Of a stretch of 64,000 nucleotides of DNA, positions 1-64,000 are shown piece after piece. The position numbers were made by a program, and so were the translations under genes. The notes under the pieces are model-generated. The model had not been told where the DNA came from. It saw nothing but the letters and a program-made list of their open reading frames with translations, and searched no databases. The stretch comes from a virus, in the IMG/VR virus record IMGVR_UViG_3300037348_000049, positions 62,001 to 126,000 of that record; one strand, given 5' to 3'. Positions within the stretch are counted from its first letter, which is position 1, and each line of letters starts with the position of its first letter.

Positions 1-3000
1 TTGAGTATTGAACCAAGCAACACCGTCTGTTATGCTGTTTATATCTGGTTGAATACTAGTTGTGAGAAACTTTCCAACACTTCCTTCTGGCCCTGTTGGT
101 CCAGTCGGGCCATCCACACCAGCCACCCCTCCTGGCCCTGTGGCACCAATTGGGCCTAAGTAGTTTCCGGTAAATATCCAGGTAGCACCATTCCACACAT
201 AAATTGAGCCCTCGGCTTGGACGTAATACGCGTCACTAGGTGCTGCGGTTCCTGGTAATTGATTTGTTGTTAAAACTGTACCGAGAACATTTAGGGAGAC
301 ACCTTGCGGCCCAGAAGGACCCGTAGAACCAGTAGGTCCAGTCGGACCAGTAGGGCCTAAATCACCCTGAGGTCCAAGAAGCCCTTGAGGACCTACTAGC
401 CCCTGAGGACCCGTTGGGCCTTGATCACCAGTAGAGCCTGTAGGGCCAGTTGGTCCAAGATCACCCTGAGATCCCACGTCACCCTGAGGTCCAACAATTT
501 GACCTACGTTCGACCAAGAACTCCCACCCCACACAAAGAGGTCACCAATATCTTGAACAACATACGCGTCATTTATGTCGTTAGTTATAATCGAAGCTGC
601 ACTACTCCCGCCAAGAGCTGGTGTTGATTCCGAAACATAGTATAAAACTTCAGGAGCATCTTCAGGGACGACAAATATTAACGAGCCATTAGTGCCTGCG
701 GTTCCAGAATAAACAACTCCGCTGGTATACGCGAAGTCAATCACTCCACCCACTGCTGAGTGGTGGCCGTCTTGACTTTCAGATAGGTATATTTTATTTC
801 CCGCATTGGATGCAGCCGACTGCGAGAAAACATAAGTTCCACCGCGGTGCATAAACAGGTTGGAAGTTAGCTCTCCTCCAATATAAAACTTATTTCCTTC
901 TTCTGTAGATTCAACTGTTACTACAAATGTAACTGAAGAAGTAGATGATGGCAAAAAGTTAGAGGAGGGTACTGATCCCAATAAACTTATAGCGGTACCC
1001 TGAGGACCAGTTGGACCAGTAGGGCCTAAATCACCCTGAGGTCCAACATCACCTGTAAATTGAGCAACGGAATTCCATGCAGTGCCGTCCCAAATATATA
1101 CAAAGCTATCTTCTAGAACAACATACGCGTCATTGTCCTGATTACCAGTAAGTGGGAGGTTACTCACTGTAGAGATAGGCCCGATTAGATTTACTGGCAA
1201 CCCACGAGGACCAGTAGGGCCTAAATCACCCTGAGGTCCAACAATTTGACCTGAATCGGTCCAAGACGTGCCGCCCCAGAAATATAAATTACCGTCTTGA
1301 TCTACAATTCTTGTGTCGTTTAAGGAGTTTCCACTAGAAGGCAGATCTCCAAATGTGGCAACAGAGCCTTTAAGTGTCAGGTCAACGCCACGAGAACCTG
1401 TTGGGCCAAGGTCACCCTGAACACCCTGTGGGCCAGTGGCACCTACGTTACCAGTAAGACCTATAGAGCCAGTGGCACCCGTTGCACCCGTCTGACCTGT
1501 AGCACCAATTGGACCTTGTACGCCAGTTGAGCCAGTTGGACCCATTGGTCCAGCAACACCGGTTAGGCCAGTTGCACCTGTTGGGCCCCTGTCTCCAATA
1601 AACTGACCTGCGGAGACCCAGTTGGTTCCGTCCCAAATATATAAATTACTTGTTGCTGCTACAGCAAGAGCATCGTTAGTATTGTTGCCGAGCAGGGGTA
1701 GGTCTTCTTCAGTATTTACAGAGCCTCTAATGTTTATAGAAGACCCTGTTGCACCTGTTGGTCCAGCTAGACCAATGTCTCCATCATTACCCGTTGGCCC
1801 CTGAGGACCAGTCGGTCCTACGTCACCCTGAGGTCCTGTTGAGCCAATCGCTCCTACGTCACCCTGAGTACCTGTTGGACCTATGGGGCCTCCAACTCCT
1901 TGTGCACCTGTTAATCCAGTATCACCCTGAGACCCCTTAAGGGCCAAAATCTGCCATTGGACACTGCCCTGGGGCACCTCTCCAGTAGTTGTATCAAGAG
2001 AGAAGTAAGAACTGTCACCATAAACAACAGCGTCAGCATACACGTATGTAGTACTCGAGTCCCACTCGCCTTGCCACTGAATACCTGCAGCACCCTGAGA
2101 TCCTTGTGGTCCTGTAGCGCCTATGGGTCCAGTAGTACCTACCGCACCAACGGATCCATCGTTACCGTCAGCACCTGTTGGGCCAGTAACTCCCTGCGGT
2201 CCTGTTGCACCTAAATTACCCTGTGCACCTGTTGGTCCAGTTGGACCTGCTACACCTACGCCACCAGTCGAACCAGTTGGACCTAGAGGCCCTTGCTCCC
2301 CCTGAGGACCAGTAGGGCCTAAATCACCCTGAGGTCCAACAATTTGACCTACGTTGTTAAATACTTCGCCGTCCCAGACGTAAAGATCGCCATTAGCTTC
2401 TACTATGTAGGCGTCGTTTAGAGAGTTGCCACTAGAGGGTAGGCCGCCTTCTGTTGGTACGGCACCAAGTAGGTTTATAGATGTCCCCTGAGCACCTGTT
2501 GGCCCAAGGTCACCCTGAGCACCTGTTGGTCCAAGGTCACCCTGAGCACCTGTTGGGCCTAGTGGTCCTACGGGGCCAGTATCTCCCTGGGGGCCTGTTG
2601 ATCCTGAAAGACCTTCGATTCCATCAAGACCAGTTGCACCTTGAGAACCTGTTGGACCTAACTCGCCCTGAACACCCTGTGGCCCAGTTGAACCTTGCGC
2701 TCCCTCGTTGCCGACTGAGCCAGTCGGACCAGTTACACCCTGAATTCCCTGTGGGCCAGTATCGCCCTGCAGTCCGGTTGAGCCAGTTGAGCCCATTGGT
2801 CCATCGAGCCCAAACTCCCCCTGTGGACCTGTTGCGCCTACGCTACCTGTTGGTCCCGTTGGGCCATCCACGCCTGCGGATCCATTAGAGCCTTGTGGAC
2901 CAGTCGGTCCAAGATCACCCTGAGATCCGGTTGACCCCTGCGGACCTGTTGCGCCTACGCTGCCTACTGCTCCGATTGCCCCCTGGGCACCTGTTGGACC

Positions 3001-3234
3001 TGTTGCGCCATCATTACCCGCCGGGCCAGTCTCTCCCAGACCTATAGGGCCAGTCGGACCAAAGGGGCCTTGTAGTCCCGTAAGACCCTGAATACCTGTA
3101 GATCCAGTAGGACCCGTCGCGCCGACAATTTGAGAGTACTCTACGTTCCATACAGTGCCGTCCCAGACGTAAGTTGTCTGTCCATACACATACTCGTCGT
3201 TTAGCTCCGGGCTATTTGGGAAATTAATTGGCAT
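1..3234 (-). CDS. Collagen-like tail fibre protein (partial, C-terminus beyond left edge)
   Basis: An open frame of 1078 codons runs from an ATG at 3234-3232 to the window edge without a stop. Most of it is Gly-X-Y triplets of the phage type (GPTGPQG, GATGPTG, GPQGDLG), expected to form a trimeric collagen-like shaft on the virion. The shaft is broken by about six short repeats of the pattern [14 protein letters not shown]...LYVWDG..W...GQIVG (near 2485-2335, 1745-1590, 1385-1230, 1195-1045, 610-490 and 290-150; the N-terminus also matches). There is also a CBM5/12-like module near 2085-1935 ([15 protein letters not shown]...W) and a cupredoxin-like insertion near 945-610. It starts 2 bases after the stop of the next minus-strand gene, so the two are co-transcribed. 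Receptor or surface binding is inferred. Confidence 0.85.
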
Positions 3235-3236
3235 TA

Positions 3237-3629
3237 TTAACCTTCTATGATCCTTAGTCGTGCTGCGATTTGATCTAGAGCATCAGCAATAGTGGTTGGC
3301 TCAACAGCGTCCCAGTTAGAACTAGTAGCTGGGGTGTATGTAGTTGCACTACCAGCAGCACCTGTTGGGCCTTGAGGGGCAGTGGCAACCTGAACCCACT
3401 GGCTACTATCTACGTCTTGAATGTAGACGTACATTTTACCGGTTTCTAGGTCTGCCCAAACTTGTCCAGCGTATGGATCTGATGGGAATACTGTTGCAAA
3501 GGCACCAGAGCTACCCTGTGGACCAGTTGGACCTACAGGCCCACCAGATGGTCCTGTTGCTCCTGTTGGCCCCTGTACTCCTTGAGGCCCTCCCTTGGAT
3601 ACTTCTACACGATTGCTGTACATGGCCAT
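3237..3629 (-). CDS. Short collagen-like structural protein
   Basis: 130 residues. The N-terminal third has Gly-X-Y triplets ([17 protein letters not shown]), followed by a [15 protein letters not shown] segment resembling the non-collagen modules of the long fibre gene downstream. The C-terminus, [14 protein letters not shown], looks like a short trimerising helix. Its ATG overlaps the stop of the upstream gene as TAATG, and its stop is 2 bases before the long fibre gene. A minor tail or fibre-attachment protein is likely; the exact role is unknown. Confidence 0.75.
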
Positions 3630-4018
3630 TATCTAGTTACCTCCGCACGTACGGTAAAATTTCCTAAAAGAAGTCGTTCGACTACTCCAGTCATTGGTGC
3701 CTCTATCTCTAAATCGTAAACGTAATTACCTTCTACTACTGTTGACATATCTGTTGCTGAGACTAAAAGGTCAAATCTTCCTTCAACTCCAAAAACTATA
3801 ATCCGTCCATTTTCCGTAGTGAGTTCAAGAGCTACCGCGGCTGAATTGACAGCTGGCCTAACCTGCATACGTGCCGTGTAGCCTGTTGTATTGTGCGGAG
3901 TGCGCTTAGCATCCTTGTACACAACCGTGTATGAGAAAGTTGCACCCTGATCGGCCACTATGTTATGTGTGCCTTGATTACTGGCAAGGCCGCCATTGTA
4001 GAGATTTGTAGAAGGCAT
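3629..4018 (-). CDS. Putative phage structural (tail/baseplate-type) protein
   Basis: About 129 residues from the ATG at 4018 (MPSTNLYNGG), preceded by an AAAGAG ribosome-binding site; a TTG start at 4048 is possible but has less support. The protein is beta-rich, with a segment ATFSYTVVYKDAKRTPHN and an Ig-like end (YDLEIEAPMTGVVERLLLGNFTVRAEVTR split over two strands). This pattern is seen in small phage tail proteins. It is the first gene of the minus-strand fibre operon and overlaps the next gene by one base. Function inferred from context only. Confidence 0.65.
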   Translation of the reverse strand: MPSTNLYNGGLASNQGTHNIVADQGATFSYTVVYKDAKRTPHNTTGYTARMQVRPAVNSAAVALELTTENGRIIVFGVEGRFDLLVSATDMSTVVEGNYVYDLEIEAPMTGVVERLLLGNFTVRAEVTR

Positions 4019-4111
4019 TTGACTCTTTCGGCGAGAGGTTACAGTCAACTATCATTCTACAGCATTTGTAGTTAGCCCATAAGGGAGATATACTTAGGCA
4101 CAGGAGAATCC

Positions 4112-4336
4112 ATGAGCTTGGTACTAAACACAGAAATACAGCAAAAAGAAGAGCAAAACGAGAATAAACTTGCTCACTATGCTGAAGCGGCCTCAGTGAG
4201 TGAAGCTTACGTACTTGGAACACCAGTTAAAGCTCTCTGTGGAGAGGTTTTTATTCCTTCTCGTGACCCTGAAAAATTTCCCGTATGCAGAACTTGCAAA
4301 GATATTATAAATGCACTATTGTTGGGCTCGGATTAA
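4112..4336 (+). CDS. DUF3039 family protein
   Basis: 74 residues. The central and C-terminal part carries the DUF3039 hallmarks: HYAEAA, AYVLGTPVKALCGEVFIPSRDP and FPVCRTCKDI. The His and three Cys could bind one zinc ion. The family is widespread in actinobacteria and has no established function. It is divergent from the fibre operon and precedes the nrd operon. AGGAGA lies just upstream of the ATG. Confidence 0.8.
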   Translation: MSLVLNTEIQQKEEQNENKLAHYAEAASVSEAYVLGTPVKALCGEVFIPSRDPEKFPVCRTCKDIINALLLGSD

Positions 4337-4451
4337 AAATCGACCAACAGATTTTGTCCTATACTAGAGCTTCAACTCCTGACGAAATCACTTATTTTGG
4401 GATACAAACGTCAGGATTTGGCGTCTCAAACTAACGAAGGGTACACCACAC

Positions 4452-4673
4452 ATGACAGTCACCGTATACACGCTCCCATCCTGCGTTCAGTGCGACAGTA
4501 CCAAGAGACTTTTGACTAGGAATGGAATTAAGTTTGAGATAATTGACCTCAGCACAGATGAGGCCGCCATGGCACTTGTAAAAGAGCTTGGCTACACTGC
4601 TGCACCTATTGTTGTTGTAGGTGACGACCACTGGAGTGGTTTCCGGATGGATAAAATTTCTGCACTTGTATAA
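4452..4673 (+). CDS. nrdH: NrdH glutaredoxin-like redoxin
   Basis: 73 residues with a thioredoxin fold and a redox centre Cys11-Val-Gln-Cys14. Also visible are the cis-Pro region AAPIVVV and the C-terminal WSGFRMDKI motif typical of NrdH. NrdH passes electrons from thioredoxin reductase to class Ib ribonucleotide reductase. It is the first gene of nrdH-nrdI-nrdE-nrdF, and nrdI begins 3 bases after its stop. The gap 4337-4451 contains a TATACT hexamer that may be its -10 box; I could not find a convincing NrdR-box pair. Confidence 0.95.
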   Translation: MTVTVYTLPSCVQCDSTKRLLTRNGIKFEIIDLSTDEAAMALVKELGYTAAPIVVVGDDHWSGFRMDKISALV

Positions 4674-4675
4674 TC

Positions 4676-5064
4676 ATGTACGACATAGTATATTTCTCTA
4701 ACGTATCTAATAATACGCACAGATTCATGGAAAAGTTAGGCCTTCCGGCTCAGCGGATACCGGTCCGTTGGGACGGCGAAGAGCCTTTTATGGCGTATGG
4801 AGAGTATGTTCTTTTTCTCCCCACTTATGGTGGAGGAAATGACGAACACACTGTGCCAAAACAGGTCAAAAGTTTTTTAAACATTAAGACCAATAGAGAC
4901 TTGCTTCGCGGTGTTGTCGGACTCGGCAATACTAATTTTGGTGACCACTTCTGTGGTGCAGCCGAGATGATTTCAGCAAAAACTGGTGTACCTTTGCTGT
5001 ATCGCGTAGAAATTATGGGTACACCATACGACGTAGAACAAGTAAACGAGAGGTTAAAACAACT

Positions 5065-5092
<28 letters not shown>
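4676..5092 (+). CDS. nrdI: NrdI flavodoxin-like RNR maturase
   Basis: 138 residues. The N-terminal phosphate-binding loop [12 protein letters not shown] and the segment PTYGGGN match NrdI. NrdI is the flavodoxin that generates the oxidant for Mn2-tyrosyl radical assembly in NrdF. Its 3' end overlaps nrdE by 28 bases, so the two are probably translationally coupled. Confidence 0.95.
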
Positions 5093-8159
<3,067 letters not shown>

Positions 8160-8169
8160 GGAGGCGAAA

Positions 8170-8214
8170 ATGGATTGCGACTGCGAAGGCTGCGGATGCG
8201 GTACAAGTAAGTAA
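8170..8214 (+). CDS. 14-residue Cys-rich micropeptide after nrdF
   Basis: ATG at 8170 follows a near-perfect ribosome-binding site (AAGGAGG at 8158-8164, overlapping the nrdF stop). The peptide is MDCDCEGCGCGTSK: four Cys in a C-X-C-X2-C-X-C pattern. It is the last ORF before the operon terminator. The strong translation signal and the density of Cys argue for a real product, perhaps a metal- or redox-active peptide linked to ribonucleotide reductase. That role is speculation. Confidence 0.6.
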   Translation: MDCDCEGCGCGTSK

Positions 8215-8223
8215 AAAAGATAG

Positions 8224-8250
8224 GCCACCCTTCGGGGTGGCTTTTCTTTT
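8224..8250 (+). terminator. Terminator of the nrd operon
   Basis: GCCACCC-TTCG-GGGTGGC, a perfect 7-bp stem with a stable tetraloop, followed by TTTTCTTTT. Confidence 0.95.
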
Positions 8251-8263
8251 GTAGACTATATCT

Positions 8264-8443
8264 ATGCCTACCTATTCTTATATTTGCGAAAACGGACATA
8301 AATACGAAGAAATTCGATCAATGTCTGAGAATTTGCAAAAGACGACTTGCGCAGAAACCCCTTGTGGTACTACACTTAAGAGAGTATTCAGCGCGCCTCC
8401 AATCACCTTCAAGGGTGGTGGGTTTCATGCTAAAAGTGGTTAA
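8264..8443 (+). CDS. FmdB-type zinc-ribbon protein
   Basis: 59 residues. It starts MPTYSYICENGHKYEE and contains CAETPCG, RVFSAPPITFKGGGFH: the FmdB/CxxC_CXXC_SSSS family pattern, in which one Cys pair is partly replaced here (C8 with H12, then C31 and C36). These are small putative regulatory proteins; the molecular role is unknown. There is no strong ribosome-binding site, so it may be translated from a short or leaderless message starting just after the nrd terminator. Confidence 0.75.
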   Translation: MPTYSYICENGHKYEEIRSMSENLQKTTCAETPCGTTLKRVFSAPPITFKGGGFHAKSG

Positions 8444-8460
8444 AAAGTAATAGGAGCCCC

Positions 8461-8778
8461 ATGAGAACCCAAAATAACGTAGACGTAGAATTTATTGGCA
8501 TCAACCTACCCGAGTTTAGTAGCAGACAAAAACCCCTTTGCGCCGACGCGGATCCTGAGCTCTTCTATCCTATAGAAGTTGAAAGCAGGCTGAGCGCCAG
8601 AGGTACTGTTGTTTCCGCTAAATACTTAGACGAAAGAGCTGCTAAGAAAATATGTAATCAGTGCCCTCTGCAAATGGCCTGTTTGAAATATGCTTTAGAA
8701 AACTCGGAGTACGGTATATGGGGTGGAACTTCTGAGACTGAAAGGGCAAACCTTCGCAGAAGGATTAGGCGTAACTAG
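8461..8778 (+). CDS. WhiB-family iron-sulfur transcriptional regulator
   Basis: 105 residues with the four cluster ligands C27, C65, C68 and C74 (C-X37-C-X2-C-X5-C), the turn GIWGG at 85-89, and a basic DNA-contacting tail (RANLRRRIRRN). WhiB proteins bind a [4Fe-4S] cluster, contact domain 4 of the primary sigma factor and modulate promoters. AGGAG precedes the ATG. A phage copy could redirect host or phage promoters; it is a candidate regulator of the promoter array at 40-57 kb, though nothing proves this. Confidence 0.93.
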   Translation: MRTQNNVDVEFIGINLPEFSSRQKPLCADADPELFYPIEVESRLSARGTVVSAKYLDERAAKKICNQCPLQMACLKYALENSEYGIWGGTSETERANLRRRIRRN

Positions 8779-8851
8779 TGGACTTCAACACTTGATACAA
8801 TAGAAACACCTGGGGAAGAGGCGAATTAATTAATCGACCCTAGGAGTTTAA

Positions 8852-9127
8852 ATGGGATTACTACCCGAAGTACTAAGAAGAACCATAGCTCTAATTATTC
8901 TCCGTGTAAGTGGAGTCTTTGCTGGAGGCTCTCTTGCTGGAGTTGCACTCTGGCAATCAGCCGCGATGGCGGCATTCATCGGCCTCATGGATGTAGCGGA
9001 GAATCTATCTCGTGCCTACATGATTGATGGACATCTTGATGAAGAAGAAATAAACGCTGCTTTTGGTGGCAATCTCGTTATGGATGAGGATGCAGAGTTA
9101 GCAAAAACTATTAAGGAAGAAAGATAA
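8852..9127 (+). CDS. Small membrane protein, holin-like (r1t-type pattern)
   Basis: 91 residues: an amphipathic N-terminus, one or two hydrophobic segments (about residues 10-30 and 31-48: GVFAGGSLAGVALWQSAAMA), then a hydrophilic tail with DGHLDEEEINAAFGG. The order resembles phage holins of the r1t group and similar small actinophage membrane proteins. A TAGGAG ribosome-binding site is present. No lysin gene is adjacent, so holin activity is uncertain. Confidence 0.55.
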   Translation: MGLLPEVLRRTIALIILRVSGVFAGGSLAGVALWQSAAMAAFIGLMDVAENLSRAYMIDGHLDEEEINAAFGGNLVMDEDAELAKTIKEER

Positions 9128-9151
9128 ACCAGATAATCTTTTCTCTTTACG

Positions 9152-9195
9152 AAACCCCTTTTGACATTTTTGTCAAGAGGGGTTAGTATTTTCCC
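9152..9195 (+). promoter_or_regulatory. Inverted repeat overlapping a promoter (terminator and/or operator)
   Basis: A long imperfect hairpin (AACCCCTTTTGACA at 9152-9165, loop TTTT, TGTCAAGAGGGGGTT at 9170-9184) can end the upstream transcript. Its left arm contains TTGACA (9160-9165) and TAGTAT lies at 9184-9189, an 18-base spacing. The predicted transcription start falls on or next to the ATG at 9196, so the next gene may be leaderless. Confidence 0.6.
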
Positions 9196-9429
9196 ATGAA
9201 AGATAATTTTGATAAATGGCTGCAAGTTGGAATAAAAAATAATTGGTGTGGTCCAGCCATATGCTATACGCACGATGGGCTTCCAATTTCTGAGCGTCAG
9301 TCCCAAGAATTTGAAGAAGGTGGAGACCCTTGCCTCCATATTATTAGGCTTTATGAAGATGTTGAGACAAAACAAGAGATAGAAGACAACCACCCACCTT
9401 CTGTTTGGAGAGCGCCACGCAATAAATAG
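9196..9429 (+). CDS. Conserved actinophage hypothetical protein
   Basis: 77 residues with WCGPAICYTHDGLP, EEGGDPCLHIIRLY and a PPSVWRA end. I recognise this as a recurring small protein of actinobacteria and their phages with unknown function; Cys and His residues may bind a metal. It probably starts at the ATG of a leaderless message. Confidence 0.75.
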   Translation: MKDNFDKWLQVGIKNNWCGPAICYTHDGLPISERQSQEFEEGGDPCLHIIRLYEDVETKQEIEDNHPPSVWRAPRNK

Positions 9430-9496
9430 CAAGAGTGATCCACTCATAACTAAATATGTGTAGACTTATCACAGATGTAACAACGAAGGAGCTAAC

Positions 9497-10807
9497 TTGT
9501 CCGAAAACTCAAACAACGAGATCACTTCAGGAGCAGTAAGGACCTTTGTACTAGATACATCTGTTCTCCTTTCTGATCCAAAGGCAATCTTTCGTTTTGC
9601 GGAACACGAAGTTGTTCTGCCCATCGTTGTGATTAATGAGCTTGAGAAAAAGCGAAACGATGGCGAGATAGGCTACCTATCACGTAAAGCGCTCCGATTA
9701 TTAGATGACCTCCGCGACGAGCACGAGCGCCTAGACTTCCCTATTCCAGTCGGGGACGGTGGAACTTTAAGAGTCGAGCTTGAAAACATTGAGCCCGGCA
9801 TCCTGCCAACCGGTTTTCAGCTGGGCGATAACGACTCCCGAATCTTGGCTGTAGCGGCGAATCTCAAAAGCGCAGGGTATGACGTAACCCTAGTCTCCAA
9901 AGATCTTCCTATGCGAGTAAAAGCTGCATCAATTGGGCTAAACGCTGAACAGTACCTACATGAACTTGCCAACGAAGAGTGGCACGGAATCTCAGAGATT
10001 GCTGTTTCTGGTACAGACATAACTAATCTGTACGACAACGGTGAACTCGCACATGGATCCATCAAGGGTATGCCCGTAAATACTGGACTAGTACTATCTT
10101 CAGAATCTGGTGGTGCACTAGGCCGGGTAACAGACAGTGGCACCATTCGTCTAGTCAAGGGTGATCGTGAAGTATTTGGACTACATGGACGCTCTGCTGA
10201 GCAGCGACTTGCTATTGATTCGTTGTTAGACCCCGGTATGGGCATCGTCTCGCTCGGTGGAAAAGCCGGAACCGGAAAGAGCGCCTTGGCATTATGCGCT
10301 GGGCTCGAAGCGGTCTTGGAGAGGAAAGAGCACAAGAAGATTATGGTGTTCCGACCATTGCATGCAGTCGGTGGCCAGGAACTTGGATACCTCCCTGGAA
10401 CCGAAGCCGAGAAAATGAATCCGTGGGCGCAGGCCGTTTTCGACACGCTCGGATCACTGGTCTCGAAAGAAGTAATTGAAGAAGTAATAGCTCGTGGCAT
10501 TCTTGAGGTCCTACCACTAACCCACATTAGGGGTCGATCGCTTCACGACACCTTTGTAATCGTAGATGAAGCTCAGTCGCTAGAGAAGAATGTATTGCTG
10601 ACTGTTCTATCTCGTATTGGACAAAAGTCTAGAGTAGTTCTGACACACGACGTAGCTCAGAGGGACAACCTCCGAGTGGGCCGTCATGATGGAGTTGCCT
10701 CGGTTGTTGAGAGATTAAAGGGCCAGTCTATATTTAGCCACATTACTTTGATGCGTTCCGAACGAAGCGAGATAGCGGCTCTGGTTACAGATCTTCTAGA
10801 CTACTAG
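9497..10807 (+). CDS. phoH: PhoH-like protein with N-terminal PIN domain
   Basis: 436 residues. The N-terminal PIN-type nuclease domain has [12 protein letters not shown] (Asp20) and VINELEKKR, plus [11 protein letters not shown]. The C-terminal PhoH ATPase has Walker A GKAGTGKS at about 254-261 and Walker [10 protein letters not shown] at about 352-360. This is the PIN-PhoH (YlaK/PhoH2) architecture, implicated in RNA unwinding and cleavage. A TTG start follows GAAGGAG. The next small gene starts right after the stop. Confidence 0.95.
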
Positions 10808-10981
10808 ATGGCCAAACGCGAAGCAAAAAACGCCACTATTGATTACAGCGGAGATAACAGAGAAAGTATCTTTGGATGGTGCTCTACTAAACAGCACTTG
10901 GATTGCATAATAAATTTCCCTGGCCACAGTTGTATATGTTGCTGTCACGATGGAGATGTGTTAGTATCTGACGATGCATAA
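10808..10981 (+). CDS. Small Cys/His-rich protein
   Basis: 57 residues, starting at the ATG immediately after the phoH stop. It contains FGWCSTKQHLDCIINFPGH and SCICCCHDG, which suggests a metal-binding knuckle. The 3' end overlaps the next ORF by 8 bases. I do not recognise a named family. Confidence 0.65.
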   Translation: MAKREAKNATIDYSGDNRESIFGWCSTKQHLDCIINFPGHSCICCCHDGDVLVSDDA

Positions 10982-11144
10982 TAATGAGAAGCAGAGTTTT
11001 ACAGGTCTTATCCTGAATCTTATAAAGCAAAAGTTTTGTAAGCATTCCGATACAACTGATATATCTTGCCCGTACACCATGAGGACCTACACCGACTGCG
11101 TTGATTGCGGCCTCAGGATAAAAATAGAGCCAGCAAAAGGCTAG
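10974..11144 (+). CDS. Small Cys-rich hypothetical protein
   Basis: 56 residues from ATG 10974. FCKHSDTTDISCPYTMRTY and DCVDCGLR give a C-X-H...C...C-X2-C zinc-finger-like layout, a pattern I have seen in small actinophage proteins. It overlaps the end of the preceding gene and is the last gene before a 230-base gap. Confidence 0.65.
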   Translation: MHNNEKQSFTGLILNLIKQKFCKHSDTTDISCPYTMRTYTDCVDCGLRIKIEPAKG

Positions 11145-11212
11145 ATCGTGATTTGGCAAGATCTTTAAGGTACTTAATGTAGCATACTGTACCCCCCGGT
11201 TTTGTTCATTAA

Positions 11213-11234
11213 TGTACAAAGGGTAGTGTACAAA
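11213..11234 (+). promoter_or_regulatory. Tandem TGTACAAA repeats, possible operator
   Basis: TGTACAAA occurs at 11213-11220 and again at 11227-11234, a 14-base period; each contains the palindrome TGTACA. They lie in the 11145-11375 gap upstream of the ice-binding-like gene. I see no clear sigma-70 promoter or terminator in that gap. Confidence 0.35.
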
Positions 11235-11375
11235 AACTCTGTATAAACTTAAACCTAAGGTTATACAAAAATGGCACATTGGACTAAGTCTTTTGAATCC
11301 ATGTGATACTGATAGATGAGGAGTTGGGTTTTAGCTGACAAATGTTCAGCGTTTAAATTAATAGAAAGGTTTACT

Positions 11376-12548
11376 GTGTCTCAAGAAGAAACCTACAAAG
11401 TGGTTGCTGGCTTAATTGTATCTCCTACAAACAATATTATTCTGGGTTCGGGTGAGAATACGTACCTAAACTCCATAACTCCAGATAATAAAGTTGCTAC
11501 TATAAAAGATATTAATGATGCTAACACAGCGGATTTTACTTTTGAGAATGTAGATAGCAGCGAAAGCAGGGTCTATTTAAACAACAAAGACTTTACAATT
11601 GAAACAACTCGCGGTGAGCCAGTCTCATTTGAAGGTAGCATCTCACTTGCTACTGCTAACACATATTCTTTAATTGCTGGAGCAGGAATTACAAATACTG
11701 GTCCTACCGCTATTAATGGTAACATTGCCACTTCTCCGAACAATATCTTTACAGGTCGGGGGTCTGCCATTATTGTTGGCGACGTTCATTTAAATGACCC
11801 TAAGGCTGTCCAGGCACAAATAGACTTACGCAGTGCTTATGATGAAGTTGAAGCTCTTACCCCTACTGATACAGTAACTGCTAACTTGGGAGGCCAGACT
11901 CTCTCTCCAGGTGTCTACAACTCTGCAACTTCCATAAACTTAAGCGGTGACCTAATTCTTGACGCTGGCGGAGAAATCGATGCAGTGTTTGTTTTTCAGG
12001 CTGGGACTTCGTTTGAAGTTGTCGGAGGTAGCACCGTAACTCTGATAAATGGCGGACTAATTAGAAATGTCTACTGGCAAGTGGGCACCGCTACAAATGT
12101 CGCGGGTGGTGCTGAGCTAATTGGTCTTGTTATGTCGACTGGAACGATTGCTATGGCAGCTGGCGCTTCCATACGTGGACGGTTGCTTTCACTAGACGGT
12201 GCCATAACTCTATCGACAAATAGTATTATTTTGCAATCGACCCCAGAGTCAGTAAATATTGATGCAGATATAAACTTGTTTTCTGCAGACGACGTTATTA
12301 TTGAAGCAAGGGGAAGTGGTGTTCAGATATCAGCAAACTCTAATGTCTTTATTACTACTAGCAAATATGACTCTCTCAGTCAATGGACGTTTGTTGAAGA
12401 TGGGTCGCTAGAGTTCCCCGACAACACCTTTCAAACTACCGCTTATACGGGAGAGGTTCCTGCTTACACAAATACCGCAGACCTAAAGGCTCTTGTAGCA
12501 TCAAGCACAGATTTTGCAGACTTTAAGAGCAGGATTGCAGCGCTGTAA
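11376..12548 (+). CDS. Phage protein with DUF3494 ice-binding-like domain
   Basis: 390 residues from the GTG at 11376 (AAAGG precedes it); an in-frame upstream ATG at 11316 lacks a ribosome-binding site. Residues about 90-285 match the DUF3494 beta-solenoid: TNTGPTAINGNIATSP, NLGGQTLSPGVYNSA, AVFVFQAG, NVYWQVG, GASIRGRLLS. In bacteria this fold includes ice-binding proteins and adhesins. The flanks resemble virion proteins: an N-terminal beta region, and a C-terminus with LEFPDNTFQTTAYTG as in phage fibre heads, then TADLKALVASSTDFADF. A virion adhesin or decoration protein is the simplest reading. It has no signal peptide. Confidence 0.85.
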   Translation: MSQEETYKVVAGLIVSPTNNIILGSGENTYLNSITPDNKVATIKDINDANTADFTFENVDSSESRVYLNNKDFTIETTRGEPVSFEGSISLATANTYSLIAGAGITNTGPTAINGNIATSPNNIFTGRGSAIIVGDVHLNDPKAVQAQIDLRSAYDEVEALTPTDTVTANLGGQTLSPGVYNSATSINLSGDLILDAGGEIDAVFVFQAGTSFEVVGGSTVTLINGGLIRNVYWQVGTATNVAGGAELIGLVMSTGTIAMAAGASIRGRLLSLDGAITLSTNSIILQSTPESVNIDADINLFSADDVIIEARGSGVQISANSNVFITTSKYDSLSQWTFVEDGSLEFPDNTFQTTAYTGEVPAYTNTADLKALVASSTDFADFKSRIAAL

Positions 12549-12607
12549 GGCCTCTATATAAATTAAGCATCAAAATAACTTATTAGCATGGAAGGTAGAA
12601 TAAGTAT

Positions 12608-13360
12608 ATGCATAACATGGACACCTTTTTAATACCTGAAGAACGAGATCTTGCGGACGCGCTCGCTCGAATTGCCAGTAAGTATGGAAAACTCAATGCA
12701 GATGATACTGGCATATGGGCTGGGTACACCCCCGCCGAAGAAAACTATGAACTTGCACTCATAAATGTTAAGTGTGGAAGTTGCGTATTCTTTCAGGGAC
12801 CAGGCAACTGCCAAGTTGTAGAAGCCGAGATAGAAGAAGGTGGCTTATGTCGACTTGCCATTATTCCAGACGGTGTAGTGACTGCGGCAGCTGGGTCAAA
12901 GCCCGCTCCAAAGAAGGATCAAATAAAAGGCTCTAGCAAGAACAAGGCGGGGTCTGCTTCTTCGGGTAAGGGCGTAAACTTTTCCGCAGCCATTACTAAG
13001 TCCCTTGAGACAAAAGTAAAAGAGCATAATGAGAAAGCCGCCAACGGTCGCAAGGTGACTTTGGCTAAACTAAAAGCTGTGTATCGACGCGGTGCTGGTG
13101 CCTTCTCCGGTTCTTACCGTCCCGGTCAGAATAGAAACTCCTGGGCGATGGCTCGCGTTAACGCATTCTTGCTGTTGGTTAGAACAGGTAAGCCAAAGAA
13201 CGCCAAGTACACTACGGACAATGATCTTTTACCAAGAATGCACCCGCGCAGTACTGCTTCGGTTTCTGCGTCCCCATTACTGGCATCTCTCATGCAGAGT
13301 TATGACGTAGTAGACCAAGAAGATTACCCTGACGACCTGCTAGAACCCTGGCTCTCCTAA
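12608..13360 (+). CDS. Conserved actinophage protein with Cys cluster (possibly virion-associated)
   Basis: 250 residues. The N-terminal half has a Cys motif, VKCGSCVFFQGPGNCQVV...GGLCRLA, in a C-X2-C-X8-C...C layout. The middle is a Lys/Ser/Gly-rich linker. The C-terminal half has KLKAVYRRGAGAFSGSYRPG and WAMARVNAFLLLVRTGKP...YTTDNDLLP, sequences that recur in actinophage proteins. The C-terminal block is often linked to head genes, but I cannot assign a function. ATG 12617 is an alternative start. Confidence 0.65.
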   Translation: MHNMDTFLIPEERDLADALARIASKYGKLNADDTGIWAGYTPAEENYELALINVKCGSCVFFQGPGNCQVVEAEIEEGGLCRLAIIPDGVVTAAAGSKPAPKKDQIKGSSKNKAGSASSGKGVNFSAAITKSLETKVKEHNEKAANGRKVTLAKLKAVYRRGAGAFSGSYRPGQNRNSWAMARVNAFLLLVRTGKPKNAKYTTDNDLLPRMHPRSTASVSASPLLASLMQSYDVVDQEDYPDDLLEPWLS

Positions 13361-13372
13361 TAGTTGTTTTTC

Positions 13373-13401
13373 TGGACGCCCCTAAATCTAAGATGTATAA
13401 T
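13373..13401 (+). promoter_or_regulatory. Sigma-70-type promoter upstream of DUF7455 gene
   Basis: TGGACG, 17 bases, then a perfect TATAAT at 13396-13401, 38 bases upstream of the ATG at 13439. Confidence 0.65.
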
Positions 13402-13438
13402 TGAACTGCGGAGATAATCCGAACTGAAGGCGGTAAGA

Positions 13439-13684
13439 ATGTTGAAAACACTAACAAACTCCGAGGAGTGGACGCTTACTGCCCTGGACAGATGTGATTT
13501 TGATTGCGCATCCCAAGCCTATGTTAGAGCTGTTGGGGATGCTGGCGAGCTACTATTCTGCTCCCACCACTACAATAAGATTTCGAGCAACTCTAAGTCA
13601 TATGAGGGCCTAATGAAGTTTGCTTATCAGATAGTTGATGAGCGCGAGCGCCTTATTGAAAACAGGCTTCAGGGCTTAAATTAG
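13439..13684 (+). CDS. DUF7455-like small protein
   Basis: 81 residues. LTALDRCDFDCASQAYVRA and GELLFCSHHYNKI match the actinobacterial DUF7455 pattern, in which Cys and His residues probably bind zinc. AAGGCGG precedes the ATG. Function unknown. Confidence 0.75.
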   Translation: MLKTLTNSEEWTLTALDRCDFDCASQAYVRAVGDAGELLFCSHHYNKISSNSKSYEGLMKFAYQIVDERERLIENRLQGLN

Positions 13685-13737
13685 ATTATAGTTAGTCAGC
13701 TCTACTAAAGTTTGCATATTTTAGATAGGCTTAGCTC

Positions 13738-13932
13738 ATGACTACTTCGATACTCGTTGTTTTTGCAATTCTACTTATACCCTCTGTAGCAGCTGCTTTT
13801 GCAGTAGGTTGTACGATTGGTATTAAGCAATCAAGTGTGCGAATTTTAAAAATAATAGACGCCGCTACTGTAGGAGTAGATCCAGACGTAAGAGACTATA
13901 AAAAAAGACTTAAGAAGATGTTAAATGAGTGA
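13738..13932 (+). CDS. Small single-pass membrane protein
   Basis: 64 residues with one strongly hydrophobic N-terminal segment (about residues 5-27, ILVVFAILLIPSVAAAFAV), then a charged cytoplasmic tail rich in Lys. Its end overlaps the recombinase gene by 8 bases. Unknown function. Confidence 0.6.
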   Translation: MTTSILVVFAILLIPSVAAAFAVGCTIGIKQSSVRILKIIDAATVGVDPDVRDYKKRLKKMLNE

Positions 13933-14590
13933 AGGCAAGGCAATACTATATGCGCGAGTCTCTACCGCGATGCAAGTTAGTGATGGTATATCGCTAGATG
14001 TACAAGAAAGGCAGCTAATAAACGCTGCTGAGTTTCACGGCTTTGCAGAGTGGGAAGTTATTCGCGAAGAAGGCAAGTCGGGCAAGAGCGTAAAAGGACG
14101 CCCCGTTTTACAATCCGCTTTGAAACGCCTTGAGGCCAAAGAAGTAGACGCCCTTATTGTTACAAGGATAGACAGACTGGCTAGGAGTACAACTGACTTT
14201 CTTGAGATAGTGGACAAGGCCGCCAAGCAAGGGTGGCGACTAATAATGCTAGATCTAAACCTAGATACTTCTACGTACCAAGGAAGATTTGTAACAACCG
14301 TGATGAGTGCCCTCGCCGAGATGGAGCGTGGCATTATTGCTTCCCGTCAGAAAGATGTGCACAAGGATAGACGAGAGCGTGGCATTGTTTGGGGAAAAGA
14401 CATGGGCCCAATAAATAAAACTCCGCAGATCATAAAAGATAGAATTTCTGCGGAAAGAAGTGCTGGACGGTCCTATCGTGAAATAGCTAACGGATTAAAT
14501 CAGGAAAAAATAGCTACGCAGAATGGTAAAATATGGTACGCTACGACAGTAAAGAACATTTTAGATGGGATGTCACCTAGTGAAGCGTAA
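13925..14590 (+). CDS. Small serine recombinase (resolvase/invertase type)
   Basis: 221 residues. The catalytic domain has ILYARVST (nucleophile Ser13), the basic motif VTRIDRLARS and the helix-E region MSALAEMERGIIASRQ. A C-terminal HTH follows (RSYREIANGLNQEKIAT). The length fits resolvases and invertases, not the large serine integrases, so it more likely acts in inversion, resolution or short-element mobility. It overlaps the next gene. No inverted-repeat crossover site was recognised nearby. Confidence 0.9.
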   Translation: MSEGKAILYARVSTAMQVSDGISLDVQERQLINAAEFHGFAEWEVIREEGKSGKSVKGRPVLQSALKRLEAKEVDALIVTRIDRLARSTTDFLEIVDKAAKQGWRLIMLDLNLDTSTYQGRFVTTVMSALAEMERGIIASRQKDVHKDRRERGIVWGKDMGPINKTPQIIKDRISAERSAGRSYREIANGLNQEKIATQNGKIWYATTVKNILDGMSPSEA

Positions 14591-15308
14591 AAGAAAATCA
14601 ATAATAAAATTCACCTCAGCAGATAACTTTACAGAGCAAAGTGCAGCATTCCCTTTGCCGGCAAAGAGATCTGTCCCAGATTGGTATAGAAAGATGCCAT
14701 TACATTTTGGCGGTGAAGGCTATAAGTGGATGGGAGAAAGGGGGAATAACGGAACTTTTAAGGCCTGCATCCCCATGTTTGATGCCCTAACTTCAGGATA
14801 TGTTATACCTACCCCTATTGACTTACTTGTTGAGCAAGATTATTCGGGAACCCCAAAATTTGTTTGGAGAATGGCTGGCGATAGTGGCATGATTAGTACT
14901 CATGATCCTGGTCAAATACCAGAGGACATGGTCCCTGAGGAGTATGACAAAATGGCTTTCAAGTTCGCTAATCAATGGATGGTATCAACGCCTCCTGGAT
15001 ACTCGCTGCTGTTTACTCATCCACTAAACAGGGGTGACCTGCCATTCTATAGTTTGACTGGTATTGTTGACACTGACAAATACACCGCTCCAGTTAACTT
15101 TCCATTTTTTATCAAAAAAGGCTTTACGGGAATGATACCAGCTGGCACTCCCATGATCCAACTCATTCCTATTAAGAGAGAACCATGGGCAATGGAGCTA
15201 GATAAAAAGTTTGATGCTGATGCCGTTACAGTAGCTAATGGACCTCTTTACTCAAAGATGTGGAGAGGTTATAGAGACTTCTTCTGGGATAAGAAAGAGT
15301 ATGAGTAG
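14580..15308 (+). CDS. Halogenase-associated conserved protein, paralog 1
   Basis: About 242 residues from the GTG at 14580 (ATG 14565 is an alternative); it overlaps the recombinase stop. Motifs are PAKRSVPDWYRKMP, CIPMFDALTSGY, FTHPLNRGDLPFYSLTGIVD and MIPAGTPMIQLIPIKRE. The 15652 gene has the same blocks, so they are paralogs. I recall this family (probably DUF6065) sitting beside tryptophan-halogenase genes in T4-like cyanophages; the number is from memory. The core looks like a double-stranded beta-helix or cupin-like sheet, which is an inference. Confidence 0.7.
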   Translation: MKRKRKSIIKFTSADNFTEQSAAFPLPAKRSVPDWYRKMPLHFGGEGYKWMGERGNNGTFKACIPMFDALTSGYVIPTPIDLLVEQDYSGTPKFVWRMAGDSGMISTHDPGQIPEDMVPEEYDKMAFKFANQWMVSTPPGYSLLFTHPLNRGDLPFYSLTGIVDTDKYTAPVNFPFFIKKGFTGMIPAGTPMIQLIPIKREPWAMELDKKFDADAVTVANGPLYSKMWRGYRDFFWDKKEYE

Positions 15309-15659
15309 ATGCCTAAAAAGAAAAAAGTAAACGCACCTATTGAAACTGCTCCAGCTCCAAATAAAGACTGGGAATACGTAACGGAGTTGCGAATAAATGG
15401 TAGGAATGTTGCTGCTGGGACTGAGCTAAAAATAAAAGGTCATCGAGGCAGGTTTAGATTTGTAAAGCTTGTGCGTAATGGAGAAGTGGAATGGATTGAT
15501 GTTTGGGGAGGTCCAAAGAAGTTTGAATCTATGAGAAGCTTTAGACTAGAGCAGGTTCAAAGAATTCATTACAAGAATCAAACCGTGGGTAATTTAGCTG
15601 AAGAATATAAAGCTAAAAAAGCGATCTTAAAAGCAGAAGAAGGAAGTAACGATGTTTAA
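15309..15659 (+). CDS. Conserved actinophage hypothetical protein (DUF7246-like)
   Basis: 116 residues. A Lys-rich N-terminus is followed by TELRINGRNVAAGTELKIKG, RGRFRFVKLV, EWIDVWGG and FRLEQVQRIHYK. This compact beta domain recurs in actinophages, probably with an RNA- or DNA-binding SH3-like fold. It follows the previous gene with no gap and overlaps the next by 8 bases. Confidence 0.65.
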   Translation: MPKKKKVNAPIETAPAPNKDWEYVTELRINGRNVAAGTELKIKGHRGRFRFVKLVRNGEVEWIDVWGGPKKFESMRSFRLEQVQRIHYKNQTVGNLAEEYKAKKAILKAEEGSNDV

Positions 15660-16404
15660 ATTCTCTAAAAATAAGAAAACCCGTCCGGGTGAAAAATTAA
15701 TTGAGTTTGGTAAGACTAGTCCCTTTATACCCAGCCCAGTGCCTGCGAGAAGTACAATACCTGATTGGTACAAAAAGGCACCTAGATTTTTGAATGGAGA
15801 TACCGAAATTAAGGTAGGTTCTGCCACCTCCGCTGGTAACTTAGGTGTAAAGTACTGCGTACCATACTTAGATGCGCTAAGTTCTGGCTACACTGCAAAA
15901 CTTTGGGCTGATATTCAGGTCAAACAAGGGCCTAAGGGGCCCATCTTTAACTGGTCGGTTGATCCAAAGATAATCGAAGGCCGAACAGTAGAGGGTTTTG
16001 AAACCTTGCCTGTACCTATCGGTCACTCTGAAGAACAGTTTATATGGATACAGCCCTTCTCTGTAAGGCTCCCTAGGGGGTATAGTGCAATCTTCACACA
16101 CCCATTTAATAGGTTCGATCTCCCGTTCACTACGTTGACTGGAATAATGGATTGTGATGACGTAATGCCAGAAGGTAATTTTCCATTCTATTTGCAAGAA
16201 GGTTGGGAGGGTATAATACCAGCAGGCACCCCTTTCTTTCAGATAATTCCATTTAAGAGAGAAAAATGGGTGGCTATAGACAATCACGCCGTCTGGGAGG
16301 CGGCTCAGAAAAGACTTTGGGACTCTGCCGCTGTTGTTGCGGGATTCTACAAGCGTAAGCTTTGGTCAAGAAAAGAGTACAGAACAGATTATGACAACAA
16401 ATAA
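15652..16404 (+). CDS. Halogenase-associated conserved protein, paralog 2
   Basis: 250 residues, sharing PVPARSTIPDWYKKAP, CVPYLDALSSGY, FTHPFNRFDLPFTTLTGIMD and IIPAGTPFFQIIPFKREKW with paralog 1. The pair flanks the DUF7246-like gene and directly precedes the first halogenase-like gene, overlapping it by 14 bases. The family is unassigned biochemically; the conserved Pro/Trp-rich entry motif and IPAGTP turn may line a binding pocket. Confidence 0.7.
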   Translation: MFKFSKNKKTRPGEKLIEFGKTSPFIPSPVPARSTIPDWYKKAPRFLNGDTEIKVGSATSAGNLGVKYCVPYLDALSSGYTAKLWADIQVKQGPKGPIFNWSVDPKIIEGRTVEGFETLPVPIGHSEEQFIWIQPFSVRLPRGYSAIFTHPFNRFDLPFTTLTGIMDCDDVMPEGNFPFYLQEGWEGIIPAGTPFFQIIPFKREKWVAIDNHAVWEAAQKRLWDSAAVVAGFYKRKLWSRKEYRTDYDNK

Positions 16405-17956
16405 ACGCTCAGTTGAGAACTACGTAATTCTTGGTGGTGGAACAGCTGGGTTGCTAACAGCGCTATACGTAAGGCAAGTGCTCCCTACTAAAAACGTGAT
16501 CATCGTAAAATCAGATGAGATAGGAGTAATCGGTGCTGGTGAGGGCACCACTCCTATATTTATTGATCTCTTGGATTTTCTTAATATACCCGTATCCCGA
16601 TTAGTCCAAAAAACTGGCGCTACTCTAAAAAATGGTATTAACTTCAAGGGCTGGTCTAAAGACCTCCCGGAGGAAAATTACTTACATCCCTTTAATGCAG
16701 ATTTCGGTGCTGGAATATCTAGCTTAGAATCATACGAACACATTAATGGAGTTCACCCAGGGTTTCTTGTAGCTCGTGATGCGGGGGATTCTCTAAGTGC
16801 CGCAGACTTAACTAGCATGTTGGTAGAAGGTCATCAAATCGCGGCGATTGACGAAGGTATCGTTATACAAAATGCAGATCCAATCAACAATTACACTCAT
16901 ATGGTGCGGTTTGCACTCCACTTTGATGCTATTGCTCTAAGTAAGGAACTGCTAGCAATTGCAAAATCACGCAAAATAAAAGTAGTTGAGGGAATTGTCT
17001 CAAGTTACGAAAGAGATGACTCTGGAGATGTTAAGAAACTAATTTTAGAAGACTCTACTGAGGTCGAATCAGATTTCATCTTTGATGCAAGTGGGTTTAA
17101 GAGATTTTTTGCAAAAGAGCTAAAAAGCAAGTGGATTAGCCACAAGAAGCATCTCCCAGTAGACGCCGCTATTCACTTCTTTCTGCCTACAACGGAAAAA
17201 ATCTCCGCTGTAACTGATGCAATTGCAATGAAGTACGGTTGGATGTGTAAAATTCCTTTACAGCATAGGTACGCATGCGGCTATGCGTTTGATTCTTCCC
17301 TAATTACGGCTCAGGAAGCTCAGTCTGAAGTTGAAGAATACTTAGGGCACGACATTGATGTAAATAGAACTCTCTCTTTTGAGCCGGGGTACTATAAGGA
17401 TCCCTGGAAAAACAACGTAATATCAGTAGGACTATCTGCGGGATTTATAGAGCCATTAGAAGCAACGTCTATAACTTCTTTAATAATGCAGCTCAGGGAT
17501 GTTCTCCCTTTTACAGAAACAATGAGTAGCATGAATCCAAAAGTTGCGGAACTCTACAATAATAAGTTTGCAACCCGTAGTGAAGAAATTGCGGCTTTAG
17601 TGAATTTTCACTATTTAACTGACCGCGATGATACTGAATTCTGGAGAAAGTTCTCTAGAAAAACCGTAGTACCATCCTTGAGCGTAAAACTTGATGTTAT
17701 GGACGCCAGGGTCTTGCACTATTCAGACGTAGCCCACCCTTTTTGGTCACCAGTTAGTTGGTATTATGTAGCCTTTGGTGTTAAGTATCAGCCACTCCTC
17801 GACTCGATTGATGCAGCGCTAGACAGTGGCATCTTCACTAAGTTTCACTCTAATGAGTACAAAGAGCTTAAAGGCACTATAGAATCTTTAAAGAGTCATT
17901 GCATAGACCATCGAACGTATTTAATTGGACTAGGAGCAAAGCGTTGGACAAACTAA
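16391..17956 (+). CDS. Flavin-dependent tryptophan-halogenase-like protein 1
   Basis: 521 residues from ATG 16391. The FAD-binding motif is VILGGGTAGLLTA (GxGxxG type), followed by GAGEGTTP. A Lys in ATLKNGINFKGW (Lys80) aligns with the catalytic Lys79 of PrnA/RebH. The chloride and substrate loop GFIEPLEATSI is intact. The halogenase signature WxWxIP reads WMCKIP, with the second Trp lost. Active halogenases use FADH2, O2 and halide to halogenate tryptophan or similar rings. A reductase partner is not visible. Confidence 0.85.
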   Translation: MTTNKRSVENYVILGGGTAGLLTALYVRQVLPTKNVIIVKSDEIGVIGAGEGTTPIFIDLLDFLNIPVSRLVQKTGATLKNGINFKGWSKDLPEENYLHPFNADFGAGISSLESYEHINGVHPGFLVARDAGDSLSAADLTSMLVEGHQIAAIDEGIVIQNADPINNYTHMVRFALHFDAIALSKELLAIAKSRKIKVVEGIVSSYERDDSGDVKKLILEDSTEVESDFIFDASGFKRFFAKELKSKWISHKKHLPVDAAIHFFLPTTEKISAVTDAIAMKYGWMCKIPLQHRYACGYAFDSSLITAQEAQSEVEEYLGHDIDVNRTLSFEPGYYKDPWKNNVISVGLSAGFIEPLEATSITSLIMQLRDVLPFTETMSSMNPKVAELYNNKFATRSEEIAALVNFHYLTDRDDTEFWRKFSRKTVVPSLSVKLDVMDARVLHYSDVAHPFWSPVSWYYVAFGVKYQPLLDSIDAALDSGIFTKFHSNEYKELKGTIESLKSHCIDHRTYLIGLGAKRWTN

Positions 17957-18234
17957 ACTGGTGGGTAGCATTAAAAACAATGTGGGCTGGTGGGTACTGG
18001 AACAAGGCTAACACTATTGAATTCTATGCCTTCATGATTAAAATTATCATCATCGTTCCGGGTCTTCTTTTTGGGGTGTCTTGGTGGTGGTTGTATTTGC
18101 TGTCTCTTGGCACAAGTATAGCCCTGGTATGGTCTTCTACCGTCAAGACACTTCCAACAATAATCATCTTAAATATTGCATGGATTTTTATATCACTAAC
18201 AGTAATAAGTAGAGAGGTCCTAACATGGATGTAG
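17944..18234 (+). CDS. Small multi-pass membrane protein between halogenase genes
   Basis: About 96 residues from the TTG at 17944, with AGGAG 7 bases upstream; it overlaps the first halogenase by 13 bases. Three hydrophobic segments are visible: around MIKIIIIVPGLLFGVSWWWL, LLSLGTSIALVW, and TIIILNIAWIFISLTV. It ends by overlapping the second halogenase gene by 10 bases. Tight overlap on both sides suggests it works with the halogenases, for example at the membrane. That link is inferred. Confidence 0.6.
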   Translation: MDKLNWWVALKTMWAGGYWNKANTIEFYAFMIKIIIIVPGLLFGVSWWWLYLLSLGTSIALVWSSTVKTLPTIIILNIAWIFISLTVISREVLTWM

Positions 18235-19739
18235 TTATTGCGGGGGGAGGATCTGCGGGGTGGTCTGTTGCTTGGGCTTTTGCTAGAGGTTCTAAGGTCT
18301 CATCTATAACTGTTGTTGAGTCTTCTAGGATAGGAATAATTGGAGTTGGCGAAGCATCTAGTGGCCTGACGACTGATCTTTTAACGGACTTTCATACTTT
18401 TTCTGACTCTAGGATTATGAATGACGAAATGCCCTTTGACTTTAAGGACTTCTACTCAACAGTGCATGCTACCCCAAAGTTTGCGCTAATTCATAAAAAT
18501 TGGAGTAAAATAAAAAATCACTCCTATGTGGCACCTACTGAGGCACCATTCACGCATACGACGGCTCCAGATCTTGGATACTTAGCTTGCGTTGGCAAGT
18601 GGGGGGGTAGAGGTGCCCACCTATCTTCTGCACTAGGAATTGCGCAGGCTCTTGACAAATGGCCGCTTGGCGATGACCCCGGCGGGATCCAATTTGACGC
18701 CAATGAGTATAGTAAATATCTAAAGGAATTCTTGACTAAAGATCCACGAGTAAAAGTAATAGACGCAGATATTGAAGATGCAGAACTAGACTCTCGGGGG
18801 TATATTAAAAACATTGTACTAAAAGATGGATCTCGTATAGAGGGTGACTTTTTTGTAGACTGTACTGGTTTTAAACGAGTTCTAGGAAAGAAAATTGACG
18901 TAGGTTGGAACTCCTATGCAGATGTCTTACCAGTCGACAGAGCCATGCCTTTTATTGAGGAATATAAATCTTTTGAAAAAGAAATCCCGGTTGGTACTGC
19001 AACCGGCATGAACGCTGGTTGGATGTGGCAAGCTAACTTAAATCATAGACGTGGTATGGGGTATGTGTACTCTAGTCAGTTTATTTCAGATGAAGATGCG
19101 GTTAAAGAGGTCGAGAAGCTCCGTGGACGCAAAGTAGATCCTGTAGCTTTTATGAAGTTTGATTCTGGTTCTGTTAATGATTTCTGGAAAAAGAACTGCC
19201 TTGTTGTTGGACTGGCTGCATCATTCATAGAGCCATTAGAAGCAACATCACTACACGCAACCATGATGCAGGCTATAACTTTTGTTAGAGAATACTTGGG
19301 TCCAGATGTTGAAAAGACAATAAATTCTGGTTCTATGTATTTCTACAATAAGCAAACTAAAGAAATGTATGAGCACTACAAAGACTTTGTTGTGTTCCAC
19401 TATCAGGGTGGTAGAACTGACACCCCATTTTGGCAGCACATAACCAATGACAAGTTGTCAACTCCTGTCGTCGATGCTTACATTGAGAAAGTTCAAGCAC
19501 GTTCACCTGGACGATACATGTTTAATGATATATGGAACGTAGATGCTCTTTGGAAATGGACCGCAACAGGCCTCGGATTTTTTACTCAAAAGCAAGCAAG
19601 AGCTGAGCTGGACTTTCTCGATCTTAAATATATAGCAAATAGGGAGTTCCACGATTTCTATGACTCAATCGAGTCCGAGCTGCTAAAAACTGATTTGAAG
19701 TTTCAATTCGCACCTAAAGGAAGAGACCTTAAAAAGTGA
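18225..19739 (+). CDS. Flavin-dependent tryptophan-halogenase-like protein 2
   Basis: 504 residues. The FAD motif is VVIAGGGSAGWSVAW with GVGEASSG. HATPKFALIHKNW places Lys85 at the catalytic position, and SFIEPLEATSL is intact. The signature reads WMWQAN: both Trp are kept but IP is lost, the complementary change to paralog 1. GAGAGGT lies 7 bases before the ATG. A related but distinct substrate, or a heteromeric pair, is possible. Confidence 0.85.
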   Translation: MDVVIAGGGSAGWSVAWAFARGSKVSSITVVESSRIGIIGVGEASSGLTTDLLTDFHTFSDSRIMNDEMPFDFKDFYSTVHATPKFALIHKNWSKIKNHSYVAPTEAPFTHTTAPDLGYLACVGKWGGRGAHLSSALGIAQALDKWPLGDDPGGIQFDANEYSKYLKEFLTKDPRVKVIDADIEDAELDSRGYIKNIVLKDGSRIEGDFFVDCTGFKRVLGKKIDVGWNSYADVLPVDRAMPFIEEYKSFEKEIPVGTATGMNAGWMWQANLNHRRGMGYVYSSQFISDEDAVKEVEKLRGRKVDPVAFMKFDSGSVNDFWKKNCLVVGLAASFIEPLEATSLHATMMQAITFVREYLGPDVEKTINSGSMYFYNKQTKEMYEHYKDFVVFHYQGGRTDTPFWQHITNDKLSTPVVDAYIEKVQARSPGRYMFNDIWNVDALWKWTATGLGFFTQKQARAELDFLDLKYIANREFHDFYDSIESELLKTDLKFQFAPKGRDLKK

Positions 19740-19990
19740 ACGATGAAGAACTGATGCAAACTGGAGCAAAGCTTGAAAGAGAGAGACTTGCTAGAATCGC
19801 TATGGGTGAAGGGCTTAGGAATGAAGACGAATCTCGTAGAGCTAGAACTTTTGCAGCAGCTGGAGAAGTCTCGGAACGTAAACGTCTATTGAGACTTTTT
19901 GAAGAGTGCAGGGAAAGAGATGACCACCCCGAATGGGCTGAGTGGGCAATCAAGATAATAACTACGCACAAAGATCACAGATACCTCTAA
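19736..19990 (+). CDS. Small charged helical protein
   Basis: 84 residues. The GTG overlaps the halogenase stop as GTGA. It is almost entirely helical and charged (LERERLARIAMGEG, SERKRLLRLFEECRERDD), and ends EWAIKIITTHKD. Similar ERxR-containing small proteins occur at 23.7-25.9 kb. No family assigned. Confidence 0.6.
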   Translation: MNDEELMQTGAKLERERLARIAMGEGLRNEDESRRARTFAAAGEVSERKRLLRLFEECRERDDHPEWAEWAIKIITTHKDHRYL

Positions 19991-20031
19991 ATCTGAGCTA
20001 AAAACTATTTCAGTAATGTATAGTTAATATC

Positions 20032-20766
20032 GTGAATAATGAAATCAAGTTCAGAGACGATATGACCGTTCAGCTCGTACAGAGCATGGGAGACGACATG
20101 TCTGTTGTAAACGCTGCCCGTGTATCTACAATTGGGGACGCTGCTAGCCCCGGTGAAAATAACTACGCATCAGGTGACCTCTCCTCTAAGGATAGAGGGC
20201 TAATTAATTACCTCATGCGTGATCGTCACGGTACCCCTTTTGAGCACAACGCTTTTACGTTTTTTGTCGAGGCTCCAATCTTTGTCTTCCGTGAATTCAT
20301 GAGACACCGAGTCGCAAGCTACAACGAGGAATCCGGTCGCTATAAGGAATTGGCTCCCGTGTTCTATATCCCAAACGAAGAGAGAAAGCTTGTTCAGGTT
20401 GGTAAACCTGGGGCCTACACCTTCGAAGAGGGTACTTATGATCAAAAGAAACTAGTACCAGCTGCTATGAAGCGTGCTGTAAAAGAGTCATACATTGCAT
20501 ATCAGGAGATGCTGGATAAAGGTGTTGCCCGTGAAGTTGCTAGAGGCGTCCTCCCAGTGAACATTTATAGCTCTATGTTTGTGACCATGAATGCCAGAGC
20601 TCTTATGAACTTCCTCTCACTACGTACTATGCGAGAAGGGACAATGTTCCCCTCTTACCCTCAGAGGGAGATAGAAATGGTTGCAGAGATAATGGAAGAC
20701 CTCTTTGCGGAGAAGATGCCAGTTACATACGAAACTTTTAACAAGAATGGTAGAGTAGCACCTTAA
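20032..20766 (+). CDS. thyX: Flavin-dependent thymidylate synthase ThyX
   Basis: 244 residues with the ThyX motif RHRVASYNEESGRY at 91-104 and the FAD/dUMP-binding segment RHGTPFEHNAFTF. It converts dUMP to dTMP with methylene-tetrahydrofolate and NADPH, complementing the phage RNR for dNTP supply. The GTG at 20032 has no ribosome-binding site. A TATAGT at 20019-20024 would start transcription at about 20031, so it may be leaderless, although no -35 box is evident. Confidence 0.97.
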   Translation: MNNEIKFRDDMTVQLVQSMGDDMSVVNAARVSTIGDAASPGENNYASGDLSSKDRGLINYLMRDRHGTPFEHNAFTFFVEAPIFVFREFMRHRVASYNEESGRYKELAPVFYIPNEERKLVQVGKPGAYTFEEGTYDQKKLVPAAMKRAVKESYIAYQEMLDKGVAREVARGVLPVNIYSSMFVTMNARALMNFLSLRTMREGTMFPSYPQREIEMVAEIMEDLFAEKMPVTYETFNKNGRVAP

Positions 20767-20778
20767 GTTATAAGTTGC

Positions 20779-21051
20779 TTATTTTTTGGGGTACTTGCGT
20801 TCTTTATCTGTACCATCAAAGATATAGCCGTCACCGTCACCGTCGCGTGGCAAGTCTTCTTCGAGCTTCTCGTATCGGAAAGGCCAAAAGGTAATCCACC
20901 AAGCAATAAGGGTAAACATGATTAAGTTACCAGTGATTGTCTTGGCATCGCCCTCAAGGACTAGCCAACCGATGATAAGTGCTACTAGTGTCCACGCTTG
21001 ATCGATAGTGTCCTTAAGTAGTTCTTTCAGGAAGTGAAAGATAGTTTTCAT
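20779..21051 (-). CDS. Small membrane protein with DGDGDG tail motif
   Basis: 90 residues: an amphipathic N-terminal helix, two hydrophobic segments (AWTLVALIIGWLVLEG and NLIMFTLIAWWITFWPF), then a soluble tail, DGDGDGYIFDGTDKER. The tail looks like a calcium-binding loop and recurs in an unrelated gene at 35421-35726. Holin-like topology is possible. It converges with thyX and is followed by another minus-strand gene. Confidence 0.6.
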   Translation of the reverse strand: MKTIFHFLKELLKDTIDQAWTLVALIIGWLVLEGDAKTITGNLIMFTLIAWWITFWPFRYEKLEEDLPRDGDGDGYIFDGTDKERKYPKK

Positions 21052-21098
21052 TTATAGATTACTTTCTGCTCGTTTGATTTTTAGAAGGCCGAAGTACA

Positions 21099-23126
21099 TT
21101 ATTTAGATCTCTTTACTGTTCTGGATCGGGACGAAGTTCCACTGGATGAGGCAAAGGCGGAAGAGGTGGCAGCGGCGGTTGCTGCAGTCTGTGCGACTGT
21201 GCTAACTATGACTGCTGCTACAACTACTTCCTCTGACTCTTCGCGAACTTCTGGGGACATGTCTGCTCCGAGGTTTCCTATGTCGTTAAAGACTTCAAGA
21301 ACTGCTGCTGTTGCTGCACCAACTAGAGGAATCGCTGCAAGCTCTTTTGGCATCTCGGGGTCGTCAGCCTCGGCAACTATCGACAGAGCTTCAAGGGCTG
21401 CTTCGTAAACTATAGATCCCTGTGGCGCAGTTTGGAAAGCCTGGAAAGCTGCTTCCTTAACTGAGGTCTGTTGCTCGTTAGTTAAAATCCGGGGATTCTT
21501 AATCTGTGCAATTTCTCTAACCGCTGCTTTAATGTTCTCTGCTGTAACTGGCTCTTTAATCTCTACAACAACTGGCTCCTTTTTAGGCTTTGGGGTTGCA
21601 ACTTTTGTCGCGGTGGGGGTAGGTTTGGCCGTAGGCGTATTAAAAATAGGGGGGACTGTATCCAGAGTGGCTATGGGTTTTGAAGTCGGGGCTGGGGTGG
21701 ACTGTGGAGTCTGCTTTGTTTTTGTTGGTGTGGGTGTGGAGGTCGGAGTGGGGGTCGGAGTGGGGGTCGGCTTAACAGGATTAGAGTCAAGGATAGGGTC
21801 ATTTTTCTTTACTGGCTCTTGAGTATTAGTTGGGGTCGGTGTCGGTGTCGGTGTCGGGGTTGGGGTTGGGATTGGATCTGCGGTCTGGGTTGGAGGTTGC
21901 AACTGTGTTGGAGGTTGAGTCGGTGTGGGTGTGAGTGTTGGGGTCAATGTCGGAGTCGGGGTCGGAGTTGGCTCTTGAGTTGGCTCTTGAGTTGGGGTGG
22001 GGGCTGGCCCGGCAACTATAAAGTCTGCAGTGACAGATTGTGGAGAGTAGACAGCGAACGAATCGTTATCTCCGCGAATTTTAAATGTATAGAGAATATC
22101 TAGCCCGCCCGTGGATTCAAACAAAGACCTTGACAGAGTGAAAGTCTCCACATCACCAATGGCGGCCACTGCCCAATTGTTGAAAAATACTGCGTAGCGC
22201 TCTACTGGTGTCCAACCCGTAGCCGATCTATCCCAACTAAGAGTTACGTCTCCGCTTGTAGTATCTTGTGTCACTGCTAGATTCTGCGGTTCGGCGATTG
22301 TCCGATTAGGTAGTTCGTATAATGCGTCAGCATTAGCCTGGGTAGTTGCGTTAAGCGATATATTGAAATCTGTGGACGCTTGGTTAAAAGTTATTACTGC
22401 TTGATCTCTAACTGTTTCTAAGTTTGTTGTAGTGTCTGGGTTGGACTCGTAATCATAACTAGTAGTTGCGTCAACAAGATTAGAACCCGCGGTGTTCTTT
22501 GCATCGTTAGCTAAGATGACATCAGCGTCTAATGAATCAACGAGTGCTTGAGCAACTAAGAAAGTTTGGTAGGCAGCATCTGAGTTAGTGAAGTCTCCGG
22601 TGGACGTGTCACTATCTAACGCTGCTTGATACTCGGAGTAGGCAGTATCTCTATCTAGCTCTGCCTGCAAGTAGTCTGAGTAGAATCCATCGTAAATAAC
22701 TACTGCATCATCAAAAGTTGTTTGAGCTGTATCCCGAGAACTTAATGCAGCACTTATAACGAACGGCTGAGCGTTAACCGCTAGCTCTGCAGTATCAGCT
22801 ACGCTACCTGTCGAGTCGTAAGTGCTAACTGCTAAAGACAGAGAAGAGACTGCAGAAGAAAAAGATGACACTGCGGCGGTTGCTGCGTCAAGTTCCGGTA
22901 AATCATCGGGAGTGTAAGTTTGATAGTAAGTAGCTACATCGTTCAGTGTTGACTGGTAAGTTGAGAGATCCTGCTGCTGGGCCGATAAGTTCTGCTGGGG
23001 TGTCGCACTTCCAGACGCGCTTAGTACTGGCCATAGTGCTGGAATGAAAGCAAAAGATATTGCTACATAGATGCGTGTCGATATGGCAAACTTACTACGA
23101 CCACTACTCCGGTTTTTTCTAATCAA
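21099..23126 (-). CDS. Exported Pro/Thr-rich protein with coiled coil and FN3-like domain
   Basis: 675 residues. Order: basic N-terminus and signal/anchor (about 17-42, IYVAISFAFIPALWPVLSAS); a long Gln/Thr/Asp-rich helical region (45-275) with heptad-like spacing; a fibronectin-III-like domain (about 280-372, TSGDVTLSWDRSATG); a PT repeat linker (375-508, TPTPTPTPTPTPT); a helical domain; a C-terminal hydrophobic segment (about 635-655); and a basic tail. The PT linker is encoded by GT-rich tandem repeats near 21720-21985. A cell-surface-exposed protein is likely, perhaps altering the infected host's envelope. No close family recognised. Confidence 0.75.
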   Translation of the reverse strand: MIRKNRSSGRSKFAISTRIYVAISFAFIPALWPVLSASGSATPQQNLSAQQQDLSTYQSTLNDVATYYQTYTPDDLPELDAATAAVSSFSSAVSSLSLAVSTYDSTGSVADTAELAVNAQPFVISAALSSRDTAQTTFDDAVVIYDGFYSDYLQAELDRDTAYSEYQAALDSDTSTGDFTNSDAAYQTFLVAQALVDSLDADVILANDAKNTAGSNLVDATTSYDYESNPDTTTNLETVRDQAVITFNQASTDFNISLNATTQANADALYELPNRTIAEPQNLAVTQDTTSGDVTLSWDRSATGWTPVERYAVFFNNWAVAAIGDVETFTLSRSLFESTGGLDILYTFKIRGDNDSFAVYSPQSVTADFIVAGPAPTPTQEPTQEPTPTPTPTLTPTLTPTPTQPPTQLQPPTQTADPIPTPTPTPTPTPTPTNTQEPVKKNDPILDSNPVKPTPTPTPTPTSTPTPTKTKQTPQSTPAPTSKPIATLDTVPPIFNTPTAKPTPTATKVATPKPKKEPVVVEIKEPVTAENIKAAVREIAQIKNPRILTNEQQTSVKEAAFQAFQTAPQGSIVYEAALEALSIVAEADDPEMPKELAAIPLVGAATAAVLEVFNDIGNLGADMSPEVREESEEVVVAAVIVSTVAQTAATAAATSSAFASSSGTSSRSRTVKRSK

Positions 23127-23295
23127 TCTGAGGCCTTGTATGCTTGGCCCTCCCCAGGGAGCTAATTAATTTTATCAGATTTACGGGTTTTCGATTAGAG
23201 CTTGAGAAGTTGCAGAGTATTGATAGACTATTTGCATCGTTAAGATAAAAAATGCAAAATTGATTGAGATTACTTAGAGATGGTAGAGTGGCACA

Positions 23296-23616
23296 ATGAG
23301 CCTAAATGACTTTGAAAACGTAAACATACCCGAGGATAAACCTGACTCAGAGGTAATAACTATAGACACTTCTGACTATCTGGCAAAAAAAGAGCTGATG
23401 CTAACTTCCTTAGATTCTCTAGTTGACAGCTCCGCGCAAGTGGGTTTTGAAATCGGAGAATCAGCGGCCTACGCAACAATATTCACGTTGATTGATTCTT
23501 TTACTGAGAAATTAGAATCTAGCGAAACTGATGCAATCAAGACTCTTGCTATACTCAAGGAGATGATTATCCAAGATCGTAGTCAAAATCTAGAAGAAAC
23601 TGCTGAAGACGATTAA
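23296..23616 (+). CDS. Small acidic helical protein
   Basis: 106 residues, acidic. It contains GFEIGESAAYATIFTLIDSF, a layout shared with the 23741 product (IGLEIGIHQERSRVLSEL). No family recognised. It starts a plus-strand cluster of small genes after a 169-base gap. Confidence 0.6.
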   Translation: MSLNDFENVNIPEDKPDSEVITIDTSDYLAKKELMLTSLDSLVDSSAQVGFEIGESAAYATIFTLIDSFTEKLESSETDAIKTLAILKEMIIQDRSQNLEETAEDD

Positions 23617-23625
23617 CAAGATTTT

Positions 23626-23700
23626 CCGCCTCTAGTTCAAGGGCAGAGCAGCGTTGGAGTTATCTAGCGTGGGTTCCTGGTTCGAATCCAGGGGGGCGGA
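23626..23700 (+). tRNA. tRNA-like gene with atypical anticodon arm
   Basis: Acceptor stem CCGCCTC (23626-23632) pairs with GGGGCGG (23693-23699), discriminator A, no encoded CCA. The D arm is GTTC/GAGC and the T arm is CCTGG-TTCGAAT-CCAGG, which is canonical. The anticodon arm (23651-23670) does not give a 5-bp stem with a 7-base loop: GCGTT pairs with AGCGT, leaving a 10-base loop, or a 7-bp stem with a 6-base loop. No anticodon can be assigned. It may be an unusual or decayed tRNA, or an attachment-site remnant. Confidence 0.6.
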
Positions 23701-23740
23701 CTTTAAGGTATAATTATGTGTACTGCTAATGAAAGGCTAA

Positions 23741-23986
23741 GTGTTGAGCTCTGATCTAAACGAGGGAACAGTGACTGAAGCAAACCTGTCAGGTATTATG
23801 CAGAGTAAGGTTGATGTGGAAAGGGCTCTAAGTTCTGCTTATGATGCTGCTGCGGCTATTGGTCTAGAAATTGGAATCCATCAAGAAAGGTCCAGAGTCC
23901 TTTCGGAACTTGAATTGCTATACTCAAATGTAGAAGACACTAGTCTTCGCGAAATGATTGCCCACATAAAAATCTTAGTAGGGTAG
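23741..23986 (+). CDS. Small helical hypothetical protein
   Basis: 81 residues from a GTG preceded by GAAAGG. The central AAAIGLEIGIHQERSRVLSEL resembles the core of the 23296 product and other ERxRxL small proteins in this cluster. Function unknown. Confidence 0.6.
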   Translation: MLSSDLNEGTVTEANLSGIMQSKVDVERALSSAYDAAAAIGLEIGIHQERSRVLSELELLYSNVEDTSLREMIAHIKILVG

Positions 23987-24003
23987 TACACTTAGGAGTA
24001 ATC

Positions 24004-24318
24004 ATGATTAAACTTGAAGAAGTAAACTATAACAACCAGGTTTCTTTGCTGACATATTTACATCAGAGGGAGATTCTGGACACTCCTACGCAAGGTTTCT
24101 ACGTTCCACTTTTCTCCCAGTATGGAAAAGAAATACAGCAGTGCCACCAAGTAACTTACCGACTATTGCCAAGGCCTGAGTACCACATGGGAACAGTTGA
24201 GACAGCTTATAAAGCTCTTTTGAGGTTGCACGACATGGTTTTTGATGTAGAGGCTAAGCATTATTGGGATTTAGAGCAGCTAGAGTCGGACTCCCTAGTC
24301 TACAAGGCAAATAGGTAA
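24004..24318 (+). CDS. Hypothetical protein
   Basis: 104 residues, mixed alpha/beta, with CHQVTYRLLPRPEYHMG in the middle. AGGAG precedes the ATG. It lies 17 bases after the previous gene and 2 before the next. No family recognised. Confidence 0.6.
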   Translation: MIKLEEVNYNNQVSLLTYLHQREILDTPTQGFYVPLFSQYGKEIQQCHQVTYRLLPRPEYHMGTVETAYKALLRLHDMVFDVEAKHYWDLEQLESDSLVYKANR

Positions 24319-24320
24319 GC

Positions 24321-24593
24321 ATGTCTACAATGCAATGCGAGCATGGGATTGCTCACTCTGGAGAGGTGCACGCTGGGTGTGATGGGTGCTGTGCAATATT
24401 TGAGGGTTGGATAATCTCTGAAAGACAACGCATGATGGGTCTAATTGAAGATATGGGTCTAATTCTTGCAAGACGAGACACCGGCGTAGAGGTGGGAGAA
24501 AAAATTTACGACGCTGTTTATGGTGCTCTCCAGCCCGAAGATGCGGAACAGGTCCAAACAGAATTTGATTCTGGGGAATTTGACGCTGAGTAA
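24321..24593 (+). CDS. Small Cys/His protein with ERxR helix
   Basis: 90 residues. The N-terminal half has CEHGIAHSGEVHAGCDGCC, a possible zinc site, followed by ISERQRMMGLIEDMG. This is the same two-part plan (zinc knuckle then ERxRxxxLI helix) as the 25012 product. Function unknown. Confidence 0.6.
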   Translation: MSTMQCEHGIAHSGEVHAGCDGCCAIFEGWIISERQRMMGLIEDMGLILARRDTGVEVGEKIYDAVYGALQPEDAEQVQTEFDSGEFDAE

Positions 24594-24643
24594 ATAATCT
24601 GTTACTATCTATCTCACCAACACAAAAGAGAAAGAATAGACAG

Positions 24644-24796
24644 ATGAGTGATTTTGAATATAGAGATAACCAGGTTTCCGAAATCTATGCGAAGCTAGAA
24701 GTAGCTAAAATGTTAATCAAGCTTGGCACAGAAATGGCTGAGCAGGCTACAACCGATATTCAATTTTATAGGATAACTAATGACTCAAATAAATAG
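24644..24796 (+). CDS. Small helical hypothetical protein
   Basis: 50 residues from ATG 24644, with GAGAAAG-type purine-rich sequence upstream. It is mostly helical (VSEIYAKLEVAKMLIKLGTE). It overlaps the following HTH gene by 17 bases. Supported by position and the start context only. Confidence 0.5.
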   Translation: MSDFEYRDNQVSEIYAKLEVAKMLIKLGTEMAEQATTDIQFYRITNDSNK

Positions 24797-25019
24797 GACT
24801 AAGGGCCCTCTGATATCAATCAGTGATGCTGCAAAGATGGGAGATGTCAGTCAAGAAACTATAAGAAAATACGTCAAGCAAGGCATACTGGAGACAGAAT
24901 TTGACGGAGGGATGATTTACTATCGTGAACTACTTAAGGCATCCTGGGAGACGAAACAACGCCACATGATTAGTAATGCTGGTGACAATAATTACAGGAG
25001 GCAACAAAATAATGTCTGA
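24780..25019 (+). CDS. MerR/excisionase-type HTH protein A
   Basis: 79 residues. A winged-helix DNA-binding domain: ISISDAAKMGDVSQETIRKY followed by the wing FDGGMIYYRELLKASW. It is clearly paralogous to the gene at 26908. Such proteins act as excisionases or small repressors. It overlaps both neighbours. Confidence 0.75.
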   Translation: MTQINRTKGPLISISDAAKMGDVSQETIRKYVKQGILETEFDGGMIYYRELLKASWETKQRHMISNAGDNNYRRQQNNV

Positions 25020-25218
25020 GTGTGATCTACACGACTGGTACTTTGATGCAGATGATGATATAGGATGCCCCGTATGTTACGGGATCTCTATAGAGCGTAA
25101 ACGGATTATTGATCTAATGTATGTGAAAGCTGCTAATCGTAATATCTTTGAGGCCCTAGAGCATCCGTACTCTGCGAAAGAGCTAGAGGATATGATCAGG
25201 GAGGGACAAGATGACTGA
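25012..25218 (+). CDS. Small zinc-knuckle protein with ERxR helix
   Basis: 68 residues from ATG 25012, chosen because a perfect AGGAGG lies at 24996-25001; an in-frame upstream start lacks one. It contains CDLHDWYFDADDDIGCPVC then ERKRIIDLM. The next gene overlaps its last 8 bases. Confidence 0.65.
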   Translation: MSECDLHDWYFDADDDIGCPVCYGISIERKRIIDLMYVKAANRNIFEALEHPYSAKELEDMIREGQDD

Positions 25219-25489
25219 GCCAAACGAATACCTAGGCTCACTTGATCCGGATGAGTTCCAGGCGGAGGAAGATTTCTTAAACAACCACTGGGCCAACGAC
25301 ATGCTTGACGCTCCGCACGCTTTGATTGCGGTCATAGAGACCAAGATAGCCAGAGCGGTAATTGCAGAGCGTAACGAAATATACAAAGAGATTGATAAGC
25401 ACTTTCGGCTATTTGACGGAGAATCAATTTCGCACAAAATCAGCGAAGCGGAGCTTATAACGTTGATAAATGAGGCACCACATGACTAA
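25211..25489 (+). CDS. Acidic hypothetical protein
   Basis: 92 residues, acidic N-terminus (LDPDEFQAEEDFLNN), helical centre with ARAVIAERNEIYKEI. Overlaps neighbours by 8 bases on each side. No family recognised. Confidence 0.6.
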   Translation: MTEPNEYLGSLDPDEFQAEEDFLNNHWANDMLDAPHALIAVIETKIARAVIAERNEIYKEIDKHFRLFDGESISHKISEAELITLINEAPHD

Positions 25490-25634
25490 GCAAGCGTTCG
25501 GAAATCCCGAACAGTTCAAGTTGTACAAGATGTACAAGTCAGCAAAATGTCACACTAAACGCCGATTTGTCCTGCATACTTTGCACCTAAATACCACTTA
25601 TGTCCAAACTATAACGTTTTCGTTATCCTTTTGA
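25482..25634 (+). CDS. Small basic hypothetical protein
   Basis: 50 residues from the ATG inside the previous gene's end (8-base overlap). Basic N-terminal half (FKLYKMYKSAKCHTKRRF). The stop lies in the operator-like palindrome region. Weak evidence: an open frame in the expected overlap position. Confidence 0.4.
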   Translation: MTKQAFGNPEQFKLYKMYKSAKCHTKRRFVLHTLHLNTTYVQTITFSLSF

Positions 25635-25671
25635 CAGTCCACTAAAGTGGAGAAACTTCCACTAAAGTGGA
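25611..25671 (+). promoter_or_regulatory. Operator-like cluster of palindromes
   Basis: ATAACG-TTTT-CGTTAT at 25611-25626, then TTGACA at 25631-25636, then TCCACTAAAGTGGA at 25638-25651 and again at 25658-25671, exactly 20 bases apart (two helical turns). Two copies on one DNA face upstream of the gene at 25700 look like a repressor or activator binding array. Confidence 0.6.
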
Positions 25672-25699
25672 CGAACCTGGTATTAGAGAGGAGATGGTA

Positions 25700-25966
25700 A
25701 TGACTGATCAAGAGCAGAAAGATAAATCTGCATGGCACATCATCGAGCACCTACACCCCGACACTCAGGTTGCGGTTCGGTATGCGATCGAACGAGCCAA
25801 AATTGAAGAGGGTTTTCAAGTAGCTCACATGTTGCAGCAAGACTACGAGCTGGGCATCCAAGAAGAGCGTAAACGCATACTTGACATATTGATAGCAAAC
25901 TGCAATACTTATCACACAGCGTTAATGGGTTGTGAGTGCTCAGTGCAGATTGAACTTATAGGCTAA
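25700..25966 (+). CDS. Small helical protein of the ERxR type
   Basis: 88 residues from ATG 25700 (AGAGGAG 7 bases upstream). It contains HIIEHLHPDTQVAVRYAIER and LGIQEERKRILDILI, with Cys residues near the end. It resembles other small regulatory-looking proteins of this cluster. The palindromic repeats upstream suggest it is regulated separately. Confidence 0.6.
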   Translation: MTDQEQKDKSAWHIIEHLHPDTQVAVRYAIERAKIEEGFQVAHMLQQDYELGIQEERKRILDILIANCNTYHTALMGCECSVQIELIG

Positions 25967-26001
25967 AACGCAAATAATCATTTTTAACTATAAGGAGAGA
26001 A

Positions 26002-26571
26002 ATGAGCTTCCTATATATAGGACTAGATGGAGAGATGTCCTCCAGTGAGCTGGCTGAAGGCGGTAAGCTGATTCAGATTGGCCTGTTCACTCAGGACGGG
26101 TACCAACTCTCTATGAAGATAAATCCAGGTGAGTGCCAGTGGTCAGAGCGCGCCTTTGAGGTTCACGGCATAACACTAGAGTCTCTACAAAGTGCGCCTT
26201 TGCCAGATGAGGTTGACAGTCAAGTTTACGATTGGTTGATTGCAGTAGGAGTTGATACTAACAGCAGGGGTAAAACTATCCCTGTCGGGTTTAACGTTGG
26301 CGCATTTGACATGCCCTTTGTGAAGGACTCGCTGCCCAAAAGCTATTCCCTATTCTCTAGGAGGACAGTAGATCTAAACGCGCTATGTTTCGCGCTGGAT
26401 TACAAAGAAGAAAACGGAATGCCCGTAAAAGCCGCGACTTGGAAGAAACGCGCGAAGGCTTATGCCATTGAAAAGATTGGTACAGAAAATCAGCACGATG
26501 CTGGTTGGGATGCAGAGATGCACTATTATTGCTGGGAATTTTTGAAAGGAATCATAAATAATGAACGATGA
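26002..26571 (+). CDS. DEDDh-type 3'-5' exonuclease
   Basis: 189 residues. Exo I is IGLDGEM (Asp9, Glu11), Exo II is GFNVGAFDMPF, and Exo III is QHDAGWDAEM (His and Asp). The RNase T/oligoribonuclease fold suggests degradation of short RNA or single-stranded DNA ends. AAGGAGAG precedes the ATG. It overlaps the next gene by 11 bases. Confidence 0.88.
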   Translation: MSFLYIGLDGEMSSSELAEGGKLIQIGLFTQDGYQLSMKINPGECQWSERAFEVHGITLESLQSAPLPDEVDSQVYDWLIAVGVDTNSRGKTIPVGFNVGAFDMPFVKDSLPKSYSLFSRRTVDLNALCFALDYKEENGMPVKAATWKKRAKAYAIEKIGTENQHDAGWDAEMHYYCWEFLKGIINNER

Positions 26572-26911
26572 AACAGAGACAATTGTACTTTCACTTAATC
26601 TATTGGTAGTCTCAGTGGTTACAATATTTGCACAACTAAGCGAGAAGAAAAGGCTTAAAAAAATTAATACTTGGGCTAATGATCGGATGGCAGAGATGGA
26701 GGGTCCTATGAAAATACTGGCAGCCCACGCTAAGCTAACTAAGGTCTACAAGGCACATCAGAGCGGTAGGTTAACTGAGATGATGCTTGCACTCGATATT
26801 GATGTTAACGATCCTCTCTTTAATGGGATGAGTCTCAGTGAGTTCGACGGTATAGTTGCAGTCCGTGTTGCGGATCTTAAGCGTGTAATAACGAATGAAA
26901 GTAATCAATGA
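26561..26911 (+). CDS. Membrane-anchored hypothetical protein
   Basis: 116 residues. One N-terminal hydrophobic segment (about 8-25, IVLSLNLLVVSVVTIFAQL), then a basic helix and a soluble domain with MLALDIDVNDPLFNGM. ATGA overlap with the downstream HTH gene. Unknown role. Confidence 0.6.
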   Translation: MNDETETIVLSLNLLVVSVVTIFAQLSEKKRLKKINTWANDRMAEMEGPMKILAAHAKLTKVYKAHQSGRLTEMMLALDIDVNDPLFNGMSLSEFDGIVAVRVADLKRVITNESNQ

Positions 26912-27132
26912 TAAATAAAACTAGCGGGCCACTACTAAGCCTGGAAGACGCCTGCAAGATGGCAAACATAACTAAAACAAGTTTATATAGTTATGTGTCT
27001 TTGGGCTATCTGAAACTTGAGTTTGACGGGGGGATGGTCTACTATCGAGATCTCTTACGTGCCTCTTGGATAGCAAAACAAAATCAGATTGCAAATGGTA
27101 AAAGAAGTGCCTATGGTAGGCGAGATAAATAA
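26908..27132 (+). CDS. MerR/excisionase-type HTH protein B
   Basis: 74 residues. LSLEDACKMANITKTSLYSY plus wing FDGGMVYYRDLLRASW; about half the positions match the gene at 24780. Duplicated within 2 kb, suggesting two related DNA-binding specificities. ATG of the next gene overlaps its stop (TAATG). Confidence 0.75.
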   Translation: MINKTSGPLLSLEDACKMANITKTSLYSYVSLGYLKLEFDGGMVYYRDLLRASWIAKQNQIANGKRSAYGRRDK

Positions 27133-27374
27133 TGCCACTACACGTTCAGATTAGACTAAACAGACAGCTGCTCAGCGAGATACATATAGCCAGAGCTGAG
27201 GGTGGAACAGATCCGGATGATATAAATACCTACATCGCTACTACTGGTGAAGAGCCTTTGTGGCTAGAGGGCTACGAAGAGCATGGTGTAAAATTTAAAC
27301 ATCGCTATGGTGATGGTGCAGAGGTTTGCGTTAGGAAAGCACTTGAAGCACTTGAACCATCTATAAAAACATAA
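27132..27374 (+). CDS. Hypothetical protein
   Basis: 80 residues beginning with a beta strand (LHVQIRLNRQLLSEIHIAR), then acidic; ends KHRYGDGAEVCVRKALEAL. Overlaps the HTH gene by one base. The pattern fits a small protein often placed in nucleotide-metabolism clusters, but no family is assigned. Confidence 0.55.
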   Translation: MPLHVQIRLNRQLLSEIHIARAEGGTDPDDINTYIATTGEEPLWLEGYEEHGVKFKHRYGDGAEVCVRKALEALEPSIKT

Positions 27375-27411
27375 AAGCTAGCATCCGTAAAAACATGGAA
27401 ATGAGGTCAAA

Positions 27412-27564
27412 ATGATTAAGTTTAGAAGCTACAGAGATTCTAGCTCTCTAGGTACCCACTATGTATTCGGCATCAACTTGTACGACATGAAAACCCAGCC
27501 AACGCTAGACATTATTATTGGCAAGAGGGTGTTCGTATTCTTCTGTGACAGAAAGACCAAATGA
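27412..27564 (+). CDS. Small beta-rich hypothetical protein
   Basis: 50 residues from ATG 27412 with GAGGTC upstream. Beta strands around THYVFGINLYD and KRVFVFFCDRKTK. Its stop overlaps the next ATG as ATGA. Confidence 0.5.
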   Translation: MIKFRSYRDSSSLGTHYVFGINLYDMKTQPTLDIIIGKRVFVFFCDRKTK

Positions 27565-27824
27565 TAGTCACAACTGAGTCAGGTACGGTGTATAACTTAA
27601 CTGGTGCATTCTGCGTGCGTAATGGGCAATTTGAATTTAGGATTTGGTGGATCTATTGTTTTGACTCTGAGGAAGACATGCCTATGTCCGAAGTACCTCG
27701 ACCGTATGAGAGTGAAGATTCTGGAAGAAGGCTCCCGATTCAGGTTGGTAAGCGCATGTACCTAGGCGGCAAAGACGGCTGGAGGATCTCGACTAAGATA
27801 GTATCAATAGAGGAGACACAATAA
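27561..27824 (+). CDS. Beta-rich hypothetical protein
   Basis: 87 residues: SGTVYNLTGAFCVRNGQFEFRIWW split over two strands, then PIQVGKRMYLGGKDGWRIS. Overlaps neighbours on both sides (ATGA and TAATG). No family recognised. Confidence 0.55.
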   Translation: MIVTTESGTVYNLTGAFCVRNGQFEFRIWWIYCFDSEEDMPMSEVPRPYESEDSGRRLPIQVGKRMYLGGKDGWRISTKIVSIEETQ

Positions 27825-27928
27825 TGGGAGACTTTATGAGAGAACTATTTGGAAGTAGTTGGGCATACTTGCTAGCTATTGCTGGATTACTGATCTGGTG
27901 GGCCGGTCAGAGATTTTGGCGCAAGTAG
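27824..27928 (+). CDS. 34-residue single-pass membrane peptide
   Basis: ATG 27824 with AGAGGAGA upstream. One hydrophobic segment (WAYLLAIAGLLIWWAG) and a basic end (QRFWRK), giving N-out or N-in single-pass topology. Could be a holin-like or regulatory micropeptide. Confidence 0.5.
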   Translation: MGDFMRELFGSSWAYLLAIAGLLIWWAGQRFWRK

Positions 27929-27961
27929 TGAACAGCGGGGACGGATTCGCGGAAGTGTACC

Positions 27962-28189
27962 TTGACTAATAGTAGTTTTAAGTACCATCTTGAAGAGGCT
28001 AACTCTAATCTCGATAAAGCAGAGCGTTGCGATCAGAAGTCTAAGAAATATCAAGACAAAGTCGCGAGAAGAAAAAATTGGGCTACAAAACATCACGCGA
28101 GGTTCTGGGCCGCACACTGGGCTAGTGAAACAAGTAATCATCTGTCGTGGGCCAAGTACCACACTGAACAAACTAGATACGCTGTGTGA
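27962..28189 (+). CDS. Basic helical hypothetical protein
   Basis: 75 residues from a TTG with GGAAG upstream. Rich in Lys, His and Trp (RRKNWATKHHARFWAAHWAS), so possibly nucleic-acid binding. No family recognised. Confidence 0.5.
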   Translation: MTNSSFKYHLEEANSNLDKAERCDQKSKKYQDKVARRKNWATKHHARFWAAHWASETSNHLSWAKYHTEQTRYAV

Positions 28190-28229
28190 TGTACTTCCTC
28201 GTAAAAACTACCTAAGAGAAAGGCTGCTT

Positions 28230-28415
28230 GTGCAGGTTAAATCACTAACTAAAGAAGACGTATTGCTTCTACTGGAGTCGTATGCCTTAGCTCGGCCGGA
28301 GCACTCAGAGGCTGTGCTTAGTGCTTCTAAGTACATGAGACTTAAGTTTATACAACATGCTGACAACATGAAGTGGGAGGTAATCCTTGAAAAGGAACGA
28401 CGATCTGAGTCTTAA
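28230..28415 (+). CDS. Small helical hypothetical protein
   Basis: 61 residues from the GTG at 28230 (AGAAAGG 5 bases upstream); the longer reading upstream overlaps the previous gene and is rejected. Content: LTKEDVLLLLESYALARPEH, then RLKFIQHADNMKWE. Overlaps the next gene by 29 bases. Confidence 0.5.
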   Translation: MQVKSLTKEDVLLLLESYALARPEHSEAVLSASKYMRLKFIQHADNMKWEVILEKERRSES

Positions 28416-28878
28416 GCGCTTTGAGTACTTAGAAGGAAACATTAGGGTTGTTGATTGGGTTTGGCTCAGAGAGAATGAAGTGGCGAACTACATGTCCGGC
28501 AGGGATACAATTGGTGCGCTACTAGTTAGAAACGCTTCTGCTGATGAGGCAGAATTATATGACGAAGCCTACAACGACGGCTACGATGTGGCCATGATTT
28601 ATGAAAGTATTAATAATTCAAATGGAGTTACTTACAGAATAGAAGTTTCAGAAGATAAGATAGCAACTAAGGCGGGTGACTTTGATAGTCACAAGATGTT
28701 TGAGTGCGCAACCTGTGGGGTTAACAAAGACTTTGAATCAGACGTTGCTGTAATTGAAAGCGGTCCTTGGTTCCTAGCTACTCTAAAAGAAGATGTGCTG
28801 TGGTTTAACTGCTACAACTGTGGATCTATGGGCGCTGAGATAGCGGGGATAGAAGTTGATGGAACGCCAGATGAGTGA
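28387..28878 (+). CDS. Hypothetical protein with Cys pairs
   Basis: 163 residues from a TTG preceded by GGGAGGT. The C-terminal half has CATCGVNKDFES and FNCYNCGSMGAE, two C-X2-C pairs in zinc-ribbon arrangement. The N-terminus resembles small phage proteins of unknown role. Confidence 0.6.
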   Translation: MKRNDDLSLKRFEYLEGNIRVVDWVWLRENEVANYMSGRDTIGALLVRNASADEAELYDEAYNDGYDVAMIYESINNSNGVTYRIEVSEDKIATKAGDFDSHKMFECATCGVNKDFESDVAVIESGPWFLATLKEDVLWFNCYNCGSMGAEIAGIEVDGTPDE

Positions 28879-29329
28879 GCTTGGGCTGGACTGGGGCAAA
28901 TCCTCTGCACCACCTCCTAAGCAAAGCAAGGCTGCAAAGCTTAAAGCTGTGGTAAACGTATCTATTTTCACTATGGATAAGCACAAATGTGAAGCTGCGC
29001 ACAAGACAACGAAGACTTTTATCGAATGCGCTCTACGTGTATATAGAGAGAACATAAGCAAGAAGCTAGCACTACCAACAATAAGTGTTAAGGGATCTGG
29101 CTCCTGGGCAACTATTCACGCCAGCGAAAGTGATAGCTACTACACACACGCAAACAATAAAGAACTAAATCACCAGCACGAACTTCTAGAAGTGATCTTA
29201 TTTGAGACTCTGGAGGAAGCAGCCGAGTGGCAAAAGTTTCAAATAAGGTTCTGTAAGAGTTCTACTGGTTGCAGTAATGATTGCAATGGCAAGGGAATGC
29301 ACGGATACGTGACTAAGATAGTACTATGA
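28871..29329 (+). CDS. Hypothetical protein, conserved small-phage type
   Basis: About 152 residues from ATG 28871 (upstream TTG 28856 and ATG 28859 are in frame). It contains HKCEAAHKTTKTFIECALR, KLALPTISVKGSGSWATIH and a Cys-rich end CKSSTGCSNDCNGKGMHGY. Cys and His spacing could bind a metal. No family recognised. ATGA overlap with the next gene. Confidence 0.55.
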   Translation: MSELGLDWGKSSAPPPKQSKAAKLKAVVNVSIFTMDKHKCEAAHKTTKTFIECALRVYRENISKKLALPTISVKGSGSWATIHASESDSYYTHANNKELNHQHELLEVILFETLEEAAEWQKFQIRFCKSSTGCSNDCNGKGMHGYVTKIVL

Positions 29330-29616
29330 ACCTAGAAGAATTTAGAAAAGTATCACACGAGTTTTATGCAGAAGCAGAGAGTGTGCTTGTCAAGAAACAG
29401 AATGATTACGGACCAACAAACATTAGCAGAAGCCCTGGTGGCCCACTCAATGGACTACGAGTCAGAATGCATGACAAGATTAGTCGTATAAATCATCTAA
29501 TAGACAACGATGTGGACCCAGAGAATGAAAGCTTGAAGGATTCCTTCCTTGATCTTGCGAACTATAGCATTATTGCGATGATGGTGTTAGATCAAAAATG
29601 GCCTGACGCGGAGTAG
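29326..29616 (+). CDS. DUF1599-like protein (Nmad1-type)
   Basis: 96 residues: KKQNDYGPTNISRSPGGPL, LRVRMHDKISRINHLI and LKDSFLDLANYSIIAMM are the signature of the DUF1599 / nucleotide-modification-associated domain 1 family. All-helical fold related to MazG-like pyrophosphatases. It may act on nucleotides, in keeping with the dUTPase, RNR and ThyX genes here. Confidence 0.8.
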   Translation: MNLEEFRKVSHEFYAEAESVLVKKQNDYGPTNISRSPGGPLNGLRVRMHDKISRINHLIDNDVDPENESLKDSFLDLANYSIIAMMVLDQKWPDAE

Positions 29617-29792
29617 TATTCCATAAAAATACTAATTGAGCGCCACGTCTCACTGGTAGATTAGCGAATGATCGCCTATTTTACTTAGTTTACCCTAGAA
29701 AAAAATAAAAATCAATAAACTACTGGTACTATCAGCTACCTAAAAGACGTGACATAATAATATAAAGTAATCACACTAGGAAAGTTGGTCGT

Positions 29793-30086
29793 ATGCAATA
29801 CTCCACTCGTCGTTTGCGAAACTTGCAAAAACATCGACACATGGGTGATATAAAAAGAATGATTTTAAACAACAATCTTTTTAGAAACTTAGATAATAAA
29901 GACCAACGCAAGCTTGCAGAACTCATATACAAGTCAGAAATGATCGAAGTATTTGTTAGGGACAAAGAGCTCGTAAGAATAAATGAGTCCTTTGAATCTA
30001 TCGTAGAAGCAGTTGCGGACATGTTGGATGAACGATTGGAAGAGGATTACCCAGAAGATGATAGTGACGATTATCGCGAAAAGTAG
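29793..30086 (+). CDS. Acidic-tailed helical hypothetical protein
   Basis: 97 residues: basic N-terminus (STRRLRNLQKHRHMGDIKR) and very acidic C-terminus (DERLEEDYPEDDSDD). The 176-base gap before it is AT-rich and probably holds its promoter. Function unknown. Confidence 0.6.
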   Translation: MQYSTRRLRNLQKHRHMGDIKRMILNNNLFRNLDNKDQRKLAELIYKSEMIEVFVRDKELVRINESFESIVEAVADMLDERLEEDYPEDDSDDYREK

Positions 30087-30152
30087 TAATTCTTGTGTTA
30101 CAATTTAATTGATTGGAGTCTATCTTCTTTCTTGGTGTTGTGACCAGTAACA

Positions 30153-30191
30153 GAAAACCCCCGGTTTGTGTGGCCGGGGGTTTTCTTTTTT
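30153..30191 (+). terminator. Strong terminator between convergent transcripts
   Basis: GAAAACCCCCGG (30153-30164) pairs perfectly with CCGGGGGTTTTC (30174-30185); TTTTTT follows, and an A-run precedes, so it can work on both strands. Confidence 0.95.
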
Positions 30192-30203
30192 AAAACTATA
30201 TGT

Positions 30204-31199
30204 CTATAAAGGTCGCTTGCAGCACTCGCAGATTTTAACTTCTTCCTTAGCTACTGGTACTGGTTCTGCTGGAATTCGAAGAGACTGGCCAACACTAATA
30301 ATGTTAATGTCTACGATTTTATTTTCCTTAGCTAATTTATTAACGTCTATATCAAACTGTTTTGCAATGCCTGACAGTGTGTCTCCAGACTTAACTGAGT
30401 ACCTAACAACCTTGGGGGCTTTGATGGCTTTGGTGGCTTTGGTTTCTTTAACGGGTGCCACTACTTTTGATTCAGCTTTTTCTGGGACAACTTTTTTAGG
30501 CTCTTCTACAAGGGGACTTATCTTCTTGGAGGAAACAAGAATGTCGTTTACCTCTACACAAATCTCGTGTGTAGTTGTCAGTGTTATCCCTTCCGCGAAA
30601 GCAACTCCAGCTTTTCTTTGAGTCTTATAGTAAACGCTAGTGCCATCTTTTCTAATGCGAACTTTAGAACCAACTGGTATTTTTGTGACTTCAACAACAA
30701 CATTGGTATTCTTTGGCGTGTAGGTGACCTTCACGCCATCTGCCTGACCTTTTTTGATCTCCTCTAGGAGAAACTCTTTTAGGTCAAAGACTACTTTATT
30801 ATGCTCACCGTAAAATACGCCCTTAATGGTTGTCGCAAGGGTCGCGTGCAAATGGGGCCCAGAACTTGCAGACCCAGAATTTCCGAGAAGTCCGATCGTC
30901 TGACCTACTTCAATCTTATCTCCAACTTTTAGGGTGGGAGCCTTGGCCATATGGCAGTAGCCAACGTACCAAACTTTTTCTCTTGCCCAAACTGTCTGAA
31001 CTATTACATGGCCAAGAATTGAGCTTCTACCAACATACTTAATTGTTCCGCTACTTACCGCGGGGATTGGGGTATTTAGTGGCATTGCCCAGTCGGTACC
31101 TCGGTGAGCGCCAAGTCCGTTACGGATTCTATAAGCCGAGCGCGTGTTGAACTCGCCTGTAATCCTTTTTAGTGGGAACGGAAGAATGAATTCACTCAT
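30204..31199 (-). CDS. Endolysin: M23 endopeptidase plus LysM domain
   Basis: 331 residues. The M23 metallopeptidase domain has zinc ligands HRGTDWA (His32, Asp36) and HLHA (His116-Leu-His118), with His83. A central beta region (about 165-225) and a Lys/Pro linker follow, then a LysM peptidoglycan-binding domain (VRYSVKSGDTLSGIAKQF, about 267-311). The C-terminus is a Cys motif, CECCKRPL. It has no signal peptide, so release would need a holin. It is isolated on the minus strand between two plus-strand blocks. Confidence 0.92.
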   Translation of the reverse strand: MSEFILPFPLKRITGEFNTRSAYRIRNGLGAHRGTDWAMPLNTPIPAVSSGTIKYVGRSSILGHVIVQTVWAREKVWYVGYCHMAKAPTLKVGDKIEVGQTIGLLGNSGSASSGPHLHATLATTIKGVFYGEHNKVVFDLKEFLLEEIKKGQADGVKVTYTPKNTNVVVEVTKIPVGSKVRIRKDGTSVYYKTQRKAGVAFAEGITLTTTHEICVEVNDILVSSKKISPLVEEPKKVVPEKAESKVVAPVKETKATKAIKAPKVVRYSVKSGDTLSGIAKQFDIDVNKLAKENKIVDINIISVGQSLRIPAEPVPVAKEEVKICECCKRPL

Positions 31200-31286
31200 T
31201 TAATACTCCTAACAAGATATTTTGTAGTATATTACTATTGTACCTTCTGTGTGATGTACCTATTAATATGTTAGGATTTACAAATT

Positions 31287-31751
31287 ATGTCAGGATTATT
31301 TCTTATAACTGTTAGTGCCGATGCTGCTGATAGGTCTTTGCTCCCGTCTTACGACTCTTTGTTTGACTCAGCTGCATACCTCATGTCTGCAGAGAATGTT
31401 GTAGTGCCCGCTGGTAAAAGGGTAGCTGTATCAACGGGTGTGAGAATGTCTATGCCAAATACAGAATTGTGCGGTCTTTTGAGTCCAGTAATGAACTTAA
31501 GTATTGATGGGCTCCTAATGATGGACAGTGGAAGAGTGATTGACCAGTGGGACGTATCGGAAATTAAAACTCTGCTATGGAACACCACTGACGATGATAT
31601 CACTCTAGCTAAAGGGCAGAGGGTCTGCAGGTATTCTGTAATCCCGGTTGCACATGCTAGTTATGTATCAGTGCCCGCAAATGTACTAGATACAATACAC
31701 CACTCGGATGAATGCGGAGCAGCAATGGACTGGAGTAGCCTTGAGCACTAA
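31287..31751 (+). CDS. dUTPase-like nucleotidohydrolase
   Basis: 154 residues with the jelly-roll motif order of trimeric dUTPase/dCTP deaminase: DSAAYLMSAENVVVPAGKR, VSTGVRMSMP, LLSPVMNLSIDGLLMMDSG, then LAKGQRVCRYSVIPV. Motifs are divergent (no clear GxDG catalytic Asp pair), so activity is uncertain. Likely lowers dUTP pools or acts as a decoy regulator. Confidence 0.75.
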   Translation: MSGLFLITVSADAADRSLLPSYDSLFDSAAYLMSAENVVVPAGKRVAVSTGVRMSMPNTELCGLLSPVMNLSIDGLLMMDSGRVIDQWDVSEIKTLLWNTTDDDITLAKGQRVCRYSVIPVAHASYVSVPANVLDTIHHSDECGAAMDWSSLEH

Positions 31752-32262
31752 CTTAAACTTTAAGCAGCCACCTAATACTTTAATATTTACAACGGATTAT
31801 GACATCCTGACTGCTAATTACACTTCAGAAAAAGTAACCATAGACAAGAAGACCAAAAAAGTTGTCTATAAGTGCTTCTGGGTGCTAAGTGCTTGGCGTG
31901 ATGGAAAAATGCTTCTATATGGCAGCCTCGAAACAGATTTAGAGGCTACTAATGATGCTGAAGCAGAAGACAGGATTGCTGAAATATCAAACCACGTAGC
32001 TAGGTTTATTGAAACAGCTAGAGATATTGAGTCCTCTGACAATAGTGTCAATGTTCTTTCTGAACATAATGGTAGGGAAATAATTGCCGCAGTCCATGCA
32101 AGGTTTCTATCTCAGTTCTTGCACAGTACGAAGTTAGAACACAGTATTCTAGCCGTACGTGCTTTTCTTAAGACAATGAACGTTAAAAACACCAAGAAGA
32201 TACTTGCTGACGTTTTTGACGCAAAGATCATTGAAGACATAAAGGATAAAGACCTAAAGTAG
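31741..32262 (+). CDS. Hypothetical protein
   Basis: About 173 residues from the TTG at 31741 (GGAG 5 bases upstream); ATG 31708 inside the dUTPase gene is in frame but has less support. A beta-rich N-terminal half (TTDYDILTANYTSEKVTI) is followed by a helical C-terminal half (AEDRIAEISNHVARFIET). Known function not recognised; it probably shares the dUTPase transcript. Confidence 0.55.
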   Translation: MSTNLNFKQPPNTLIFTTDYDILTANYTSEKVTIDKKTKKVVYKCFWVLSAWRDGKMLLYGSLETDLEATNDAEAEDRIAEISNHVARFIETARDIESSDNSVNVLSEHNGREIIAAVHARFLSQFLHSTKLEHSILAVRAFLKTMNVKNTKKILADVFDAKIIEDIKDKDLK

Positions 32263-32299
32263 GTACTACTTACTTCTACACGCGCCACTTCCCCTGAGT

Positions 32300-32328
32300 T
32301 TGACATTTGTTTCTAGTTAGTGCATACT
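32300..32328 (+). promoter_or_regulatory. Sigma-70 promoter, probably leaderless
   Basis: TTGACA at 32300-32305, 17 bases, CATACT at 32323-32328. The expected start of transcription is about 32335, which is an in-frame ATG. Confidence 0.65.
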
Positions 32329-32334
32329 ATGAAG

Positions 32335-32796
32335 ATGAATGAAGATGAAGAAACTTGGGAGCTACCTCCAGGGCCAAAACTGTATGTAGAGAAATTACGT
32401 AGCGAGGGTAATGGGGATATGGCAGATGCCTACGAGGACCTATACGAGGACCACCGGGTCGCTCGTGAGCAATTTATTAAAGATCACCTTGGTGGAGATG
32501 TTACGACCTTCTACAAGGCTAGCAAGCAGGTTAGGGACGAGTTCCACAGCATAGCTTCCGATATTGTTGATCTTCAAAGAATTGCTAATAAGGCAACTAA
32601 CTATGGGAGAACAGCGAAGCAAGAAGCGTTGGATAACTTAGATTTTATGAACGACCCCAAGTTGGTCTACAGGCAACAAAAAGATTTACTGGCTGGCTGG
32701 TATCAGAGCCTCTCTGCTGAGTTGTTCTACTATGACGGAGTGATTTGGGACAAGATCCCTAAAGAGAGAATTAATGAATTGGAGTACTTAGGATGA
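32335..32796 (+). CDS. Hypothetical protein with C-terminal GWYQ...LEYLG module, copy 1
   Basis: About 153 residues from ATG 32335 (32329 or GTG 32320 also in frame). A helical body is followed by a C-terminal module LAGWYQSLSAELFYYDG..W...NELEYLG resembling the DUF2510 (GWYPDP...YWDG..W) pattern. The next gene ends in the same module. ATGA overlap with it. Confidence 0.65.
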   Translation: MNEDEETWELPPGPKLYVEKLRSEGNGDMADAYEDLYEDHRVAREQFIKDHLGGDVTTFYKASKQVRDEFHSIASDIVDLQRIANKATNYGRTAKQEALDNLDFMNDPKLVYRQQKDLLAGWYQSLSAELFYYDGVIWDKIPKERINELEYLG

Positions 32797-33284
32797 TAGA
32801 CGAAACGAAACTACAGTCAGTACCAGGAGGAGACGAGCGTGTTCTCTATGATGATGCTGGCAACACCTACTACAAAGATCCTAAGAAGGGCATCATCCCT
32901 TGGGCGGAATTAGTTGAGGATAATCTAGAACACTCTGTAGGAAGTTTCCTTGATCTAGACCTTGAGGATGTTGGGAAGATTGTTTACGTTCGGGTTACTG
33001 AAACTGGCTATCAAAGAATTATTGGCTCTGAACGTTCAGGTAAGGCAGTTAGTGGCCAATCTTGGGAAGATCTAGCTCCAGAATTATCAAAGAAGAGAGC
33101 AGCTGGTCTAGCTGCCGGAGTATCTCTAGCGCCAACCGAGATCCTTGCAGTGCAAGAACCAGAAGCAATAGAGATTGGCTGGTATCAAGATCCTGATGGT
33201 AACTTGTATCAGTACAATGGTGACAAGTGGGTTGATGGAGATGTCTCTAGCAACTTTATTAAAAAGTTAGAGTACTTAGGATAA
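32793..33284 (+). CDS. Hypothetical protein with C-terminal GWYQ...LEYLG module, copy 2
   Basis: 163 residues. N-terminal beta region (VLYDDAGNTYYKDPKKGIIP), a central segment YVRVTETGYQRIIG, and the C-terminal IGWYQDPDGNLYQYNGDKW...LEYLG. The shared C-terminal module with the preceding protein suggests partner binding through the same surface. Confidence 0.65.
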   Translation: MIDETKLQSVPGGDERVLYDDAGNTYYKDPKKGIIPWAELVEDNLEHSVGSFLDLDLEDVGKIVYVRVTETGYQRIIGSERSGKAVSGQSWEDLAPELSKKRAAGLAAGVSLAPTEILAVQEPEAIEIGWYQDPDGNLYQYNGDKWVDGDVSSNFIKKLEYLG

Positions 33285-33376
33285 ACAAGCGCTGGACTTT
33301 TATTTCTACCTAAAGGTTGACTTATAAGTCTTTGCGTGTTACTGTTTATCTGCAACATCTTAATCAAGGAGAAATA

Positions 33377-33508
33377 ATGGAAATCACTTTTGTATGGAGC
33401 TGGTTCAGCTTTATAGTAGGTAGCTTGTCCTCTGTTGCTACAGGGGTAACGCTACTACTAATTGCTGCTGTAGCTAAGTGGAAAAAAACAAACCGCTATA
33501 ACAAGTAA
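33377..33508 (+). CDS. Small single-pass membrane protein
   Basis: 43 residues from ATG 33377 with AAGGAGA 6 bases upstream (the longer in-frame reading lacks a signal). One hydrophobic helix (FSFIVGSLSSVATGVTLLLI) and a basic tail. Followed directly by a terminator. Confidence 0.6.
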   Translation: MEITFVWSWFSFIVGSLSSVATGVTLLLIAAVAKWKKTNRYNK

Positions 33509-33526
33509 AGCAATCGAACAGAAGAC

Positions 33527-33559
33527 AAGACCGCCTCGTAAGGGACGGTCTTTCTTTTT
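33527..33559 (+). terminator. Intrinsic terminator
   Basis: AAGACCG (33527-33533) pairs with CGGTCTT (33546-33552), with a CC/GG extension inside, then TCTTTTT. Confidence 0.85.
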
Positions 33560-33576
33560 GCCCTGTGTAGTGCAAG

Positions 33577-33605
33577 TTGACAGGATATGGTTGTCGGGGT
33601 ATACT
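33577..33605 (+). promoter_or_regulatory. Consensus sigma-70 promoter for a leaderless gene
   Basis: TTGACA (33577-33582), 17 bases, TATACT (33600-33605). The seventh base after the -10 box is the A of the ATG at 33612, and no ribosome-binding site is present. Confidence 0.8.
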
Positions 33606-33611
33606 AAAGAC

Positions 33612-33923
33612 ATGAAAAAATTAACTGCAATAGCATGGTCAATACCATTTGTGGTAACAGGATGGATCTGGTTTGGTTGGCTAATGCCGGAGCTTATGAG
33701 CTCTAATGAAAATCTAAGTTGGTGGGCCATGACTGTGGGTGGCATCATATTTACTTTTAGTGGTTGGAGTGTGATCTTCAGCTCTAAGTCAGCAGGAAGG
33801 ATTCCAGGCGCCTTACCGATCGTCACTACTACAGAATATGATGCGGATTATTTAAACGCCAAAATTGAGATGGAAGTAGACTTCAATGTGGCAGACGATA
33901 TGTTTAAGCGTTACTCTTCTTGA
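33612..33923 (+). CDS. Two-pass membrane protein
   Basis: 103 residues from the leaderless ATG 33612. Hydrophobic segments at about 5-22 (IAWSIPFVVTGWIWFGWL) and 36-55 (AMTVGGIIFTFSGWSVIF), then an acidic cytoplasmic tail. The last 13 bases overlap a convergent minus-strand gene. Confidence 0.65.
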   Translation: MKKLTAIAWSIPFVVTGWIWFGWLMPELMSSNENLSWWAMTVGGIIFTFSGWSVIFSSKSAGRIPGALPIVTTTEYDADYLNAKIEMEVDFNVADDMFKRYSS

Positions 33924-34174
33924 TGATCTAGATCAACTTCTGTACCCCAAGCGAAAAATTTCGCGGTCCTAAGCAGGTCCATCACTTCGTAAGCCAAGTC
34001 TTCTACTGCTAGCAATAGATCGGCTTTCTCTTCTGAGTCGATAGGGTCTTCTACTTCGTAGTGTGCCTCTTGGACAGCATAACGACAGAGCATAAGACGC
34101 TGAACTGTTTTTTCAAGCGCGCTCCTATTTTGAGAGACCTTAGGAGATCTCGGGGGAATCGGTGCTGTATCCAT
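33911..34174 (-). CDS. Small acidic helical protein
   Basis: 87 residues, helical, acidic (QEAHYEVEDPIDSEEKADLL). The minus strand has TACAAT about 10 bases before the ATG, so a leaderless start is possible. It is an isolated minus-strand gene that converges with its neighbour. Function unknown. Confidence 0.6.
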   Translation of the reverse strand: MDTAPIPPRSPKVSQNRSALEKTVQRLMLCRYAVQEAHYEVEDPIDSEEKADLLLAVEDLAYEVMDLLRTAKFFAWGTEVDLDHQEE

Positions 34175-34300
34175 CTAATAATTGTATGCCAAAAGACTGG
34201 GTGCGTTTAGGATGGGGGTCAACAGTTGGAGCTAATAATGTAACATGATAGTATTTAAAGATAGCAGGGTCTTGCAGATAGAGACAGCAAAAAAAGGAGG

Positions 34301-34498
34301 ATGGAGAAAATCTCTTCTAAAAACGTAAAAAATGTATTACCAAGAAAAGAGAGAACAGTAACTTCGAAACCTGATAATAAAGAAGAGCACTTATTACCAA
34401 GAAACGACAAGAGGGAATTGTTTTTTCTTGATAATAAACTAATATATCTAAAGTCTAAAAGATTAAGTAGACTAATGTTTACTAATTACGCGCTTTAA
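34301..34498 (+). CDS. Small basic hypothetical protein
   Basis: 65 residues, ATG just after a perfect AAAGGAGG. Lys/Arg-rich with two repeats of the form LPRKERT / LPRNDKRE, so likely nucleic-acid or membrane interacting. More AT-rich than its neighbours. No family recognised. Confidence 0.55.
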   Translation: MEKISSKNVKNVLPRKERTVTSKPDNKEEHLLPRNDKRELFFLDNKLIYLKSKRLSRLMFTNYAL

Positions 34499-34499
34499 A

Positions 34500-34639
34500 A
34501 ACAACTTGACGCATCTTAGGAAAGTTTAGTTGTCTTAATCTTTTAGTTGTTTTTAGTTGTTTTAGAGTGCTTTAGAGTGTGTTAGAGTAGAGCTTGACAT
34601 TTGCTATTTGACAAGTCAAATTAAGGACAGGGAAAAGTA
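34500..34639 (+). promoter_or_regulatory. Regulatory region with TTTAG tandem repeats and a palindrome
   Basis: TTTTAGTTG-like and TTTAGAGTG-like repeats run from about 34527 to 34590. TTGACA follows at 34594-34599, and the perfect palindrome ATTTGAC-AA-GTCAAAT lies at 34606-34621, 18 bases before the next ATG. Looks like a promoter with an operator. Confidence 0.5.
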
Positions 34640-34879
34640 ATGGGAATCTACGAGAGACTAACAAGAAGACCTTTTTTGTTGGGGCTTCAAAGAGGGATGA
34701 GAATGGGGCGGAAACTTGAACGCTCTGAACTTGGGATTGGATTAAAGTCCGTGAGTAAAAAAATGGCTCCGGGTAAATTTAAAGATGGGTACAAACAAGC
34801 CATCGAAGACTTGGATAAAAAGAACTTCCAGGGTGATCATGATTTTGGTGACTTTGGATCAGAAGAAGGAGAATACTAA
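34640..34879 (+). CDS. Small basic-to-acidic hypothetical protein
   Basis: 79 residues: LGLQRGMRMGRKLERSE in the basic half, GDHDFGDFGSEEGEY at the acidic end. GGACAGG-type purine run upstream. It shares an operon with the next gene (1-base gap). Unknown. Confidence 0.6.
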   Translation: MGIYERLTRRPFLLGLQRGMRMGRKLERSELGIGLKSVSKKMAPGKFKDGYKQAIEDLDKKNFQGDHDFGDFGSEEGEY

Positions 34880-34880
34880 A

Positions 34881-35351
34881 ATGACAGACAATGTTTCTAA
34901 TATGTTTTCATTTGACCTAGCTGAAGCAGATGAGGTTAACAACTCAATCGAAGGGCAAGGACGAATTAGGGATGGCGGTATCTGTGTATGTGGGCACCCA
35001 TCAAGCAGACACACCTGGGTCCCAGAAAGAGGCAGGTCAGTTTGCCAACCAACTAAGCTCTACTGCGCATGTATGAAGAAGGACGTTTACATAGAAGTTT
35101 CAGATACTAGATTCTTTCTTAGGAAGACTTTGGGTAATGGACCTGAGCACGCATTCAGTCGAGGAGTGGCTGCTGCGATAAAAGCTGGTGTAGATATAAA
35201 AATAATCAAGCCACCAATATGCGAGCCTTGTGGCAAAGAAGGTGTGCCTGTGACTCCAGTTCGAGTGACGGATACAGGTCGAGTAACCGATTCAGATTCA
35301 TCTGGTAGAAATGCTTTCTTATGCAGAGAGTGTCAGATTGCAAGATCGTAA
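34881..35351 (+). CDS. Zinc-binding hypothetical protein
   Basis: 156 residues from ATG 34881, with AGAAGGAG upstream. Cys clusters: GICVCGHPSSRHTW...CACMKKD and PICEPCGKEG...LCRECQIAR, that is, two possible zinc sites separated by a helical region. Known as a recurring small-phage type; no function assigned. Confidence 0.65.
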   Translation: MTDNVSNMFSFDLAEADEVNNSIEGQGRIRDGGICVCGHPSSRHTWVPERGRSVCQPTKLYCACMKKDVYIEVSDTRFFLRKTLGNGPEHAFSRGVAAAIKAGVDIKIIKPPICEPCGKEGVPVTPVRVTDTGRVTDSDSSGRNAFLCRECQIARS

Positions 35352-35420
35352 CTTTTATGATACTGTTTTACGGTACTCGTACAAGTGCAAGCAACATCAA
35401 AACTAACGTTAGGAAATCAA

Positions 35421-35726
35421 ATGGCAGTTCAATACAAGTGGGTCGACAATGTTCGAACCTTTTTCGGAATGACAATTACAGACTCAACAGCACGAGCTAT
35501 CCTCGCTGAGGCCGAAGCTCAAGCCGAAGCAAAGCAAGCCGAATTGGATAAGGCTTCATCGGCTGCAAAGACTGCAAAGGCTGCAAAGCTTAAGAAGGTT
35601 GCTTTCAAGGCGGATGCTACAGATGGCGATGATGATGGTTTGGTACAGGATGGAACTATCCATGAGCGTAAGACTGCTCCGGCCAAGAAACCAGCAGCTA
35701 AGAGAGCAGCTCCTAAAAAGAAGTAA
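35421..35726 (+). CDS. Lys/Ala-rich protein with DGDDDG tail motif
   Basis: 101 residues from ATG 35421 (TTAGGAAA upstream). A helical Ala/Glu/Lys region (AEAQAEAKQAELDKASSAAK) is followed by DGDDDGLVQDGTIHER and a Lys/Ala/Pro tail resembling histone H1 tails (KPAAKRAAPKKK). The tail is expected to bind DNA; the acidic loop may bind calcium. The same loop motif occurs in the protein at 20779-21051. Confidence 0.65.
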   Translation: MAVQYKWVDNVRTFFGMTITDSTARAILAEAEAQAEAKQAELDKASSAAKTAKAAKLKKVAFKADATDGDDDGLVQDGTIHERKTAPAKKPAAKRAAPKKK

Positions 35727-35770
35727 CTAAGATTCCAGCGCAAACGGGAGAGTTTGCGTATGGACTAAAA

Positions 35771-35815
35771 AAGTCGCCCTTCCGTGTTAAAGTGGAGGGG
35801 CGACTTACTTTTTAG
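35771..35815 (+). terminator. Intrinsic terminator
   Basis: AAGTCGCCC (35771-35779) pairs with GGGCGACTT (35798-35806), with a TTCC/GGAG continuation; then ACTTTTT. Confidence 0.8.
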
Positions 35816-35823
35816 GAGACTCT

Positions 35824-36075
35824 GTGCCAGAGAACATCGTTAAGATCTCAATCGTTGCAGGGGAGCTAGGAGTAACAGCTAAGACTGTTTACAACTGGGT
35901 CAGCTGGGGTAAGCTCATTATGCAAGTCCCTGGGTATGTGAACTACATCGATGCCTGGCAGGCATACCTCCAACAAAAGCAGGACAAGTCAATTTTTGCA
36001 TCCACTATGGCACGTCATGGTATCACCAGAGACGCGAGTGGACGATTCTCTGCTCGCTCTAAACAAGGGGAGTAA
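35824..36075 (+). CDS. HTH DNA-binding protein C
   Basis: 83 residues from a GTG preceded by TAGGAGA. ISIVAGELGVTAKTVYNWVS is a helix-turn-helix (MerR/excisionase-like), with a wing-like VPGYVNYIDAW and a Ser/Arg-rich tail. More distant from the two HTH proteins at 24.8 and 26.9 kb. A candidate regulator for the cassette array downstream. Confidence 0.65.
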   Translation: MPENIVKISIVAGELGVTAKTVYNWVSWGKLIMQVPGYVNYIDAWQAYLQQKQDKSIFASTMARHGITRDASGRFSARSKQGE

Positions 36076-36269
36076 AGTGGAGCAAAGTGGAATGTTGTTA
36101 ATAAAAGGAGCAAACCCCTTCGTTCTCCCTCTCTCCACGCAAAAATTCGTCCGAGAACTAATCAACAACTTTTCATGAGTGTACACTTGTTCATTAGGTG
36201 GCCCGGGATCAAGTCCTCTCCCCAGTATCTCGGGTCACCCTTAAAACAACTTGACATTACGAGGACGGC

Positions 36270-37196
36270 GTGGTAGAATCTAATCCCAGCTCCATCGAGC
36301 CATACCAGATAGAAGACCCTATCTCAATAAGGGCCGATCTATCAGAGCTCGGTATTGAAGAACTAGACAAGGGCGTTTGCGAAGACTCCTTTGACAACCG
36401 CAAGATCCTCCGCAAATCCAAACTTATCTGGGAACCTGTCTACTCAAACGCAGGTACCGCAACCGGCCTGATAAAAGTACGTTCCGCTGAATCAACTCGC
36501 GAGCGCCGGATTCAATCCCTTGCTGAAAAGCGTCCAATACTTGTTACTACCTCAGACAACAATTCAGATTACCTAACCGGCCTGGATCTTTTGGCCGAGG
36601 AAGCTTCCGACTGGCTAGCCCCTCCTTGGGTTGTTCACGCAACTCGCCTCTACTTAAAAGAACAAGAGGACGGCGGCCCGAAGTCCGAAAAGCGCGCACC
36701 TCTTGCACAACCGCATCGCTGTCGACACATCAAAGATGACGGTATCCGTTGCATGCTTTGGGGGTCAGGAAGAATTAAGGACGACGGATTATGTCGCGTG
36801 CACCTGAGGTCCTTGTCTCGCAAAACATCTGATGACATCGAACGGGCCCGTGAAAAGTTAACCCAGGCTGCACCGTATGCTGTTGACAAACTTGAAGAAC
36901 TTATGATGACCGCTGAATCTGAACCGGTCCAACTTAAAGCTGCAACCGAGATCCTCGACCGAGCTGGGGTTAGGGGCGGCGTGGAAATCGAAACCACCCT
37001 TAACATTGATCTACGTCCAGCGGCTGATGTCATCCAAGAACGGTTGGCCCGTTTAACAAGCGGCGCGCTTTCCGAATCGCTGCGTCTAGCAAACCAGGGA
37101 ACGGACATCATTGATGCAGAAGTTGTTGAAGAGCCAAAGAAAGAAGAAGAAGAAGAGCGGACTGCAGCAACTATTAACGCGACGGAAGAGAAGTAA
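36270..37196 (+). CDS. Candidate terminase small subunit-like protein
   Basis: 308 residues from a GTG with GAGGA upstream. A Cys/His motif RCRHIKDDGIRCMLWGSG...CRVHLRSL resembles the C-H...RC...C-H motif often found in phage small terminase subunits. The C-terminal half has a helical repeat (QLKAATEILDRAGVRGGVEIE split by one turn) and an acidic tail. It lies 25 kb from TerL, which is unusual, so this is tentative. A TTGACA-N17-TAGAAT lies over the start and contradicts the start if used. Confidence 0.45.
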   Translation: MVESNPSSIEPYQIEDPISIRADLSELGIEELDKGVCEDSFDNRKILRKSKLIWEPVYSNAGTATGLIKVRSAESTRERRIQSLAEKRPILVTTSDNNSDYLTGLDLLAEEASDWLAPPWVVHATRLYLKEQEDGGPKSEKRAPLAQPHRCRHIKDDGIRCMLWGSGRIKDDGLCRVHLRSLSRKTSDDIERAREKLTQAAPYAVDKLEELMMTAESEPVQLKAATEILDRAGVRGGVEIETTLNIDLRPAADVIQERLARLTSGALSESLRLANQGTDIIDAEVVEEPKKEEEEERTAATINATEEK

Positions 37197-37199
37197 CGG

Positions 37200-37514
37200 A
37201 TGACCGACGGTAGAACCTTCACTGAATTAATCAAGACGGCGCGCGATCATTACGAGAGCATAAGATCTGACGTCTCAAATGCTAAAGACCGTGTCGAGCA
37301 CATTCGCTTAAGCTCCTTAGCCCAAGAGGCACAGAACTTGGTAACGGACCTGACTACCTTTGAGATAGGTCTTGTCTACTCACATACCAATAACACCGAT
37401 GCGTATATTGAAGAGCGCATTGCTGCAGCAAACAATGAACTAACCGTTAACGAAGAAACCGGCGAGATTCTGGATCTACCAGAGTTTAAGTCTCCATACA
37501 ATCCCCGCACCTGA
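37200..37514 (+). CDS. Hypothetical protein
   Basis: 104 residues; helical N-terminal half (LIKTARDHYESIRSDVSNAK), then NNELTVNEETGEILDLPEF. It follows the previous gene by 3 bases and precedes the CHAP-like gene. Function unknown. Confidence 0.6.
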   Translation: MTDGRTFTELIKTARDHYESIRSDVSNAKDRVEHIRLSSLAQEAQNLVTDLTTFEIGLVYSHTNNTDAYIEERIAAANNELTVNEETGEILDLPEFKSPYNPRT

Positions 37515-37526
37515 TATGATTACTAG

Positions 37527-38390
37527 GTGCGTTTACTAAAGAAATCTCAGACCGCGTCTGCAGCCAAGGAACTTTTCCTGCAGACCGCGTTGTCTTACCT
37601 CGGGTACCAGCCCGAACTACTCGGCCGCAATAAGTTTGGACAGAAGGTCGGATATGATTCTGTCCCGTGGTCCGGAGCATTTGTTGACGTCTGTGCACGG
37701 GAGGCGGGGATCCCTAACTTTGCATCATTCGTAAACACCGCGGCCGGCCTGGGAGAATCTCTTCGAAACGGCCAGGACTTTCGGGTACCTGAGGTTGGGG
37801 ACATAGTCGTGTTCAACTTCTCATCAAACGTTGGCTTCGCGGCGAGCCCTTTCTCAATGATGCATTGCGGGATAGTGACCGACGTACGTGAGTTTGAGAA
37901 TTCAGGTAGGTTCGTTACTGTTGAAGCAAACACTGAAGGATCTTCAGCTGCAACAAAGAGAGACGGCGTGCATCAGAAAGTTCGTCACATGACGGACGTC
38001 TTAACTTTCTGTAGGCCCAGGTTCAGACCGGACCGTCTAACTTTTAACGGATGGTTGATGAAAACCTTCGACGCGGCCCGTACCACTTTCACCAGGGAGG
38101 AGACCGATCTGATCGAAAGAGAAGTACTGGTTCCCAAGATCCTTAAGTTAAACGGAGAGATAAGATACGGGGATCGCAATAAGCGCGTCGAGATTATTCA
38201 ACTAGCGCTAGCAATGGTGACCGACCTACGATCAGCAGAACCTGGTAGATGGGACCCAGCAACAGCAGCTGCGTGCAGTAGGTTTCAACGGAACATTGGA
38301 CGAACCGGATATGGAGTGACCGGCCTGCCGGATCTCAATATGCTTAAGCGCTTATCACATGACACGGGAGTGTTTATACTTGAGTCATAG
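37527..38390 (+). CDS. CHAP-like protein with C-terminal peptidoglycan-binding-like domain
   Basis: 287 residues. CHAP/NlpC-type fold: DSVPWSGAFVDVCAREAG where CHAP enzymes usually have PWCAAFV, then MHCGIVTDV (His) and TVEANTEG. The nucleophile Cys is replaced by Ser, so the protein may bind rather than cleave, or use a different nucleophile. The C-terminal part (about 200-287) looks like a peptidoglycan-binding helical domain (PATAAACSRFQRNIGRTGYG). Possibly a virion-associated cell-wall protein or an altered lysin. Confidence 0.7.
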   Translation: MRLLKKSQTASAAKELFLQTALSYLGYQPELLGRNKFGQKVGYDSVPWSGAFVDVCAREAGIPNFASFVNTAAGLGESLRNGQDFRVPEVGDIVVFNFSSNVGFAASPFSMMHCGIVTDVREFENSGRFVTVEANTEGSSAATKRDGVHQKVRHMTDVLTFCRPRFRPDRLTFNGWLMKTFDAARTTFTREETDLIEREVLVPKILKLNGEIRYGDRNKRVEIIQLALAMVTDLRSAEPGRWDPATAAACSRFQRNIGRTGYGVTGLPDLNMLKRLSHDTGVFILES

Positions 38391-38412
38391 ACTCTAGGAA
38401 ACGAGACCACAC

Positions 38413-38571
38413 ATGGCCACAAAATTGCCCGTTGAGCGTCAAGATTACTGCCCGTACTGCGGATGGATACGCTTGGAAGATCAAGGTAATAACTCTTACC
38501 CACGCTGCTCACGGCAAGGTTGTCCAGGTGCGCACAGCAAAAAGAAAGGTAAGCCCGTCATTGAGAAGTAG
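38413..38571 (+). CDS. Small zinc-ribbon protein
   Basis: 52 residues from ATG 38413: YCPYCGWIRLEDQ and CSRQGCPGAH form a C-X2-C...C-X4-C zinc ribbon. A longer overlapping frame (starting 38432) is a shadow of this gene at its 5' end. GAGACC-type purines upstream. Confidence 0.6.
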   Translation: MATKLPVERQDYCPYCGWIRLEDQGNNSYPRCSRQGCPGAHSKKKGKPVIEK

Positions 38572-38578
38572 CGAAGAC

Positions 38579-38779
38579 ATGTTCCTAGGAACAGTGGCCG
38601 CCAGGGATGGTTATACTTTTAACGAGGCAGCTGATGTTATAGATCTGGTAGTCCACACCAAGTCACCAGAGAAGTGGCTATTGATAGATCGAGAGACCGG
38701 CCAGACTTACCAAGGAAGCCTCTCTGGCAATTGGGATAAGATGGACCCACGAAAGAACGATAGGATGAAAGAACTATGA
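38579..38779 (+). CDS. Small beta-rich hypothetical protein
   Basis: 66 residues from ATG 38579: TVAARDGYTFNEAADVIDLV, then WLLIDRETGQTYQGSL. Overlaps the next gene by 4 bases (ATGA). No family recognised. Confidence 0.55.
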   Translation: MFLGTVAARDGYTFNEAADVIDLVVHTKSPEKWLLIDRETGQTYQGSLSGNWDKMDPRKNDRMKEL

Positions 38780-39036
38780 AACATTACACATTTCTCAGCG
38801 GGCACGTAGACCTAGAGCGAGAGCAATTCTTAACTGTTTCGCTTTATGCAGAGTCTGCTGATGCAGCAAAACTAACTTTGATTCAAGTTCTCATGAGTCC
38901 CGAGATCACTGACGAGGGTCCTACAGGCATGACCTTTGAGCTTGTTTCATCGCGTGAGCTCGAGGAAGACGAAAAAGTTGTTCGTTCAATCCATGGCATT
39001 GCTCCGAACGGCCACACTTGGGACCAAAGCTACTAA
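38776..39036 (+). CDS. Small hypothetical protein
   Basis: 86 residues with two beta-alpha halves (HYTFLSGHVDLEREQFLTVS and TFELVSSRELEEDEK). Unknown. A GGCGAGCGCC palindrome follows at 39041-39050. Confidence 0.55.
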   Translation: MKHYTFLSGHVDLEREQFLTVSLYAESADAAKLTLIQVLMSPEITDEGPTGMTFELVSSRELEEDEKVVRSIHGIAPNGHTWDQSY

Positions 39037-39114
39037 GCGGCGAGCGCCGGTTTAATCTTCGACTAATAATTAAGTAGAGATTTTACGCCTTCTTGTGCTA
39101 GACTTTGTAAAATA

Positions 39115-39369
39115 ATGATGATGTCTCAGCAGCACTTAATAGAGATCCTCCAGGCCGATATCGAGGCACGGGGAGATCAGATGCTCTCCATTTGGATCTG
39201 GGATCGAAAAGCATTCAACGCAACACACGGCTCGGATATGATCGAAACCCAATGGACGGCCGGCCTGGTGACAATAGATGACGTGACTCAACGTCTAATG
39301 GTTGGTGAAGATGCACGGGTACTCTACTCAGAAGCATTAGAGGAGTTGGGGTATGTCGAAGAAGAATGA
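39115..39369 (+). CDS. Small hypothetical protein
   Basis: 84 residues, start among three consecutive ATG codons (39115, 39118, 39121). Contains DQMLSIWIWDRKAF and TIDDVTQRLMVGEDARVLY. A TAGACT hexamer lies 11 bases upstream. Overlaps the next gene by 17 bases. Confidence 0.55.
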   Translation: MMMSQQHLIEILQADIEARGDQMLSIWIWDRKAFNATHGSDMIETQWTAGLVTIDDVTQRLMVGEDARVLYSEALEELGYVEEE

Positions 39370-40093
39370 ACCGATCAAGGTTTACTGGTCGCCCACCGAG
39401 GTAGACGGGTTGAGGTGGAGCCTCTTGTATGAAGAGCCTGCTAACATACTTAAAGAAATCACGCCCCGCAAGAATCTAGATGTTAACTATGACAGCTACC
39501 TCTTCTGTCCTTCATATAAAGCAATTGCCAGTAATACTTTCTCCCTAATTGCACCGATGCGTTCTGAGTTTGTGTATCAAGAAAACTTTTCAGGCGAGCA
39601 GCCTTACTTAGAGTTCCCAGGCAGAAGCGGCTTGGGTGGGAGTATTAACAAGCAGCCAACTTTGAACGGCTCGCCTCTTATCAATGTCGCAATGAATTGG
39701 TTCTTCTTTTGCGAAGAGCCACTGGAGATGGAGATAACTCCTCCGTACTTGCACAAAACAGAAAGCAGCCAGTACGGCGCGATAGTTCCTGGGCGGGTTG
39801 ACATCGGCCAGTGGTTTAGGTCCATGAACGTTGAGTTTCAATTGTGGGAAGACGAGACCGAGCTCAAGATAGAAGCTGGCCAGCCAATAGCCTACGTTCG
39901 ATTTCTTACTGACCGCCCCGTAGAATTAGTTCGCTTTACGATGACGGAAAAGCTAGAAGAGTTAGCAATGGCCTGCATAACAATGCCATCGACTTTCGGA
40001 TTGCTTAAAAGTCTGCAGGAACGCTACGATCGATTCAATAAAACTAAAACGGGCTCGCTTGTGATGAAGAACATCCAAGAGAACTTGACCTAA
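39353..40093 (+). CDS. Hypothetical protein, distant relative of the halogenase-associated family?
   Basis: 246 residues. WSLLYEEPANILKEI, then YDSYLFCPSYKAIAS, FFFCEEPLEMEITPPYLHK, NVEFQLWEDETELKIEAGQP and PIAYVRFLTDRPVELVRF. The Pro-rich core and the EAGQPIAYVRF turn resemble the IPAGTPxxQ turn of the 14580 and 15652 proteins, but similarity is weak. No function known. Confidence 0.55.
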   Translation: MSKKNEPIKVYWSPTEVDGLRWSLLYEEPANILKEITPRKNLDVNYDSYLFCPSYKAIASNTFSLIAPMRSEFVYQENFSGEQPYLEFPGRSGLGGSINKQPTLNGSPLINVAMNWFFFCEEPLEMEITPPYLHKTESSQYGAIVPGRVDIGQWFRSMNVEFQLWEDETELKIEAGQPIAYVRFLTDRPVELVRFTMTEKLEELAMACITMPSTFGLLKSLQERYDRFNKTKTGSLVMKNIQENLT

Positions 40094-40200
40094 TCATTGA
40101 GTCTCAGCAAAACCCTAAAACTTTTCACGGAGCGGCGTGCAGTTCTTGCGGCGAGCGCCGTCCAAATAACACGGACGGCGTGCGCTGTAGAATTACTTCT

Positions 40201-40467
40201 ATGAGACACATAGAGCTGCACATAATCGAGACCGACTCCGATGTTGCGCTCGCTCTGTTCGCTGGGGTGTTGTCGACGGATCAGCTAGACATCACTGAGT
40301 GCGATGTGTGCGGAGAACCAATTGGACACTCAACCGAGACCGATAGCTTTGAGCAGTTTGTCGTCGTTCTTGAAGATGAGATCGAATACTCGATCTGCAC
40401 TGATTGTGCCAGTCCGATAATTGAGACCGAAGAGTATGAGGATGACGACGAGCTAGATAGGTTCTAG
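40201..40467 (+). CDS. Small zinc-knuckle protein
   Basis: 88 residues from ATG 40201 (the upstream GTG 40180 is less likely). CDVCGEPIGHST...YSICTDCASP gives two Cys pairs. It has a very acidic tail (ETEEYEDDDELDR). A TAGAAT at 40188-40193 would start transcription at the ATG, so it may be leaderless. Confidence 0.6.
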   Translation: MRHIELHIIETDSDVALALFAGVLSTDQLDITECDVCGEPIGHSTETDSFEQFVVVLEDEIEYSICTDCASPIIETEEYEDDDELDRF

Positions 40468-40570
40468 TTCTGTATCCACTTTTTTACCAGTTTCAAATTA
40501 TTTCCACAGATAGATTACTTTTTCCTTGCAAGTGTGCTACTATTGACTCAACACTAAAAAAGGAGAAAAG

Positions 40571-40864
40571 ATGACACAAAGGATTTACTGGTCAGACATT
40601 ATTGAATGTGACGACCAACTGTTCGAGAACCTAGACACACTAATTGCGGTAGCAACTCAGACACCACAATGTTTCGGCTTTTGGAGTTCGGGTTCGGACT
40701 ATGAAATGGTAAGCGTGGACACTAATGACGAAATGGAATTGGTAGTCACCTACACAGACATTGACAACTATGACGACAATGGCGATGAGATTCGCAAAAC
40801 TGTAGTTGAAAAACTCGACTACACCTATGGGAAAGAACTAGCAGTTCTAGTAGGGAGCGACTAA
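40571..40864 (+). CDS. Acidic hypothetical protein, first gene of the class A array
   Basis: 97 residues, acidic: IYWSDIIECDDQLFENLDTL, TPQCFGFWSSGSDYEM and TYTDIDNYDDNGDEIRK. Strong RBS (AAAAAAGGAG). Stop overlaps the next ATG as TAATG. No family recognised. Confidence 0.6.
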   Translation: MTQRIYWSDIIECDDQLFENLDTLIAVATQTPQCFGFWSSGSDYEMVSVDTNDEMELVVTYTDIDNYDDNGDEIRKTVVEKLDYTYGKELAVLVGSD

Positions 40865-41628
40865 TGCCGAACTGGGTATCGAACAGCGTTAGGGTTACAG
40901 GACTCGAAGCCGAGGTTCAGAGATTCATAGGGCAGGCAAAAGCTATGCCAAATACTTTTGTTGAGACAGATGAGGACAAGTGGGATTCCGAACTCTCATT
41001 CGCCAACTTTATTGCGCCACCACAGGAAAGCATTGACTCGGGAGAATACCACGAAACTAAAGGCTGGGTTGAGGGCAAGGAGTCTGGCAGCTCAGAGAAT
41101 AATTGGTATAACTTCAACAGCCGAGAGTGGAGCACCAAGTGGGACGCTGGCGAGGTTTTTCTAACAGCCGAAGCAGCAAGCGCCGACTTCGAATTTCACA
41201 CAGCTTGGTCGCCACCAGAGCCAGTTTTCAGAGCTATGGTTGAGCAGTTTCCTGAGCTACAGTTCGCCATTTCATACGAGGAAGAGCAAGGCTGGGGTGG
41301 AGAGTTGGTCGGTGCAAAAGGCGAGCTGGCTATTGTCGAGGAATACGACATTCCAGATTCTCACGCCGACTATGTTGAGCGTGACAGAGAAGATAGTTGC
41401 GCCTGTTCTTGGGCAGAGGATAAGGACGATTGGTATGACGATTGCCCGAACAAACGAGAAATCTTTGTTCAAGTTACAAAGGTGTATCGTCTCAGTTCGA
41501 GCGACGCAACAAACGCTAGAGCCGAATACTTAGAGATTGAAATGGGCGAAAAGAAATTGCCTGTTGAAGAATCTGACTTGGGTTCGTTTGTTCTCGTAGA
41601 CGAAGATGGTAAGCCTCTACAGGACTAA
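40864..41628 (+). CDS. Api92-like / DUF1281-type protein
   Basis: 254 residues beginning MPNWVSNSVRVTGLEAE, then WYNFNSREWSTKWDAGE, FEFHTAWSPPEPVFRAMVEQFP and EEQGWGGELVGAKGE. These are the hallmarks of the Api92-like family (ferredoxin-like domain, PNWCSN start). These are widespread phage and plasmid proteins of unknown role. A Cys-rich acidic insertion (CACSWAEDKDDWYDDC) lies near the end. Followed by a terminator. Confidence 0.8.
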   Translation: MPNWVSNSVRVTGLEAEVQRFIGQAKAMPNTFVETDEDKWDSELSFANFIAPPQESIDSGEYHETKGWVEGKESGSSENNWYNFNSREWSTKWDAGEVFLTAEAASADFEFHTAWSPPEPVFRAMVEQFPELQFAISYEEEQGWGGELVGAKGELAIVEEYDIPDSHADYVERDREDSCACSWAEDKDDWYDDCPNKREIFVQVTKVYRLSSSDATNARAEYLEIEMGEKKLPVEESDLGSFVLVDEDGKPLQD

Positions 41629-41655
41629 TCACAGACCAACCTCTTACAAAGATTG

Positions 41656-41682
41656 ACCTCACTTCGGTGGGGTTTTTCTTTT
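41656..41682 (+). terminator. Intrinsic terminator
   Basis: ACCTCAC-TTCG-GTGGGGT, then TTTTCTTTT. Confidence 0.9.
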
Positions 41683-41833
41683 GTCTAAAAGCTGTATCCA
41701 CTTTTTTACTAGGTTAGCGCCGTTACCAAACTGTTACCAAACTTTTCACGAAAGATTTGACATTACCTCTTTTTCGTGGTTTGATTCTCTTATCGCCAAA
41801 AGGTGAGAGACACGAAACGAAAGGGGAAGTCAA

Positions 41834-42472
41834 ATGACTTCATTATCAGCACCACTAGTAGCACCGAAAATTATAGGCAAGGCAGTCTACCTAGAATTGG
41901 TAGTAAACCCTGCACTCACTCCTGACCAGCAGAGAACTGTTTGCGGTTGGCATGGGGCAGCAAGTAGCACGAAACAAATGATTATCTTTCCTCAGTATCA
42001 GGACGATACTGGCAAGATTATGCAGTCAGTTGTAATGACCAGAACTGTTTCAGAACACTCGCCTAGGGCGCAGTGGGATACCAGCTACACCAGAGGCTTC
42101 GCCAAGTTGGACGAACCAGAAATGGGAGTCGTTAGTGGACACCACTCCGACTACACAAATGTAGAGGACTACTCAAAAGAGGAATTTGACGAGCTTCCAG
42201 TTCTTCAGCAAGTAGCGTCCAGACAGCGCACTTTGAGGCTAACCTTGAAGCGTGAATTACTCGGCACAGCTTATGGCGAAGTCATAAATGGTGAGCGTGA
42301 GGATTCCGTAGTCCAAGCTTGGGTAGTTCGTGACGATACTCCACTTGCCGTTGAGATTACCAACGAGGACATGGCACTTTTGCATGACGAGAGCAAGACA
42401 CCTCAAGCAGTTATTCGCCGAATAAATAAAGTTCGTGAATCAGTCTTGACATTTCCAACCAAACTGGCATAA
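41834..42472 (+). CDS. Hypothetical protein upstream of MoxR-vWA genes
   Basis: 212 residues. Contains LELVVNPALTPDQQRTVCGW, HSDYTNVEDYSKEEFDELPV and RQRTLRLTLKRELLGTAYGE. Co-located with the ATPase and vWA genes, so may belong to the same module. Strong RBS. The end contains the next gene's promoter. Confidence 0.6.
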   Translation: MTSLSAPLVAPKIIGKAVYLELVVNPALTPDQQRTVCGWHGAASSTKQMIIFPQYQDDTGKIMQSVVMTRTVSEHSPRAQWDTSYTRGFAKLDEPEMGVVSGHHSDYTNVEDYSKEEFDELPVLQQVASRQRTLRLTLKRELLGTAYGEVINGEREDSVVQAWVVRDDTPLAVEITNEDMALLHDESKTPQAVIRRINKVRESVLTFPTKLA

Positions 42473-42473
42473 T
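42446..42473 (+). promoter_or_regulatory. Promoter for the MoxR-like gene
   Basis: TTGACA (42446-42451), 16 bases, CATAAT (42468-42473), within the 3' end of the preceding gene. The same GCATAATTAGAC sequence follows the -10 box of the next promoter at 43654. Confidence 0.7.
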
Positions 42474-42518
42474 TAGACCAGACACAAAACGACACGAAAA
42501 CTAAAGGGAGACACGAAA

Positions 42519-43595
42519 ATGTATCTAAAAAAGAGTATTTATCTAGCACCAGCACCAACGCTCAATAGCGCCTTGGACTTTGACTTCGAGAAGCTTTTGA
42601 CAGAGCTATCGTCCACAGTAGCACTACCAACTTTGGGCGTGACTACCTCGGTTCTTGACAGCCTAATGCGACCAGAGGGCAGGGCAACACTTCGCTCGAA
42701 GGCAGGGGCAAGAGCAGTCAAGCCACTTGGGATAGACTTGGGAGCAGAAACCCCAAGCCTTGCAGAGACAGTTGAGACAATGGAAACCACAGATTCGCTC
42801 GAAGGCTCGGAGAGTTATCCTCGACCAAATGGTGAGGACTACTATGCTCGACCTTGGGGCGACCACACAGATGTCGAGGTCCTGAGAAAAGCCAGAGCCG
42901 AAGGTCATGCCATTCTACTTTATGGAGTCCCAGGAACAGGCAAGACAGCTTTAGTTGAAGCTGCTTTTCCAGAGGAACTTTATACCATTCTTGGCTCAGG
43001 CGATACTGAGGTTGCCGATTTGGTCGGTGGCTATGTCCAGACTCAGAGCGGTGGCTTCGAGTGGGTGGACGGAGTTTTGACCAGAGCTGCTTCTGAGGGC
43101 AAGGCACTTCTGATTGACGAAATTGGGTTGATTGACCCGAAGGTAATGTCAGTTGTCTATGGGCTAATGGACGGAAGGCGTGAGCTAGTCGTAACTCAGA
43201 ATCCAGAGCGTGGCACTATCAAGGCTAAAGAGGGCTTCTATGTCGTTTCAGCCACGAATCCGAATGTCGCAGGTGTTCGGTTGAGCGAGGCGCTTCTATC
43301 GAGGTTCGCTATTCACGCCGAAATGACCACAGATTGGGCGCTTGCTAAAAAGCTTGGCGTTCCCCAGAGTGCCGTAGTTGCTTCTCAGAATCTATCCAAA
43401 AAGGTAGAGAATGGTGAGACCTCATGGTCGCCACAATTCCGAGAGCTTCTAGCTTTCCGAGACTTGGCAAAGAGCTTTGGAACTAAGTGGGCAGTTCAGA
43501 ATCTACTTGCCAGCGCACCAGAAATTGACAGACCAGTTGCCTCAGATGTATTTGGTCGAGTATTCGGCGAAGCGATAATGCCAGCCAAGATTTAG
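42519..43595 (+). CDS. MoxR/CobS-like AAA+ ATPase
   Basis: 358 residues. A non-conserved N-terminal region (1-105) precedes an AAA+ module: Walker A GVPGTGKTALVEA at about 136-143, GSGDTEVADLVGGYVQT, Walker B ALLIDEIGL near 196, sensor 1 VVSATNPN and the arginine region LLSRFAIHAE. The pore loop segment is typical of MoxR and the CobS chelatase ATPase. Paired with a vWA protein downstream, it is expected to remodel or load a metal-linked or protein complex. Confidence 0.9.
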   Translation: MYLKKSIYLAPAPTLNSALDFDFEKLLTELSSTVALPTLGVTTSVLDSLMRPEGRATLRSKAGARAVKPLGIDLGAETPSLAETVETMETTDSLEGSESYPRPNGEDYYARPWGDHTDVEVLRKARAEGHAILLYGVPGTGKTALVEAAFPEELYTILGSGDTEVADLVGGYVQTQSGGFEWVDGVLTRAASEGKALLIDEIGLIDPKVMSVVYGLMDGRRELVVTQNPERGTIKAKEGFYVVSATNPNVAGVRLSEALLSRFAIHAEMTTDWALAKKLGVPQSAVVASQNLSKKVENGETSWSPQFRELLAFRDLAKSFGTKWAVQNLLASAPEIDRPVASDVFGRVFGEAIMPAKI

Positions 43596-43615
43596 TTGAG
43601 TATTCGTGTCCTCGA

Positions 43616-43683
43616 CTAATGGGGAGTGTCAGGAAAGTTTTTCTGAAATGGACTTGACACTCCTACCCATTAGGGTGCATAAT
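43616..43683 (+). promoter_or_regulatory. Large inverted repeat containing a promoter
   Basis: CTAATGGGGAGTGTCA (43616-43631) is matched by TGACACTC-CTA-CCCATTAG (43655-43673), 16 pairs with a 3-base bulge and a 23-base loop. TTGACA (43654-43659) and CATAAT (43678-43683, 18-base spacing) lie in or beside the right arm. The structure can attenuate, or be an operator for, transcription of the vWA gene. Confidence 0.75.
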
Positions 43684-43724
43684 TAGACACAAGATAGAAA
43701 CACCAGACAAAAGGGAGATTCAAA

Positions 43725-45560
43725 ATGGCACACTACAAAGTAAAGGGTTCAAGGCTTACAAGTCGAGAGACAACAGCTAGTCCAGAGTGGCTAAAAGTTG
43801 GAAGCCAGATAAGCAAATTTGTCAATGACCTCGCACTTCGAGGCGACCTAGTTGTATTCGTGGGTGGTGACGAAGTTGCCGAGGGCGAAGCAGTTGCGGC
43901 TTACTACGCCGACATAGCCGAGATTGAGATAAACGCTTCAAAGGCGTTCGGTGAAATTACCAAGCCAGAGTTCGTTGGAGATTTCAATGAGCGCACAGTC
44001 CAGTATGAGTTCCCAATGGCAACTGGAATCATTTTCCACGAAGCACTCCACGCCAAGCACACAGCTTGGGACACAAACTACTTGCAGACTCAGCTAGACA
44101 ACCAAGAAGGTCAAGCTTTCATGTTGCTAGAAGAATCCAGAATCGAAGCCAAGGGCGTTCTTGAGCGACCACTAAACAGAGAATTCCTCAGAGCCTCAGC
44201 TATTGAAATGGCGCTCGAAGGCGTGGACGAAAAGCAACTGGCAACTCTCGGTAGCGACCTATGGGTCGTTGCGAATCTTGCAGGGCTATCGCTTGCTCGG
44301 TATGACGCCAGAGTTTTGGACAGGTCAGATGTCATAGACATTTACAAGATTGTTGTTTCCATTCTCGGTGAAAAGCTCTATGAAGATTTGCGCCTAGTTT
44401 GGGTTGCGTTCCAAAAGCTCACAGTTCCACAGGTCGAAGAAGCTATTACGCTCTCCAAGAAGTGGGTCGAGCTATTGCGTGAGGCAGACCCCGAAGGTGA
44501 GCCACAGGGAACAGGCTCAGCTTTTGAGTCAAGCGAAGGCGAAGGCGAAGGCGAAGGCAAGTCTCCAAGTGAAGGCGTTCAAAAGTTGCTCGATAAAATG
44601 AGCGACCAAGGAATGACCACAGAGCTTTCAGCTAACGACAAGTTGGCAGACCAAGAGACTCAAGAGAAGTGGCAGGACGAAGCCAAGGCTCGCCAAGAGG
44701 AATCCAAGTCCAAGAATCAGAAACAGGACACAGCTCGAAAAATCTTTGACAAGAGCCATAATGCAACTGGCTCAAACTCAAACTCGACAGTCAGCGAGCG
44801 CCGAGCGCCAACTGGCGGTGAGCGAGCCAGCGCAGTCAAGGTGGCGCAGATGTTAGACAAGGCAAAGTATCGTGAGCGTTCGGTTCATGTTCGCAAGACT
44901 CAAGCGCCACAGGGTCGCCTGATTGCTCGTAATGCCGTCCAGAATAAGGCAAGCGAAGCTATGGGTCGCCGAGGCGAACTACCAGCTTGGAAGTCGAAGT
45001 CTCGCAAGCACACAGACGACCCGACACTACGCCTCGGTATCATGGTGGACATTTCAGGGTCAATGGGTTCTGCTATGCAAGCTATGGCGACCACAGCGTG
45101 GGTCATGGGCGAGGCAGGTCGCCGAATCCAAGCCGAGACAGCTATGGTTTACTACGGCTCGGGTGTATTCCCTACTCTCCGCAGAGGTCAGAGGCTAGAC
45201 GAAGTTTCTGTCTACACCGCACCAGACGGAACTGAAAAGTTCGGCGAAGCTTGGAGCGCACTAGACGGCGAACTCGGACTGACTTTTGGAACAGGCGTGA
45301 GAATGGTTGTCAATGTATCGGACGGACAATACACACCTCAAGAGCGTGAGAGAGCTTTGGCTATGCTCACCGAGTGCAAGCAAAACGGCGTGGCAGTTCT
45401 TTGGATTACTCCAAGAGATTGCTACGGCATGCCAGCGAGCAACCTTATCCGACAGGCGAACTGGGGCGTGCATTTAGACCAGCTCGACACCGCTCAGATT
45501 GCGTTGCTAGTCGGCAAGTCGGCAAGCGAAGCTTTGGGGAAGGTTGGGGCAAGCGCCTGA
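43725..45560 (+). CDS. vWA / metalloprotease-like protein, CobT-like partner of the ATPase
   Basis: 611 residues. N-terminal region with zinc-protease motif HEALHAKH (about 105-112) followed by a helical domain with EESRIEAKG. A low-complexity acidic linker (EGEGEGEGK) leads into a Lys/Gln region and a vWA domain with MIDAS LGIMVDISGSMGSAMQ (about 437), then the VSDGQYTP and ITPRDCYG segments. The order (metal-binding N-terminus, charged linker, vWA) matches CobT-like and bacterial MoxR-partner proteins found in some phages. Function unknown, probably assembly or metal-chelation related. Confidence 0.85.
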   Translation: MAHYKVKGSRLTSRETTASPEWLKVGSQISKFVNDLALRGDLVVFVGGDEVAEGEAVAAYYADIAEIEINASKAFGEITKPEFVGDFNERTVQYEFPMATGIIFHEALHAKHTAWDTNYLQTQLDNQEGQAFMLLEESRIEAKGVLERPLNREFLRASAIEMALEGVDEKQLATLGSDLWVVANLAGLSLARYDARVLDRSDVIDIYKIVVSILGEKLYEDLRLVWVAFQKLTVPQVEEAITLSKKWVELLREADPEGEPQGTGSAFESSEGEGEGEGKSPSEGVQKLLDKMSDQGMTTELSANDKLADQETQEKWQDEAKARQEESKSKNQKQDTARKIFDKSHNATGSNSNSTVSERRAPTGGERASAVKVAQMLDKAKYRERSVHVRKTQAPQGRLIARNAVQNKASEAMGRRGELPAWKSKSRKHTDDPTLRLGIMVDISGSMGSAMQAMATTAWVMGEAGRRIQAETAMVYYGSGVFPTLRRGQRLDEVSVYTAPDGTEKFGEAWSALDGELGLTFGTGVRMVVNVSDGQYTPQERERALAMLTECKQNGVAVLWITPRDCYGMPASNLIRQANWGVHLDQLDTAQIALLVGKSASEALGKVGASA

Positions 45561-45648
45561 ACTAACCCATAACGGATTGCCTATCCAGAGGTCGAGCTAC
45601 CCTCAGTTACCGTTTTTCTGAGGATAAGTTCCTGACGGACAGGTAACA

Positions 45649-45692
45649 GAAACCCCAACTACCTTTACCCCCTTTTTGGTAGTTGGGGTTTC
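45649..45692 (+). terminator. Long hairpin after the vWA gene
   Basis: GAAACCCCAACTACC (45649-45663) pairs perfectly with GGTAGTTGGGGTTTC (45678-45692). The loop contains TTTACCCCCTTTTT. A separate CTCAG/CTGAG hairpin is at 45602-45622. Confidence 0.8.
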
Positions 45693-45907
45693 GCCATACC
45701 CTGAGGTCAGCAACAGCAAAGCCCGCACTTTTGACCGCACATGAAAAGTCAAGCCCGCCGATCTCGAAACCAAATCCCGTATCCACTTTTTTACTGACTT
45801 CAAACTATTTTCAGAAAAGGCTTCCCTTTTGCTAGGTAACCCTGCTAGGATTGGAGTATCCAATTAGGGCGAAACAAAAGTAGCCCAAAAAAGAAAGGGG
45901 GGACAGA

Positions 45908-46240
45908 ATGGCAACAGCCACTTCGTCCCAGACAGCGTCAGAAGGCACTGTCAAAGTTTCACGACAAATCGTGGAACTAATCAACGAGCTTTCCGAAGTT
46001 CGTTCCACCTACAACACAGCGAAGGCTCGTGTTGAGGAACTCCGCAAGGAAGTTCTATCGCAGGTTGGCACAGGCAACTTGACCCTTATCCACCACAACA
46101 TTGAAGTGGCTCGCATTGTCGAGAGCAACCCAGCTCGTGTTGACCCTAAGTTCTTGGAAGAGAACTTCCCAGAGGCGTATGAGGCTTCCTTGAAGTCCAG
46201 CCAGCAGTTCACCATTCGTTCCGTCACACGAACGAAATAA
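45908..46240 (+). CDS. Small helical protein of the PEAYEA type, copy 1
   Basis: 110 residues: VELINELSEVRSTYNTAKAR, then NIEVARIVESNPARVDPKFL and a C-terminal NFPEAYEASLKSSQQFTIRS. The 55346 product has the same layout (coiled N-terminal half, R-x-R, FPEAYEACFKADKTVFG). This end motif recurs in small phage proteins, but no function is known. Preceded by a class A repeat (45779) with AAAGGGG RBS. Confidence 0.65.
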   Translation: MATATSSQTASEGTVKVSRQIVELINELSEVRSTYNTAKARVEELRKEVLSQVGTGNLTLIHHNIEVARIVESNPARVDPKFLEENFPEAYEASLKSSQQFTIRSVTRTK

Positions 46241-46241
46241 C

Positions 46242-46274
46242 CAGAAGGGGTTGGGCGAAAGCTCAGCCCTTTTC
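46242..46274 (+). terminator. Intrinsic terminator
   Basis: AGAAGGGGTTGGGC loop GAAA, then GCTCAGCCCTTTTCT; ten or more pairs with one bulge. Confidence 0.8.
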
Positions 46275-46390
46275 TCACCACCAGTTCCGTATCCACTTTT
46301 TTACTGGAGTTCCGTAAAAACTTCACACCAGAGTTGCAAAGTTGCATCAAGTGTGATTAGATACATACATCAAACGAAAAGGGAGACAAA

Positions 46391-46747
46391 ATGAACACAC
46401 CACTAGAGCTAGAAGAAATCACAGCTTTGAGCCTGTCAATAACAGGCGTGTTAGTCGAAAATTATTTGAAGGAAAGCTACGCCGACCCAACTATGTATCG
46501 CGCATTGAGAGTCGCTTGCGGGCTTGCCGAGCAGTATAAGGAAAGGCTTGCGCTAAACGGCTCACCAGAGCAGATGATACAGGAAGTAGAAGAATTAGTG
46601 AATAACCTAAAAGTTACCGCTATGGAATGCGGCGAGATAGTCCAGAAGATTATCGAGGATAACGGCTGGGAAACCGAGGCTACTGGTTGGGACAGACCGC
46701 ACAACCACGACAACTGTGACCACGGCGAGGACGGCGAGGATAACTGA
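46391..46747 (+). CDS. Helical hypothetical protein with His/Asp tail
   Basis: 118 residues: helical body (ALRVACGLAEQYKERLALNG) and an acidic His-containing tail (DRPHNHDNCDHGEDGEDN) that could bind metal. Class A promoter at 46289. TGATG overlap with the next gene. Confidence 0.6.
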   Translation: MNTPLELEEITALSLSITGVLVENYLKESYADPTMYRALRVACGLAEQYKERLALNGSPEQMIQEVEELVNNLKVTAMECGEIVQKIIEDNGWETEATGWDRPHNHDNCDHGEDGEDN

Positions 46748-46932
46748 TGCAAACCATAGTGCTACGGCTACACATTGACCAACCGATACCGAACGGCGAG
46801 GAAGGCGAGCGTATTATCAACGCCTACATAGACGAGCTTGCCAAAACGAACGGCACGCTTAGCTGGACTTCTGTGGACTGGGACGGCTTGGAGATTGACG
46901 AAACCGAGCATAGATTGGACGGACACTCTTGA
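46747..46932 (+). CDS. Small hypothetical protein
   Basis: 61 residues: VLRLHIDQPIPNGEEGERI, then TSVDWDGLEIDETEH. Its stop overlaps the next start (TTGA). Second gene of a three-gene class A operon. Confidence 0.6.
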   Translation: MQTIVLRLHIDQPIPNGEEGERIINAYIDELAKTNGTLSWTSVDWDGLEIDETEHRLDGHS

Positions 46933-47246
46933 CAATGAGATTCAGGCACGCACTAGGCGAGGTAGTTCGTGAGCAACGGCTTGCTAAAAGCCTTACCCTA
47001 AGAGGCGTGTCCACTAAGGGGTTCGTGTCGATAGGACACCTGTCGGACATTGAACGGGGAGTGAAAGAAGCCTCGTCAGATACGATCGAAGCGATTGCCA
47101 ACGGACTGGGTGTCCAGAGCTATTGGCTGATTATCGAAGCTGGCTATCGAATGACGGGCGAAGCCACCTTTATTCCAGATACGCCCGAAAGTTTATTTAT
47201 CCGAAATTCTCGTTGGGTCGAGCAATACTCTGACCTAGTTATCTAG
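46929..47246 (+). CDS. ClgR-like XRE-family HTH regulator
   Basis: 105 residues. The HTH core LGEVVREQRLAKSLTLRGVS and FVSIGHLSDIERGVKEASSD follow the actinobacterial ClgR pattern (SxGYLSEVERGxKEAS). ClgR activates clp protease and stress genes. Start is TTG 46929 (4-base overlap) or ATG 46935. It sits inside the mini-operon array and is a candidate regulator of it. Confidence 0.8.
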   Translation: MTMRFRHALGEVVREQRLAKSLTLRGVSTKGFVSIGHLSDIERGVKEASSDTIEAIANGLGVQSYWLIIEAGYRMTGEATFIPDTPESLFIRNSRWVEQYSDLVI

Positions 47247-47260
47247 GGCAAAACCCGAAA

Positions 47261-47290
47261 AACCTCGACACTTAGGTGTTGGGGTTTTTT
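47261..47290 (+). terminator. Intrinsic terminator
   Basis: AACCTCGACAC, loop TTAG, GTGTTGGGGTT, with a run of T. Confidence 0.9.
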
Positions 47291-47395
47291 GCATTTACTG
47301 TGGCGTATCCACTTTTTTACGAACTTCTAGACTGGATTAGGTGTTTTGCTAATTCTGTAGTAAGGTTTAGATAACAACAACGAAAGGGGCAACAA

Positions 47396-47605
47396 ATGTA
47401 CGATAATCCAGAGAGCATCTTGATAGATGCCGAAGAAGCGCAAGAGGAAGGCTTTTGCGAAATGCTCGATGAAATTTATCCAGTCGTAAAAATGGGAGAA
47501 CTAACTTTCTACCCGTCACAAATTCTAAAAAGCTGCGACCCCGTTGCATACAGGATCGAGCTAGCTGATTACCTCGACGACCTGAACGACAAAATGAATG
47601 ACTAG
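47396..47605 (+). CDS. Small acidic protein, MGELTF...YRIELADYL family, copy 1
   Basis: 69 residues: EMLDEIYPVVKMGELTFYPS, then CDPVAYRIELADYLDDLND. About 60% identical by eye to the 48739 product. Both have class A promoters. Known phage-type small protein; function unknown. Confidence 0.65.
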   Translation: MYDNPESILIDAEEAQEEGFCEMLDEIYPVVKMGELTFYPSQILKSCDPVAYRIELADYLDDLNDKMND

Positions 47606-47621
47606 GTTCGCAACAGCGCCG

Positions 47622-47650
47622 AAGCCCTTGCCGAAAGGCAGGGGTTTTTT
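47622..47650 (+). terminator. Intrinsic terminator
   Basis: AAGCCCTTGCC, GAAA loop, GGCAGGGGTTT, then T-run. Confidence 0.9.
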
Positions 47651-47762
47651 CGTGCCGTAGGACTGTATCCACTTTTTTACTGTCGCCGATTAGTTTGCCG
47701 ACAACTTGCGGAACGCCGTAATTCGTAGTAAGGTTTAGCTATCAACGAAAAAGGGAGAGAAA

Positions 47763-47945
47763 ATGAAAACTTACAAAATCACAATGGCACGCGAAGAGAC
47801 TTGGATGGTCGAAGTCGAAGCTGAGTCCGAAGTGGACGCGCTGATTGCTGGCGAGAGAGAACTAATGTCTGGCAATGGCGAATCTATTTGGAGTGAGTGG
47901 ACTGCTGCGCCAGAGTCCGAAGAAGAAGAAGGGGAGGACAACTAA
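47763..47945 (+). CDS. Small acidic hypothetical protein
   Basis: 60 residues: YKITMAREETWMVEVEAESE, acidic end. First gene of the class A operon starting at repeat 47665. TAATG overlap with the next. Confidence 0.6.
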   Translation: MKTYKITMAREETWMVEVEAESEVDALIAGERELMSGNGESIWSEWTAAPESEEEEGEDN

Positions 47946-48157
47946 TGGCTAAGCCAAGTATCACTGCGGTAAAAGAATGGGAACTCGCTTATGAGTCCGA
48001 AATGGTTCGTATCGAGTCTGGAACTGCCGTCTTCGATGAGGATTACTGGAAAGTAGTTCCTGCGGGCAAGAAGGCAACTTATTTCTATGGAGAGTCGGCG
48101 TGGAGTGACGCTCAGCGGTTTGCAAGCGACATAGACTCCAAGGCTTGGGTGAGTTGA
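47945..48157 (+). CDS. Small hypothetical protein
   Basis: 70 residues from ATG 47945, which overlaps the previous stop. AVKEWELAYESEMVRIESG and WSDAQRFASDIDSKAWVS. Not recognised. Next gene starts 2 bases after the stop. Confidence 0.55.
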   Translation: MAKPSITAVKEWELAYESEMVRIESGTAVFDEDYWKVVPAGKKATYFYGESAWSDAQRFASDIDSKAWVS

Positions 48158-48159
48158 GA

Positions 48160-48336
48160 ATGAACACCCTAGAGGAACGCCGAGAGTTTTGGGCAGACAT
48201 TGCCAAAAGAAATGGCTGGCATACAGCGCCGTTCTATGTTCAAGTCTGGCAGAATAAAGCTGGCGAGATTTGGGATAGTGTAAGCCACCAAGGAATGACC
48301 AAAGACATAATTACGATTGGAGAGAACTATGAGTAA
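48160..48336 (+). CDS. Small hypothetical protein
   Basis: 58 residues from ATG 48160 (upstream TTG 48145 is in frame): LEERREFWADIAKRNGWH and FYVQVWQNKAGEIWDSVS. Function unknown. Overlaps the following micro-ORF by 8 bases. Confidence 0.55.
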   Translation: MNTLEERREFWADIAKRNGWHTAPFYVQVWQNKAGEIWDSVSHQGMTKDIITIGENYE

Positions 48337-48406
48337 ATTGCTAGTGAAGCTGGGCTTGAAAAAGCCTGCGGGCAAACACGCCAAGCGAGCAAGACACGCC
48401 AAATAA
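48329..48406 (+). CDS. 25-residue basic micropeptide
   Basis: ATG 48329 after a GGAGAG ribosome-binding site. MSKLLVKLGLKKPAGKHAKR continues with RARHAK, so nearly 40% Lys, Arg and His. Likely nucleic-acid or membrane binding if expressed. Confidence 0.5.
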   Translation: MSKLLVKLGLKKPAGKHAKRARHAK

Positions 48407-48428
48407 AGTTAGCCCCCCTAACAGAAAG

Positions 48429-48460
48429 CCCCGTAAGACTTAGTGTCTTGCGGGGTTTTT
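48429..48460 (+). terminator. Intrinsic terminator
   Basis: CCCCGTAAGAC (48429-48439), GTCTTGCGGGG (48445-48455), then TTTTT. Confidence 0.95.
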
Positions 48461-48574
48461 GTCTCGGCGCTCGCCGTATCCACTTTTTTACTTGCCGTAA
48501 ATAATCTTGCCGTAGTGACTTGCGCAATTAGGGGGAACTATGCGATACTTGAGTATCAACAGAAAGGGAAGATA

Positions 48575-48739
48575 ATGAGCGAGACAGCGTATTTTTTCAC
48601 CAAGGAGGAAGCCGAAGCTTTAGCCGATTTGCTAGGGCAGAAGCTTGACAGGAACCCGCTAAGTTATGCGGTGCTACAGCCAGTCTACAATAAGCTAACT
48701 AGGGGCTGGACTTGGAATACAGATGAGGAGAAAAACTAA
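48575..48739 (+). CDS. Small hypothetical protein
   Basis: 54 residues from ATG 48575 with AAAGGGAAG upstream: FFTKEEAEALADLLGQKLDR, then VYNKLTRGWTWN. Overlaps the next gene by one base. Confidence 0.6.
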   Translation: MSETAYFFTKEEAEALADLLGQKLDRNPLSYAVLQPVYNKLTRGWTWNTDEEKN

Positions 48740-48945
48740 TGGACAGCCTATACAAAATGATGGACGACTCAGCAGAGAACTCAGCAGAGCTATTTGACGA
48801 AATGCTAGACGAGTTGTATCCAACTTTCAAAATTGGGGAGCTAACTTTTTACGCTTCACAAATCCTAAAGGCTTGCGACCCGATCGCATACAGGATTGAA
48901 CTTGCCGATTACCTGAATGACTTAGGCGACCAACTCAGCGAGTAG
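48739..48945 (+). CDS. Small acidic protein, MGELTF...YRIELADYL family, copy 2
   Basis: 68 residues: EMLDELYPTFKIGELTFYAS and CDPIAYRIELADYLNDLGD. Paralog of the 47396 product, a duplication within 1.3 kb. In this copy it is second in its operon. Confidence 0.65.
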   Translation: MDSLYKMMDDSAENSAELFDEMLDELYPTFKIGELTFYASQILKACDPIAYRIELADYLNDLGDQLSE

Positions 48946-48967
48946 TGTCACCAAGAACCCCGAGAGT

Positions 48968-48997
48968 ACCCCGCCGTAAAAAGCGGGGTTTCTTTTT
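48968..48997 (+). terminator. Intrinsic terminator
   Basis: ACCCCGC, 8-base loop, GCGGGGT, then TTCTTTTT. Confidence 0.9.
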
Positions 48998-49106
48998 GCC
49001 CTGGAGCGTATCCACTTTTTTACTGAGTTTAGATAGACAGGGAGTTGGCTTGACATCTGCCGATAACTCTGAGATACTGATACTAATCAGAAAGAAGGGC
49101 AACAAA

Positions 49107-49217
49107 ATGGATACACAGTTCTGCGAAATCTGCGACAACTACACACCCGTAGTTCTCGACACAGACTCAGATGAGGCTTGCCAGTATTGCTATGACGCAT
49201 ACGCAGGAGTTCTCTAA
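49107..49217 (+). CDS. 36-residue zinc-knuckle micropeptide
   Basis: ATG 49107 after GAAGGGC. MDTQFCEICDNYTPVVLD then ACQYCYDAY: two Cys pairs of zinc-ribbon type. Overlaps the next ATG by one base. Confidence 0.6.
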   Translation: MDTQFCEICDNYTPVVLDTDSDEACQYCYDAYAGVL

Positions 49218-49435
49218 TGTTCGGGAGCATAGATGGCTCAGGTATTGGACAGGTTCAAATGGAGCGAGAGTTCACTTGCGGAGAGTGCCTTTGGACAGGT
49301 GAGGCGTTAGGTTCAAGTGACGACTTGGTTGAAATGCTTTTTGCCGTATGCCCAAACTGTAAAGAAGAGATGACGATTGACCTAGCTCAGGAGCGAGAGT
49401 CCGAACACTGGGACGACAAGCCAGACTTCGACTGA
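49217..49435 (+). CDS. Small zinc-ribbon protein
   Basis: 72 residues: REFTCGECLWTGEALGSSDD and VCPNCKEEM form C-X2-C...C-X2-C. Acidic C-terminus. Same operon as the previous micro-ORF (class A repeat 49008). Confidence 0.65.
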   Translation: MFGSIDGSGIGQVQMEREFTCGECLWTGEALGSSDDLVEMLFAVCPNCKEEMTIDLAQERESEHWDDKPDFD

Positions 49436-49449
49436 GCCGTAAACTCACA

Positions 49450-49495
49450 CCCCAATAAAATCCGACAGCGAGCGGAATTGGGGAGTTTTTCTTTC
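49450..49495 (+). terminator. Intrinsic terminator
   Basis: CCCCAAT (49450-49456) with ATTGGGG (49477-49483), and an inner TCCG/CGGA helix; GTTTTTC follows. Confidence 0.8.
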
Positions 49496-49607
49496 GCTGA
49501 GGTGTATCCACTTTTTTACTACGACTTCGCCGGCGCTCGCAGAAAGAACTTGCGCAATACCGGGCGTTCTGCTAGGTTTATACCAACAACGAAAGGGAGG
49601 AACTCAA

Positions 49608-49991
49608 ATGGGTTCAAGAACACAGTGGGTTATCAAGACTCACGCCAATGGTGACGCAATTCACCTATACAGTCACTCAGGTGGAGAGTCAAAGTTTTAT
49701 GACACTCGTGCCGCTCTACTCGCAGCTCAACCTCGATGGAGCGACGTCGCTTATGGTTCACGCATCTTCATCAGCAACATTATTGGTGACAACTGGGCCA
49801 GCGAAACTGGTTTTGGGTTACTCGGTGGCGACCACGATGAAATTCTTTTCGAAGAGTCCTACTATCCTTCGATTATTGATTTTCCGTTGCAGCTAGTAAC
49901 TATGGGCGGAATGACTTGGAGTTTTGCAGAGTTCCTTTTAGCCGAAGACATTCAAGAAATCTTAGTCGAGCAACACTGGGCGACTGCCTAA
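49608..49991 (+). CDS. Hypothetical protein, conserved phage type
   Basis: 127 residues: WVIKTHANGDAIHLYSHSGG, IISNIIG-like ISNIIGDNWASETGFG, and a helical end. Recurs in actinobacterial phages as a small protein of unknown role. Class A repeat at 49504. Confidence 0.65.
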   Translation: MGSRTQWVIKTHANGDAIHLYSHSGGESKFYDTRAALLAAQPRWSDVAYGSRIFISNIIGDNWASETGFGLLGGDHDEILFEESYYPSIIDFPLQLVTMGGMTWSFAEFLLAEDIQEILVEQHWATA

Positions 49992-50260
49992 TGGGGAGCC
50001 TACAAGCTGCCGCAATGGCAGACACTGACTTGACACTGGAGCAGGCACTTGCTTGGCATCTACGTTCCAACCACTATCCACCCGTGCCTGAGTCGATGGT
50101 GCCAACTTGCATAGAAGCCATCAACGCCTACTGGGAAGATGACCTAGACAAAATGGTTAGCCTGCCTGCTGGCGTAAGTTTCCGAGGAGAAATCGAAGCG
50201 CCTGCTAGGGCAATTATTATCTCTCATCACCTTGACATTTGGTGTGCCGAAGAAGAATAA
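49991..50260 (+). CDS. Helical hypothetical protein
   Basis: 89 residues from ATG 49991 (TAATG overlap with previous): LEQALAWHLRSNHYPPVPES, then AINAYWEDDLDKMVSLP. The family resembles small phage proteins near HTH genes, but the function is unknown. Confidence 0.6.
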   Translation: MGSLQAAAMADTDLTLEQALAWHLRSNHYPPVPESMVPTCIEAINAYWEDDLDKMVSLPAGVSFRGEIEAPARAIIISHHLDIWCAEEE

Positions 50261-50320
50261 GCCCCCCCCCCCCTAACAACCTTAGTAAGTTGTAAAACTG
50301 CTTGCCCCCCCTATAAGAAG

Positions 50321-50361
50321 CGCGAGACAAGTTACCCCCTTTTCCTGTCTCGCGTTTTCTT
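50321..50361 (+). terminator. Intrinsic terminator
   Basis: CGCGAGACA (50321-50329) with TGTCTCGCG (50346-50354), then TTTTCTTT; loop contains TTACCCCCTTTT. Confidence 0.85.
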
Positions 50362-50471
50362 TGGGCGGGAGTGTATCTACTTTTTTACTGCCGTTTCTAC
50401 GCCGTTCACAAGAAGTTGCACTTTGTCTGCCGAGTGTGCTAGAGTTTGAGTAACAACAAAGGGAGAACAAA

Positions 50472-50720
50472 ATGAATTCAGAAAATCGCGAAGCCAAAAT
50501 GGTTTTCGAAATGGTTATGAAGCTAGGCGGAGAGACAAACTACTCCGAGAGAACTAAAGCCGCAATCTGGGCAGAGTGCTTGAAGCCAGAATTACAAAAT
50601 CAAGCCTTGCTTTATCTTTCAGGGTCAAGTGAGAGAGCGCATACAAGTCTCTACAACTTGCATACCACGATAGTGGACAAGTTCTTTCGTGACCCAATTA
50701 CCGAAGAATTGAGAGCATAA
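50472..50720 (+). CDS. Helical hypothetical protein
   Basis: 82 residues: AKMVFEMVMKLGGETNYSER, then SSERAHTSLYNLHTTIVDKF. First of three genes after class A repeat 50373. TAATG overlap with next. Confidence 0.6.
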   Translation: MNSENREAKMVFEMVMKLGGETNYSERTKAAIWAECLKPELQNQALLYLSGSSERAHTSLYNLHTTIVDKFFRDPITEELRA

Positions 50721-51004
50721 TGAAACCAGAATGGTCTAAAGCTAGAAACAAGTTTCTCGAAACACGAAACATAATCTGGGCGCACAAAATTCGTGAAGCC
50801 GAACTAAAGGCTAGTGTCTTTTACGGAATTGGAGTGGCTTGCGGTTTCTTTTTGCTAACCAATTTCCTAACGCCGTTACCTGATGTTTTGAATGGCTGGC
50901 TATCACTAATAGGGGCTGGCGTAATTTTTACAGGGGCTACTATCGTAGTCAATGCCAAAGAAGTTCCACCGAGAATAAGGAGTGGCGTTGAGTATCGTCG
51001 TTAG
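50720..51004 (+). CDS. Two-pass membrane protein
   Basis: 94 residues: basic N-terminal helix, two hydrophobic segments (YGIGVACGFFLLTNFL and LSLIGAGVIFTGATIV), basic tail. Overlaps the zinc-knuckle gene that follows by 17 bases. Confidence 0.65.
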   Translation: MKPEWSKARNKFLETRNIIWAHKIREAELKASVFYGIGVACGFFLLTNFLTPLPDVLNGWLSLIGAGVIFTGATIVVNAKEVPPRIRSGVEYRR

Positions 51005-51137
51005 AGAGCTTACAGAGTGTTACAAGTGTGACACGCCGATAATGGCGGAAGTCGAAAGCGTTCACCCACTTTGCAAGAAGTGTGGCGAGAGTTTTGATGA
51101 GTGGTTCAACGCCGAAGTAAAAAAGATTTTGCACTAA
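50988..51137 (+). CDS. 49-residue zinc-ribbon protein
   Basis: A TTG start with AAGGAG 4 bases upstream. ECYKCDTPIMAEVES then HPLCKKCGESFDEWF form C-X2-C...C-X2-C. It ends VKKILH just before a terminator. Confidence 0.65.
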   Translation: MSIVVRELTECYKCDTPIMAEVESVHPLCKKCGESFDEWFNAEVKKILH

Positions 51138-51157
51138 CTACCTAACCCCCTAAGAAA

Positions 51158-51200
51158 AAACCCCGTCGACCTTACCCCCTTTTGGTCGACGGGGTTTCTT
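51158..51200 (+). terminator. Intrinsic terminator
   Basis: AAACCCCGTCGACC (51158-51171) pairs with GGTCGACGGGGTTT (51184-51197); loop contains TTACCCCCTTT. Confidence 0.9.
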
Positions 51201-51354
51201 TGTGCCGTTCGTAAAAAGTTACAGCAACTCCAGGCGTATCCACTTTTTTACTCGGCGCTCGCAATTCTGCCGATGGACTTGCGTTTTCGGTGTTTCTTGA
51301 TAGGCTTTGATAAGTAACATAAGTTACTAAGTCGCAGAATGAAGGGGCAACAAA

Positions 51355-51555
51355 ATGGGAGTAAAGTATCCAGAGATTGAAGTTCAACTCACTGGGAATG
51401 ATGGAAATGCGTATTCAATTATGGGCGCAGTTTCAAAGGCGCTAAAGCGTGCCGAAGTTCCTCAGATAGAAATTGACCAATACATAAATCGCTCAATGAG
51501 TGGCGACTACGATAACTTGCTACAGACAGCTGCTAGTTGGGTTCAGGTTCGCTGA
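51355..51555 (+). CDS. Conserved actinobacterial small protein
   Basis: 66 residues: KYPEIEVQLTGNDGNAYSIM, then ALKRAEVPQIEIDQYI and SGDYDNLLQTAASWV. I recognise this pattern in actinobacterial genomes and phages (hypothetical). Class A repeat at 51236. Confidence 0.7.
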   Translation: MGVKYPEIEVQLTGNDGNAYSIMGAVSKALKRAEVPQIEIDQYINRSMSGDYDNLLQTAASWVQVR

Positions 51556-51899
51556 TGGCTAAGTTAGCGCTGCAAGTTGCACCTGATGGCGAGATTACTG
51601 AGCTAGACCTAGATTCGAACGCTTTGAGCGTGCTACAAGCTGCCGTTGATGGCTTGATTGAAGCCGTAGACCTAGCCAACGATTTAACCCTATGGGTGAA
51701 TGAAGAAGGGCTACTAAGGAACGACTTGAAGCTGAACCTAATCGCCCAAGCTTTTTATTCTGCGCCTATTATGGGAACTATTGTTTTCACTGGTGGAACT
51801 GATGATGAAGGTGAGACACTAGGGCTTGATTCCACAAACGCAGCGAGTATCGAGCGAGTGTGCCAAATTTTCAGAGATGCGTTCAGTGACCTGAGCTGA
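51555..51899 (+). CDS. DUF3846 family protein
   Basis: 114 residues from ATG 51555 (TGATG overlap). ALQVAPDGEITELDLDSNAL, AVDLANDLTLWVNEEGLLRN and GTIVFTGGTDDEGETLGL fit DUF3846, common in actinobacteria and phages with unknown function. Confidence 0.8.
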   Translation: MAKLALQVAPDGEITELDLDSNALSVLQAAVDGLIEAVDLANDLTLWVNEEGLLRNDLKLNLIAQAFYSAPIMGTIVFTGGTDDEGETLGLDSTNAASIERVCQIFRDAFSDLS

Positions 51900-51913
51900 T
51901 GACCAAACAAACT

Positions 51914-51946
51914 AACCCCCGTCAAAAGTTGGCGGGGGTTTTTTTG
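51914..51946 (+). terminator. Intrinsic terminator
   Basis: AACCCCCGTCA, short A/G loop, TTGGCGGGGGTT, then seven T. Confidence 0.95.
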
Positions 51947-52092
51947 CTGCCTTAGTTTGCAGCGGGAGCGTATCTACTTTTTTACTAATCTATACCCCAA
52001 AAAATCGAACACTTGTTCGCTTGCATAGGTTGGGTAATCGTGCTATCTTTATCTTGTAGAAATCAGAAATCCAACAAACAAAGGGGCAACAA

Positions 52093-52434
52093 ATGAACAA
52101 GGAACTTCAAGCAGAATTAGTCTCAGACCTAATCGACGCCGCAGGCTATGGAATCAACTGGGCAGTGGAAGCTGTCCAGGACGATGCCGCCCAGACTTAC
52201 ACACTTACCCTAGACGACGACGCTGCCGAAGAAGCTGGCAAGCCTGAGGTTGTAGTCACATACGCTCAGATTCGCACAGCCATTCGCAAGATTGCCAAGG
52301 GTGGAGTTTTGAATCCAGTGCTAACAAGCTCAGCTAAGGACTTCGTGTTCCGTCCTGACGAAGCAGACCTAGACAGCGATTTTGCTGATGCCGCAATTCA
52401 GATTGCAGTATTCGGGGAGGTGGTTTTTGGCTAA
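52093..52434 (+). CDS. Hypothetical protein
   Basis: 113 residues: LVSDLIDAAGYGINWAVEAV, TLTLDDDAAEEAGKPEVVVT, DFVFRPDEADLDSDFADAAI. Class A repeat at 51970. It resembles phage proteins of unknown function. Its terminator overlaps the DnaA-box cluster. Confidence 0.65.
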   Translation: MNKELQAELVSDLIDAAGYGINWAVEAVQDDAAQTYTLTLDDDAAEEAGKPEVVVTYAQIRTAIRKIAKGGVLNPVLTSSAKDFVFRPDEADLDSDFADAAIQIAVFGEVVFG

Positions 52435-52448
52435 CCCCCTCAGGGGAG

Positions 52449-52486
52449 TTATCCACAGACTTATCCACACCCTGTGGATAACTTTT
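52449..52486 (+). promoter_or_regulatory. Cluster of three perfect DnaA-box sequences within a hairpin
   Basis: TTATCCACA at 52449-52457 and 52461-52469, and its reverse complement TGTGGATAA at 52473-52481. The second and third form a 9-bp hairpin with a CCC loop followed by CTTTT, so it can also end transcription of the preceding gene. Either a DnaA-binding region (origin or regulatory) or a terminator that happens to match the consensus. Confidence 0.6.
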
Positions 52487-52621
52487 CCTGGACTCTGGTA
52501 TCCACTTTTTTACCAAGGTTCCGTGTCGGCGCTCGCGATTTGCTTTTGGCAGAAAATCCTGCTAGGCTATCGGAGTAGCCAATCAGCTACATACTTGGAA
52601 ACTAAATAAAGGGAGAGCAAA

Positions 52622-53167
52622 ATGACTAACATCATTACGCGTTGGGTAGGAATTGAATCCGAAGAATTGAATCCAGAGAATTGGATCCAAGTCGGATTTA
52701 GATTTACTGACCAAGGAGGACACCGAGAGTATCGCGTGTTTGGGCAGCTCTATGGTGAGGACTTTGAAGAGACTTATTCTTCAGACACCGACAACACTAA
52801 GTCGTTGGCATACAGTTACTTCGGAGAGCAGCTAAAGCGGATTGAAAGCGCGCAGACTTGGCTTTATGATGCTTATGAAGTCTGGGATCACGATTTTGTT
52901 GAAGTGGCTTGTGAGACTTGTGCGGTGGAGTTTGCCAAAGAACGTTCGCTTGAATGGAGCGGTGGGAAGTCTGCCGATTCATACACTGAAAATTCTGAGG
53001 AACTAAATGCAGGAGCGTCCTGTATCGCAAGCTACGCACTTGGCGATAGTGACTATCCACACACTTGTGTGTGCGGTGTTTACTTAGATACCCGATTCAC
53101 CACCGAAGGTGAGGACTATCTTCGAGAGAACTTCCCGAAGGGTGTTCAAAAGCTCTACAGCTACTGA
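52622..53167 (+). CDS. Hypothetical protein with zinc-knuckle-like Cys residues
   Basis: 181 residues: TRWVGIESEELNPENWIQVG, YRVFGQLYGEDFEETYSSD, and C-terminal CETCAVEFAKE...CIASYALGDSDYPHTCVCG. Acidic. Class A repeat at 52498. Unknown function. Confidence 0.65.
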   Translation: MTNIITRWVGIESEELNPENWIQVGFRFTDQGGHREYRVFGQLYGEDFEETYSSDTDNTKSLAYSYFGEQLKRIESAQTWLYDAYEVWDHDFVEVACETCAVEFAKERSLEWSGGKSADSYTENSEELNAGASCIASYALGDSDYPHTCVCGVYLDTRFTTEGEDYLRENFPKGVQKLYSY

Positions 53168-53177
53168 TCCAGGATTG

Positions 53178-53208
53178 AACCCTAGGGCTAACGCTCTAGG
53201 GTTTTTTC
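53178..53208 (+). terminator. Intrinsic terminator
   Basis: AACCCTAG, GGCTAACGCT loop, CTAGGGTT, then T-run. Confidence 0.9.
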
Positions 53209-53235
53209 TTGCCCAAAACTTTATTGCGGATTGAC

Positions 53236-53288
53236 TTGACACTATCTAATAAAGCTAGTAACCTAGAGTTACTAGCTAATCGGTTAGT
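53236..53288 (+). promoter_or_regulatory. Class B promoter plus leader hairpin
   Basis: TTGACA (53236-53241), 17 bases, TAACCT (53259-53264). The leader hairpin ACTAGCT-AATC-GGTTAGT, with GU pairs, lies at 53271-53288. Confidence 0.85.
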
Positions 53289-53318
53289 ATCCAGATTCAA
53301 TTTTCAAAGGGGTATCGT

Positions 53319-53561
53319 ATGCCAACACCAACCACCGCAGGAGCTATAACCACGCGGATTTTTGAAGTTCAAGATCGTATGATCGAGATCCACGAGATAC
53401 GCGACAACTTAGCCAAAGTTATTATGCAGAGCTTAGGCGATGGAACAATTCCAGGAATAAGCGTGGACAACCTAATCAGCTTTGCCGATAAGATTATTCC
53501 ACTGAACGCTGAGTTCGGAACCCTATCCGCCGAACACGCCGAACTTATGTCTGGAGACTAA
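53319..53561 (+). CDS. Small helical hypothetical protein
   Basis: 80 residues: GAITTRIFEVQDRMIEIHEI, then SVDNLISFADKIIPLNAEFG. AAAGGGG RBS. Class B promoter. Unknown. Confidence 0.6.
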   Translation: MPTPTTAGAITTRIFEVQDRMIEIHEIRDNLAKVIMQSLGDGTIPGISVDNLISFADKIIPLNAEFGTLSAEHAELMSGD

Positions 53562-53576
53562 AGTTCTTCAAGCGAG

Positions 53577-53606
53577 AACCCTAGGGTAATTCCTAGGGTT
53601 TTTTCT
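53577..53606 (+). terminator. Intrinsic terminator
   Basis: AACCCTAGG, GTAATT, CCTAGGGTT, then TTTTTC. Confidence 0.95.
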
Positions 53607-53632
53607 TGCCCAAAACTTTATTGCCGATTGAC

Positions 53633-53687
53633 TTGACACGATCCAATAAAGCTAGTAATCTATAGATAGATAACCAAGGGGGTTATC
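53633..53687 (+). promoter_or_regulatory. Class B promoter plus leader hairpin
   Basis: TTGACA (53633-53638), 17 bases, TAATCT (53656-53661). The leader hairpin GATAACC-AAGGG-GGTTATC lies at 53669-53687. Confidence 0.85.
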
Positions 53688-53703
53688 GGAAAAGGGATTC
53701 AGA

Positions 53704-53826
53704 ATGACAATTATCGCAACTTATCCAGATTTCAAAACCGTCACCGTGTCGGTTGATGCTTGGAACGCGGACGCCACCGTTGAAGCCTTTATGGAACTGG
53801 GCGCATTGTTCGTGACAACCAAGTAG
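53704..53826 (+). CDS. 40-residue hypothetical protein
   Basis: ATG 53704 with GGGATTC-type upstream: TIIATYPDFKTVTVSVDAW and TVEAFMELGALFVTTK. Single gene in its class B operon, so expressed on its own. Confidence 0.55.
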   Translation: MTIIATYPDFKTVTVSVDAWNADATVEAFMELGALFVTTK

Positions 53827-53845
53827 GGGCAACCCTATACCGATC

Positions 53846-53877
53846 ACCCCTAGTCTCTGGCTAGGGGTTTTCTTTTT
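53846..53877 (+). terminator. Intrinsic terminator
   Basis: ACCCCTAG, 7-base loop, CTAGGGGT, then TTTCTTTTT. Confidence 0.95.
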
Positions 53878-53998
53878 GCGAGCGCGAGTAGTCGGTATCC
53901 ACTTTTTTACGCACTGCTACTTGGGCGCGGGATCGAGTTGCGGTTTGTCGCTTAGCGTGGTAGAGTTGCACTACAACAACTAAACAAAGGGAGATAGA

Positions 53999-54169
53999 AT
54001 GCAAAAAGATACTACGCCTATTGCCGCCGACATCTACGAGAGAATCGAAATGTCAAAAAATGGTGACAAGGGAACTGTCTATGATGACTTGTCAGAGACT
54101 TTGGAATCTGGTAACTACCAAGAGTTCGAAGATTATTTCGGAGACACTGATCCTTTTGAATTCTTGTAA
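53999..54169 (+). CDS. Small acidic hypothetical protein
   Basis: 56 residues from ATG 53999: AADIYERIEMSKNGDKGTVY, then EFEDYFGDTDPFEFL. Class A repeat at 53895. Acidic end; not recognised. Confidence 0.6.
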   Translation: MQKDTTPIAADIYERIEMSKNGDKGTVYDDLSETLESGNYQEFEDYFGDTDPFEFL

Positions 54170-54185
54170 TTCAAAAAAACAATTA

Positions 54186-54214
54186 GCCCGCTAGAGATAG
54201 CGGGTTTTTTGTTT
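54186..54214 (+). terminator. Intrinsic terminator
   Basis: CCCGCTA, GAGA, TAGCGGG, then TTTTTTGTTT. Confidence 0.95.
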
Positions 54215-54224
54215 GCCGTAGAGC

Positions 54225-54281
54225 TTGACAAGTGACAACTTTAGTATTAGACTTTGGGTATCAACCCAAGGGGGGTTGGTA
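54225..54281 (+). promoter_or_regulatory. Class B promoter plus leader hairpin
   Basis: TTGACA (54225-54230), 17 bases, TAGACT (54248-54253). The leader hairpin TATCAACC...GGTTGGTA lies at 54259-54281, with a loop of CAAGGGG. Confidence 0.85.
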
Positions 54282-54294
54282 AAAAGGAGACAAA

Positions 54295-54537
54295 ATGACT
54301 AACCAGACTTACGAGAGAATAGCCAATGTTTCATCTTGGGCGACAATGCTAAGCGGGCTTATTTTTGTAGGCACACTTGCATCGATCCTTGACCTAAGCA
54401 AGGCGGGTTCCTGGTGGCAGAATGAACAGCTAATGCCGGCACTAGCAGACTTTGGTTTAGCTAGTGGTTGGGTAATGATAATTGCGGCGGTAACTTGGTT
54501 CTTGACTTACCGCCGTTACAACTACGGACAGAAATAA
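54295..54537 (+). CDS. Two-pass membrane protein
   Basis: 80 residues: two hydrophobic segments (SWATMLSGLIFVGTLASIL and ASGWVMIIAAVTWFLTY). Class B promoter. A phage membrane protein of unknown role. The next gene follows after 12 bases. Confidence 0.65.
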   Translation: MTNQTYERIANVSSWATMLSGLIFVGTLASILDLSKAGSWWQNEQLMPALADFGLASGWVMIIAAVTWFLTYRRYNYGQK

Positions 54538-54549
54538 AGGAGAGACACA

Positions 54550-54723
54550 ATGATCAGAATGGCATTGGTAAATCGAGTAGGCGTTAGCCACACGCTTAGT
54601 ATGGTTCAAGGCGAGACTACAGTTCCCACTTACTTGCTACAGGAGAGTGAGGAGTTCTTAGACTTGCTACGAACTGCCGTAGAGCTTGAAGAGCTTACCG
54701 ATTGGGTGAACGAGAACTTTTAG
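54550..54723 (+). CDS. Small acidic hypothetical protein
   Basis: 57 residues from ATG 54550 (AAAGGAGAG upstream): MALVNRVGVSHTLSMVQGE, then EEFLDLLRTAVELEELTDW. Second gene of the operon with the membrane protein. Confidence 0.6.
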   Translation: MIRMALVNRVGVSHTLSMVQGETTVPTYLLQESEEFLDLLRTAVELEELTDWVNENF

Positions 54724-54738
54724 GTTCGAGAGAAGATG

Positions 54739-54765
54739 CCCCGCTTTTGCGGGGTATTTTTTTGT
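54739..54765 (+). terminator. Intrinsic terminator
   Basis: CCCCGC, TTTT, GCGGGG, then TATTTTTTTG. Confidence 0.95.
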
Positions 54766-54863
54766 CTGGCGGGAGTTTGAGGTATCCACTTTTTTACGAA
54801 CTGTGATCATAGAGCGCCATCGAGTTGCTCTAAGCCATAGGAGCTGCTAAGCTAATCGTAGTT

Positions 54864-54878
54864 AGCCCAAGGGGGCTG
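54864..54878 (+). promoter_or_regulatory. Leader hairpin in a class A operon
   Basis: AGCCC-AAGG-GGGCT follows TTGCTC-N17-TAAGCT at about 54825-54853, in the same position as the class B leader hairpins. Confidence 0.7.
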
Positions 54879-54898
54879 CAAAATCAAAGGGGCAAAAA

Positions 54899-55138
54899 AT
54901 GTCAGTAATCGCCAAAAATCCTTTCCACAACTGGATTATGGAAAATCACCCAGATTTTTCAGACTTCATCAAGTTTGCCGGCAACATCGTCAGACTAAAC
55001 GCCGAGAGTCGTGGAACTCTTTTCGCCGTAGCAATCCCTGCCTACATCGCGCAGCATAACCTTGACTACGACAACGCGCTAGACGCGTTCATCGCTTATG
55101 AAGTATTCAAGCGCGAGCTTTGGGCTTCAAGGGCTTAG
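54899..55138 (+). CDS. Small hypothetical protein
   Basis: 79 residues: NPFHNWIMENHPDFSDFIKF, then TLFAVAIPAYIAQHNLDYDN. Class A repeat at 54782 with a leader hairpin. Function unknown. Confidence 0.6.
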   Translation: MSVIAKNPFHNWIMENHPDFSDFIKFAGNIVRLNAESRGTLFAVAIPAYIAQHNLDYDNALDAFIAYEVFKRELWASRA

Positions 55139-55150
55139 AGATCACACCGC

Positions 55151-55182
55151 AACCCCTAGGGCTAACGCTCTAGGGGTTTTCC
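55151..55182 (+). terminator. Intrinsic terminator
   Basis: AACCCCTAG, GGCTAACGCT, CTAGGGGTT, then TTCC. The same hairpin sequence is used at 57218. Confidence 0.9.
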
Positions 55183-55296
55183 ATTGTCTGGCGTGTCTCA
55201 CGCGTTGCGCGTGTTGCGGTATCCACTTTTTTACTAATTTCTGACACGCCCCGACATCGAGTTGCGCTAAGTCCTAATCCGTAGTAAGCTAGAGTT

Positions 55297-55314
55297 ACTA
55301 GCCAATCGGTTGGT
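55297..55314 (+). promoter_or_regulatory. Leader hairpin in a class A operon
   Basis: ACTAGCC-AATC-GGTTGGT, the class A counterpart of the 53271 hairpin, about 7 bases after the -10 box TAAGCT (55285-55290). Confidence 0.75.
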
Positions 55315-55345
55315 GTTCAAGTTCCACCAAGTAAAGGGGCAAAAA

Positions 55346-55699
55346 ATGTCAGTAACCACCAAGGCGCAAGCCACCACCACCAAGACCACCAAGGCGACCA
55401 AAGTAGTTGTAGGTCAAGTTCGTGAGTTGGTTGAACTACGCGCCGAAATCACACGCCTTGAGAAACTAAAGGTTGCGATTACCGCCGAAATCGAAATCGC
55501 TTTTGGGGTGAACAAGACTTCAAAGACTTCAGAGTTCGACACGCTTACTCACCAAGGTATCGAGTTCGCTCGCTACGATTGGAGAAGCCGTAAAGGGATT
55601 GATGAAGCCAAGTTGGCGCTAGAGTTTCCCGAAGCTTATGAAGCGTGTTTCAAGGCGGACAAGACCGTATTCGGGCTAGTCGTGTCGCTGTTCAAGTAA
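55346..55699 (+). CDS. Small helical protein of the PEAYEA type, copy 2
   Basis: 117 residues from ATG 55346 with AAAGGGG upstream. Helical region VRELVELRAEITRLEKLKV, then HQGIEFARYDWRSRKGID and FPEAYEACFKADKTVFG. Same architecture as the 45908 product. Class A repeat at 55219. Confidence 0.65.
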   Translation: MSVTTKAQATTTKTTKATKVVVGQVRELVELRAEITRLEKLKVAITAEIEIAFGVNKTSKTSEFDTLTHQGIEFARYDWRSRKGIDEAKLALEFPEAYEACFKADKTVFGLVVSLFK

Positions 55700-55700
55700 C

Positions 55701-55743
55701 CAGAATACCGAGAGTGCCTCCCGAGAAATCGGGGGGTATTCTG
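55701..55743 (+). terminator. Hairpin after the PEAYEA gene
   Basis: CAGAATACC with GGTATTCTG, inner CCCGA/TCGGG. No long T run, so it may be a weak terminator or stabiliser. Confidence 0.65.
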
Positions 55744-55847
55744 CTGTCTGGATTTTTGGCGGGGCGGGGGTGTATCTACTTTTTTACTAGAGTTTTTTGC
55801 TGTGGGAAAGAACTTGACAAGTTTGCCGTGACCGTGATAGGATTGAC

Positions 55848-55875
55848 TTATCAAGTCAAAGGGGCTTGAGGATAA
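55848..55875 (+). promoter_or_regulatory. Leader hairpin in a class A operon
   Basis: TTATC with GATAA and AAG with CTT, separated by a 9-base loop and a bulge; lies after TTGACA-N18-TAGGAT (55814-55843). Confidence 0.6.
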
Positions 55876-55884
55876 GGGGCAAAG

Positions 55885-56148
55885 ATGAGTAAGCAAAAGG
55901 CATTCGCCAAAGTAGCAGAGTTAGGCGCTGCACTCGTTGATGATGGCGGTGTGTATCAGCTCGAAGCACCCGCTGGAAAAATCTGCGGTGGTGGTGACAC
56001 TCACACTAGGGCGTTCAGTTACGAGGACGGCATCAAGGACCCGTGGAGTGGCAGGACGGTGTGGCAGGATGTTCTTGAGGAACTGAAGGATGGCTTTATA
56101 GATTGCCCTTATAGGGCGTCGGGGTGTGACTACTGCGATCCCGAGTAG
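55885..56148 (+). CDS. Small hypothetical protein with Cys pairs
   Basis: 87 residues: KAFAKVAELGAALVDDGGVY, then CGGGDTHTRAFSYEDG and CPYRASGCDYCDPE at the end. Possibly zinc-binding. Class A repeat at 55772. Confidence 0.6.
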   Translation: MSKQKAFAKVAELGAALVDDGGVYQLEAPAGKICGGGDTHTRAFSYEDGIKDPWSGRTVWQDVLEELKDGFIDCPYRASGCDYCDPE

Positions 56149-56169
56149 CCACACACTTGCACGCGAAAG

Positions 56170-56197
56170 ACCCCGTCCTAGTGACGGGGTTTTTTAT
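56170..56197 (+). terminator. Intrinsic terminator
   Basis: ACCCCGTC, CTAGT, GACGGGGT, then TTTTTATTG. Confidence 0.95.
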
Positions 56198-56208
56198 TGC
56201 CGATTGAC

Positions 56209-56264
56209 TTGACACACTTATGCGCCATACAGTAAGCTTTAGATAGATAGCCAAGGGGGCTATC
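56209..56264 (+). promoter_or_regulatory. Class B promoter plus leader hairpin
   Basis: TTGACA (56209-56214), 18 bases, TAAGCT (56233-56238). The leader hairpin GATAGCC-AAGGG-GGCTATC lies at 56246-56264. Confidence 0.85.
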
Positions 56265-56280
56265 GGATAAGGGGTTCAAG

Positions 56281-56445
56281 ATGACTAAGCCATTCGCCGT
56301 AGTGTTCGCAGGAGACTTGGGAGATTTCTTTACTCCAGAGTTTTACGCCACCGAAGCAGCTGCCACTGCACGACTAATTGAGTGCCGTAACACTCTCAAA
56401 GACCCTAGCCAAGTCAAAGTGATGTTGCTAGTCGAGCTTGACTAG
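56281..56445 (+). CDS. 54-residue hypothetical protein
   Basis: From ATG 56281: KPFAVVFAGDLGDFFTPEFY then EAAATARLIECRNTLKDPS. A hydrophobic start and end suggest a compact alpha/beta fold. Monocistronic class B operon. Confidence 0.6.
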   Translation: MTKPFAVVFAGDLGDFFTPEFYATEAAATARLIECRNTLKDPSQVKVMLLVELD

Positions 56446-56465
56446 TCACACCAGTTCACCACGCG

Positions 56466-56490
56466 ACCCCTACTTTCGAGTGGGGGTTTT
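56466..56490 (+). terminator. Intrinsic terminator
   Basis: ACCCCTACT, TTCG, AGTGGGGGT, then TTTTCGCG with an outer CGCG pair. Confidence 0.9.
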
Positions 56491-56529
56491 CGCGTTACCA
56501 AGTTGTTATCAAAAACTTCCTGGATTGAC

Positions 56530-56585
56530 TTGACACGCGTGCCGTTATCCTGATAAGTTGAACTTAGTTAGCCCAAGGGGGGCTG
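56530..56585 (+). promoter_or_regulatory. Class B promoter plus leader hairpin (duplicate 1)
   Basis: TTGACA (56530-56535), 18 bases, TAAGTT (56554-56559). The leader hairpin AGCCC...GGGCT lies at 56570-56585. The 81-base module up to the ATG is nearly identical to that at 56869. Confidence 0.85.
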
Positions 56586-56601
56586 CTAGAAGGGGTTCAA
56601 A

Positions 56602-56802
56602 ATGACTTACTACATTCTCAGGAACACCACCACCACTGGTGAACTTGCTTACGCGCATAAAGGCGCTTACCTAACCCGCAGTGGCGCGCAGACTGCTGCC
56701 GACGGGATAAACCCCTACGGGCATCCTTTTACTTTTGCGGTTTATTCTGCCGAAGAACTCAACACCGAGTTTCTAGCTAAAGGCATAAGGGTTAGCGACT
56801 AA
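56602..56802 (+). CDS. Small hypothetical protein
   Basis: 66 residues: TYYILRNTTTTGELAYAHKG, then NPYGHPFTFAVYSAEELN. A beta-rich fold, resembling small proteins of phages that act near RNR genes. Function unknown. Confidence 0.6.
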   Translation: MTYYILRNTTTTGELAYAHKGAYLTRSGAQTAADGINPYGHPFTFAVYSAEELNTEFLAKGIRVSD

Positions 56803-56816
56803 CCACGCCACACCGC

Positions 56817-56850
56817 AACCCCTTAGCCATCACGGCTAGGGGGTTTTCCA
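56817..56850 (+). terminator. Intrinsic terminator
   Basis: AACCCCTTAGCC with GGCTAGGGGGTT, then TTCC. Confidence 0.9.
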
Positions 56851-56877
56851 TTGCCCAAAAGTTTTTTATGGATTGAC

Positions 56878-56932
56878 TTGACACGCGTGTCGTTATCCTG
56901 ATAAGCTGAACTTAGTTAGCCCAAGGGGGGCT
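56878..56932 (+). promoter_or_regulatory. Class B promoter plus leader hairpin (duplicate 2)
   Basis: TTGACA (56878-56883), 18 bases, TAAGCT (56902-56907), hairpin at 56918-56932. Three base changes relative to duplicate 1 in 81 bases. Confidence 0.85.
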
Positions 56933-56949
56933 GCTAGAAGGGGTTCGAA

Positions 56950-57201
56950 ATGACAACATTCATTCTTGACCAGAGTAACACTGGTGGAGTATTCCTTGAC
57001 GGGATGCCACGCATTGCGGTGCTTATCGCTGCTACCGAAGACGATGCTTATGCTCAAGCGCGTGAGCTAGGCGTAGACTTCATGGATTTCTGCGAGTGCT
57101 GCGGCACTAGGTGGAACATTGCCGCTTATGATCCAAAGTTTCACGGCGACTTGGATGAGCTGCTAGCGTCACGCCGTGACTCCGATTCATTCAAGTGGTA
57201 A
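56950..57201 (+). CDS. Small hypothetical protein with Cys pair
   Basis: 83 residues: MTTFILDQSNTGGVFLDGM, then LIAATEDDAYAQARELG and CECCGTRWNIAAYDP. The C-X-C-C group may bind a metal. Similar proteins occur in phages. Unknown. Confidence 0.6.
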   Translation: MTTFILDQSNTGGVFLDGMPRIAVLIAATEDDAYAQARELGVDFMDFCECCGTRWNIAAYDPKFHGDLDELLASRRDSDSFKW

Positions 57202-57217
57202 CTAGCCACACTGCTTC

Positions 57218-57250
57218 AACCCCTAGGGCTAACGCTCTAGGGGTTTTCCA
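57218..57250 (+). terminator. Intrinsic terminator
   Basis: AACCCCTAG, GGCTAACGCT, CTAGGGGTT; same sequence as the terminator at 55151. Confidence 0.95.
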
Positions 57251-57362
57251 TTGTCTGGCGTGTCTGGCGTGCCTAGCAAGAGCGTCAGAGCGCGTCAATG
57301 GCGCTGCCTAGGCAATCACACTAGGGCAATAGGCTAAGCCGTTAGATTCGATCCTGGAGTGT

Positions 57363-57392
57363 CTGGCGCACTGGCGCACTGGCGCACTGGCG
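57363..57392 (+). repeat. 8-base tandem repeat CTGGCGCA
   Basis: Three perfect copies of CTGGCGCA plus CTGGCG, immediately upstream of the last class A repeat. May vary in copy number between isolates. Confidence 0.8.
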
Positions 57393-57503
57393 GGTATCCA
57401 CTTTTTTACTAAGGTATTTACTACGGGTAGCAGCTTGACAAACTCTAATACCGTGATAGTCTTATTCCATAAGTAGATAGCTTATAAAAAACAAAGGGAT
57501 AAA

Positions 57504-57716
57504 ATGAATGAATCATTAGTAGTAGCAGTAGTAGCATCTTCGGGATTAGAAAATCTTTATTATTTTGCACCGCAGGCAGGCAGACTAGAGCAACTGAAAG
57601 AGTTCTATGCCGAACTACTTGCAACTGGTCAGATCCTGGGCTATGAAATTAGTGACCTAAATCACGAGACTTTGAGTATTGCGGGAGAGACGCATAACCC
57701 CGTACACCGTCGCTAA
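57504..57716 (+). CDS. Small hypothetical protein, last gene of the array
   Basis: 70 residues: SLVVAVVASSGLENLYYFAP, then LEQLKEFYAELLATGQILGY. Class A repeat at 57394, with TTGACA-N16-TAGTCT. Function unknown. Confidence 0.6.
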   Translation: MNESLVVAVVASSGLENLYYFAPQAGRLEQLKEFYAELLATGQILGYEISDLNHETLSIAGETHNPVHRR

Positions 57717-57727
57717 TCACTAACCGC

Positions 57728-57760
57728 AACCCCCTAGCCCCCAAAAGGTTAGGGGGTTTT
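57728..57760 (+). terminator. Intrinsic terminator, end of the array
   Basis: AACCCCCTAGCC with GGTTAGGGGGTT, then TTCC. Confidence 0.9.
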
Positions 57761-58502
57761 CCATTGCCGTAGCCCTAGCCACTAGCAGTTAGTGACCATA
57801 GCCAGGTGCGACTTGTTGTGCCGAACACGGCTAATGTAGCGCCCCAATTGTTAGTAGCTACTTTAGGTTGATAGATAGTTATCATCAACCATCAATAAGC
57901 CACACCCCCCTAGTGATTAGTTCCTCAGACTACCTGCCGCATCTTGTGGCAATTGCTTATGGAGTTTATTAGAGGATCTAGATAACTCGTCAAGATGCCG
58001 ATAAGCACTTTTAGGGTGTCTACAGGATCGCTACTCTCACCTAATGAATCTTCTATGGACGCGCCCTAGTAAAAATCCTTGAGTGACCTTGAGAGTTTGA
58101 TCCCTAGTTACTAGTCAATAGTTAGAAACTATAACTACTTGGCACTAGTGACAACTACTAGACAACACTCTCAGTTGGAGCATCATCACTACATAAATCA
58201 TCTTTTATTCTTTGACGTTTTTTGCATAAATTGCAGCACTTGCTTATTACCCCTTGTCGTTATGTAAAGCTGGCAGACCCCTATGTTTTTAGGAAACGCT
58301 TGAAACGCACCCGTAGGTATACCGCTTCCGTCTCACCCGTCAAAATCAGTTCATGGCCAGTGTAGCATACCCCCCTCTAATTCCAAAACCTCGTATCGTA
58401 AACGCCCTTATTCCAATAAAAAATCCAAAAAATTTTCCAAAAAAATACGTCCAAACCTAGCCCTGTCTACTAAACTGGACATTCATCCGGTAAAATGGAT
58501 GG
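57761..58502. other. 742-base gene-free region
   Basis: No credible ORF, RBS or terminator was found. It is rich in CTAGT/ACTAG and GTTA-type words to about 58170, with short inverted repeats such as GATAGATAGTTATC near 57871. After 58390 it becomes A-rich (AAAATCCAAAAAATTTTCC). A CATCC/GGATG inverted repeat (58485-58502) abuts the next ATG. It might hold a packaging or replication signal, but no specific signal was recognised. Confidence 0.5.
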
Positions 58503-59006
58503 ATGTCTAGAAGAACCGCACGTGGTCAGCAGCTCCCCCCTCAAGAGGTAGAGTTCCTAAATTCTCTTGGTAAAATAGATCAAGTTAAGCGCGTCCATGA
58601 TTTATATCACGCAGGTTGGTCTCTAGATTCCATCGGATCCGCAATGCTGCCCAAGCGACCTAGGACAACGGTGCGCAGCTGGGTTATTCGCGAGGAAAAC
58701 AATCCGCAACCGGAAACAGACGCCCCTATCCCGACCCCTGTTTACAGAACCGAGGAAGGTAGTTACGGGAAGCCAGCATTTGAGTCACCAGGCATACCTC
58801 AAGAATCTCTCTACGCAATCCAGGAGCTAGCGCCACTAGCACGTGGGTACAGATCACGGATGGCAACAACATCTGCCGCGGCCGTGGCTAATGACCGACT
58901 CTCTGGGGTGTGTATCACTCTCTATCAAAAAGGAGTGCCCATAAGGGAGCTCGCTGAGGCGGCGGGAGTTACTTACAGAGCTATGTACAAGAGGGTGAAA
59001 TTATAG
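58503..59006 (+). CDS. HTH DNA-binding protein near terminase (possible small subunit), copy 1
   Basis: 167 residues with an N-terminal helix-turn-helix region (LYHAGWSLDSIGSAMLP) and a C-terminal one (IRELAEAAGVTYRAMYKRVK). The middle, IQELAPLARGYRS, matches LLELQPYAQQVRS in the protein at 60458, so the two are paralogs with the same two-HTH plan. A TAAAAT at 58491-58496 and no RBS suggest leaderless transcription. Small terminase subunits often look like this, but so do repressors. Confidence 0.65.
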   Translation: MSRRTARGQQLPPQEVEFLNSLGKIDQVKRVHDLYHAGWSLDSIGSAMLPKRPRTTVRSWVIREENNPQPETDAPIPTPVYRTEEGSYGKPAFESPGIPQESLYAIQELAPLARGYRSRMATTSAAAVANDRLSGVCITLYQKGVPIRELAEAAGVTYRAMYKRVKL

Positions 59007-59023
59007 ATTTTTAAACCTACAAC

Positions 59024-59053
59024 TTGACAACTTAATAAACGCCCCTATATAGT
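59024..59053 (+). promoter_or_regulatory. Promoter of the NlpC/P60 gene
   Basis: TTGACA (59024-59029), 18 bases, TATAGT (59048-59053); AAGGAAAGG RBS follows before the ATG at 59101. Confidence 0.85.
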
Positions 59054-59100
59054 GGGCAATACGACTGAGTACTAACGCAAGGAAAGGTAGGTCGTGAACT

Positions 59101-59760
59101 ATGAATAAAATTTCAGAAGCACTAATATTTTTAGCAGCAATAAGCATGACAGGCTCCACCGCTGGAGCAGTAGCAGAAGAGATTAAAACCGTTGAGGCCG
59201 TCAAGATTATCTATCAGACGGCATCTGTAACCGAAGACATCTCGTCACTAATGGAACAAGCCGATGAGTTCGCCAACCTAAACGGTAAAATTGGTGAGCT
59301 AGAGGGCAAGATAGAAGCTAAACAGAGTTATATCTACATAGTGAAGAAGCAGAAAGAGATCGCACTTGAGGCTCAAGAGCAGCTCTACGTTGATATAGAC
59401 ATAGCTCTTGCAGACCTAGCTAAATACGTTGGCGTGACTCCTTACGTTCTCGGGGCGTCTACTACTTCCGCCTGGGATTGTTCCGGTCTCACACTTTGGT
59501 TTTACGAGACCTACCGAGGAATCACCCTCCCACACTCCGCTACCTCTCAACAAAATGAAGGCACAGTTGTAGACGCGCCTATTCCAGGAGACATAGTGGC
59601 GTTTACCAATATTGGCTTCGAGAACGCGTATCACGTTGGAATCTACCTCGGTGGCGGTCTAATGATCCACGCTCTCAACCCAGATAAAGACACCCTGATT
59701 CAGAACGTAACTCAGTTTGTAGACTCCGAGAATAGCAAGGTTGCATATATCCGTTATTAG
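59101..59760 (+). CDS. Secreted NlpC/P60 cell-wall hydrolase
   Basis: 219 residues: N-terminal signal-like segment (about 5-24, SEALIFLAAISMTGSTAGAV), a coiled-coil region (50-95), then an NlpC/P60 domain with Cys127 in WDCSGLTLWFYE, His178 in YHVGIYLGGG and His190 in MIHA. It cleaves D-Glu to diamino-acid bonds in peptidoglycan. The signal and coiled coil resemble host RipA-type secreted hydrolases. A role in lysis, or in virion entry, is likely. Confidence 0.9.
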   Translation: MNKISEALIFLAAISMTGSTAGAVAEEIKTVEAVKIIYQTASVTEDISSLMEQADEFANLNGKIGELEGKIEAKQSYIYIVKKQKEIALEAQEQLYVDIDIALADLAKYVGVTPYVLGASTTSAWDCSGLTLWFYETYRGITLPHSATSQQNEGTVVDAPIPGDIVAFTNIGFENAYHVGIYLGGGLMIHALNPDKDTLIQNVTQFVDSENSKVAYIRY

Positions 59761-59787
59761 TGTTATGATATTTCGATGGAGACAGAC

Positions 59788-59979
59788 ATGAACATAGATA
59801 CAATAGTTTCATGGGCAGCGTTTATAGCAATAATTTTTGGTATCTACGTTGTTCCTAAGTACTACACGATCCACAAGGTACGAAAACAAAAAATAAAAAA
59901 TAAGACCAAGCGAAAGCTACCTCCTCCTGCACCACTCCTAGGAGTTATCTACCCCGCTAAACGACGAAAAGAGAAATAA
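59788..59979 (+). CDS. Small membrane protein with basic tail
   Basis: 63 residues from ATG 59788 (GGAGA upstream). One hydrophobic segment (about 5-24, IVSWAAFIAIIFGIYVVP) and a Lys-rich cytoplasmic tail with PPPAPLLG. Lies between the hydrolase and a second membrane protein, so it may act in lysis. Confidence 0.6.
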   Translation: MNIDTIVSWAAFIAIIFGIYVVPKYYTIHKVRKQKIKNKTKRKLPPPAPLLGVIYPAKRRKEK

Positions 59980-59985
59980 CATACT

Positions 59986-60156
59986 ATGAAACTAATTAGA
60001 CTCCTACGTTCCATCGAGTGGGCAGCAGTGTTTGCGGTCTTACTGTTGGTAGCGGCAATTATTAATGCCTATATCACTAAAGATGTATCAACTACTATTG
60101 CACTCTCTGCATCTGCGCTCACACTAGCCTTTCTTGCCTCTCAGGCAAGTAGTTGA
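59986..60156 (+). CDS. Two-pass membrane protein, holin candidate
   Basis: 56 residues: WAAVFAVLLLVAAIINAYI and IALSASALTLAFLASQ, two hydrophobic helices with a short loop and a basic N-terminus. Size, topology and position next to the NlpC/P60 gene fit a holin, but direct evidence is lacking. It is followed by a 4-base overlap with the next gene. Confidence 0.55.
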   Translation: MKLIRLLRSIEWAAVFAVLLLVAAIINAYITKDVSTTIALSASALTLAFLASQASS

Positions 60157-60461
60157 AAATGGGGTCAATGACTCCTATTGCAAAGACTATAAGAGCGTCT
60201 AGTCCTCAGCATTTTCTTGACTTGCTACCCTATAGCGGTGTCTTCGAGATAGATGACTGCGTGATAGAAATTGCGCACCCAGATTCTGCAACAACAGATG
60301 ACATTGACAAAATAGTTAGGACCATGGAGTCTATGATTCACGTTGTAGATGTTAGAGTTTCCAGTACCCCCGCTCAACTTGAAGACGATTACTTCACCGT
60401 GATAGTTACTCAAGTTCTCCCAGACAGCCCGGCTTACATCAAGCAGAGAAAAAAGAAATGA
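60153..60461 (+). CDS. Hypothetical protein
   Basis: 102 residues from TTG 60153 (TTGA overlap) or ATG 60159. SPQHFLDLLPYSGVFEIDDC, then TTDDIDKIVRTMESMIHVVD and DYFTVIVTQVLPDSPAYIKQ. Its stop overlaps the next gene (ATGA). Not recognised. Confidence 0.6.
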   Translation: MKMGSMTPIAKTIRASSPQHFLDLLPYSGVFEIDDCVIEIAHPDSATTDDIDKIVRTMESMIHVVDVRVSSTPAQLEDDYFTVIVTQVLPDSPAYIKQRKKK

Positions 60462-61057
60462 CAATAATTATGATAGAAGCACCTAAGTACCAGAAGAAGA
60501 ATCAGCAGCTCCCTAAAGAGGTGCACGAATTCTTTTCAACTCCTGGATTAACCCTTTCAAGTAGAGACGGCATAATCCGATCCCTAGCCGACGCTGACTG
60601 GACATTCGAAGCAATAGCCGGGGCAAGTGGTATTACTAGGGAGAGGGTTCGACAGATATCCAAAACCCAGCACATGATGTGGCCAGCTGACCCCAAACTC
60701 TCGGAACACTCACTTGACATTCCAGAGCCACCGATAAAATTCGAAAAGCCAAAGCGCGAATACATCGAGCCATCGCCTAAGACCTTGCAACGTTTGCTAG
60801 AACTTCAGCCATACGCTCAGCAGGTTCGATCGAACGGAACTAAGTATCGCGAAGAGGCAGAAGAATATACTGCTCTTCTAAATCACGCACACACTGTAGA
60901 GGAAGTTACTCTCTATCGTTTGGCTAAGCGTCTAGGAATTACTCACGGAGCTATTCGATTCCGCTTGGTTCGTTACGGATACAAGAAGGCAATCACTGCA
61001 ACATCAAAGGTGTACATGCCCATCATTCGCGACAATCGTGCGCTAGACGGTAAGTAA
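60458..61057 (+). CDS. HTH DNA-binding protein near terminase (possible small subunit), copy 2
   Basis: 199 residues with two HTH regions: WTFEAIAGASGITRERVRQI and EVTLYRLAKRLGITHGAIRF. It is upstream of TerL and separated from it by a terminator; the arrangement fits a small terminase subunit or a packaging-linked regulator. Paralogous in plan to the 58503 product. Confidence 0.65.
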   Translation: MTIIMIEAPKYQKKNQQLPKEVHEFFSTPGLTLSSRDGIIRSLADADWTFEAIAGASGITRERVRQISKTQHMMWPADPKLSEHSLDIPEPPIKFEKPKREYIEPSPKTLQRLLELQPYAQQVRSNGTKYREEAEEYTALLNHAHTVEEVTLYRLAKRLGITHGAIRFRLVRYGYKKAITATSKVYMPIIRDNRALDGK

Positions 61058-61078
61058 CAACTAACAGTTTGTAAAAGA

Positions 61079-61110
61079 AAACCCCTTGTAGAGATACAGG
61101 GGGTTTTTGT
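61079..61110 (+). terminator. Intrinsic terminator
   Basis: AAACCCCTTGTA, GAGA, TACAGGGGGTTT, then TTG. Confidence 0.9.
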
Positions 61111-61141
61111 TTATTTTTCTATGCGCTAGACTGGAGACCTT

Positions 61142-62563
61142 ATGGCTAAAAGTATTATGGAACTTATTGCAATGCTCCCTCCAGAGGAGCAGGCTGCTGC
61201 ACTCGAGGGGATTGATCCAGACGCTCTACTTTGGGACTGGAAAGTTTGGGCGCGCCCCGAGCAACTTCCTCCTACTGACGACTGGAATGTTTGGTTGGTT
61301 CTTGCCGGGCGTGGATTTGGAAAAACCAGAATGGCCTCCGAGTGGGTTCGCGAGACGGCAAAGTACACAACTGAAGGTCAACGTCGGTTTGCACTTGTTG
61401 CTCGTACTGCTGCTGACGTTCGAGACGTAATCGTCGAGGGAGAATCCGGAATCATAAACATCTCCCCTCCTTCAGAGAAGCCACACTACGAGCCGTCTAA
61501 AAGGCGCCTAACTTGGCCGAACGGTAACACCGCTACATTGTTTACGGCAGATGAACCTGATGGATTGCGTGGACCACAATTTAGTCACGCATGGGGCGAC
61601 GAAGTTGCCGCTTGGCGGCAGACCCCAGACGCTGCGGGCATGACTGCTTTTGACAACTTACGAGTCGGTACTCGTCTTGGTAAGAATCCTCAGATCTTGG
61701 CCACCACCACTCCGAAGCGCACTCCGCTTCTCTACAAACTTATTGAAGAATCTCGCACAGACAAGGCGACTGCCGCAAAGGTTGTTGTCACAAAAGGTTC
61801 CACAATGGACAATGCTGGAAATCTCTCCGGCGCATATCTTGAGACTATTATGGGCGTTTACGAAGGCACGTCTCTAGCTCGACAAGAGCTCTATGGAGAG
61901 ATGCTTGACGACCTAGAAGGAGCGATGTGGAATGAAGAACTGGTTGAAGCAGCTAGACATACTGATTACCCTGCGTCTACTCCGTTACGTGTTATCGGCG
62001 TCGACCCTTCAGTTGCTGAGAATCCCCGCGACGAGTGCGGTATTGTTGTCTGCGCATCGACTGCAGAACACGACCTCTATAAGCGCAATGCTTGGGTTCT
62101 TGAGGACGCTTCAATTCATGGTTCCCCGGACACCTGGGCCCGTAAAGTTGTTGAAATGGCTCGCAAGTGGGGTTGTCCCGTTGTTGCCGAAGTTAATCAA
62201 GGTGGCGCGCTCGTACGAAATGCCATCAACTCTATTGACCCCAGCGTCACAGTCCTTGAGGTCCACTCAAAGTACGGAAAACAGCTAAGAGCAGAGCCAA
62301 TTCTTCTTGCATACGAGCAAGGACGAGTTCACCACGTGAACTACCTCCCAGAACTAGAATCTCAGATGTACTCTTGGATCCCAGGAGAGGGTAAATCCCC
62401 TGACCGCATCGATGCAATGGTTCACGCTATGACTGCTCTACTAATTAAACCACCACCGGGCTTTTCTGGTGGTAAATTACGTGCAAAAAGCCTAGCAGAT
62501 CGCAAAATGGGCGTAACTAGGCCTAATACTGGTCAAGTTGGCCGCGTTTTTAGAGCTAGATAG
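61142..62563 (+). CDS. terL: Terminase large subunit
   Basis: 473 residues. ATPase domain with Walker A AGRGFGKT (55-62), Walker B SHAWGDEVAAW near 150, and motif III-type ATTTPKRTPL. Nuclease domain with VIGVDPSVAE at about 284 and conserved acidic residues in DRIDAMVHAMTALL. It packages DNA into proheads and cleaves it. No clear RBS is present; the ATG is 3 bases after a -10-like region, so it may be leaderless. Confidence 0.95.
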   Translation: MAKSIMELIAMLPPEEQAAALEGIDPDALLWDWKVWARPEQLPPTDDWNVWLVLAGRGFGKTRMASEWVRETAKYTTEGQRRFALVARTAADVRDVIVEGESGIINISPPSEKPHYEPSKRRLTWPNGNTATLFTADEPDGLRGPQFSHAWGDEVAAWRQTPDAAGMTAFDNLRVGTRLGKNPQILATTTPKRTPLLYKLIEESRTDKATAAKVVVTKGSTMDNAGNLSGAYLETIMGVYEGTSLARQELYGEMLDDLEGAMWNEELVEAARHTDYPASTPLRVIGVDPSVAENPRDECGIVVCASTAEHDLYKRNAWVLEDASIHGSPDTWARKVVEMARKWGCPVVAEVNQGGALVRNAINSIDPSVTVLEVHSKYGKQLRAEPILLAYEQGRVHHVNYLPELESQMYSWIPGEGKSPDRIDAMVHAMTALLIKPPPGFSGGKLRAKSLADRKMGVTRPNTGQVGRVFRAR

Positions 62564-62565
62564 TC

Positions 62566-62925
62566 ATGAAAATTATTTTAGACAAGTTCCCATGCCACTT
62601 GTCTGCAGTAGCAGTAGATAGGTTAGAGGATATTTCTCAGCTAAATAGCTATCAACCTACTCATGGTGCTAACTATATGAGCAAAACTAGAGTAATATTA
62701 ACTGAAACCGAAATAGTAGTAGCAAAAGATGACCATGACGGACCTGTTGTAGTGTTTCAAGAGAAGTACGCCCAAGTATTCCTGTCACAAAAGACCGACG
62801 AGGACACAAGGGTTATAACTATTAGCGGTAAGATGCTAGCATTTAAGAAAGATACCGCCTGCGGATGTGGTTCTCGCCTTCGTGGTTGGAATCCGTATAG
62901 GACTTTAAGCTCAATTAAGGATTAA
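62566..62925 (+). CDS. Conserved actinophage hypothetical protein
   Basis: 119 residues, ending CGCGSRLRGWNPYR, which recurs in many actinophages next to terminase and portal genes. The beta-rich centre has RVILTETEIVVAKDDHDG and TRVITISGKMLAFKKD. Function unknown. It follows terL by 2 bases. Confidence 0.75.
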   Translation: MKIILDKFPCHLSAVAVDRLEDISQLNSYQPTHGANYMSKTRVILTETEIVVAKDDHDGPVVVFQEKYAQVFLSQKTDEDTRVITISGKMLAFKKDTACGCGSRLRGWNPYRTLSSIKD

Positions 62926-62926
62926 T

Positions 62927-63217
62927 ATGACTATAGATGCGTTTACTTTTGTAATTCTCGCTCTTGGAGCGTACCGTGCAACCCATTTGATCACAACCGA
63001 CGCCATTGCAGACGGATTTCGCAATAAGGTTTGGTCAAAGTTCCCACCAACCACTAAAATTGGGTACTTAATCACTTGTAACTGGTGTACAGGGTTCTGG
63101 ATGGCGGGCATTTTTGTCGTCGGAGCGTCAATCCTACCTCAACTTACCTTTGTGGTATCATTAGTCTTGGCTATATCTGCCTTGATTGGAATTATTTCCG
63201 CTTGGACAGAGCGCTAA
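62927..63217 (+). CDS. DUF1360 family membrane protein
   Basis: 96 residues: FVILALGAYRATHLITTDAI, GYLITCNWCTGFWMAGIFVV and a C-terminal hydrophobic segment. The CNWCTGFW motif and the three hydrophobic segments match DUF1360 (SpoVAB-like, phage copies common). Role unknown. Confidence 0.85.
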   Translation: MTIDAFTFVILALGAYRATHLITTDAIADGFRNKVWSKFPPTTKIGYLITCNWCTGFWMAGIFVVGASILPQLTFVVSLVLAISALIGIISAWTER

Positions 63218-63235
63218 ACAGACAGGGAGCCCGTC

Positions 63236-64000
63236 TTGGGTATTTTTAAAAAAGAACCACAGCAGTTACAGGCTTCCGGCCGTAATTTACGCGCCTCCGC
63301 CCCAAAGAACACTACTAGCATTGCCCCGGGTGTCTCAGTTGACTCTTTTGGTATTATTTATGCTGAACCACGCGCGTTCAACGCACCTAGACCAATAACT
63401 GCTGCTGCTGCTCAAGTAAAGCTAGATGATAAAACTGAAGCAGAGTACTTTAAAGCTCGCAGGAACTCCGCCGCTACCTCTTGGCAGGGCGAAGCATGGG
63501 AATACTACGACGCAATTGGTGAGATTAAATATGCCTTCAACCTAGTTGCGTCTGTTGTCTCAAGAATTCGTCTATACGCAGCAGCTATAGGCAATCCGAG
63601 TGAAGCACCTTCTCCAATTGTTTCAGTAGCTAAGGTAGAGCCCCGACTAGCACAAGCTGCTCAGCGAGCCCTCGACCGCTTGAGCTCTGCCTACGGTGGA
63701 CAGCCTGGTCTTTTAAAAGACGCAGCGCTAAACTTGCAAGTTACTGGAGAGTGCTACCTAGTTCAGGTCCCAGAACGACTAGGATCGGGCTACCCCGAGA
63801 CCTGGGACATCAGATCAACCGATGAGCTACAAGTTGATTCTAGGGGTAATTACATTCTTAATCCTCGCAGTGACCCAGCTGGCACCGGTGGTGTTGGAAA
63901 GGGTACTGGTGATATCATTCATCTACCAAAAACTTCATATGTTGGTCGCATTTGGCGAGCTCACCCTCGCTATAGTCAGGAATCTGACTCTTCCCTAAGA
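63236..64000 (+). CDS. Portal protein (partial, C-terminus beyond right edge)
   Basis: 255 codons from a TTG with GGGAG upstream; open to the window edge. N-terminal MGIFKKEPQQLQASGRNLRA, then EYYDAIGEIKYAFNLVASVV, GLLKDAALNLQVTGECYLVQ and TGDIIHLPKTSYVGRIWRAH, typical of portal proteins of actinophages. Follows TerL as expected; it forms the dodecameric ring at the head vertex. Confidence 0.85.
   Translation, partial: MGIFKKEPQQLQASGRNLRASAPKNTTSIAPGVSVDSFGIIYAEPRAFNAPRPITAAAAQVKLDDKTEAEYFKARRNSAATSWQGEAWEYYDAIGEIKYAFNLVASVVSRIRLYAAAIGNPSEAPSPIVSVAKVEPRLAQAAQRALDRLSSAYGGQPGLLKDAALNLQVTGECYLVQVPERLGSGYPETWDIRSTDELQVDSRGNYILNPRSDPAGTGGVGKGTGDIIHLPKTSYVGRIWRAHPRYSQESDSSLR

Follow-up and report, generated by a model that had tools for sequence, protein, structure and literature searches.

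Two divergent halogenase-family flavoproteins in a recurring gene cassette of a lake phage

To our knowledge, halogenases of phages were described years ago, but no natural role has been assigned to them. In the window analyzed here, a 64,000-nucleotide stretch of a lake phage that probably infects actinobacteria, two halogenase-like flavoproteins (A and B) are encoded close together, and the WxWxIP signature is intact in neither. A preliminary description of the stretch read their signatures, WMCKIP and WMWQAN, as complementary half-losses in a matched enzyme pair. The question raised by this locus is whether the two proteins are such a pair, and what they may do together with their neighbors. 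The genes and motifs concerned are listed in Table 1.

Table 1. Genes and motifs of the halogenase locus, in coordinates of the window
Feature	Position	Strand	Details
DUF6065 protein 1	14565..15308	+	247 aa; PF19541 3.5e-6, phrog_7084 2.8e-50; predicted dUTPase-like fold
DUF7246/phrog_1338 protein	15309..15659	+	116 aa; PF23904 7.6e-23
DUF6065 protein 2	15652..16404	+	250 aa; phrog_7084 3.8e-37
Halogenase A	16391..17956	+	521 aa, ATG start; PF04820 5.4e-92; signature WMCKIP
WMCKIP of halogenase A	17240..17257	+	aligns with PrnA W272-P277
Three-helix membrane protein	17944..18234	+	96 aa, TTG start; overlaps both A and B
Halogenase B	18225..19739	+	504 aa; PF04820 5.3e-82; signature WMWQAN
WMWQAN of halogenase B	19020..19037	+	aligns with PrnA W272-P277
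84-aa ORF	19736..19990	+	overlaps end of B; last in overlapping gene string; no family match
F3 family homolog	39353..40093	+	own HMM 1.7e-74

Both ORFs are intact, and PF04820 (Trp_halogenase) was the sole full-length family match for each, with 309 bits for A and 277 bits for B against a profile cut-off of 21 bits. By sequence, A and B belong to this family of flavin-dependent halogenases, whose members add chlorine, bromine or iodine to aromatic rings, and strong sequence matches to solved structures indicate that they adopt the halogenase fold. The start of A overlaps the preceding DUF6065 gene by 14 bases, and an alternative TTG start at 16334 would give a protein of 540 aa. Using PrnA as the alignment reference (its sequence checked against PDB 2apg), we found the positions of PrnA K79 and E346 occupied by K80 and E357 in A and by K85 and E339 in B. 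The FAD motif reads GGGTAG in A and GGGSAG in B, and EPLEATS is present in both. Thus, the family assignment and the catalytic residues are established computationally, in agreement with the preliminary description, and from these we infer halogenase activity for both proteins.

The altered signatures are a different matter. Among 127 phage homologs, WxWxIP was fully intact in just 86; 24 lacked the second Trp and 12 the Pro, while the catalytic Lys was kept in all 127, A and B included, and the Glu in 119. A Cys at the second Trp was unique to A in this comparison, and the P-to-N change of B was found in two further phages. Contig L004, a second contig 99% identical, also carries WMCKIP; WMWQAN found no confirmation in a second contig, as L014 stops short of the motif and an exact scan returned no other DNA copies. 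The motif or its variants are also missing from a number of known halogenases, such as Bmp5 (PMC8407142). Given this and its frequency among the phage homologs, WxWxIP is common in the family but does not define it.

In the phylogenetic tree, both proteins fell inside phage halogenase clades, but in two separate ones. Neither condition that the preliminary description named as refuting it thus applied, as the proteins do not group outside halogenases and the catalytic Lys and Glu are retained on alignment. The clade of A was supported by 100/99, and B was the sister of L068 with 99/95. The closest relatives of A carry WIWKIP (L063), WTWKIP (L006) and WMWKIP (L066), and those of B carry WIWRTP (L068) and WMWRTP (L061). 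A recent origin of the pair by duplication or splitting is rejected by these separate clades. Together with the wide variation of the motif among phage homologs, they also lead us to reject a coordinated, complementary loss, so that this part of the preliminary description does not stand; at the observed rates of Trp and Pro loss, independent drift is enough to account for both signatures.

Relative to PrnA, B carries A, N, A and T at I276, P277, H101 and F103, and A and B sit on branches that exceed those of their sisters in length by a factor of about two to three. The altered signatures, the changes at H101 and F103 in B, and these long branches suggest that activity may have changed. One possibility is that A, B or both now act as flavin monooxygenases, the altered gate letting the substrate reach the flavin and be hydroxylated, since WxWxIP is thought to hold the substrate off the flavin and so to prevent monooxygenation (PMC8407142). 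A partial similarity, far below cut-off, to LodB and QhpG, flavoproteins that modify proteins, and the abundance of hydroxylating 2OG oxygenases in related cassettes would fit such a change; however, that similarity mostly reflects the shared FAD fold, and halogenases with a variant signature, or with none, exist. The catalytic Lys, for which we know of no role in hydroxylation, is moreover kept throughout. We consider a switch to monooxygenation rather unlikely.

Alternatively, one member of the pair could be a non-catalytic or decaying copy that supports the other. This would most likely be B, which has the larger set of changes as well as a long branch, and multi-halogenase clusters usually combine one canonical copy with at least one variant, some of the variants lacking the Glu. 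Nevertheless, B is full-length, with FAD motif, Lys and Glu, and its dN/dS between two contigs is 0.44, below 1, a weak indication because it rests on 148 codons with few changes. The chance that B is such a helper appears small.

Compared with PrnA, RebH and Thal, the two proteins share the fold family, the FAD motif, Lys79, Glu346 and the first signature Trp, and differ in the second Trp (A) or the Ile-Pro (B). They also differ at the C terminus, where the tryptophan-gripping motif of the tryptophan halogenases PrnA, RebH, Thal and PyrH (PrnA Y443, Y444 and E450) aligned to gaps in both A and B. Enzymes without this motif do not bind tryptophan (PMC8269204). Its absence suggests a substrate that is probably bulky and other than free tryptophan. 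Halogenation of free tryptophan for a small signaling or toxic molecule would match the family name and the usual annotation of phage halogenases, but the missing motif speaks against it, and no biosynthetic genes using halotryptophan were seen in the cassette; we regard it as extremely improbable.

We then considered the neighboring genes. A and B sit with their partners in a single overlapping gene string, consistent with the operon proposed in the preliminary description, and the membrane protein that it placed between them is encoded by a gene overlapping both. This protein is a conserved, nearly phage-restricted family with 25 invariant columns in 33 homologs, no Pfam match and no match in 50,697 isolated-phage records. 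Its predicted model (pLDDT 77) gave no clear match in a fold search; the best of the few matches was SemiSWEET, which also has three membrane helices, with a Z of 4.9 over 76 residues, below the level of a relationship, and with no sequence motif in evidence to connect the two. Three relatives were found in bacterial genomes, in which no clear halogenase of the A or B kind was detected, suggesting that the membrane protein is not strictly tied to halogenation.

Within phages, the association between the two families is established from both directions. A halogenase lay nearby in 43 of the 52 loci with the membrane protein, whereas the base rate of halogenases among isolated phages was 66 of 50,697. 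Conversely, of 31 well-flanked loci retrieved by halogenase alone, 20 contained the membrane protein and 16 contained DUF6065. Halogenases linked to it in this way come from at least four clades. Overlap between the two genes was seen in 24 of 44 loci, in three cases with the genes on opposite strands. The cassettes are rich in 2OG oxygenases. This recurring phage gene set is a stronger result than the loss of the signatures.

The two upstream paralogs, described beforehand as members of a family found beside cyanophage halogenases, proved to be DUF6065 genes, and a DUF6065-like gene does adjoin cyanophage halogenases. Protein 1 matched PF19541 marginally (27.1 bits against a cut-off of 26.6), a profile matched by 22 of 39 family members, and protein 2 was placed by phrog_7084 only. 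The AlphaFold model of protein 1 (pLDDT 92.8) had dUTPases as its best fold match (Z 10.8, 2.8 A, 119 residues) and in all 50 rows shown, which points to a dUTPase-like fold for DUF6065. The family shares with the dUTPase superfamily this predicted fold and the positions of motifs 3 and 4, but its members are longer and have extra helices, an invariant Cys and near-invariant Lys and Asp of their own. DUF6065 is not a halogenase-specific partner, since it commonly occurs without halogenases: the 26 loci retrieved by this family, near copies of the window excluded, often have tandem copies, and the flanks examined contained neither a halogenase nor the membrane protein. Family F3 accompanies the cassette in other phages; it is possibly a distant DUF6065 relative, the profile match being weak (probability 14%).

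The predicted fold raises the possibility that nucleotides or phage DNA are the target of the cassette and that DUF6065 acts as a dUTPase-like enzyme. Motif 3 (G-I-V-D-x-D) is retained, a match to PF00692 was obtained for one family member (1.1e-4), a ThyX gene lies 300 bases downstream, and ribonucleotide reductase is found near several cassettes. The full set of dUTPase catalytic motifs (Asp of motif 1, PRSG of motif 2, motifs 3 and 4) is not present, however: motif 4 is kept only partly, and the SGY stretch conserved in the family does not contain the metal-binding Asp of motif 1. As DUF6065 is also frequent away from halogenases and no further base-modification gene was seen, nucleotide modification is very unlikely.

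Known systems offer several comparisons. VirX1 (PDB 6qgm) is gene 2 of the tandem halogenase pair of cyanophage Syn10, its partner being CPUG_00132. Like A and B, VirX1 is a phage PF04820 halogenase from a tandem pair, with the catalytic Lys and Glu and without the tryptophan-gripping Tyr pair; a DUF6065-like gene overlaps the end of VirX1, and a 2OG oxygenase follows 1 kb on. Unlike A and B, VirX1 belongs to a separate clade and has an intact WVWNIP, and no membrane-protein homolog was found alongside it; such a homolog does accompany the VirX1 relatives in L097 and L100. VirX1 favors iodide, accepts large substrates (PMC8407142) and is without a helical lid (PMC7948982).

A similar arrangement is that of L006 (IMG/VR 3300046779_001371), where DUF6065, two halogenases and the membrane protein form one gene string as in the window. 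Both halogenases are about 40% identical to A, the DUF6065 gene adjoining them is 47% identical to DUF6065 protein 2, and a homolog of the DUF7246/phrog_1338 protein is also encoded (52% identical). In contrast to the window, both belong to the clade of A (WLWKTP and WTWKIP), and the membrane-protein gene comes after the two halogenase genes, not between them. The nearest annotated relative phage, Actinomycetia phage DSL-LC01, has many structural and replication genes in common with this one. Its single halogenase (WJZ48553, 29% identical to A) has also lost the second Trp (WVSKIP); it lies beside glycosyltransferase and collagen-like genes and is adjoined by neither DUF6065 nor the membrane protein.

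Such neighbors suggest that virion fiber proteins could be what the cassette halogenates or otherwise modifies, helped by glycosyltransferases, methyltransferases and 2OG oxygenases. In Syn10, DSL-LC01, L007 and the B-type phages L058-L068, the genes come after tail-fiber genes, glycine-rich and collagen-like ones among them, and in some of these phages a glycosyltransferase and a methyltransferase lie in the same gene string. In the window, however, the nearest fiber-type gene is 2 kb away with a recombinase gene in between, and a collagen- or glycine-rich protein occurred within 5 kb in 19 of 59 halogenase loci, compared with 26% of positions drawn at random from this genome. This is no enrichment, and fiber modification as a general role is rejected; for the present cassette it is doubtful. 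It can be read as a particular form of the explanation that we prefer, differing in that it specifies the substrate.

That explanation, to which we give about an even chance, is that A and B work as halogenases of the VirX1/PrnA type, dependent on FADH2, within a recurring phage cassette for oxidative tailoring, with a probably bulky substrate other than free tryptophan. FADH2 would be supplied by the host. Against this explanation, no phage-encoded flavin reductase was found in the phage record; a PF13640 oxygenase was not found there either. The enzyme would make hypohalous acid from halide and O2, and an aromatic substrate positioned close to the conserved Glu would receive the halogen from the conserved Lys. 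A and B would require the membrane protein and work with it and the dUTPase-fold DUF6065 proteins as one cassette, whose target would most likely be a protein, peptide or membrane-linked product made by the phage.

More tentatively, the loci together may represent a widespread, unnamed phage tailoring system that makes a halogenated or oxidized product during infection, with VirX1 as its only tested member. It would comprise one to four flavin halogenases whose active sites have diversified, a dedicated three-helix membrane protein, dUTPase-fold DUF6065 and often several 2OG oxygenases.

A partner membrane protein shared across several halogenase clades, together with a partner family of predicted fold, makes the role of phage halogenases testable on defined genes. 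For enzyme discovery, the gene set also supplies a large number of halogenases that differ in their signatures, some of them in arrays of three or four.

Profile searches identified both halogenase A and halogenase B as full members of PF04820, the flavin-dependent halogenase family, with best E-values against solved halogenases of about 1e-48. In an alignment to PrnA, both retained the FAD motif, Lys (K80, K85) and Glu (E357, E339) at the catalytic positions, and the initial Trp of the WxWxIP signature; the second Trp is replaced by Cys in A (WMCKIP), and Ile-Pro by Ala-Asn in B (WMWQAN, known from one contig). The FAD motif, catalytic Lys and altered signatures reported for both flavoproteins in the preliminary description were thus correct. 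Compared with the related contig L014 (7802-8245), the first 444 bases of B (18225-18668) contained 22 differing sites, against 6 over all 1563 bases of A, which would reflect either recombination at this site or rapid change in B.

The two signatures had been read as complementary losses, each enzyme lacking a different half. In a set of 127 phage halogenases, filtered to 90% identity, no member departs from the Lys or the first Trp, but only 86 have a complete WxWxIP; 24 lack the second Trp and 12 lack the Pro. Thr-Pro already replaces Ile-Pro in relatives of B, and the Asn replacing Pro in B also occurs in L208 and L218; within the set, only A has Cys in place of the second Trp, another loss at that position being the Ser of DSL-LC01. 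Most of the 15 loci with at least two halogenases in the alignment retain one copy with an intact signature, and the window and L217 retain none. Phylogenetically, A clustered with L063, L006, L066 and others (17 rows, support 100/99), and B with L068, L061, L058, L059 and L062 (support 100/99); judged by their sequences, they are a pair assembled from two old phage lineages. Because the signature is this variable and the two enzymes come from separate lineages, their complementary loss is probably not meaningful. Since the branches of A and B exceed those of their nearest sisters about two- to threefold in length, some change of substrate or rate is plausible.

Bases 62001-126000 of the virus record, which is 129,571 bases long, make up the window. 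Among the annotated relatives found, the closest is Actinomycetia phage DSL-LC01, a probable actinobacteriophage from Dishui Lake (PMC10611076), with 73% identity in the terminase, 70% in the portal and 71% in the DNA polymerase. The halogenases lie in a single densely packed gene string. Gene ends overlap at nearly every junction (for example by 13 bases between A and the membrane protein, and by 10 between the membrane protein and B), which suggests one transcript. On the opposite strand beyond the string, a 675-aa protein with Pro/Thr repeats, apparently exported, adjoins another small membrane protein; in phages with halogenases, homologs of this small protein lie close to CHAP lysins and the secreted family f23. 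ARAGORN also predicts a tRNA whose anticodon has four bases (gtta); it may act in frameshifting or result from a misread loop.

Features of the cassette region in positional order, and one gene outside the window
Feature	Position	Strand
410-aa protein	11316-12548	
Gene string	14565-19990	+
DUF6065 protein 1	14565-15308	+
DUF7246 protein		+
DUF6065 protein 2	15652-16404	+
Halogenase A	16391-17956	+
Membrane protein (96 aa)	17944-18234	+
Halogenase B	18225-19739	+
84-aa ORF		+
675-aa protein	20779-23126	-
tRNA (gtta)	23626-23701	
Glycosyltransferase (outside window)	G000 38451-39539	-

To examine the cassette independently, we used the membrane-protein homolog of L006 (IMG/VR 3300046779_001371) as a query, which recovered 51 viral loci. 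With the window and L007 added, a halogenase was present in 43 of 52 loci and a DUF6065 gene in 26 (flanks up to about 8 kb), counts that include related contigs and several near copies, with 37 distinct membrane-protein sequences. The reverse search, by halogenase alignment, covered the top 80 loci out of at least 586. Of these, 31 have 5 kb or more of flank on each side, and among the 31 the membrane protein is present in 20 and DUF6065 in 16; the search patterns lean towards canonical members at EPLE, GxGE and DCTGF, with no such bias at the signature itself. As a base rate, such a halogenase is present in only 66 of 50,697 phage records, and of 26 loci found by DUF6065 alone (near copies of the window excluded), none had a halogenase or the membrane protein nearby. 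The halogenases that accompany the membrane protein fall into at least four clades and include VirX1 relatives (L097, L100), and in three loci the membrane-protein gene lies on the opposite strand yet still overlaps the halogenase gene, a pattern that favours a functional connection over common descent alone.

Across 33 sequences, the membrane protein shows 25 invariant columns; it has no Pfam family and no match in isolated phages, and its predicted fold comprises three long helices, with a weak SemiSWEET likeness. Three distant relatives (L113, L114, L115) represent a second setting of the family, in bacterial genomes with no clear halogenase of this kind. With neighbours named from sequence reading, without scores, that of L115 adjoins a polyketide synthase and a TauD-like enzyme, and that of L114 a flavin monooxygenase and a heme-oxygenase-like protein. 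The cassette was absent from the open-access papers searched, though it may already have been described elsewhere.

The model of DUF6065 protein 1, built from 39 relatives (mean pLDDT 92.8), matched dUTPases best (Z 10.8, 2.8 A, 119 residues), and the dUTPase profile also hits one member of the family (1.1e-4). Motif 3 of E. coli dUTPase, G-L-I-D-S-D, aligns with G-I-V-D-T-D of the family. However, the motif 1 Asp is absent, and an invariant Cys and near-invariant Lys and Asp are particular to the family, so that DUF6065 is probably not functionally a dUTPase. The name appeared in no open-access paper searched. In viral contigs, DUF6065 genes without halogenases (L025-L050, L055) often stand two or three in a row; haloarchaeal viruses, HF1 among them, have a single one.

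Cyanophage Syn10 carries two halogenase genes in tandem, the second of which is identical to VirX1 (6qgm), a phage halogenase with a preference for iodide and a tolerance of large substrates (PMC8407142). There, a DUF6065-like gene overlaps the VirX1 end, a 2OG oxygenase lies 1 kb further and glycine-rich proteins lie upstream, in agreement with the preliminary description, which placed such a family beside cyanophage halogenases. Six viral contigs (L161, L164, L183, L213, L215, L218) carry clusters of three or four halogenase genes intermixed with 2OG oxygenases, some copies having lost the catalytic Glu. In the tree, a phage halogenase from human faecal samples (L112, MT835646) falls inside the bacterial halogenase clade, so phages seem to have acquired these genes on several occasions.

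From sequence and predicted structure, we propose that the host would supply FADH2, which with O2 and halide would yield hypohalous acid; the Lys would pass this to an aromatic substrate held near the Glu. No flavin reductase was found in the phage. Free tryptophan is not a likely substrate, because A and B lack the C-terminal gripping motif (PMC8269204). The 410-aa protein 2 kb upstream of the cassette has an ice-binding-like domain (PF11999, 5.6e-49) and ends in a phage-fibre-like sequence. The glycosyltransferase outside the window, of the same family as neighbours of B-type halogenases in L058-L068 and of the DSL-LC01 halogenase, remained near fibre genes, with the halogenases of this phage elsewhere. 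Because a count of fibre-like neighbours showed no enrichment, fibre modification remains a rival reading. A and B would act jointly with the cassette's membrane protein and DUF6065 proteins, and given that membrane protein and the glycosyltransferases, methyltransferases and 2OG oxygenases of sister cassettes, the preferred product would be a phage-made protein, peptide or membrane-linked compound.

What the first reader, a model, noticed from the sequence alone, without database searches (positions are those of the whole stretch)
40472..57410. 18-copy upstream element with fixed promoter geometry: a phage regulon of mini-operons
The same 17-mer, GTATCCACTTTTTTACT, starts 18 mini-operons in one orientation. 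For 16 of them the -35 hexamer begins 41-46 bases downstream of the element, and the -10 follows after 16-18 bases. At least 11 of these -35 boxes are weak TTGCNN forms. The six neighbouring operons without the element have perfect TTGACA boxes. Placed at about -80 to -62, the element looks like an activator site that replaces a good -35 box. The regulator could be phage-encoded (WhiB, ClgR-like or HTH proteins in this window) or host-encoded. I know no described phage system with exactly this arrangement.
Basis: seen in the sequence. Interest (0 to 1): 0.92.

Follow-up and report, generated by a model that had tools for sequence, protein, structure and literature searches.

The report
Phage activator site driving 18 mini-operons
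A large uncultured virus of actinobacteria carries the same 17-letter DNA tag in front of 18 small gene sets, and at least 20 related viruses carry their own spelling of the tag at whole helix turns from weak promoters, which is what a landing site for a virus-specific gene activator (not yet identified) should look like.

Summary
In detail: 18 near-identical copies of GTATCYACTTTTTTAC, all on + and nowhere else in the 129.6-kb virus record. TTG of a -35 box starts 41-46 bases after the element start in 15 of 18; other offsets average 1.9. The key new evidence comes from relatives. About 20 related uncultured phage contigs carry their own multi-copy version (e.g. GTATTTATTTTTTGTC, TAGTTATTTTTTCTG, GTATTCGTTTTTTCC) in the same place. 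Over 333 non-redundant regions the -35 starts cluster at about 33, 42, 52 and 62 bases from the element, with gaps between: a 10-bp helical period, seen again with extended -10 boxes alone. Element promoters avoid TTGACA (17/186, against 28/63 without the element). The inferred site centres, about -61, -70, -80 and -90, are class I activator positions. Best reading: operator of a sequence-specific, probably phage-encoded activator contacting host RNA polymerase. The activator is not identified: helix-turn-helix proteins at window 35824 and 46935 track the architecture (7/7 versus 0/5 relatives) but do not covary significantly with element sequence. New variant of a known kind; no experiment done.

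The parts
40472..40488 (+). element 1 (ends TACC); weak promoter ATTACT at 40514, TACTAT at 40538; no TTG at 41-46
41694..41710 (+). element 2, MoxR/VWA operon; TTGACA at 41757 (offset 63, two turns further), -10-like at 41780
45779..45795 (+). element 3; TTCCCT at 45822, TAGGAT at 45846
46289..46305 (+). element 4, operon that includes the XRE gene; TTGCAA at 46334, TTAGAT at 46357
47305..47321 (+). element 5; TTGCTA at 47346
47665..47681 (+). element 6; TTGCGG at 47706, TAAGGT at 47729
48476..48492 (+). element 7; TTGCGC at 48520, GATACT at 48544
49008..49024 (+). element 8; TTGACA at 49050, GATACT at 49073
49504..49520 (+). element 9; TTGCGC at 49550, TAGGTT at 49573; orthologous cassettes in G3, G4 and G6 also have a TTGC -35 but their own element type
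50373..50389 (+). element 10 (GTATCTA variant; GTATCCA in strain G001); TTGCAC at 50416, TAGAGT at 50440
51236..51252 (+). element 11; TTGCGT at 51279, TAGGCT at 51301
51970..51986 (+). element 12 (GTATCTA); TTGCAT at 52021, TATCTT at 52044 (offset 51, one turn further); whole cassette absent in strain G001 with the junction at the element
52498..52514 (+). element 13; TTGCTT at 52540, TAGGCT at 52563
53895..53911 (+). element 14; TTGCGG at 53938, TAGAGT at 53961
54782..54798 (+). element 15; TTGCTC at 54825, TAAGCT at 54848; cassette replaced in G001 from the element onward
55219..55235 (+). element 16; TTGCGC at 55262, TAAGCT at 55285
55772..55788 (+). element 17 (GTATCTA; GTATCCA in G001); TTGACA at 55814, TAGGAT at 55838
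57394..57410 (+). element 18; TTGACA at 57435, TAGTCT at 57457
53236..56883 (+). six element-less promoters with perfect TTGACA at 53236, 53633, 54225, 56209, 56530, 56878 (internal contrast; elements 14-17 lie between them)
35824..36075 (+). candidate regulator g101, 83 aa, small MerR/Xis-like helix-turn-helix (HTH_17 below cut-off; profile matches PDB 4j2n Gp37)
46935..47246 (+). candidate regulator g119, 103 aa, XRE/ClgR-like (HTH_3 above cut-off; profile matches ClgR 5woq/3f51); lies in an element-bearing operon

Best explanation
The 17-mer is the operator of a sequence-specific transcription activator, most likely encoded by the phage, that turns on a regulon of 18 mini-operons. Bound a whole number of helical turns upstream of the promoter (usual centre about -70; alternatives about -61, -80, -90), it would contact host sigmaA-type RNA polymerase on one face of the DNA, probably through the alpha C-terminal domain (class I activation), and so compensate for a weak TTGC-type -35 box. 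Each phage lineage has its own operator spelling, kept nearly identical across its operons, so operator and regulator specificity seem to change together. Shown by sequence: copies, orientation, spacing, helical phasing, weak -35, lineage-specific homogenised variants. Inferred: protein binding, activation, alpha-CTD contact, phage origin of the regulator, transcription starts.
For: 18 oriented copies confined to the mini-operon block. -35 TTG at 41-46 in 15/18, other windows 1.9 on average. Window phage and three divergent sister phages share the spacing with different elements (10/18, 5/14, 7/14, 16/24 against 0.2-0.5 in shuffles). Pooled over 20 contigs: 235 promoter matches against 22.8 in shuffles; -35 starts peak at 31-34, 40-46, 50-54, 60-65; period 10.2, power 50.6 against null maximum 8.1; distances outside the main peak are in phase (z 5.6). 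Extended -10 boxes alone: 146 against 31.7, peaks at 56, 65, 75, 85, power 42.0 against 7.6. TTGACA 17/186 with element, 28/63 without (Fisher 4e-9); TTGC 81/186 against 9/63 (2e-5). Orthologous cassettes keep TTGC but carry the local element type. G2, about 95-98% identical in most coding windows, has the same other-type element at three orthologous promoters. Class I geometry at -61.5 or further upstream, and loss of activation on the opposite helix face, are described for CRP (PMC2859248). No sigma region 2 in nine phage records, with the control positive.
Against: No regulator is identified: g101 and g119 track the architecture (7/7 against 0/5), but g119 shows no covariation with element sequence (partial r -0.09) and g101 only a weak, non-significant one (0.16, p 0.07). 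The phylogenetic contrast is confounded by common descent. Three of the 18 promoters here lack a TTG at 41-46, and some lineages (L375 4/16, L456 5/20, L383 5/12) show few scorable promoters. G2 keeps one G0-type element at its contig end. No transcription start is mapped; all relatives found with the element are uncultured.
Confidence: 0.75

Rival explanations
1. [quoted passage not shown]
For: A T5-6 tract is common to the T-type lineages, and helical phasing is also expected for alpha-CTD or curved DNA.
Against: The non-T-tract half (GTATCYAC) is as invariant within the genome as the tract and differs between close relatives (G0 against G2); a generic host alpha-CTD would not need phage-specific spellings. 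About 25 bases separate element and -35.
Confidence: 0.1
2. The element is a repressor or silencer site (stoperator-like, or acting from upstream by looping) that keeps the mini-operons off until a set time or in lysogeny.
For: Helical phasing fits looping repression as well; many oriented copies recall stoperators (recalled, not tested).
Against: Repressed promoters do not need weak -35 boxes; here the element goes with depletion of TTGACA. No overlap with the promoter. No lysogeny module was recognised in the block, though this was not searched systematically.
Confidence: 0.08
3. The element is itself a promoter for a phage RNA polymerase or sigma factor.
For: A highly conserved oriented 17-mer before each operon resembles T7-type promoters in kind.
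Against: It is locked in helical phase to a separate sigma70-type promoter; no sigma region 2 found. The PF00940 search also found nothing, but its control did not ring, so that part is inconclusive.
Confidence: 0.03
4. The element is primarily a recombination or cassette boundary sequence that lets mini-operons shuffle.
For: Between G000 and G001 cassettes are lost or replaced with junctions at the element.
Against: Short shared sequence between cassettes gives such junctions without any dedicated function; promoter phasing and -35 weakening are not explained.
Confidence: 0.04

Closest known systems
CRP class I promoters of Escherichia coli (PMC2859248)
   Same: Site upstream of the -35, centre about -61.5 or further upstream, face-of-helix dependence
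   Different: Element is non-palindromic and contains a T-tract; usual centre about -70; phage regulon; regulator unknown
Phage late activators acting on host RNA polymerase: P2 Ogr, phi29 p4 (from own knowledge) and Mu C (PMC4461284)
   Same: Small phage activator compensating for poor core promoters
   Different: Mu C has four target promoters (lys, I, P, mom); here 14-24 per genome with several integer-turn spacings; no homology tested
T4 MotA box and middle promoters (PMC2988021)
   Same: Tens of phage promoters with a repeated element, poor -35 and good -10 or TGn
   Different: MotA box is centred at -30 and replaces the -35, 12 bp from the -10; here the element starts about 42 bases upstream of the -35 start
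Cluster K mycobacteriophage SAS/ESAS (PMC12699233)
   Same: Repeated intergenic element before small genes of an actinophage
   Different: GGGATAGGAGCCC near start codons; here a T-tract element tied to the promoter and not to the start codon

Membership tests
Class I activator operator (CRP-type geometry) | Site upstream of the -35 at positions differing by whole helical turns | tested here: met
   peaks at 33/42/52/62 from the element, period about 10.2
Class I activator operator (CRP-type geometry) | Weak -35 at dependent promoters | tested here: met
   TTGACA 17/186 against 28/63
Class I activator operator (CRP-type geometry) | A sequence-specific activator that contacts alpha-CTD | not testable with these tools
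   candidates g101/g119 only by presence; no significant covariation
T4 MotA box | Element centred at -30, 12 +/- 1 bp from the -10 | tested here: not met
   element starts about 65 bases before the -10; definition PMC2988021
UP element | A/T-rich stretch directly upstream of the -35 (-40 to -60) | tested here: not met
   about 25-base gap; half of the element is not A/T tract
Cluster K SAS | GGGATAGGAGCCC close to start codons | tested here: not met
   different sequence; start-codon distance s.d. 13.3 against 1.4 to the -35; definition PMC12699233
DnaA box / replication origin | TTATNCACA | tested here: not met
   ends differ, and variants such as TAGTTATTTTTT and GTATTTATTTTTT lack it
Known RNA element | Rfam match in the block | tested here: not met
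   no match at gathering threshold, 39500-58500
Phage sigma factor promoter | Phage-encoded sigma (region 2) | tested here: not met
   control positive in 10 genomes
Single-subunit phage RNA polymerase promoter | RNAP gene present | tested here: inconclusive
   none found, but control did not ring

The most novel reading that the evidence does not exclude
A widespread, undescribed class I-type activation system of uncultured actinophages in which each lineage carries its own operator spelling, rapidly and concertedly changing with its activator, so that the regulon genes of one phage are transcriptionally insulated from co-infecting relatives while the cassettes can be exchanged and re-tagged.
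Probability: 0.35. Interest if true: 0.85.

Novelty: new variant of a known kind. Interest (0 to 1): 0.7.

Why it matters
It would be a phage-wide regulon with an unusually clear natural record of spacing: hundreds of promoters in about 20 lineages show which element-promoter distances nature accepts, and they follow the helical rule known for CRP. It gives an address tag for unknown small genes in uncultured phages, and it offers a setting for studying how an activator and dozens of sites change specificity together. No record of the annotated phage collection carries a full-length match to the ClgR-like candidate, so the system appears to be uncharacterised.

Tried and rejected
Exact-pattern scan of viral contigs with the 16-mer: outside strain G001 only single hits, probably chance. 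Megablast of the block against phage records: none. Mantel tests of element distance against 12 protein families: nothing convincing after allowing for multiple tests (g101 p 0.07, g109 p 0.04, g113 p 0.03); block-wise tests of g101 and g119 likewise. XRE g119 as the binder: present in all 18 T-type contigs but also in 10 others, recognition helix nearly invariant while elements vary. WhiB g52/g30: no link found. Rfam: none. DnaA box: rejected by the variants. Structure prediction was not run: it would not decide which protein binds. The tool's consensus promoter scan found no excess (16 against 15.7), because it demands near-consensus hexamers, which these promoters lack.

Full report
What the window is. 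The window is bases 62001-126000 of a 129,571-base IMG/VR virus record. A second contig, G001 (64.8 kb, about 97-99% identical over most of its length), runs across the join from the end of that record to its start, so the genome is circularly permuted or circular and nearly complete. TerL is closest to the metagenome-assembled Actinomycetia phage DSL-LC01 from Dishui Lake (72.6%; PMC10611076) and then to large Microbacterium phages; with two WhiB-like proteins, an actinobacterial host is likely (inference).

The 17-mer occurs 18 times at the stated places, always on +, 0.23 matches being expected, and nowhere else in the record. Several copies sit a few tens of bases behind a terminator-like site (e.g. 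sites at 41655, 47256, 48968, 51914, 53846). TTG of a -35 box starts 41-46 bases after the element start in 15 of 18, against 1.9 on average in other 6-base windows; distance to the start codon varies far more (s.d. 13.3 against 1.4). The six element-less promoters in the block have perfect TTGACA.

Relatives carry their own spelling. Sister phages with 65% identical VWA protein have no copy of the window's 17-mer but 14-24 copies of a related oriented element in the same mini-operon region: GTATCCACTTTTTGAT and near variants (G5/G6), TGTATTTATTTTTTGT (G4), ATAGTTATTTTTTCTG (G3). A wider search with a VWA alignment raised this to about 20 contigs with variants such as GTATTCATTTTTTATC, GTTTTCACTTTTTCA and GTATTCGTTTTTTCC. 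Within each genome the copies are nearly identical. Orthologous gene cassettes in different phages keep the weak TTGC -35 but carry the element of the phage they sit in. G2, about 95-98% identical in most windows between w41000 and w45500, has GTATTCATTTTTTCT at three orthologous promoters, and one window-type copy at its contig end, where a recombination or assembly join cannot be excluded; its intergenic flanks are 16-40% diverged at those three sites.

Spacing follows the helix. I collected 333 non-redundant element-downstream regions from 20 contigs and searched for TTGNNN-N16..18-TANNNT, without regard to distance. There were 235 matches against 22.8 in shuffled sequence. -35 starts fall at 31-34, 40-46 (mode 42), 50-54 and 60-65, with near-empty gaps; best period 10.2, power 50.6 against a null maximum of 8.1; the 93 distances outside the main peak are in phase with it (z 5.6). 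A second test with extended -10 boxes only (TGNTANNNT) gave 146 against 31.7 and peaks at 56, 65, 75 and 85 (power 42.0 against 7.6). With the -35 start taken as -36 (inference), element centres are about -61, -70, -80 and -90. [quoted passage not shown]

The element goes with weak -35 boxes. Over all lineages TTGACA makes up 17 of 186 element promoters and 28 of 63 element-less ones in the same regions (Fisher 4e-9); TTGC makes up 81/186 against 9/63 (2e-5).

Cassettes move. Between G000 and G001 one mini-operon is missing and two are replaced by a different one, with junctions at the element. This fits exchange of element-started cassettes but is also what short shared sequence would give.

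Who binds it? No sigma region 2 was found in nine phage records. Of all window-genome proteins up to 400 aa, five families occur in all 7 near-complete T-element genomes and in none of 5 near-complete relatives without it: g4, g28, g153, g101 and g119. Two are helix-turn-helix proteins. g119 (46935-47246) is XRE/ClgR-like and is found in all 18 T-type contigs tested, but its recognition helix hardly varies and it shows no covariation with the element. g101 (35824-36075) is a small MerR/Xis-like protein with a weak, non-significant covariation (partial r 0.16, p 0.07). The contrast is confounded by shared ancestry. I give roughly 0.3 to g101, 0.2 to g119, 0.35 to another phage protein and 0.15 to a host factor (judgement).

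Verdict. It works like class I activation; membership in any named activator family cannot be claimed, because no regulator is shown. The literature searched held no description of it, which covers open-access papers only.

Noticed in passing
L389, L391, L394, L396, L401, L421-L424, L428, L429: Relatives without the T-tract element carry up to 21 copies of a different promoter core, CCTGATATAATWR (extended -10). The two long contigs tested (L396, L401) also lack g101 and g119.
   Followed up: partly
L207 (DSL-LC01) 23590-43303: 22 copies of CTAAAGWTGTTATA with extended -10, often followed by ACGACGAAAGGACA: another multi-copy promoter type.
   Followed up: partly
L463, L471, L473: Long compound A-rich elements (repeated AATTA motifs) behind terminators, before TTTGACT and a TGTGAAAGACT motif in place of a usual -10.
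   Followed up: no
L131-L137, L431-L434: GCAAAAAGTAAAAA / AGTAAAAAGTAAAAA repeats in phages sharing the w40864 gene family, sometimes directly before ATG.
   Followed up: no
L369, L377, L386: Intergenic regions rich in GATC-containing degenerate repeats (GATCTAGC, GATCGATC) and TTCGTTAGAAGTT-like repeats.
   Followed up: no
window 16334-19739: Two tryptophan halogenase-like genes (named from sequence by eye; DSL-LC01 has one annotated) with no match in the sister contigs compared.
   Followed up: no
window 23626-23701: tRNA-like gene with a four-base anticodon call (gtta) by ARAGORN.
   Followed up: no
window 52448-52481: Inverted repeat TTATCCACA-CCC-TGTGGATAA (two DnaA-box-like halves, terminator-like) just upstream of element 13.
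   Followed up: no
window 48467, 49533, 51255, 52529: GGCGCTCGC repeated beside four elements; GCGCTCGC is in excess in several relatives (17 on + in the L369 contig, 1.5 expected).
   Followed up: partly
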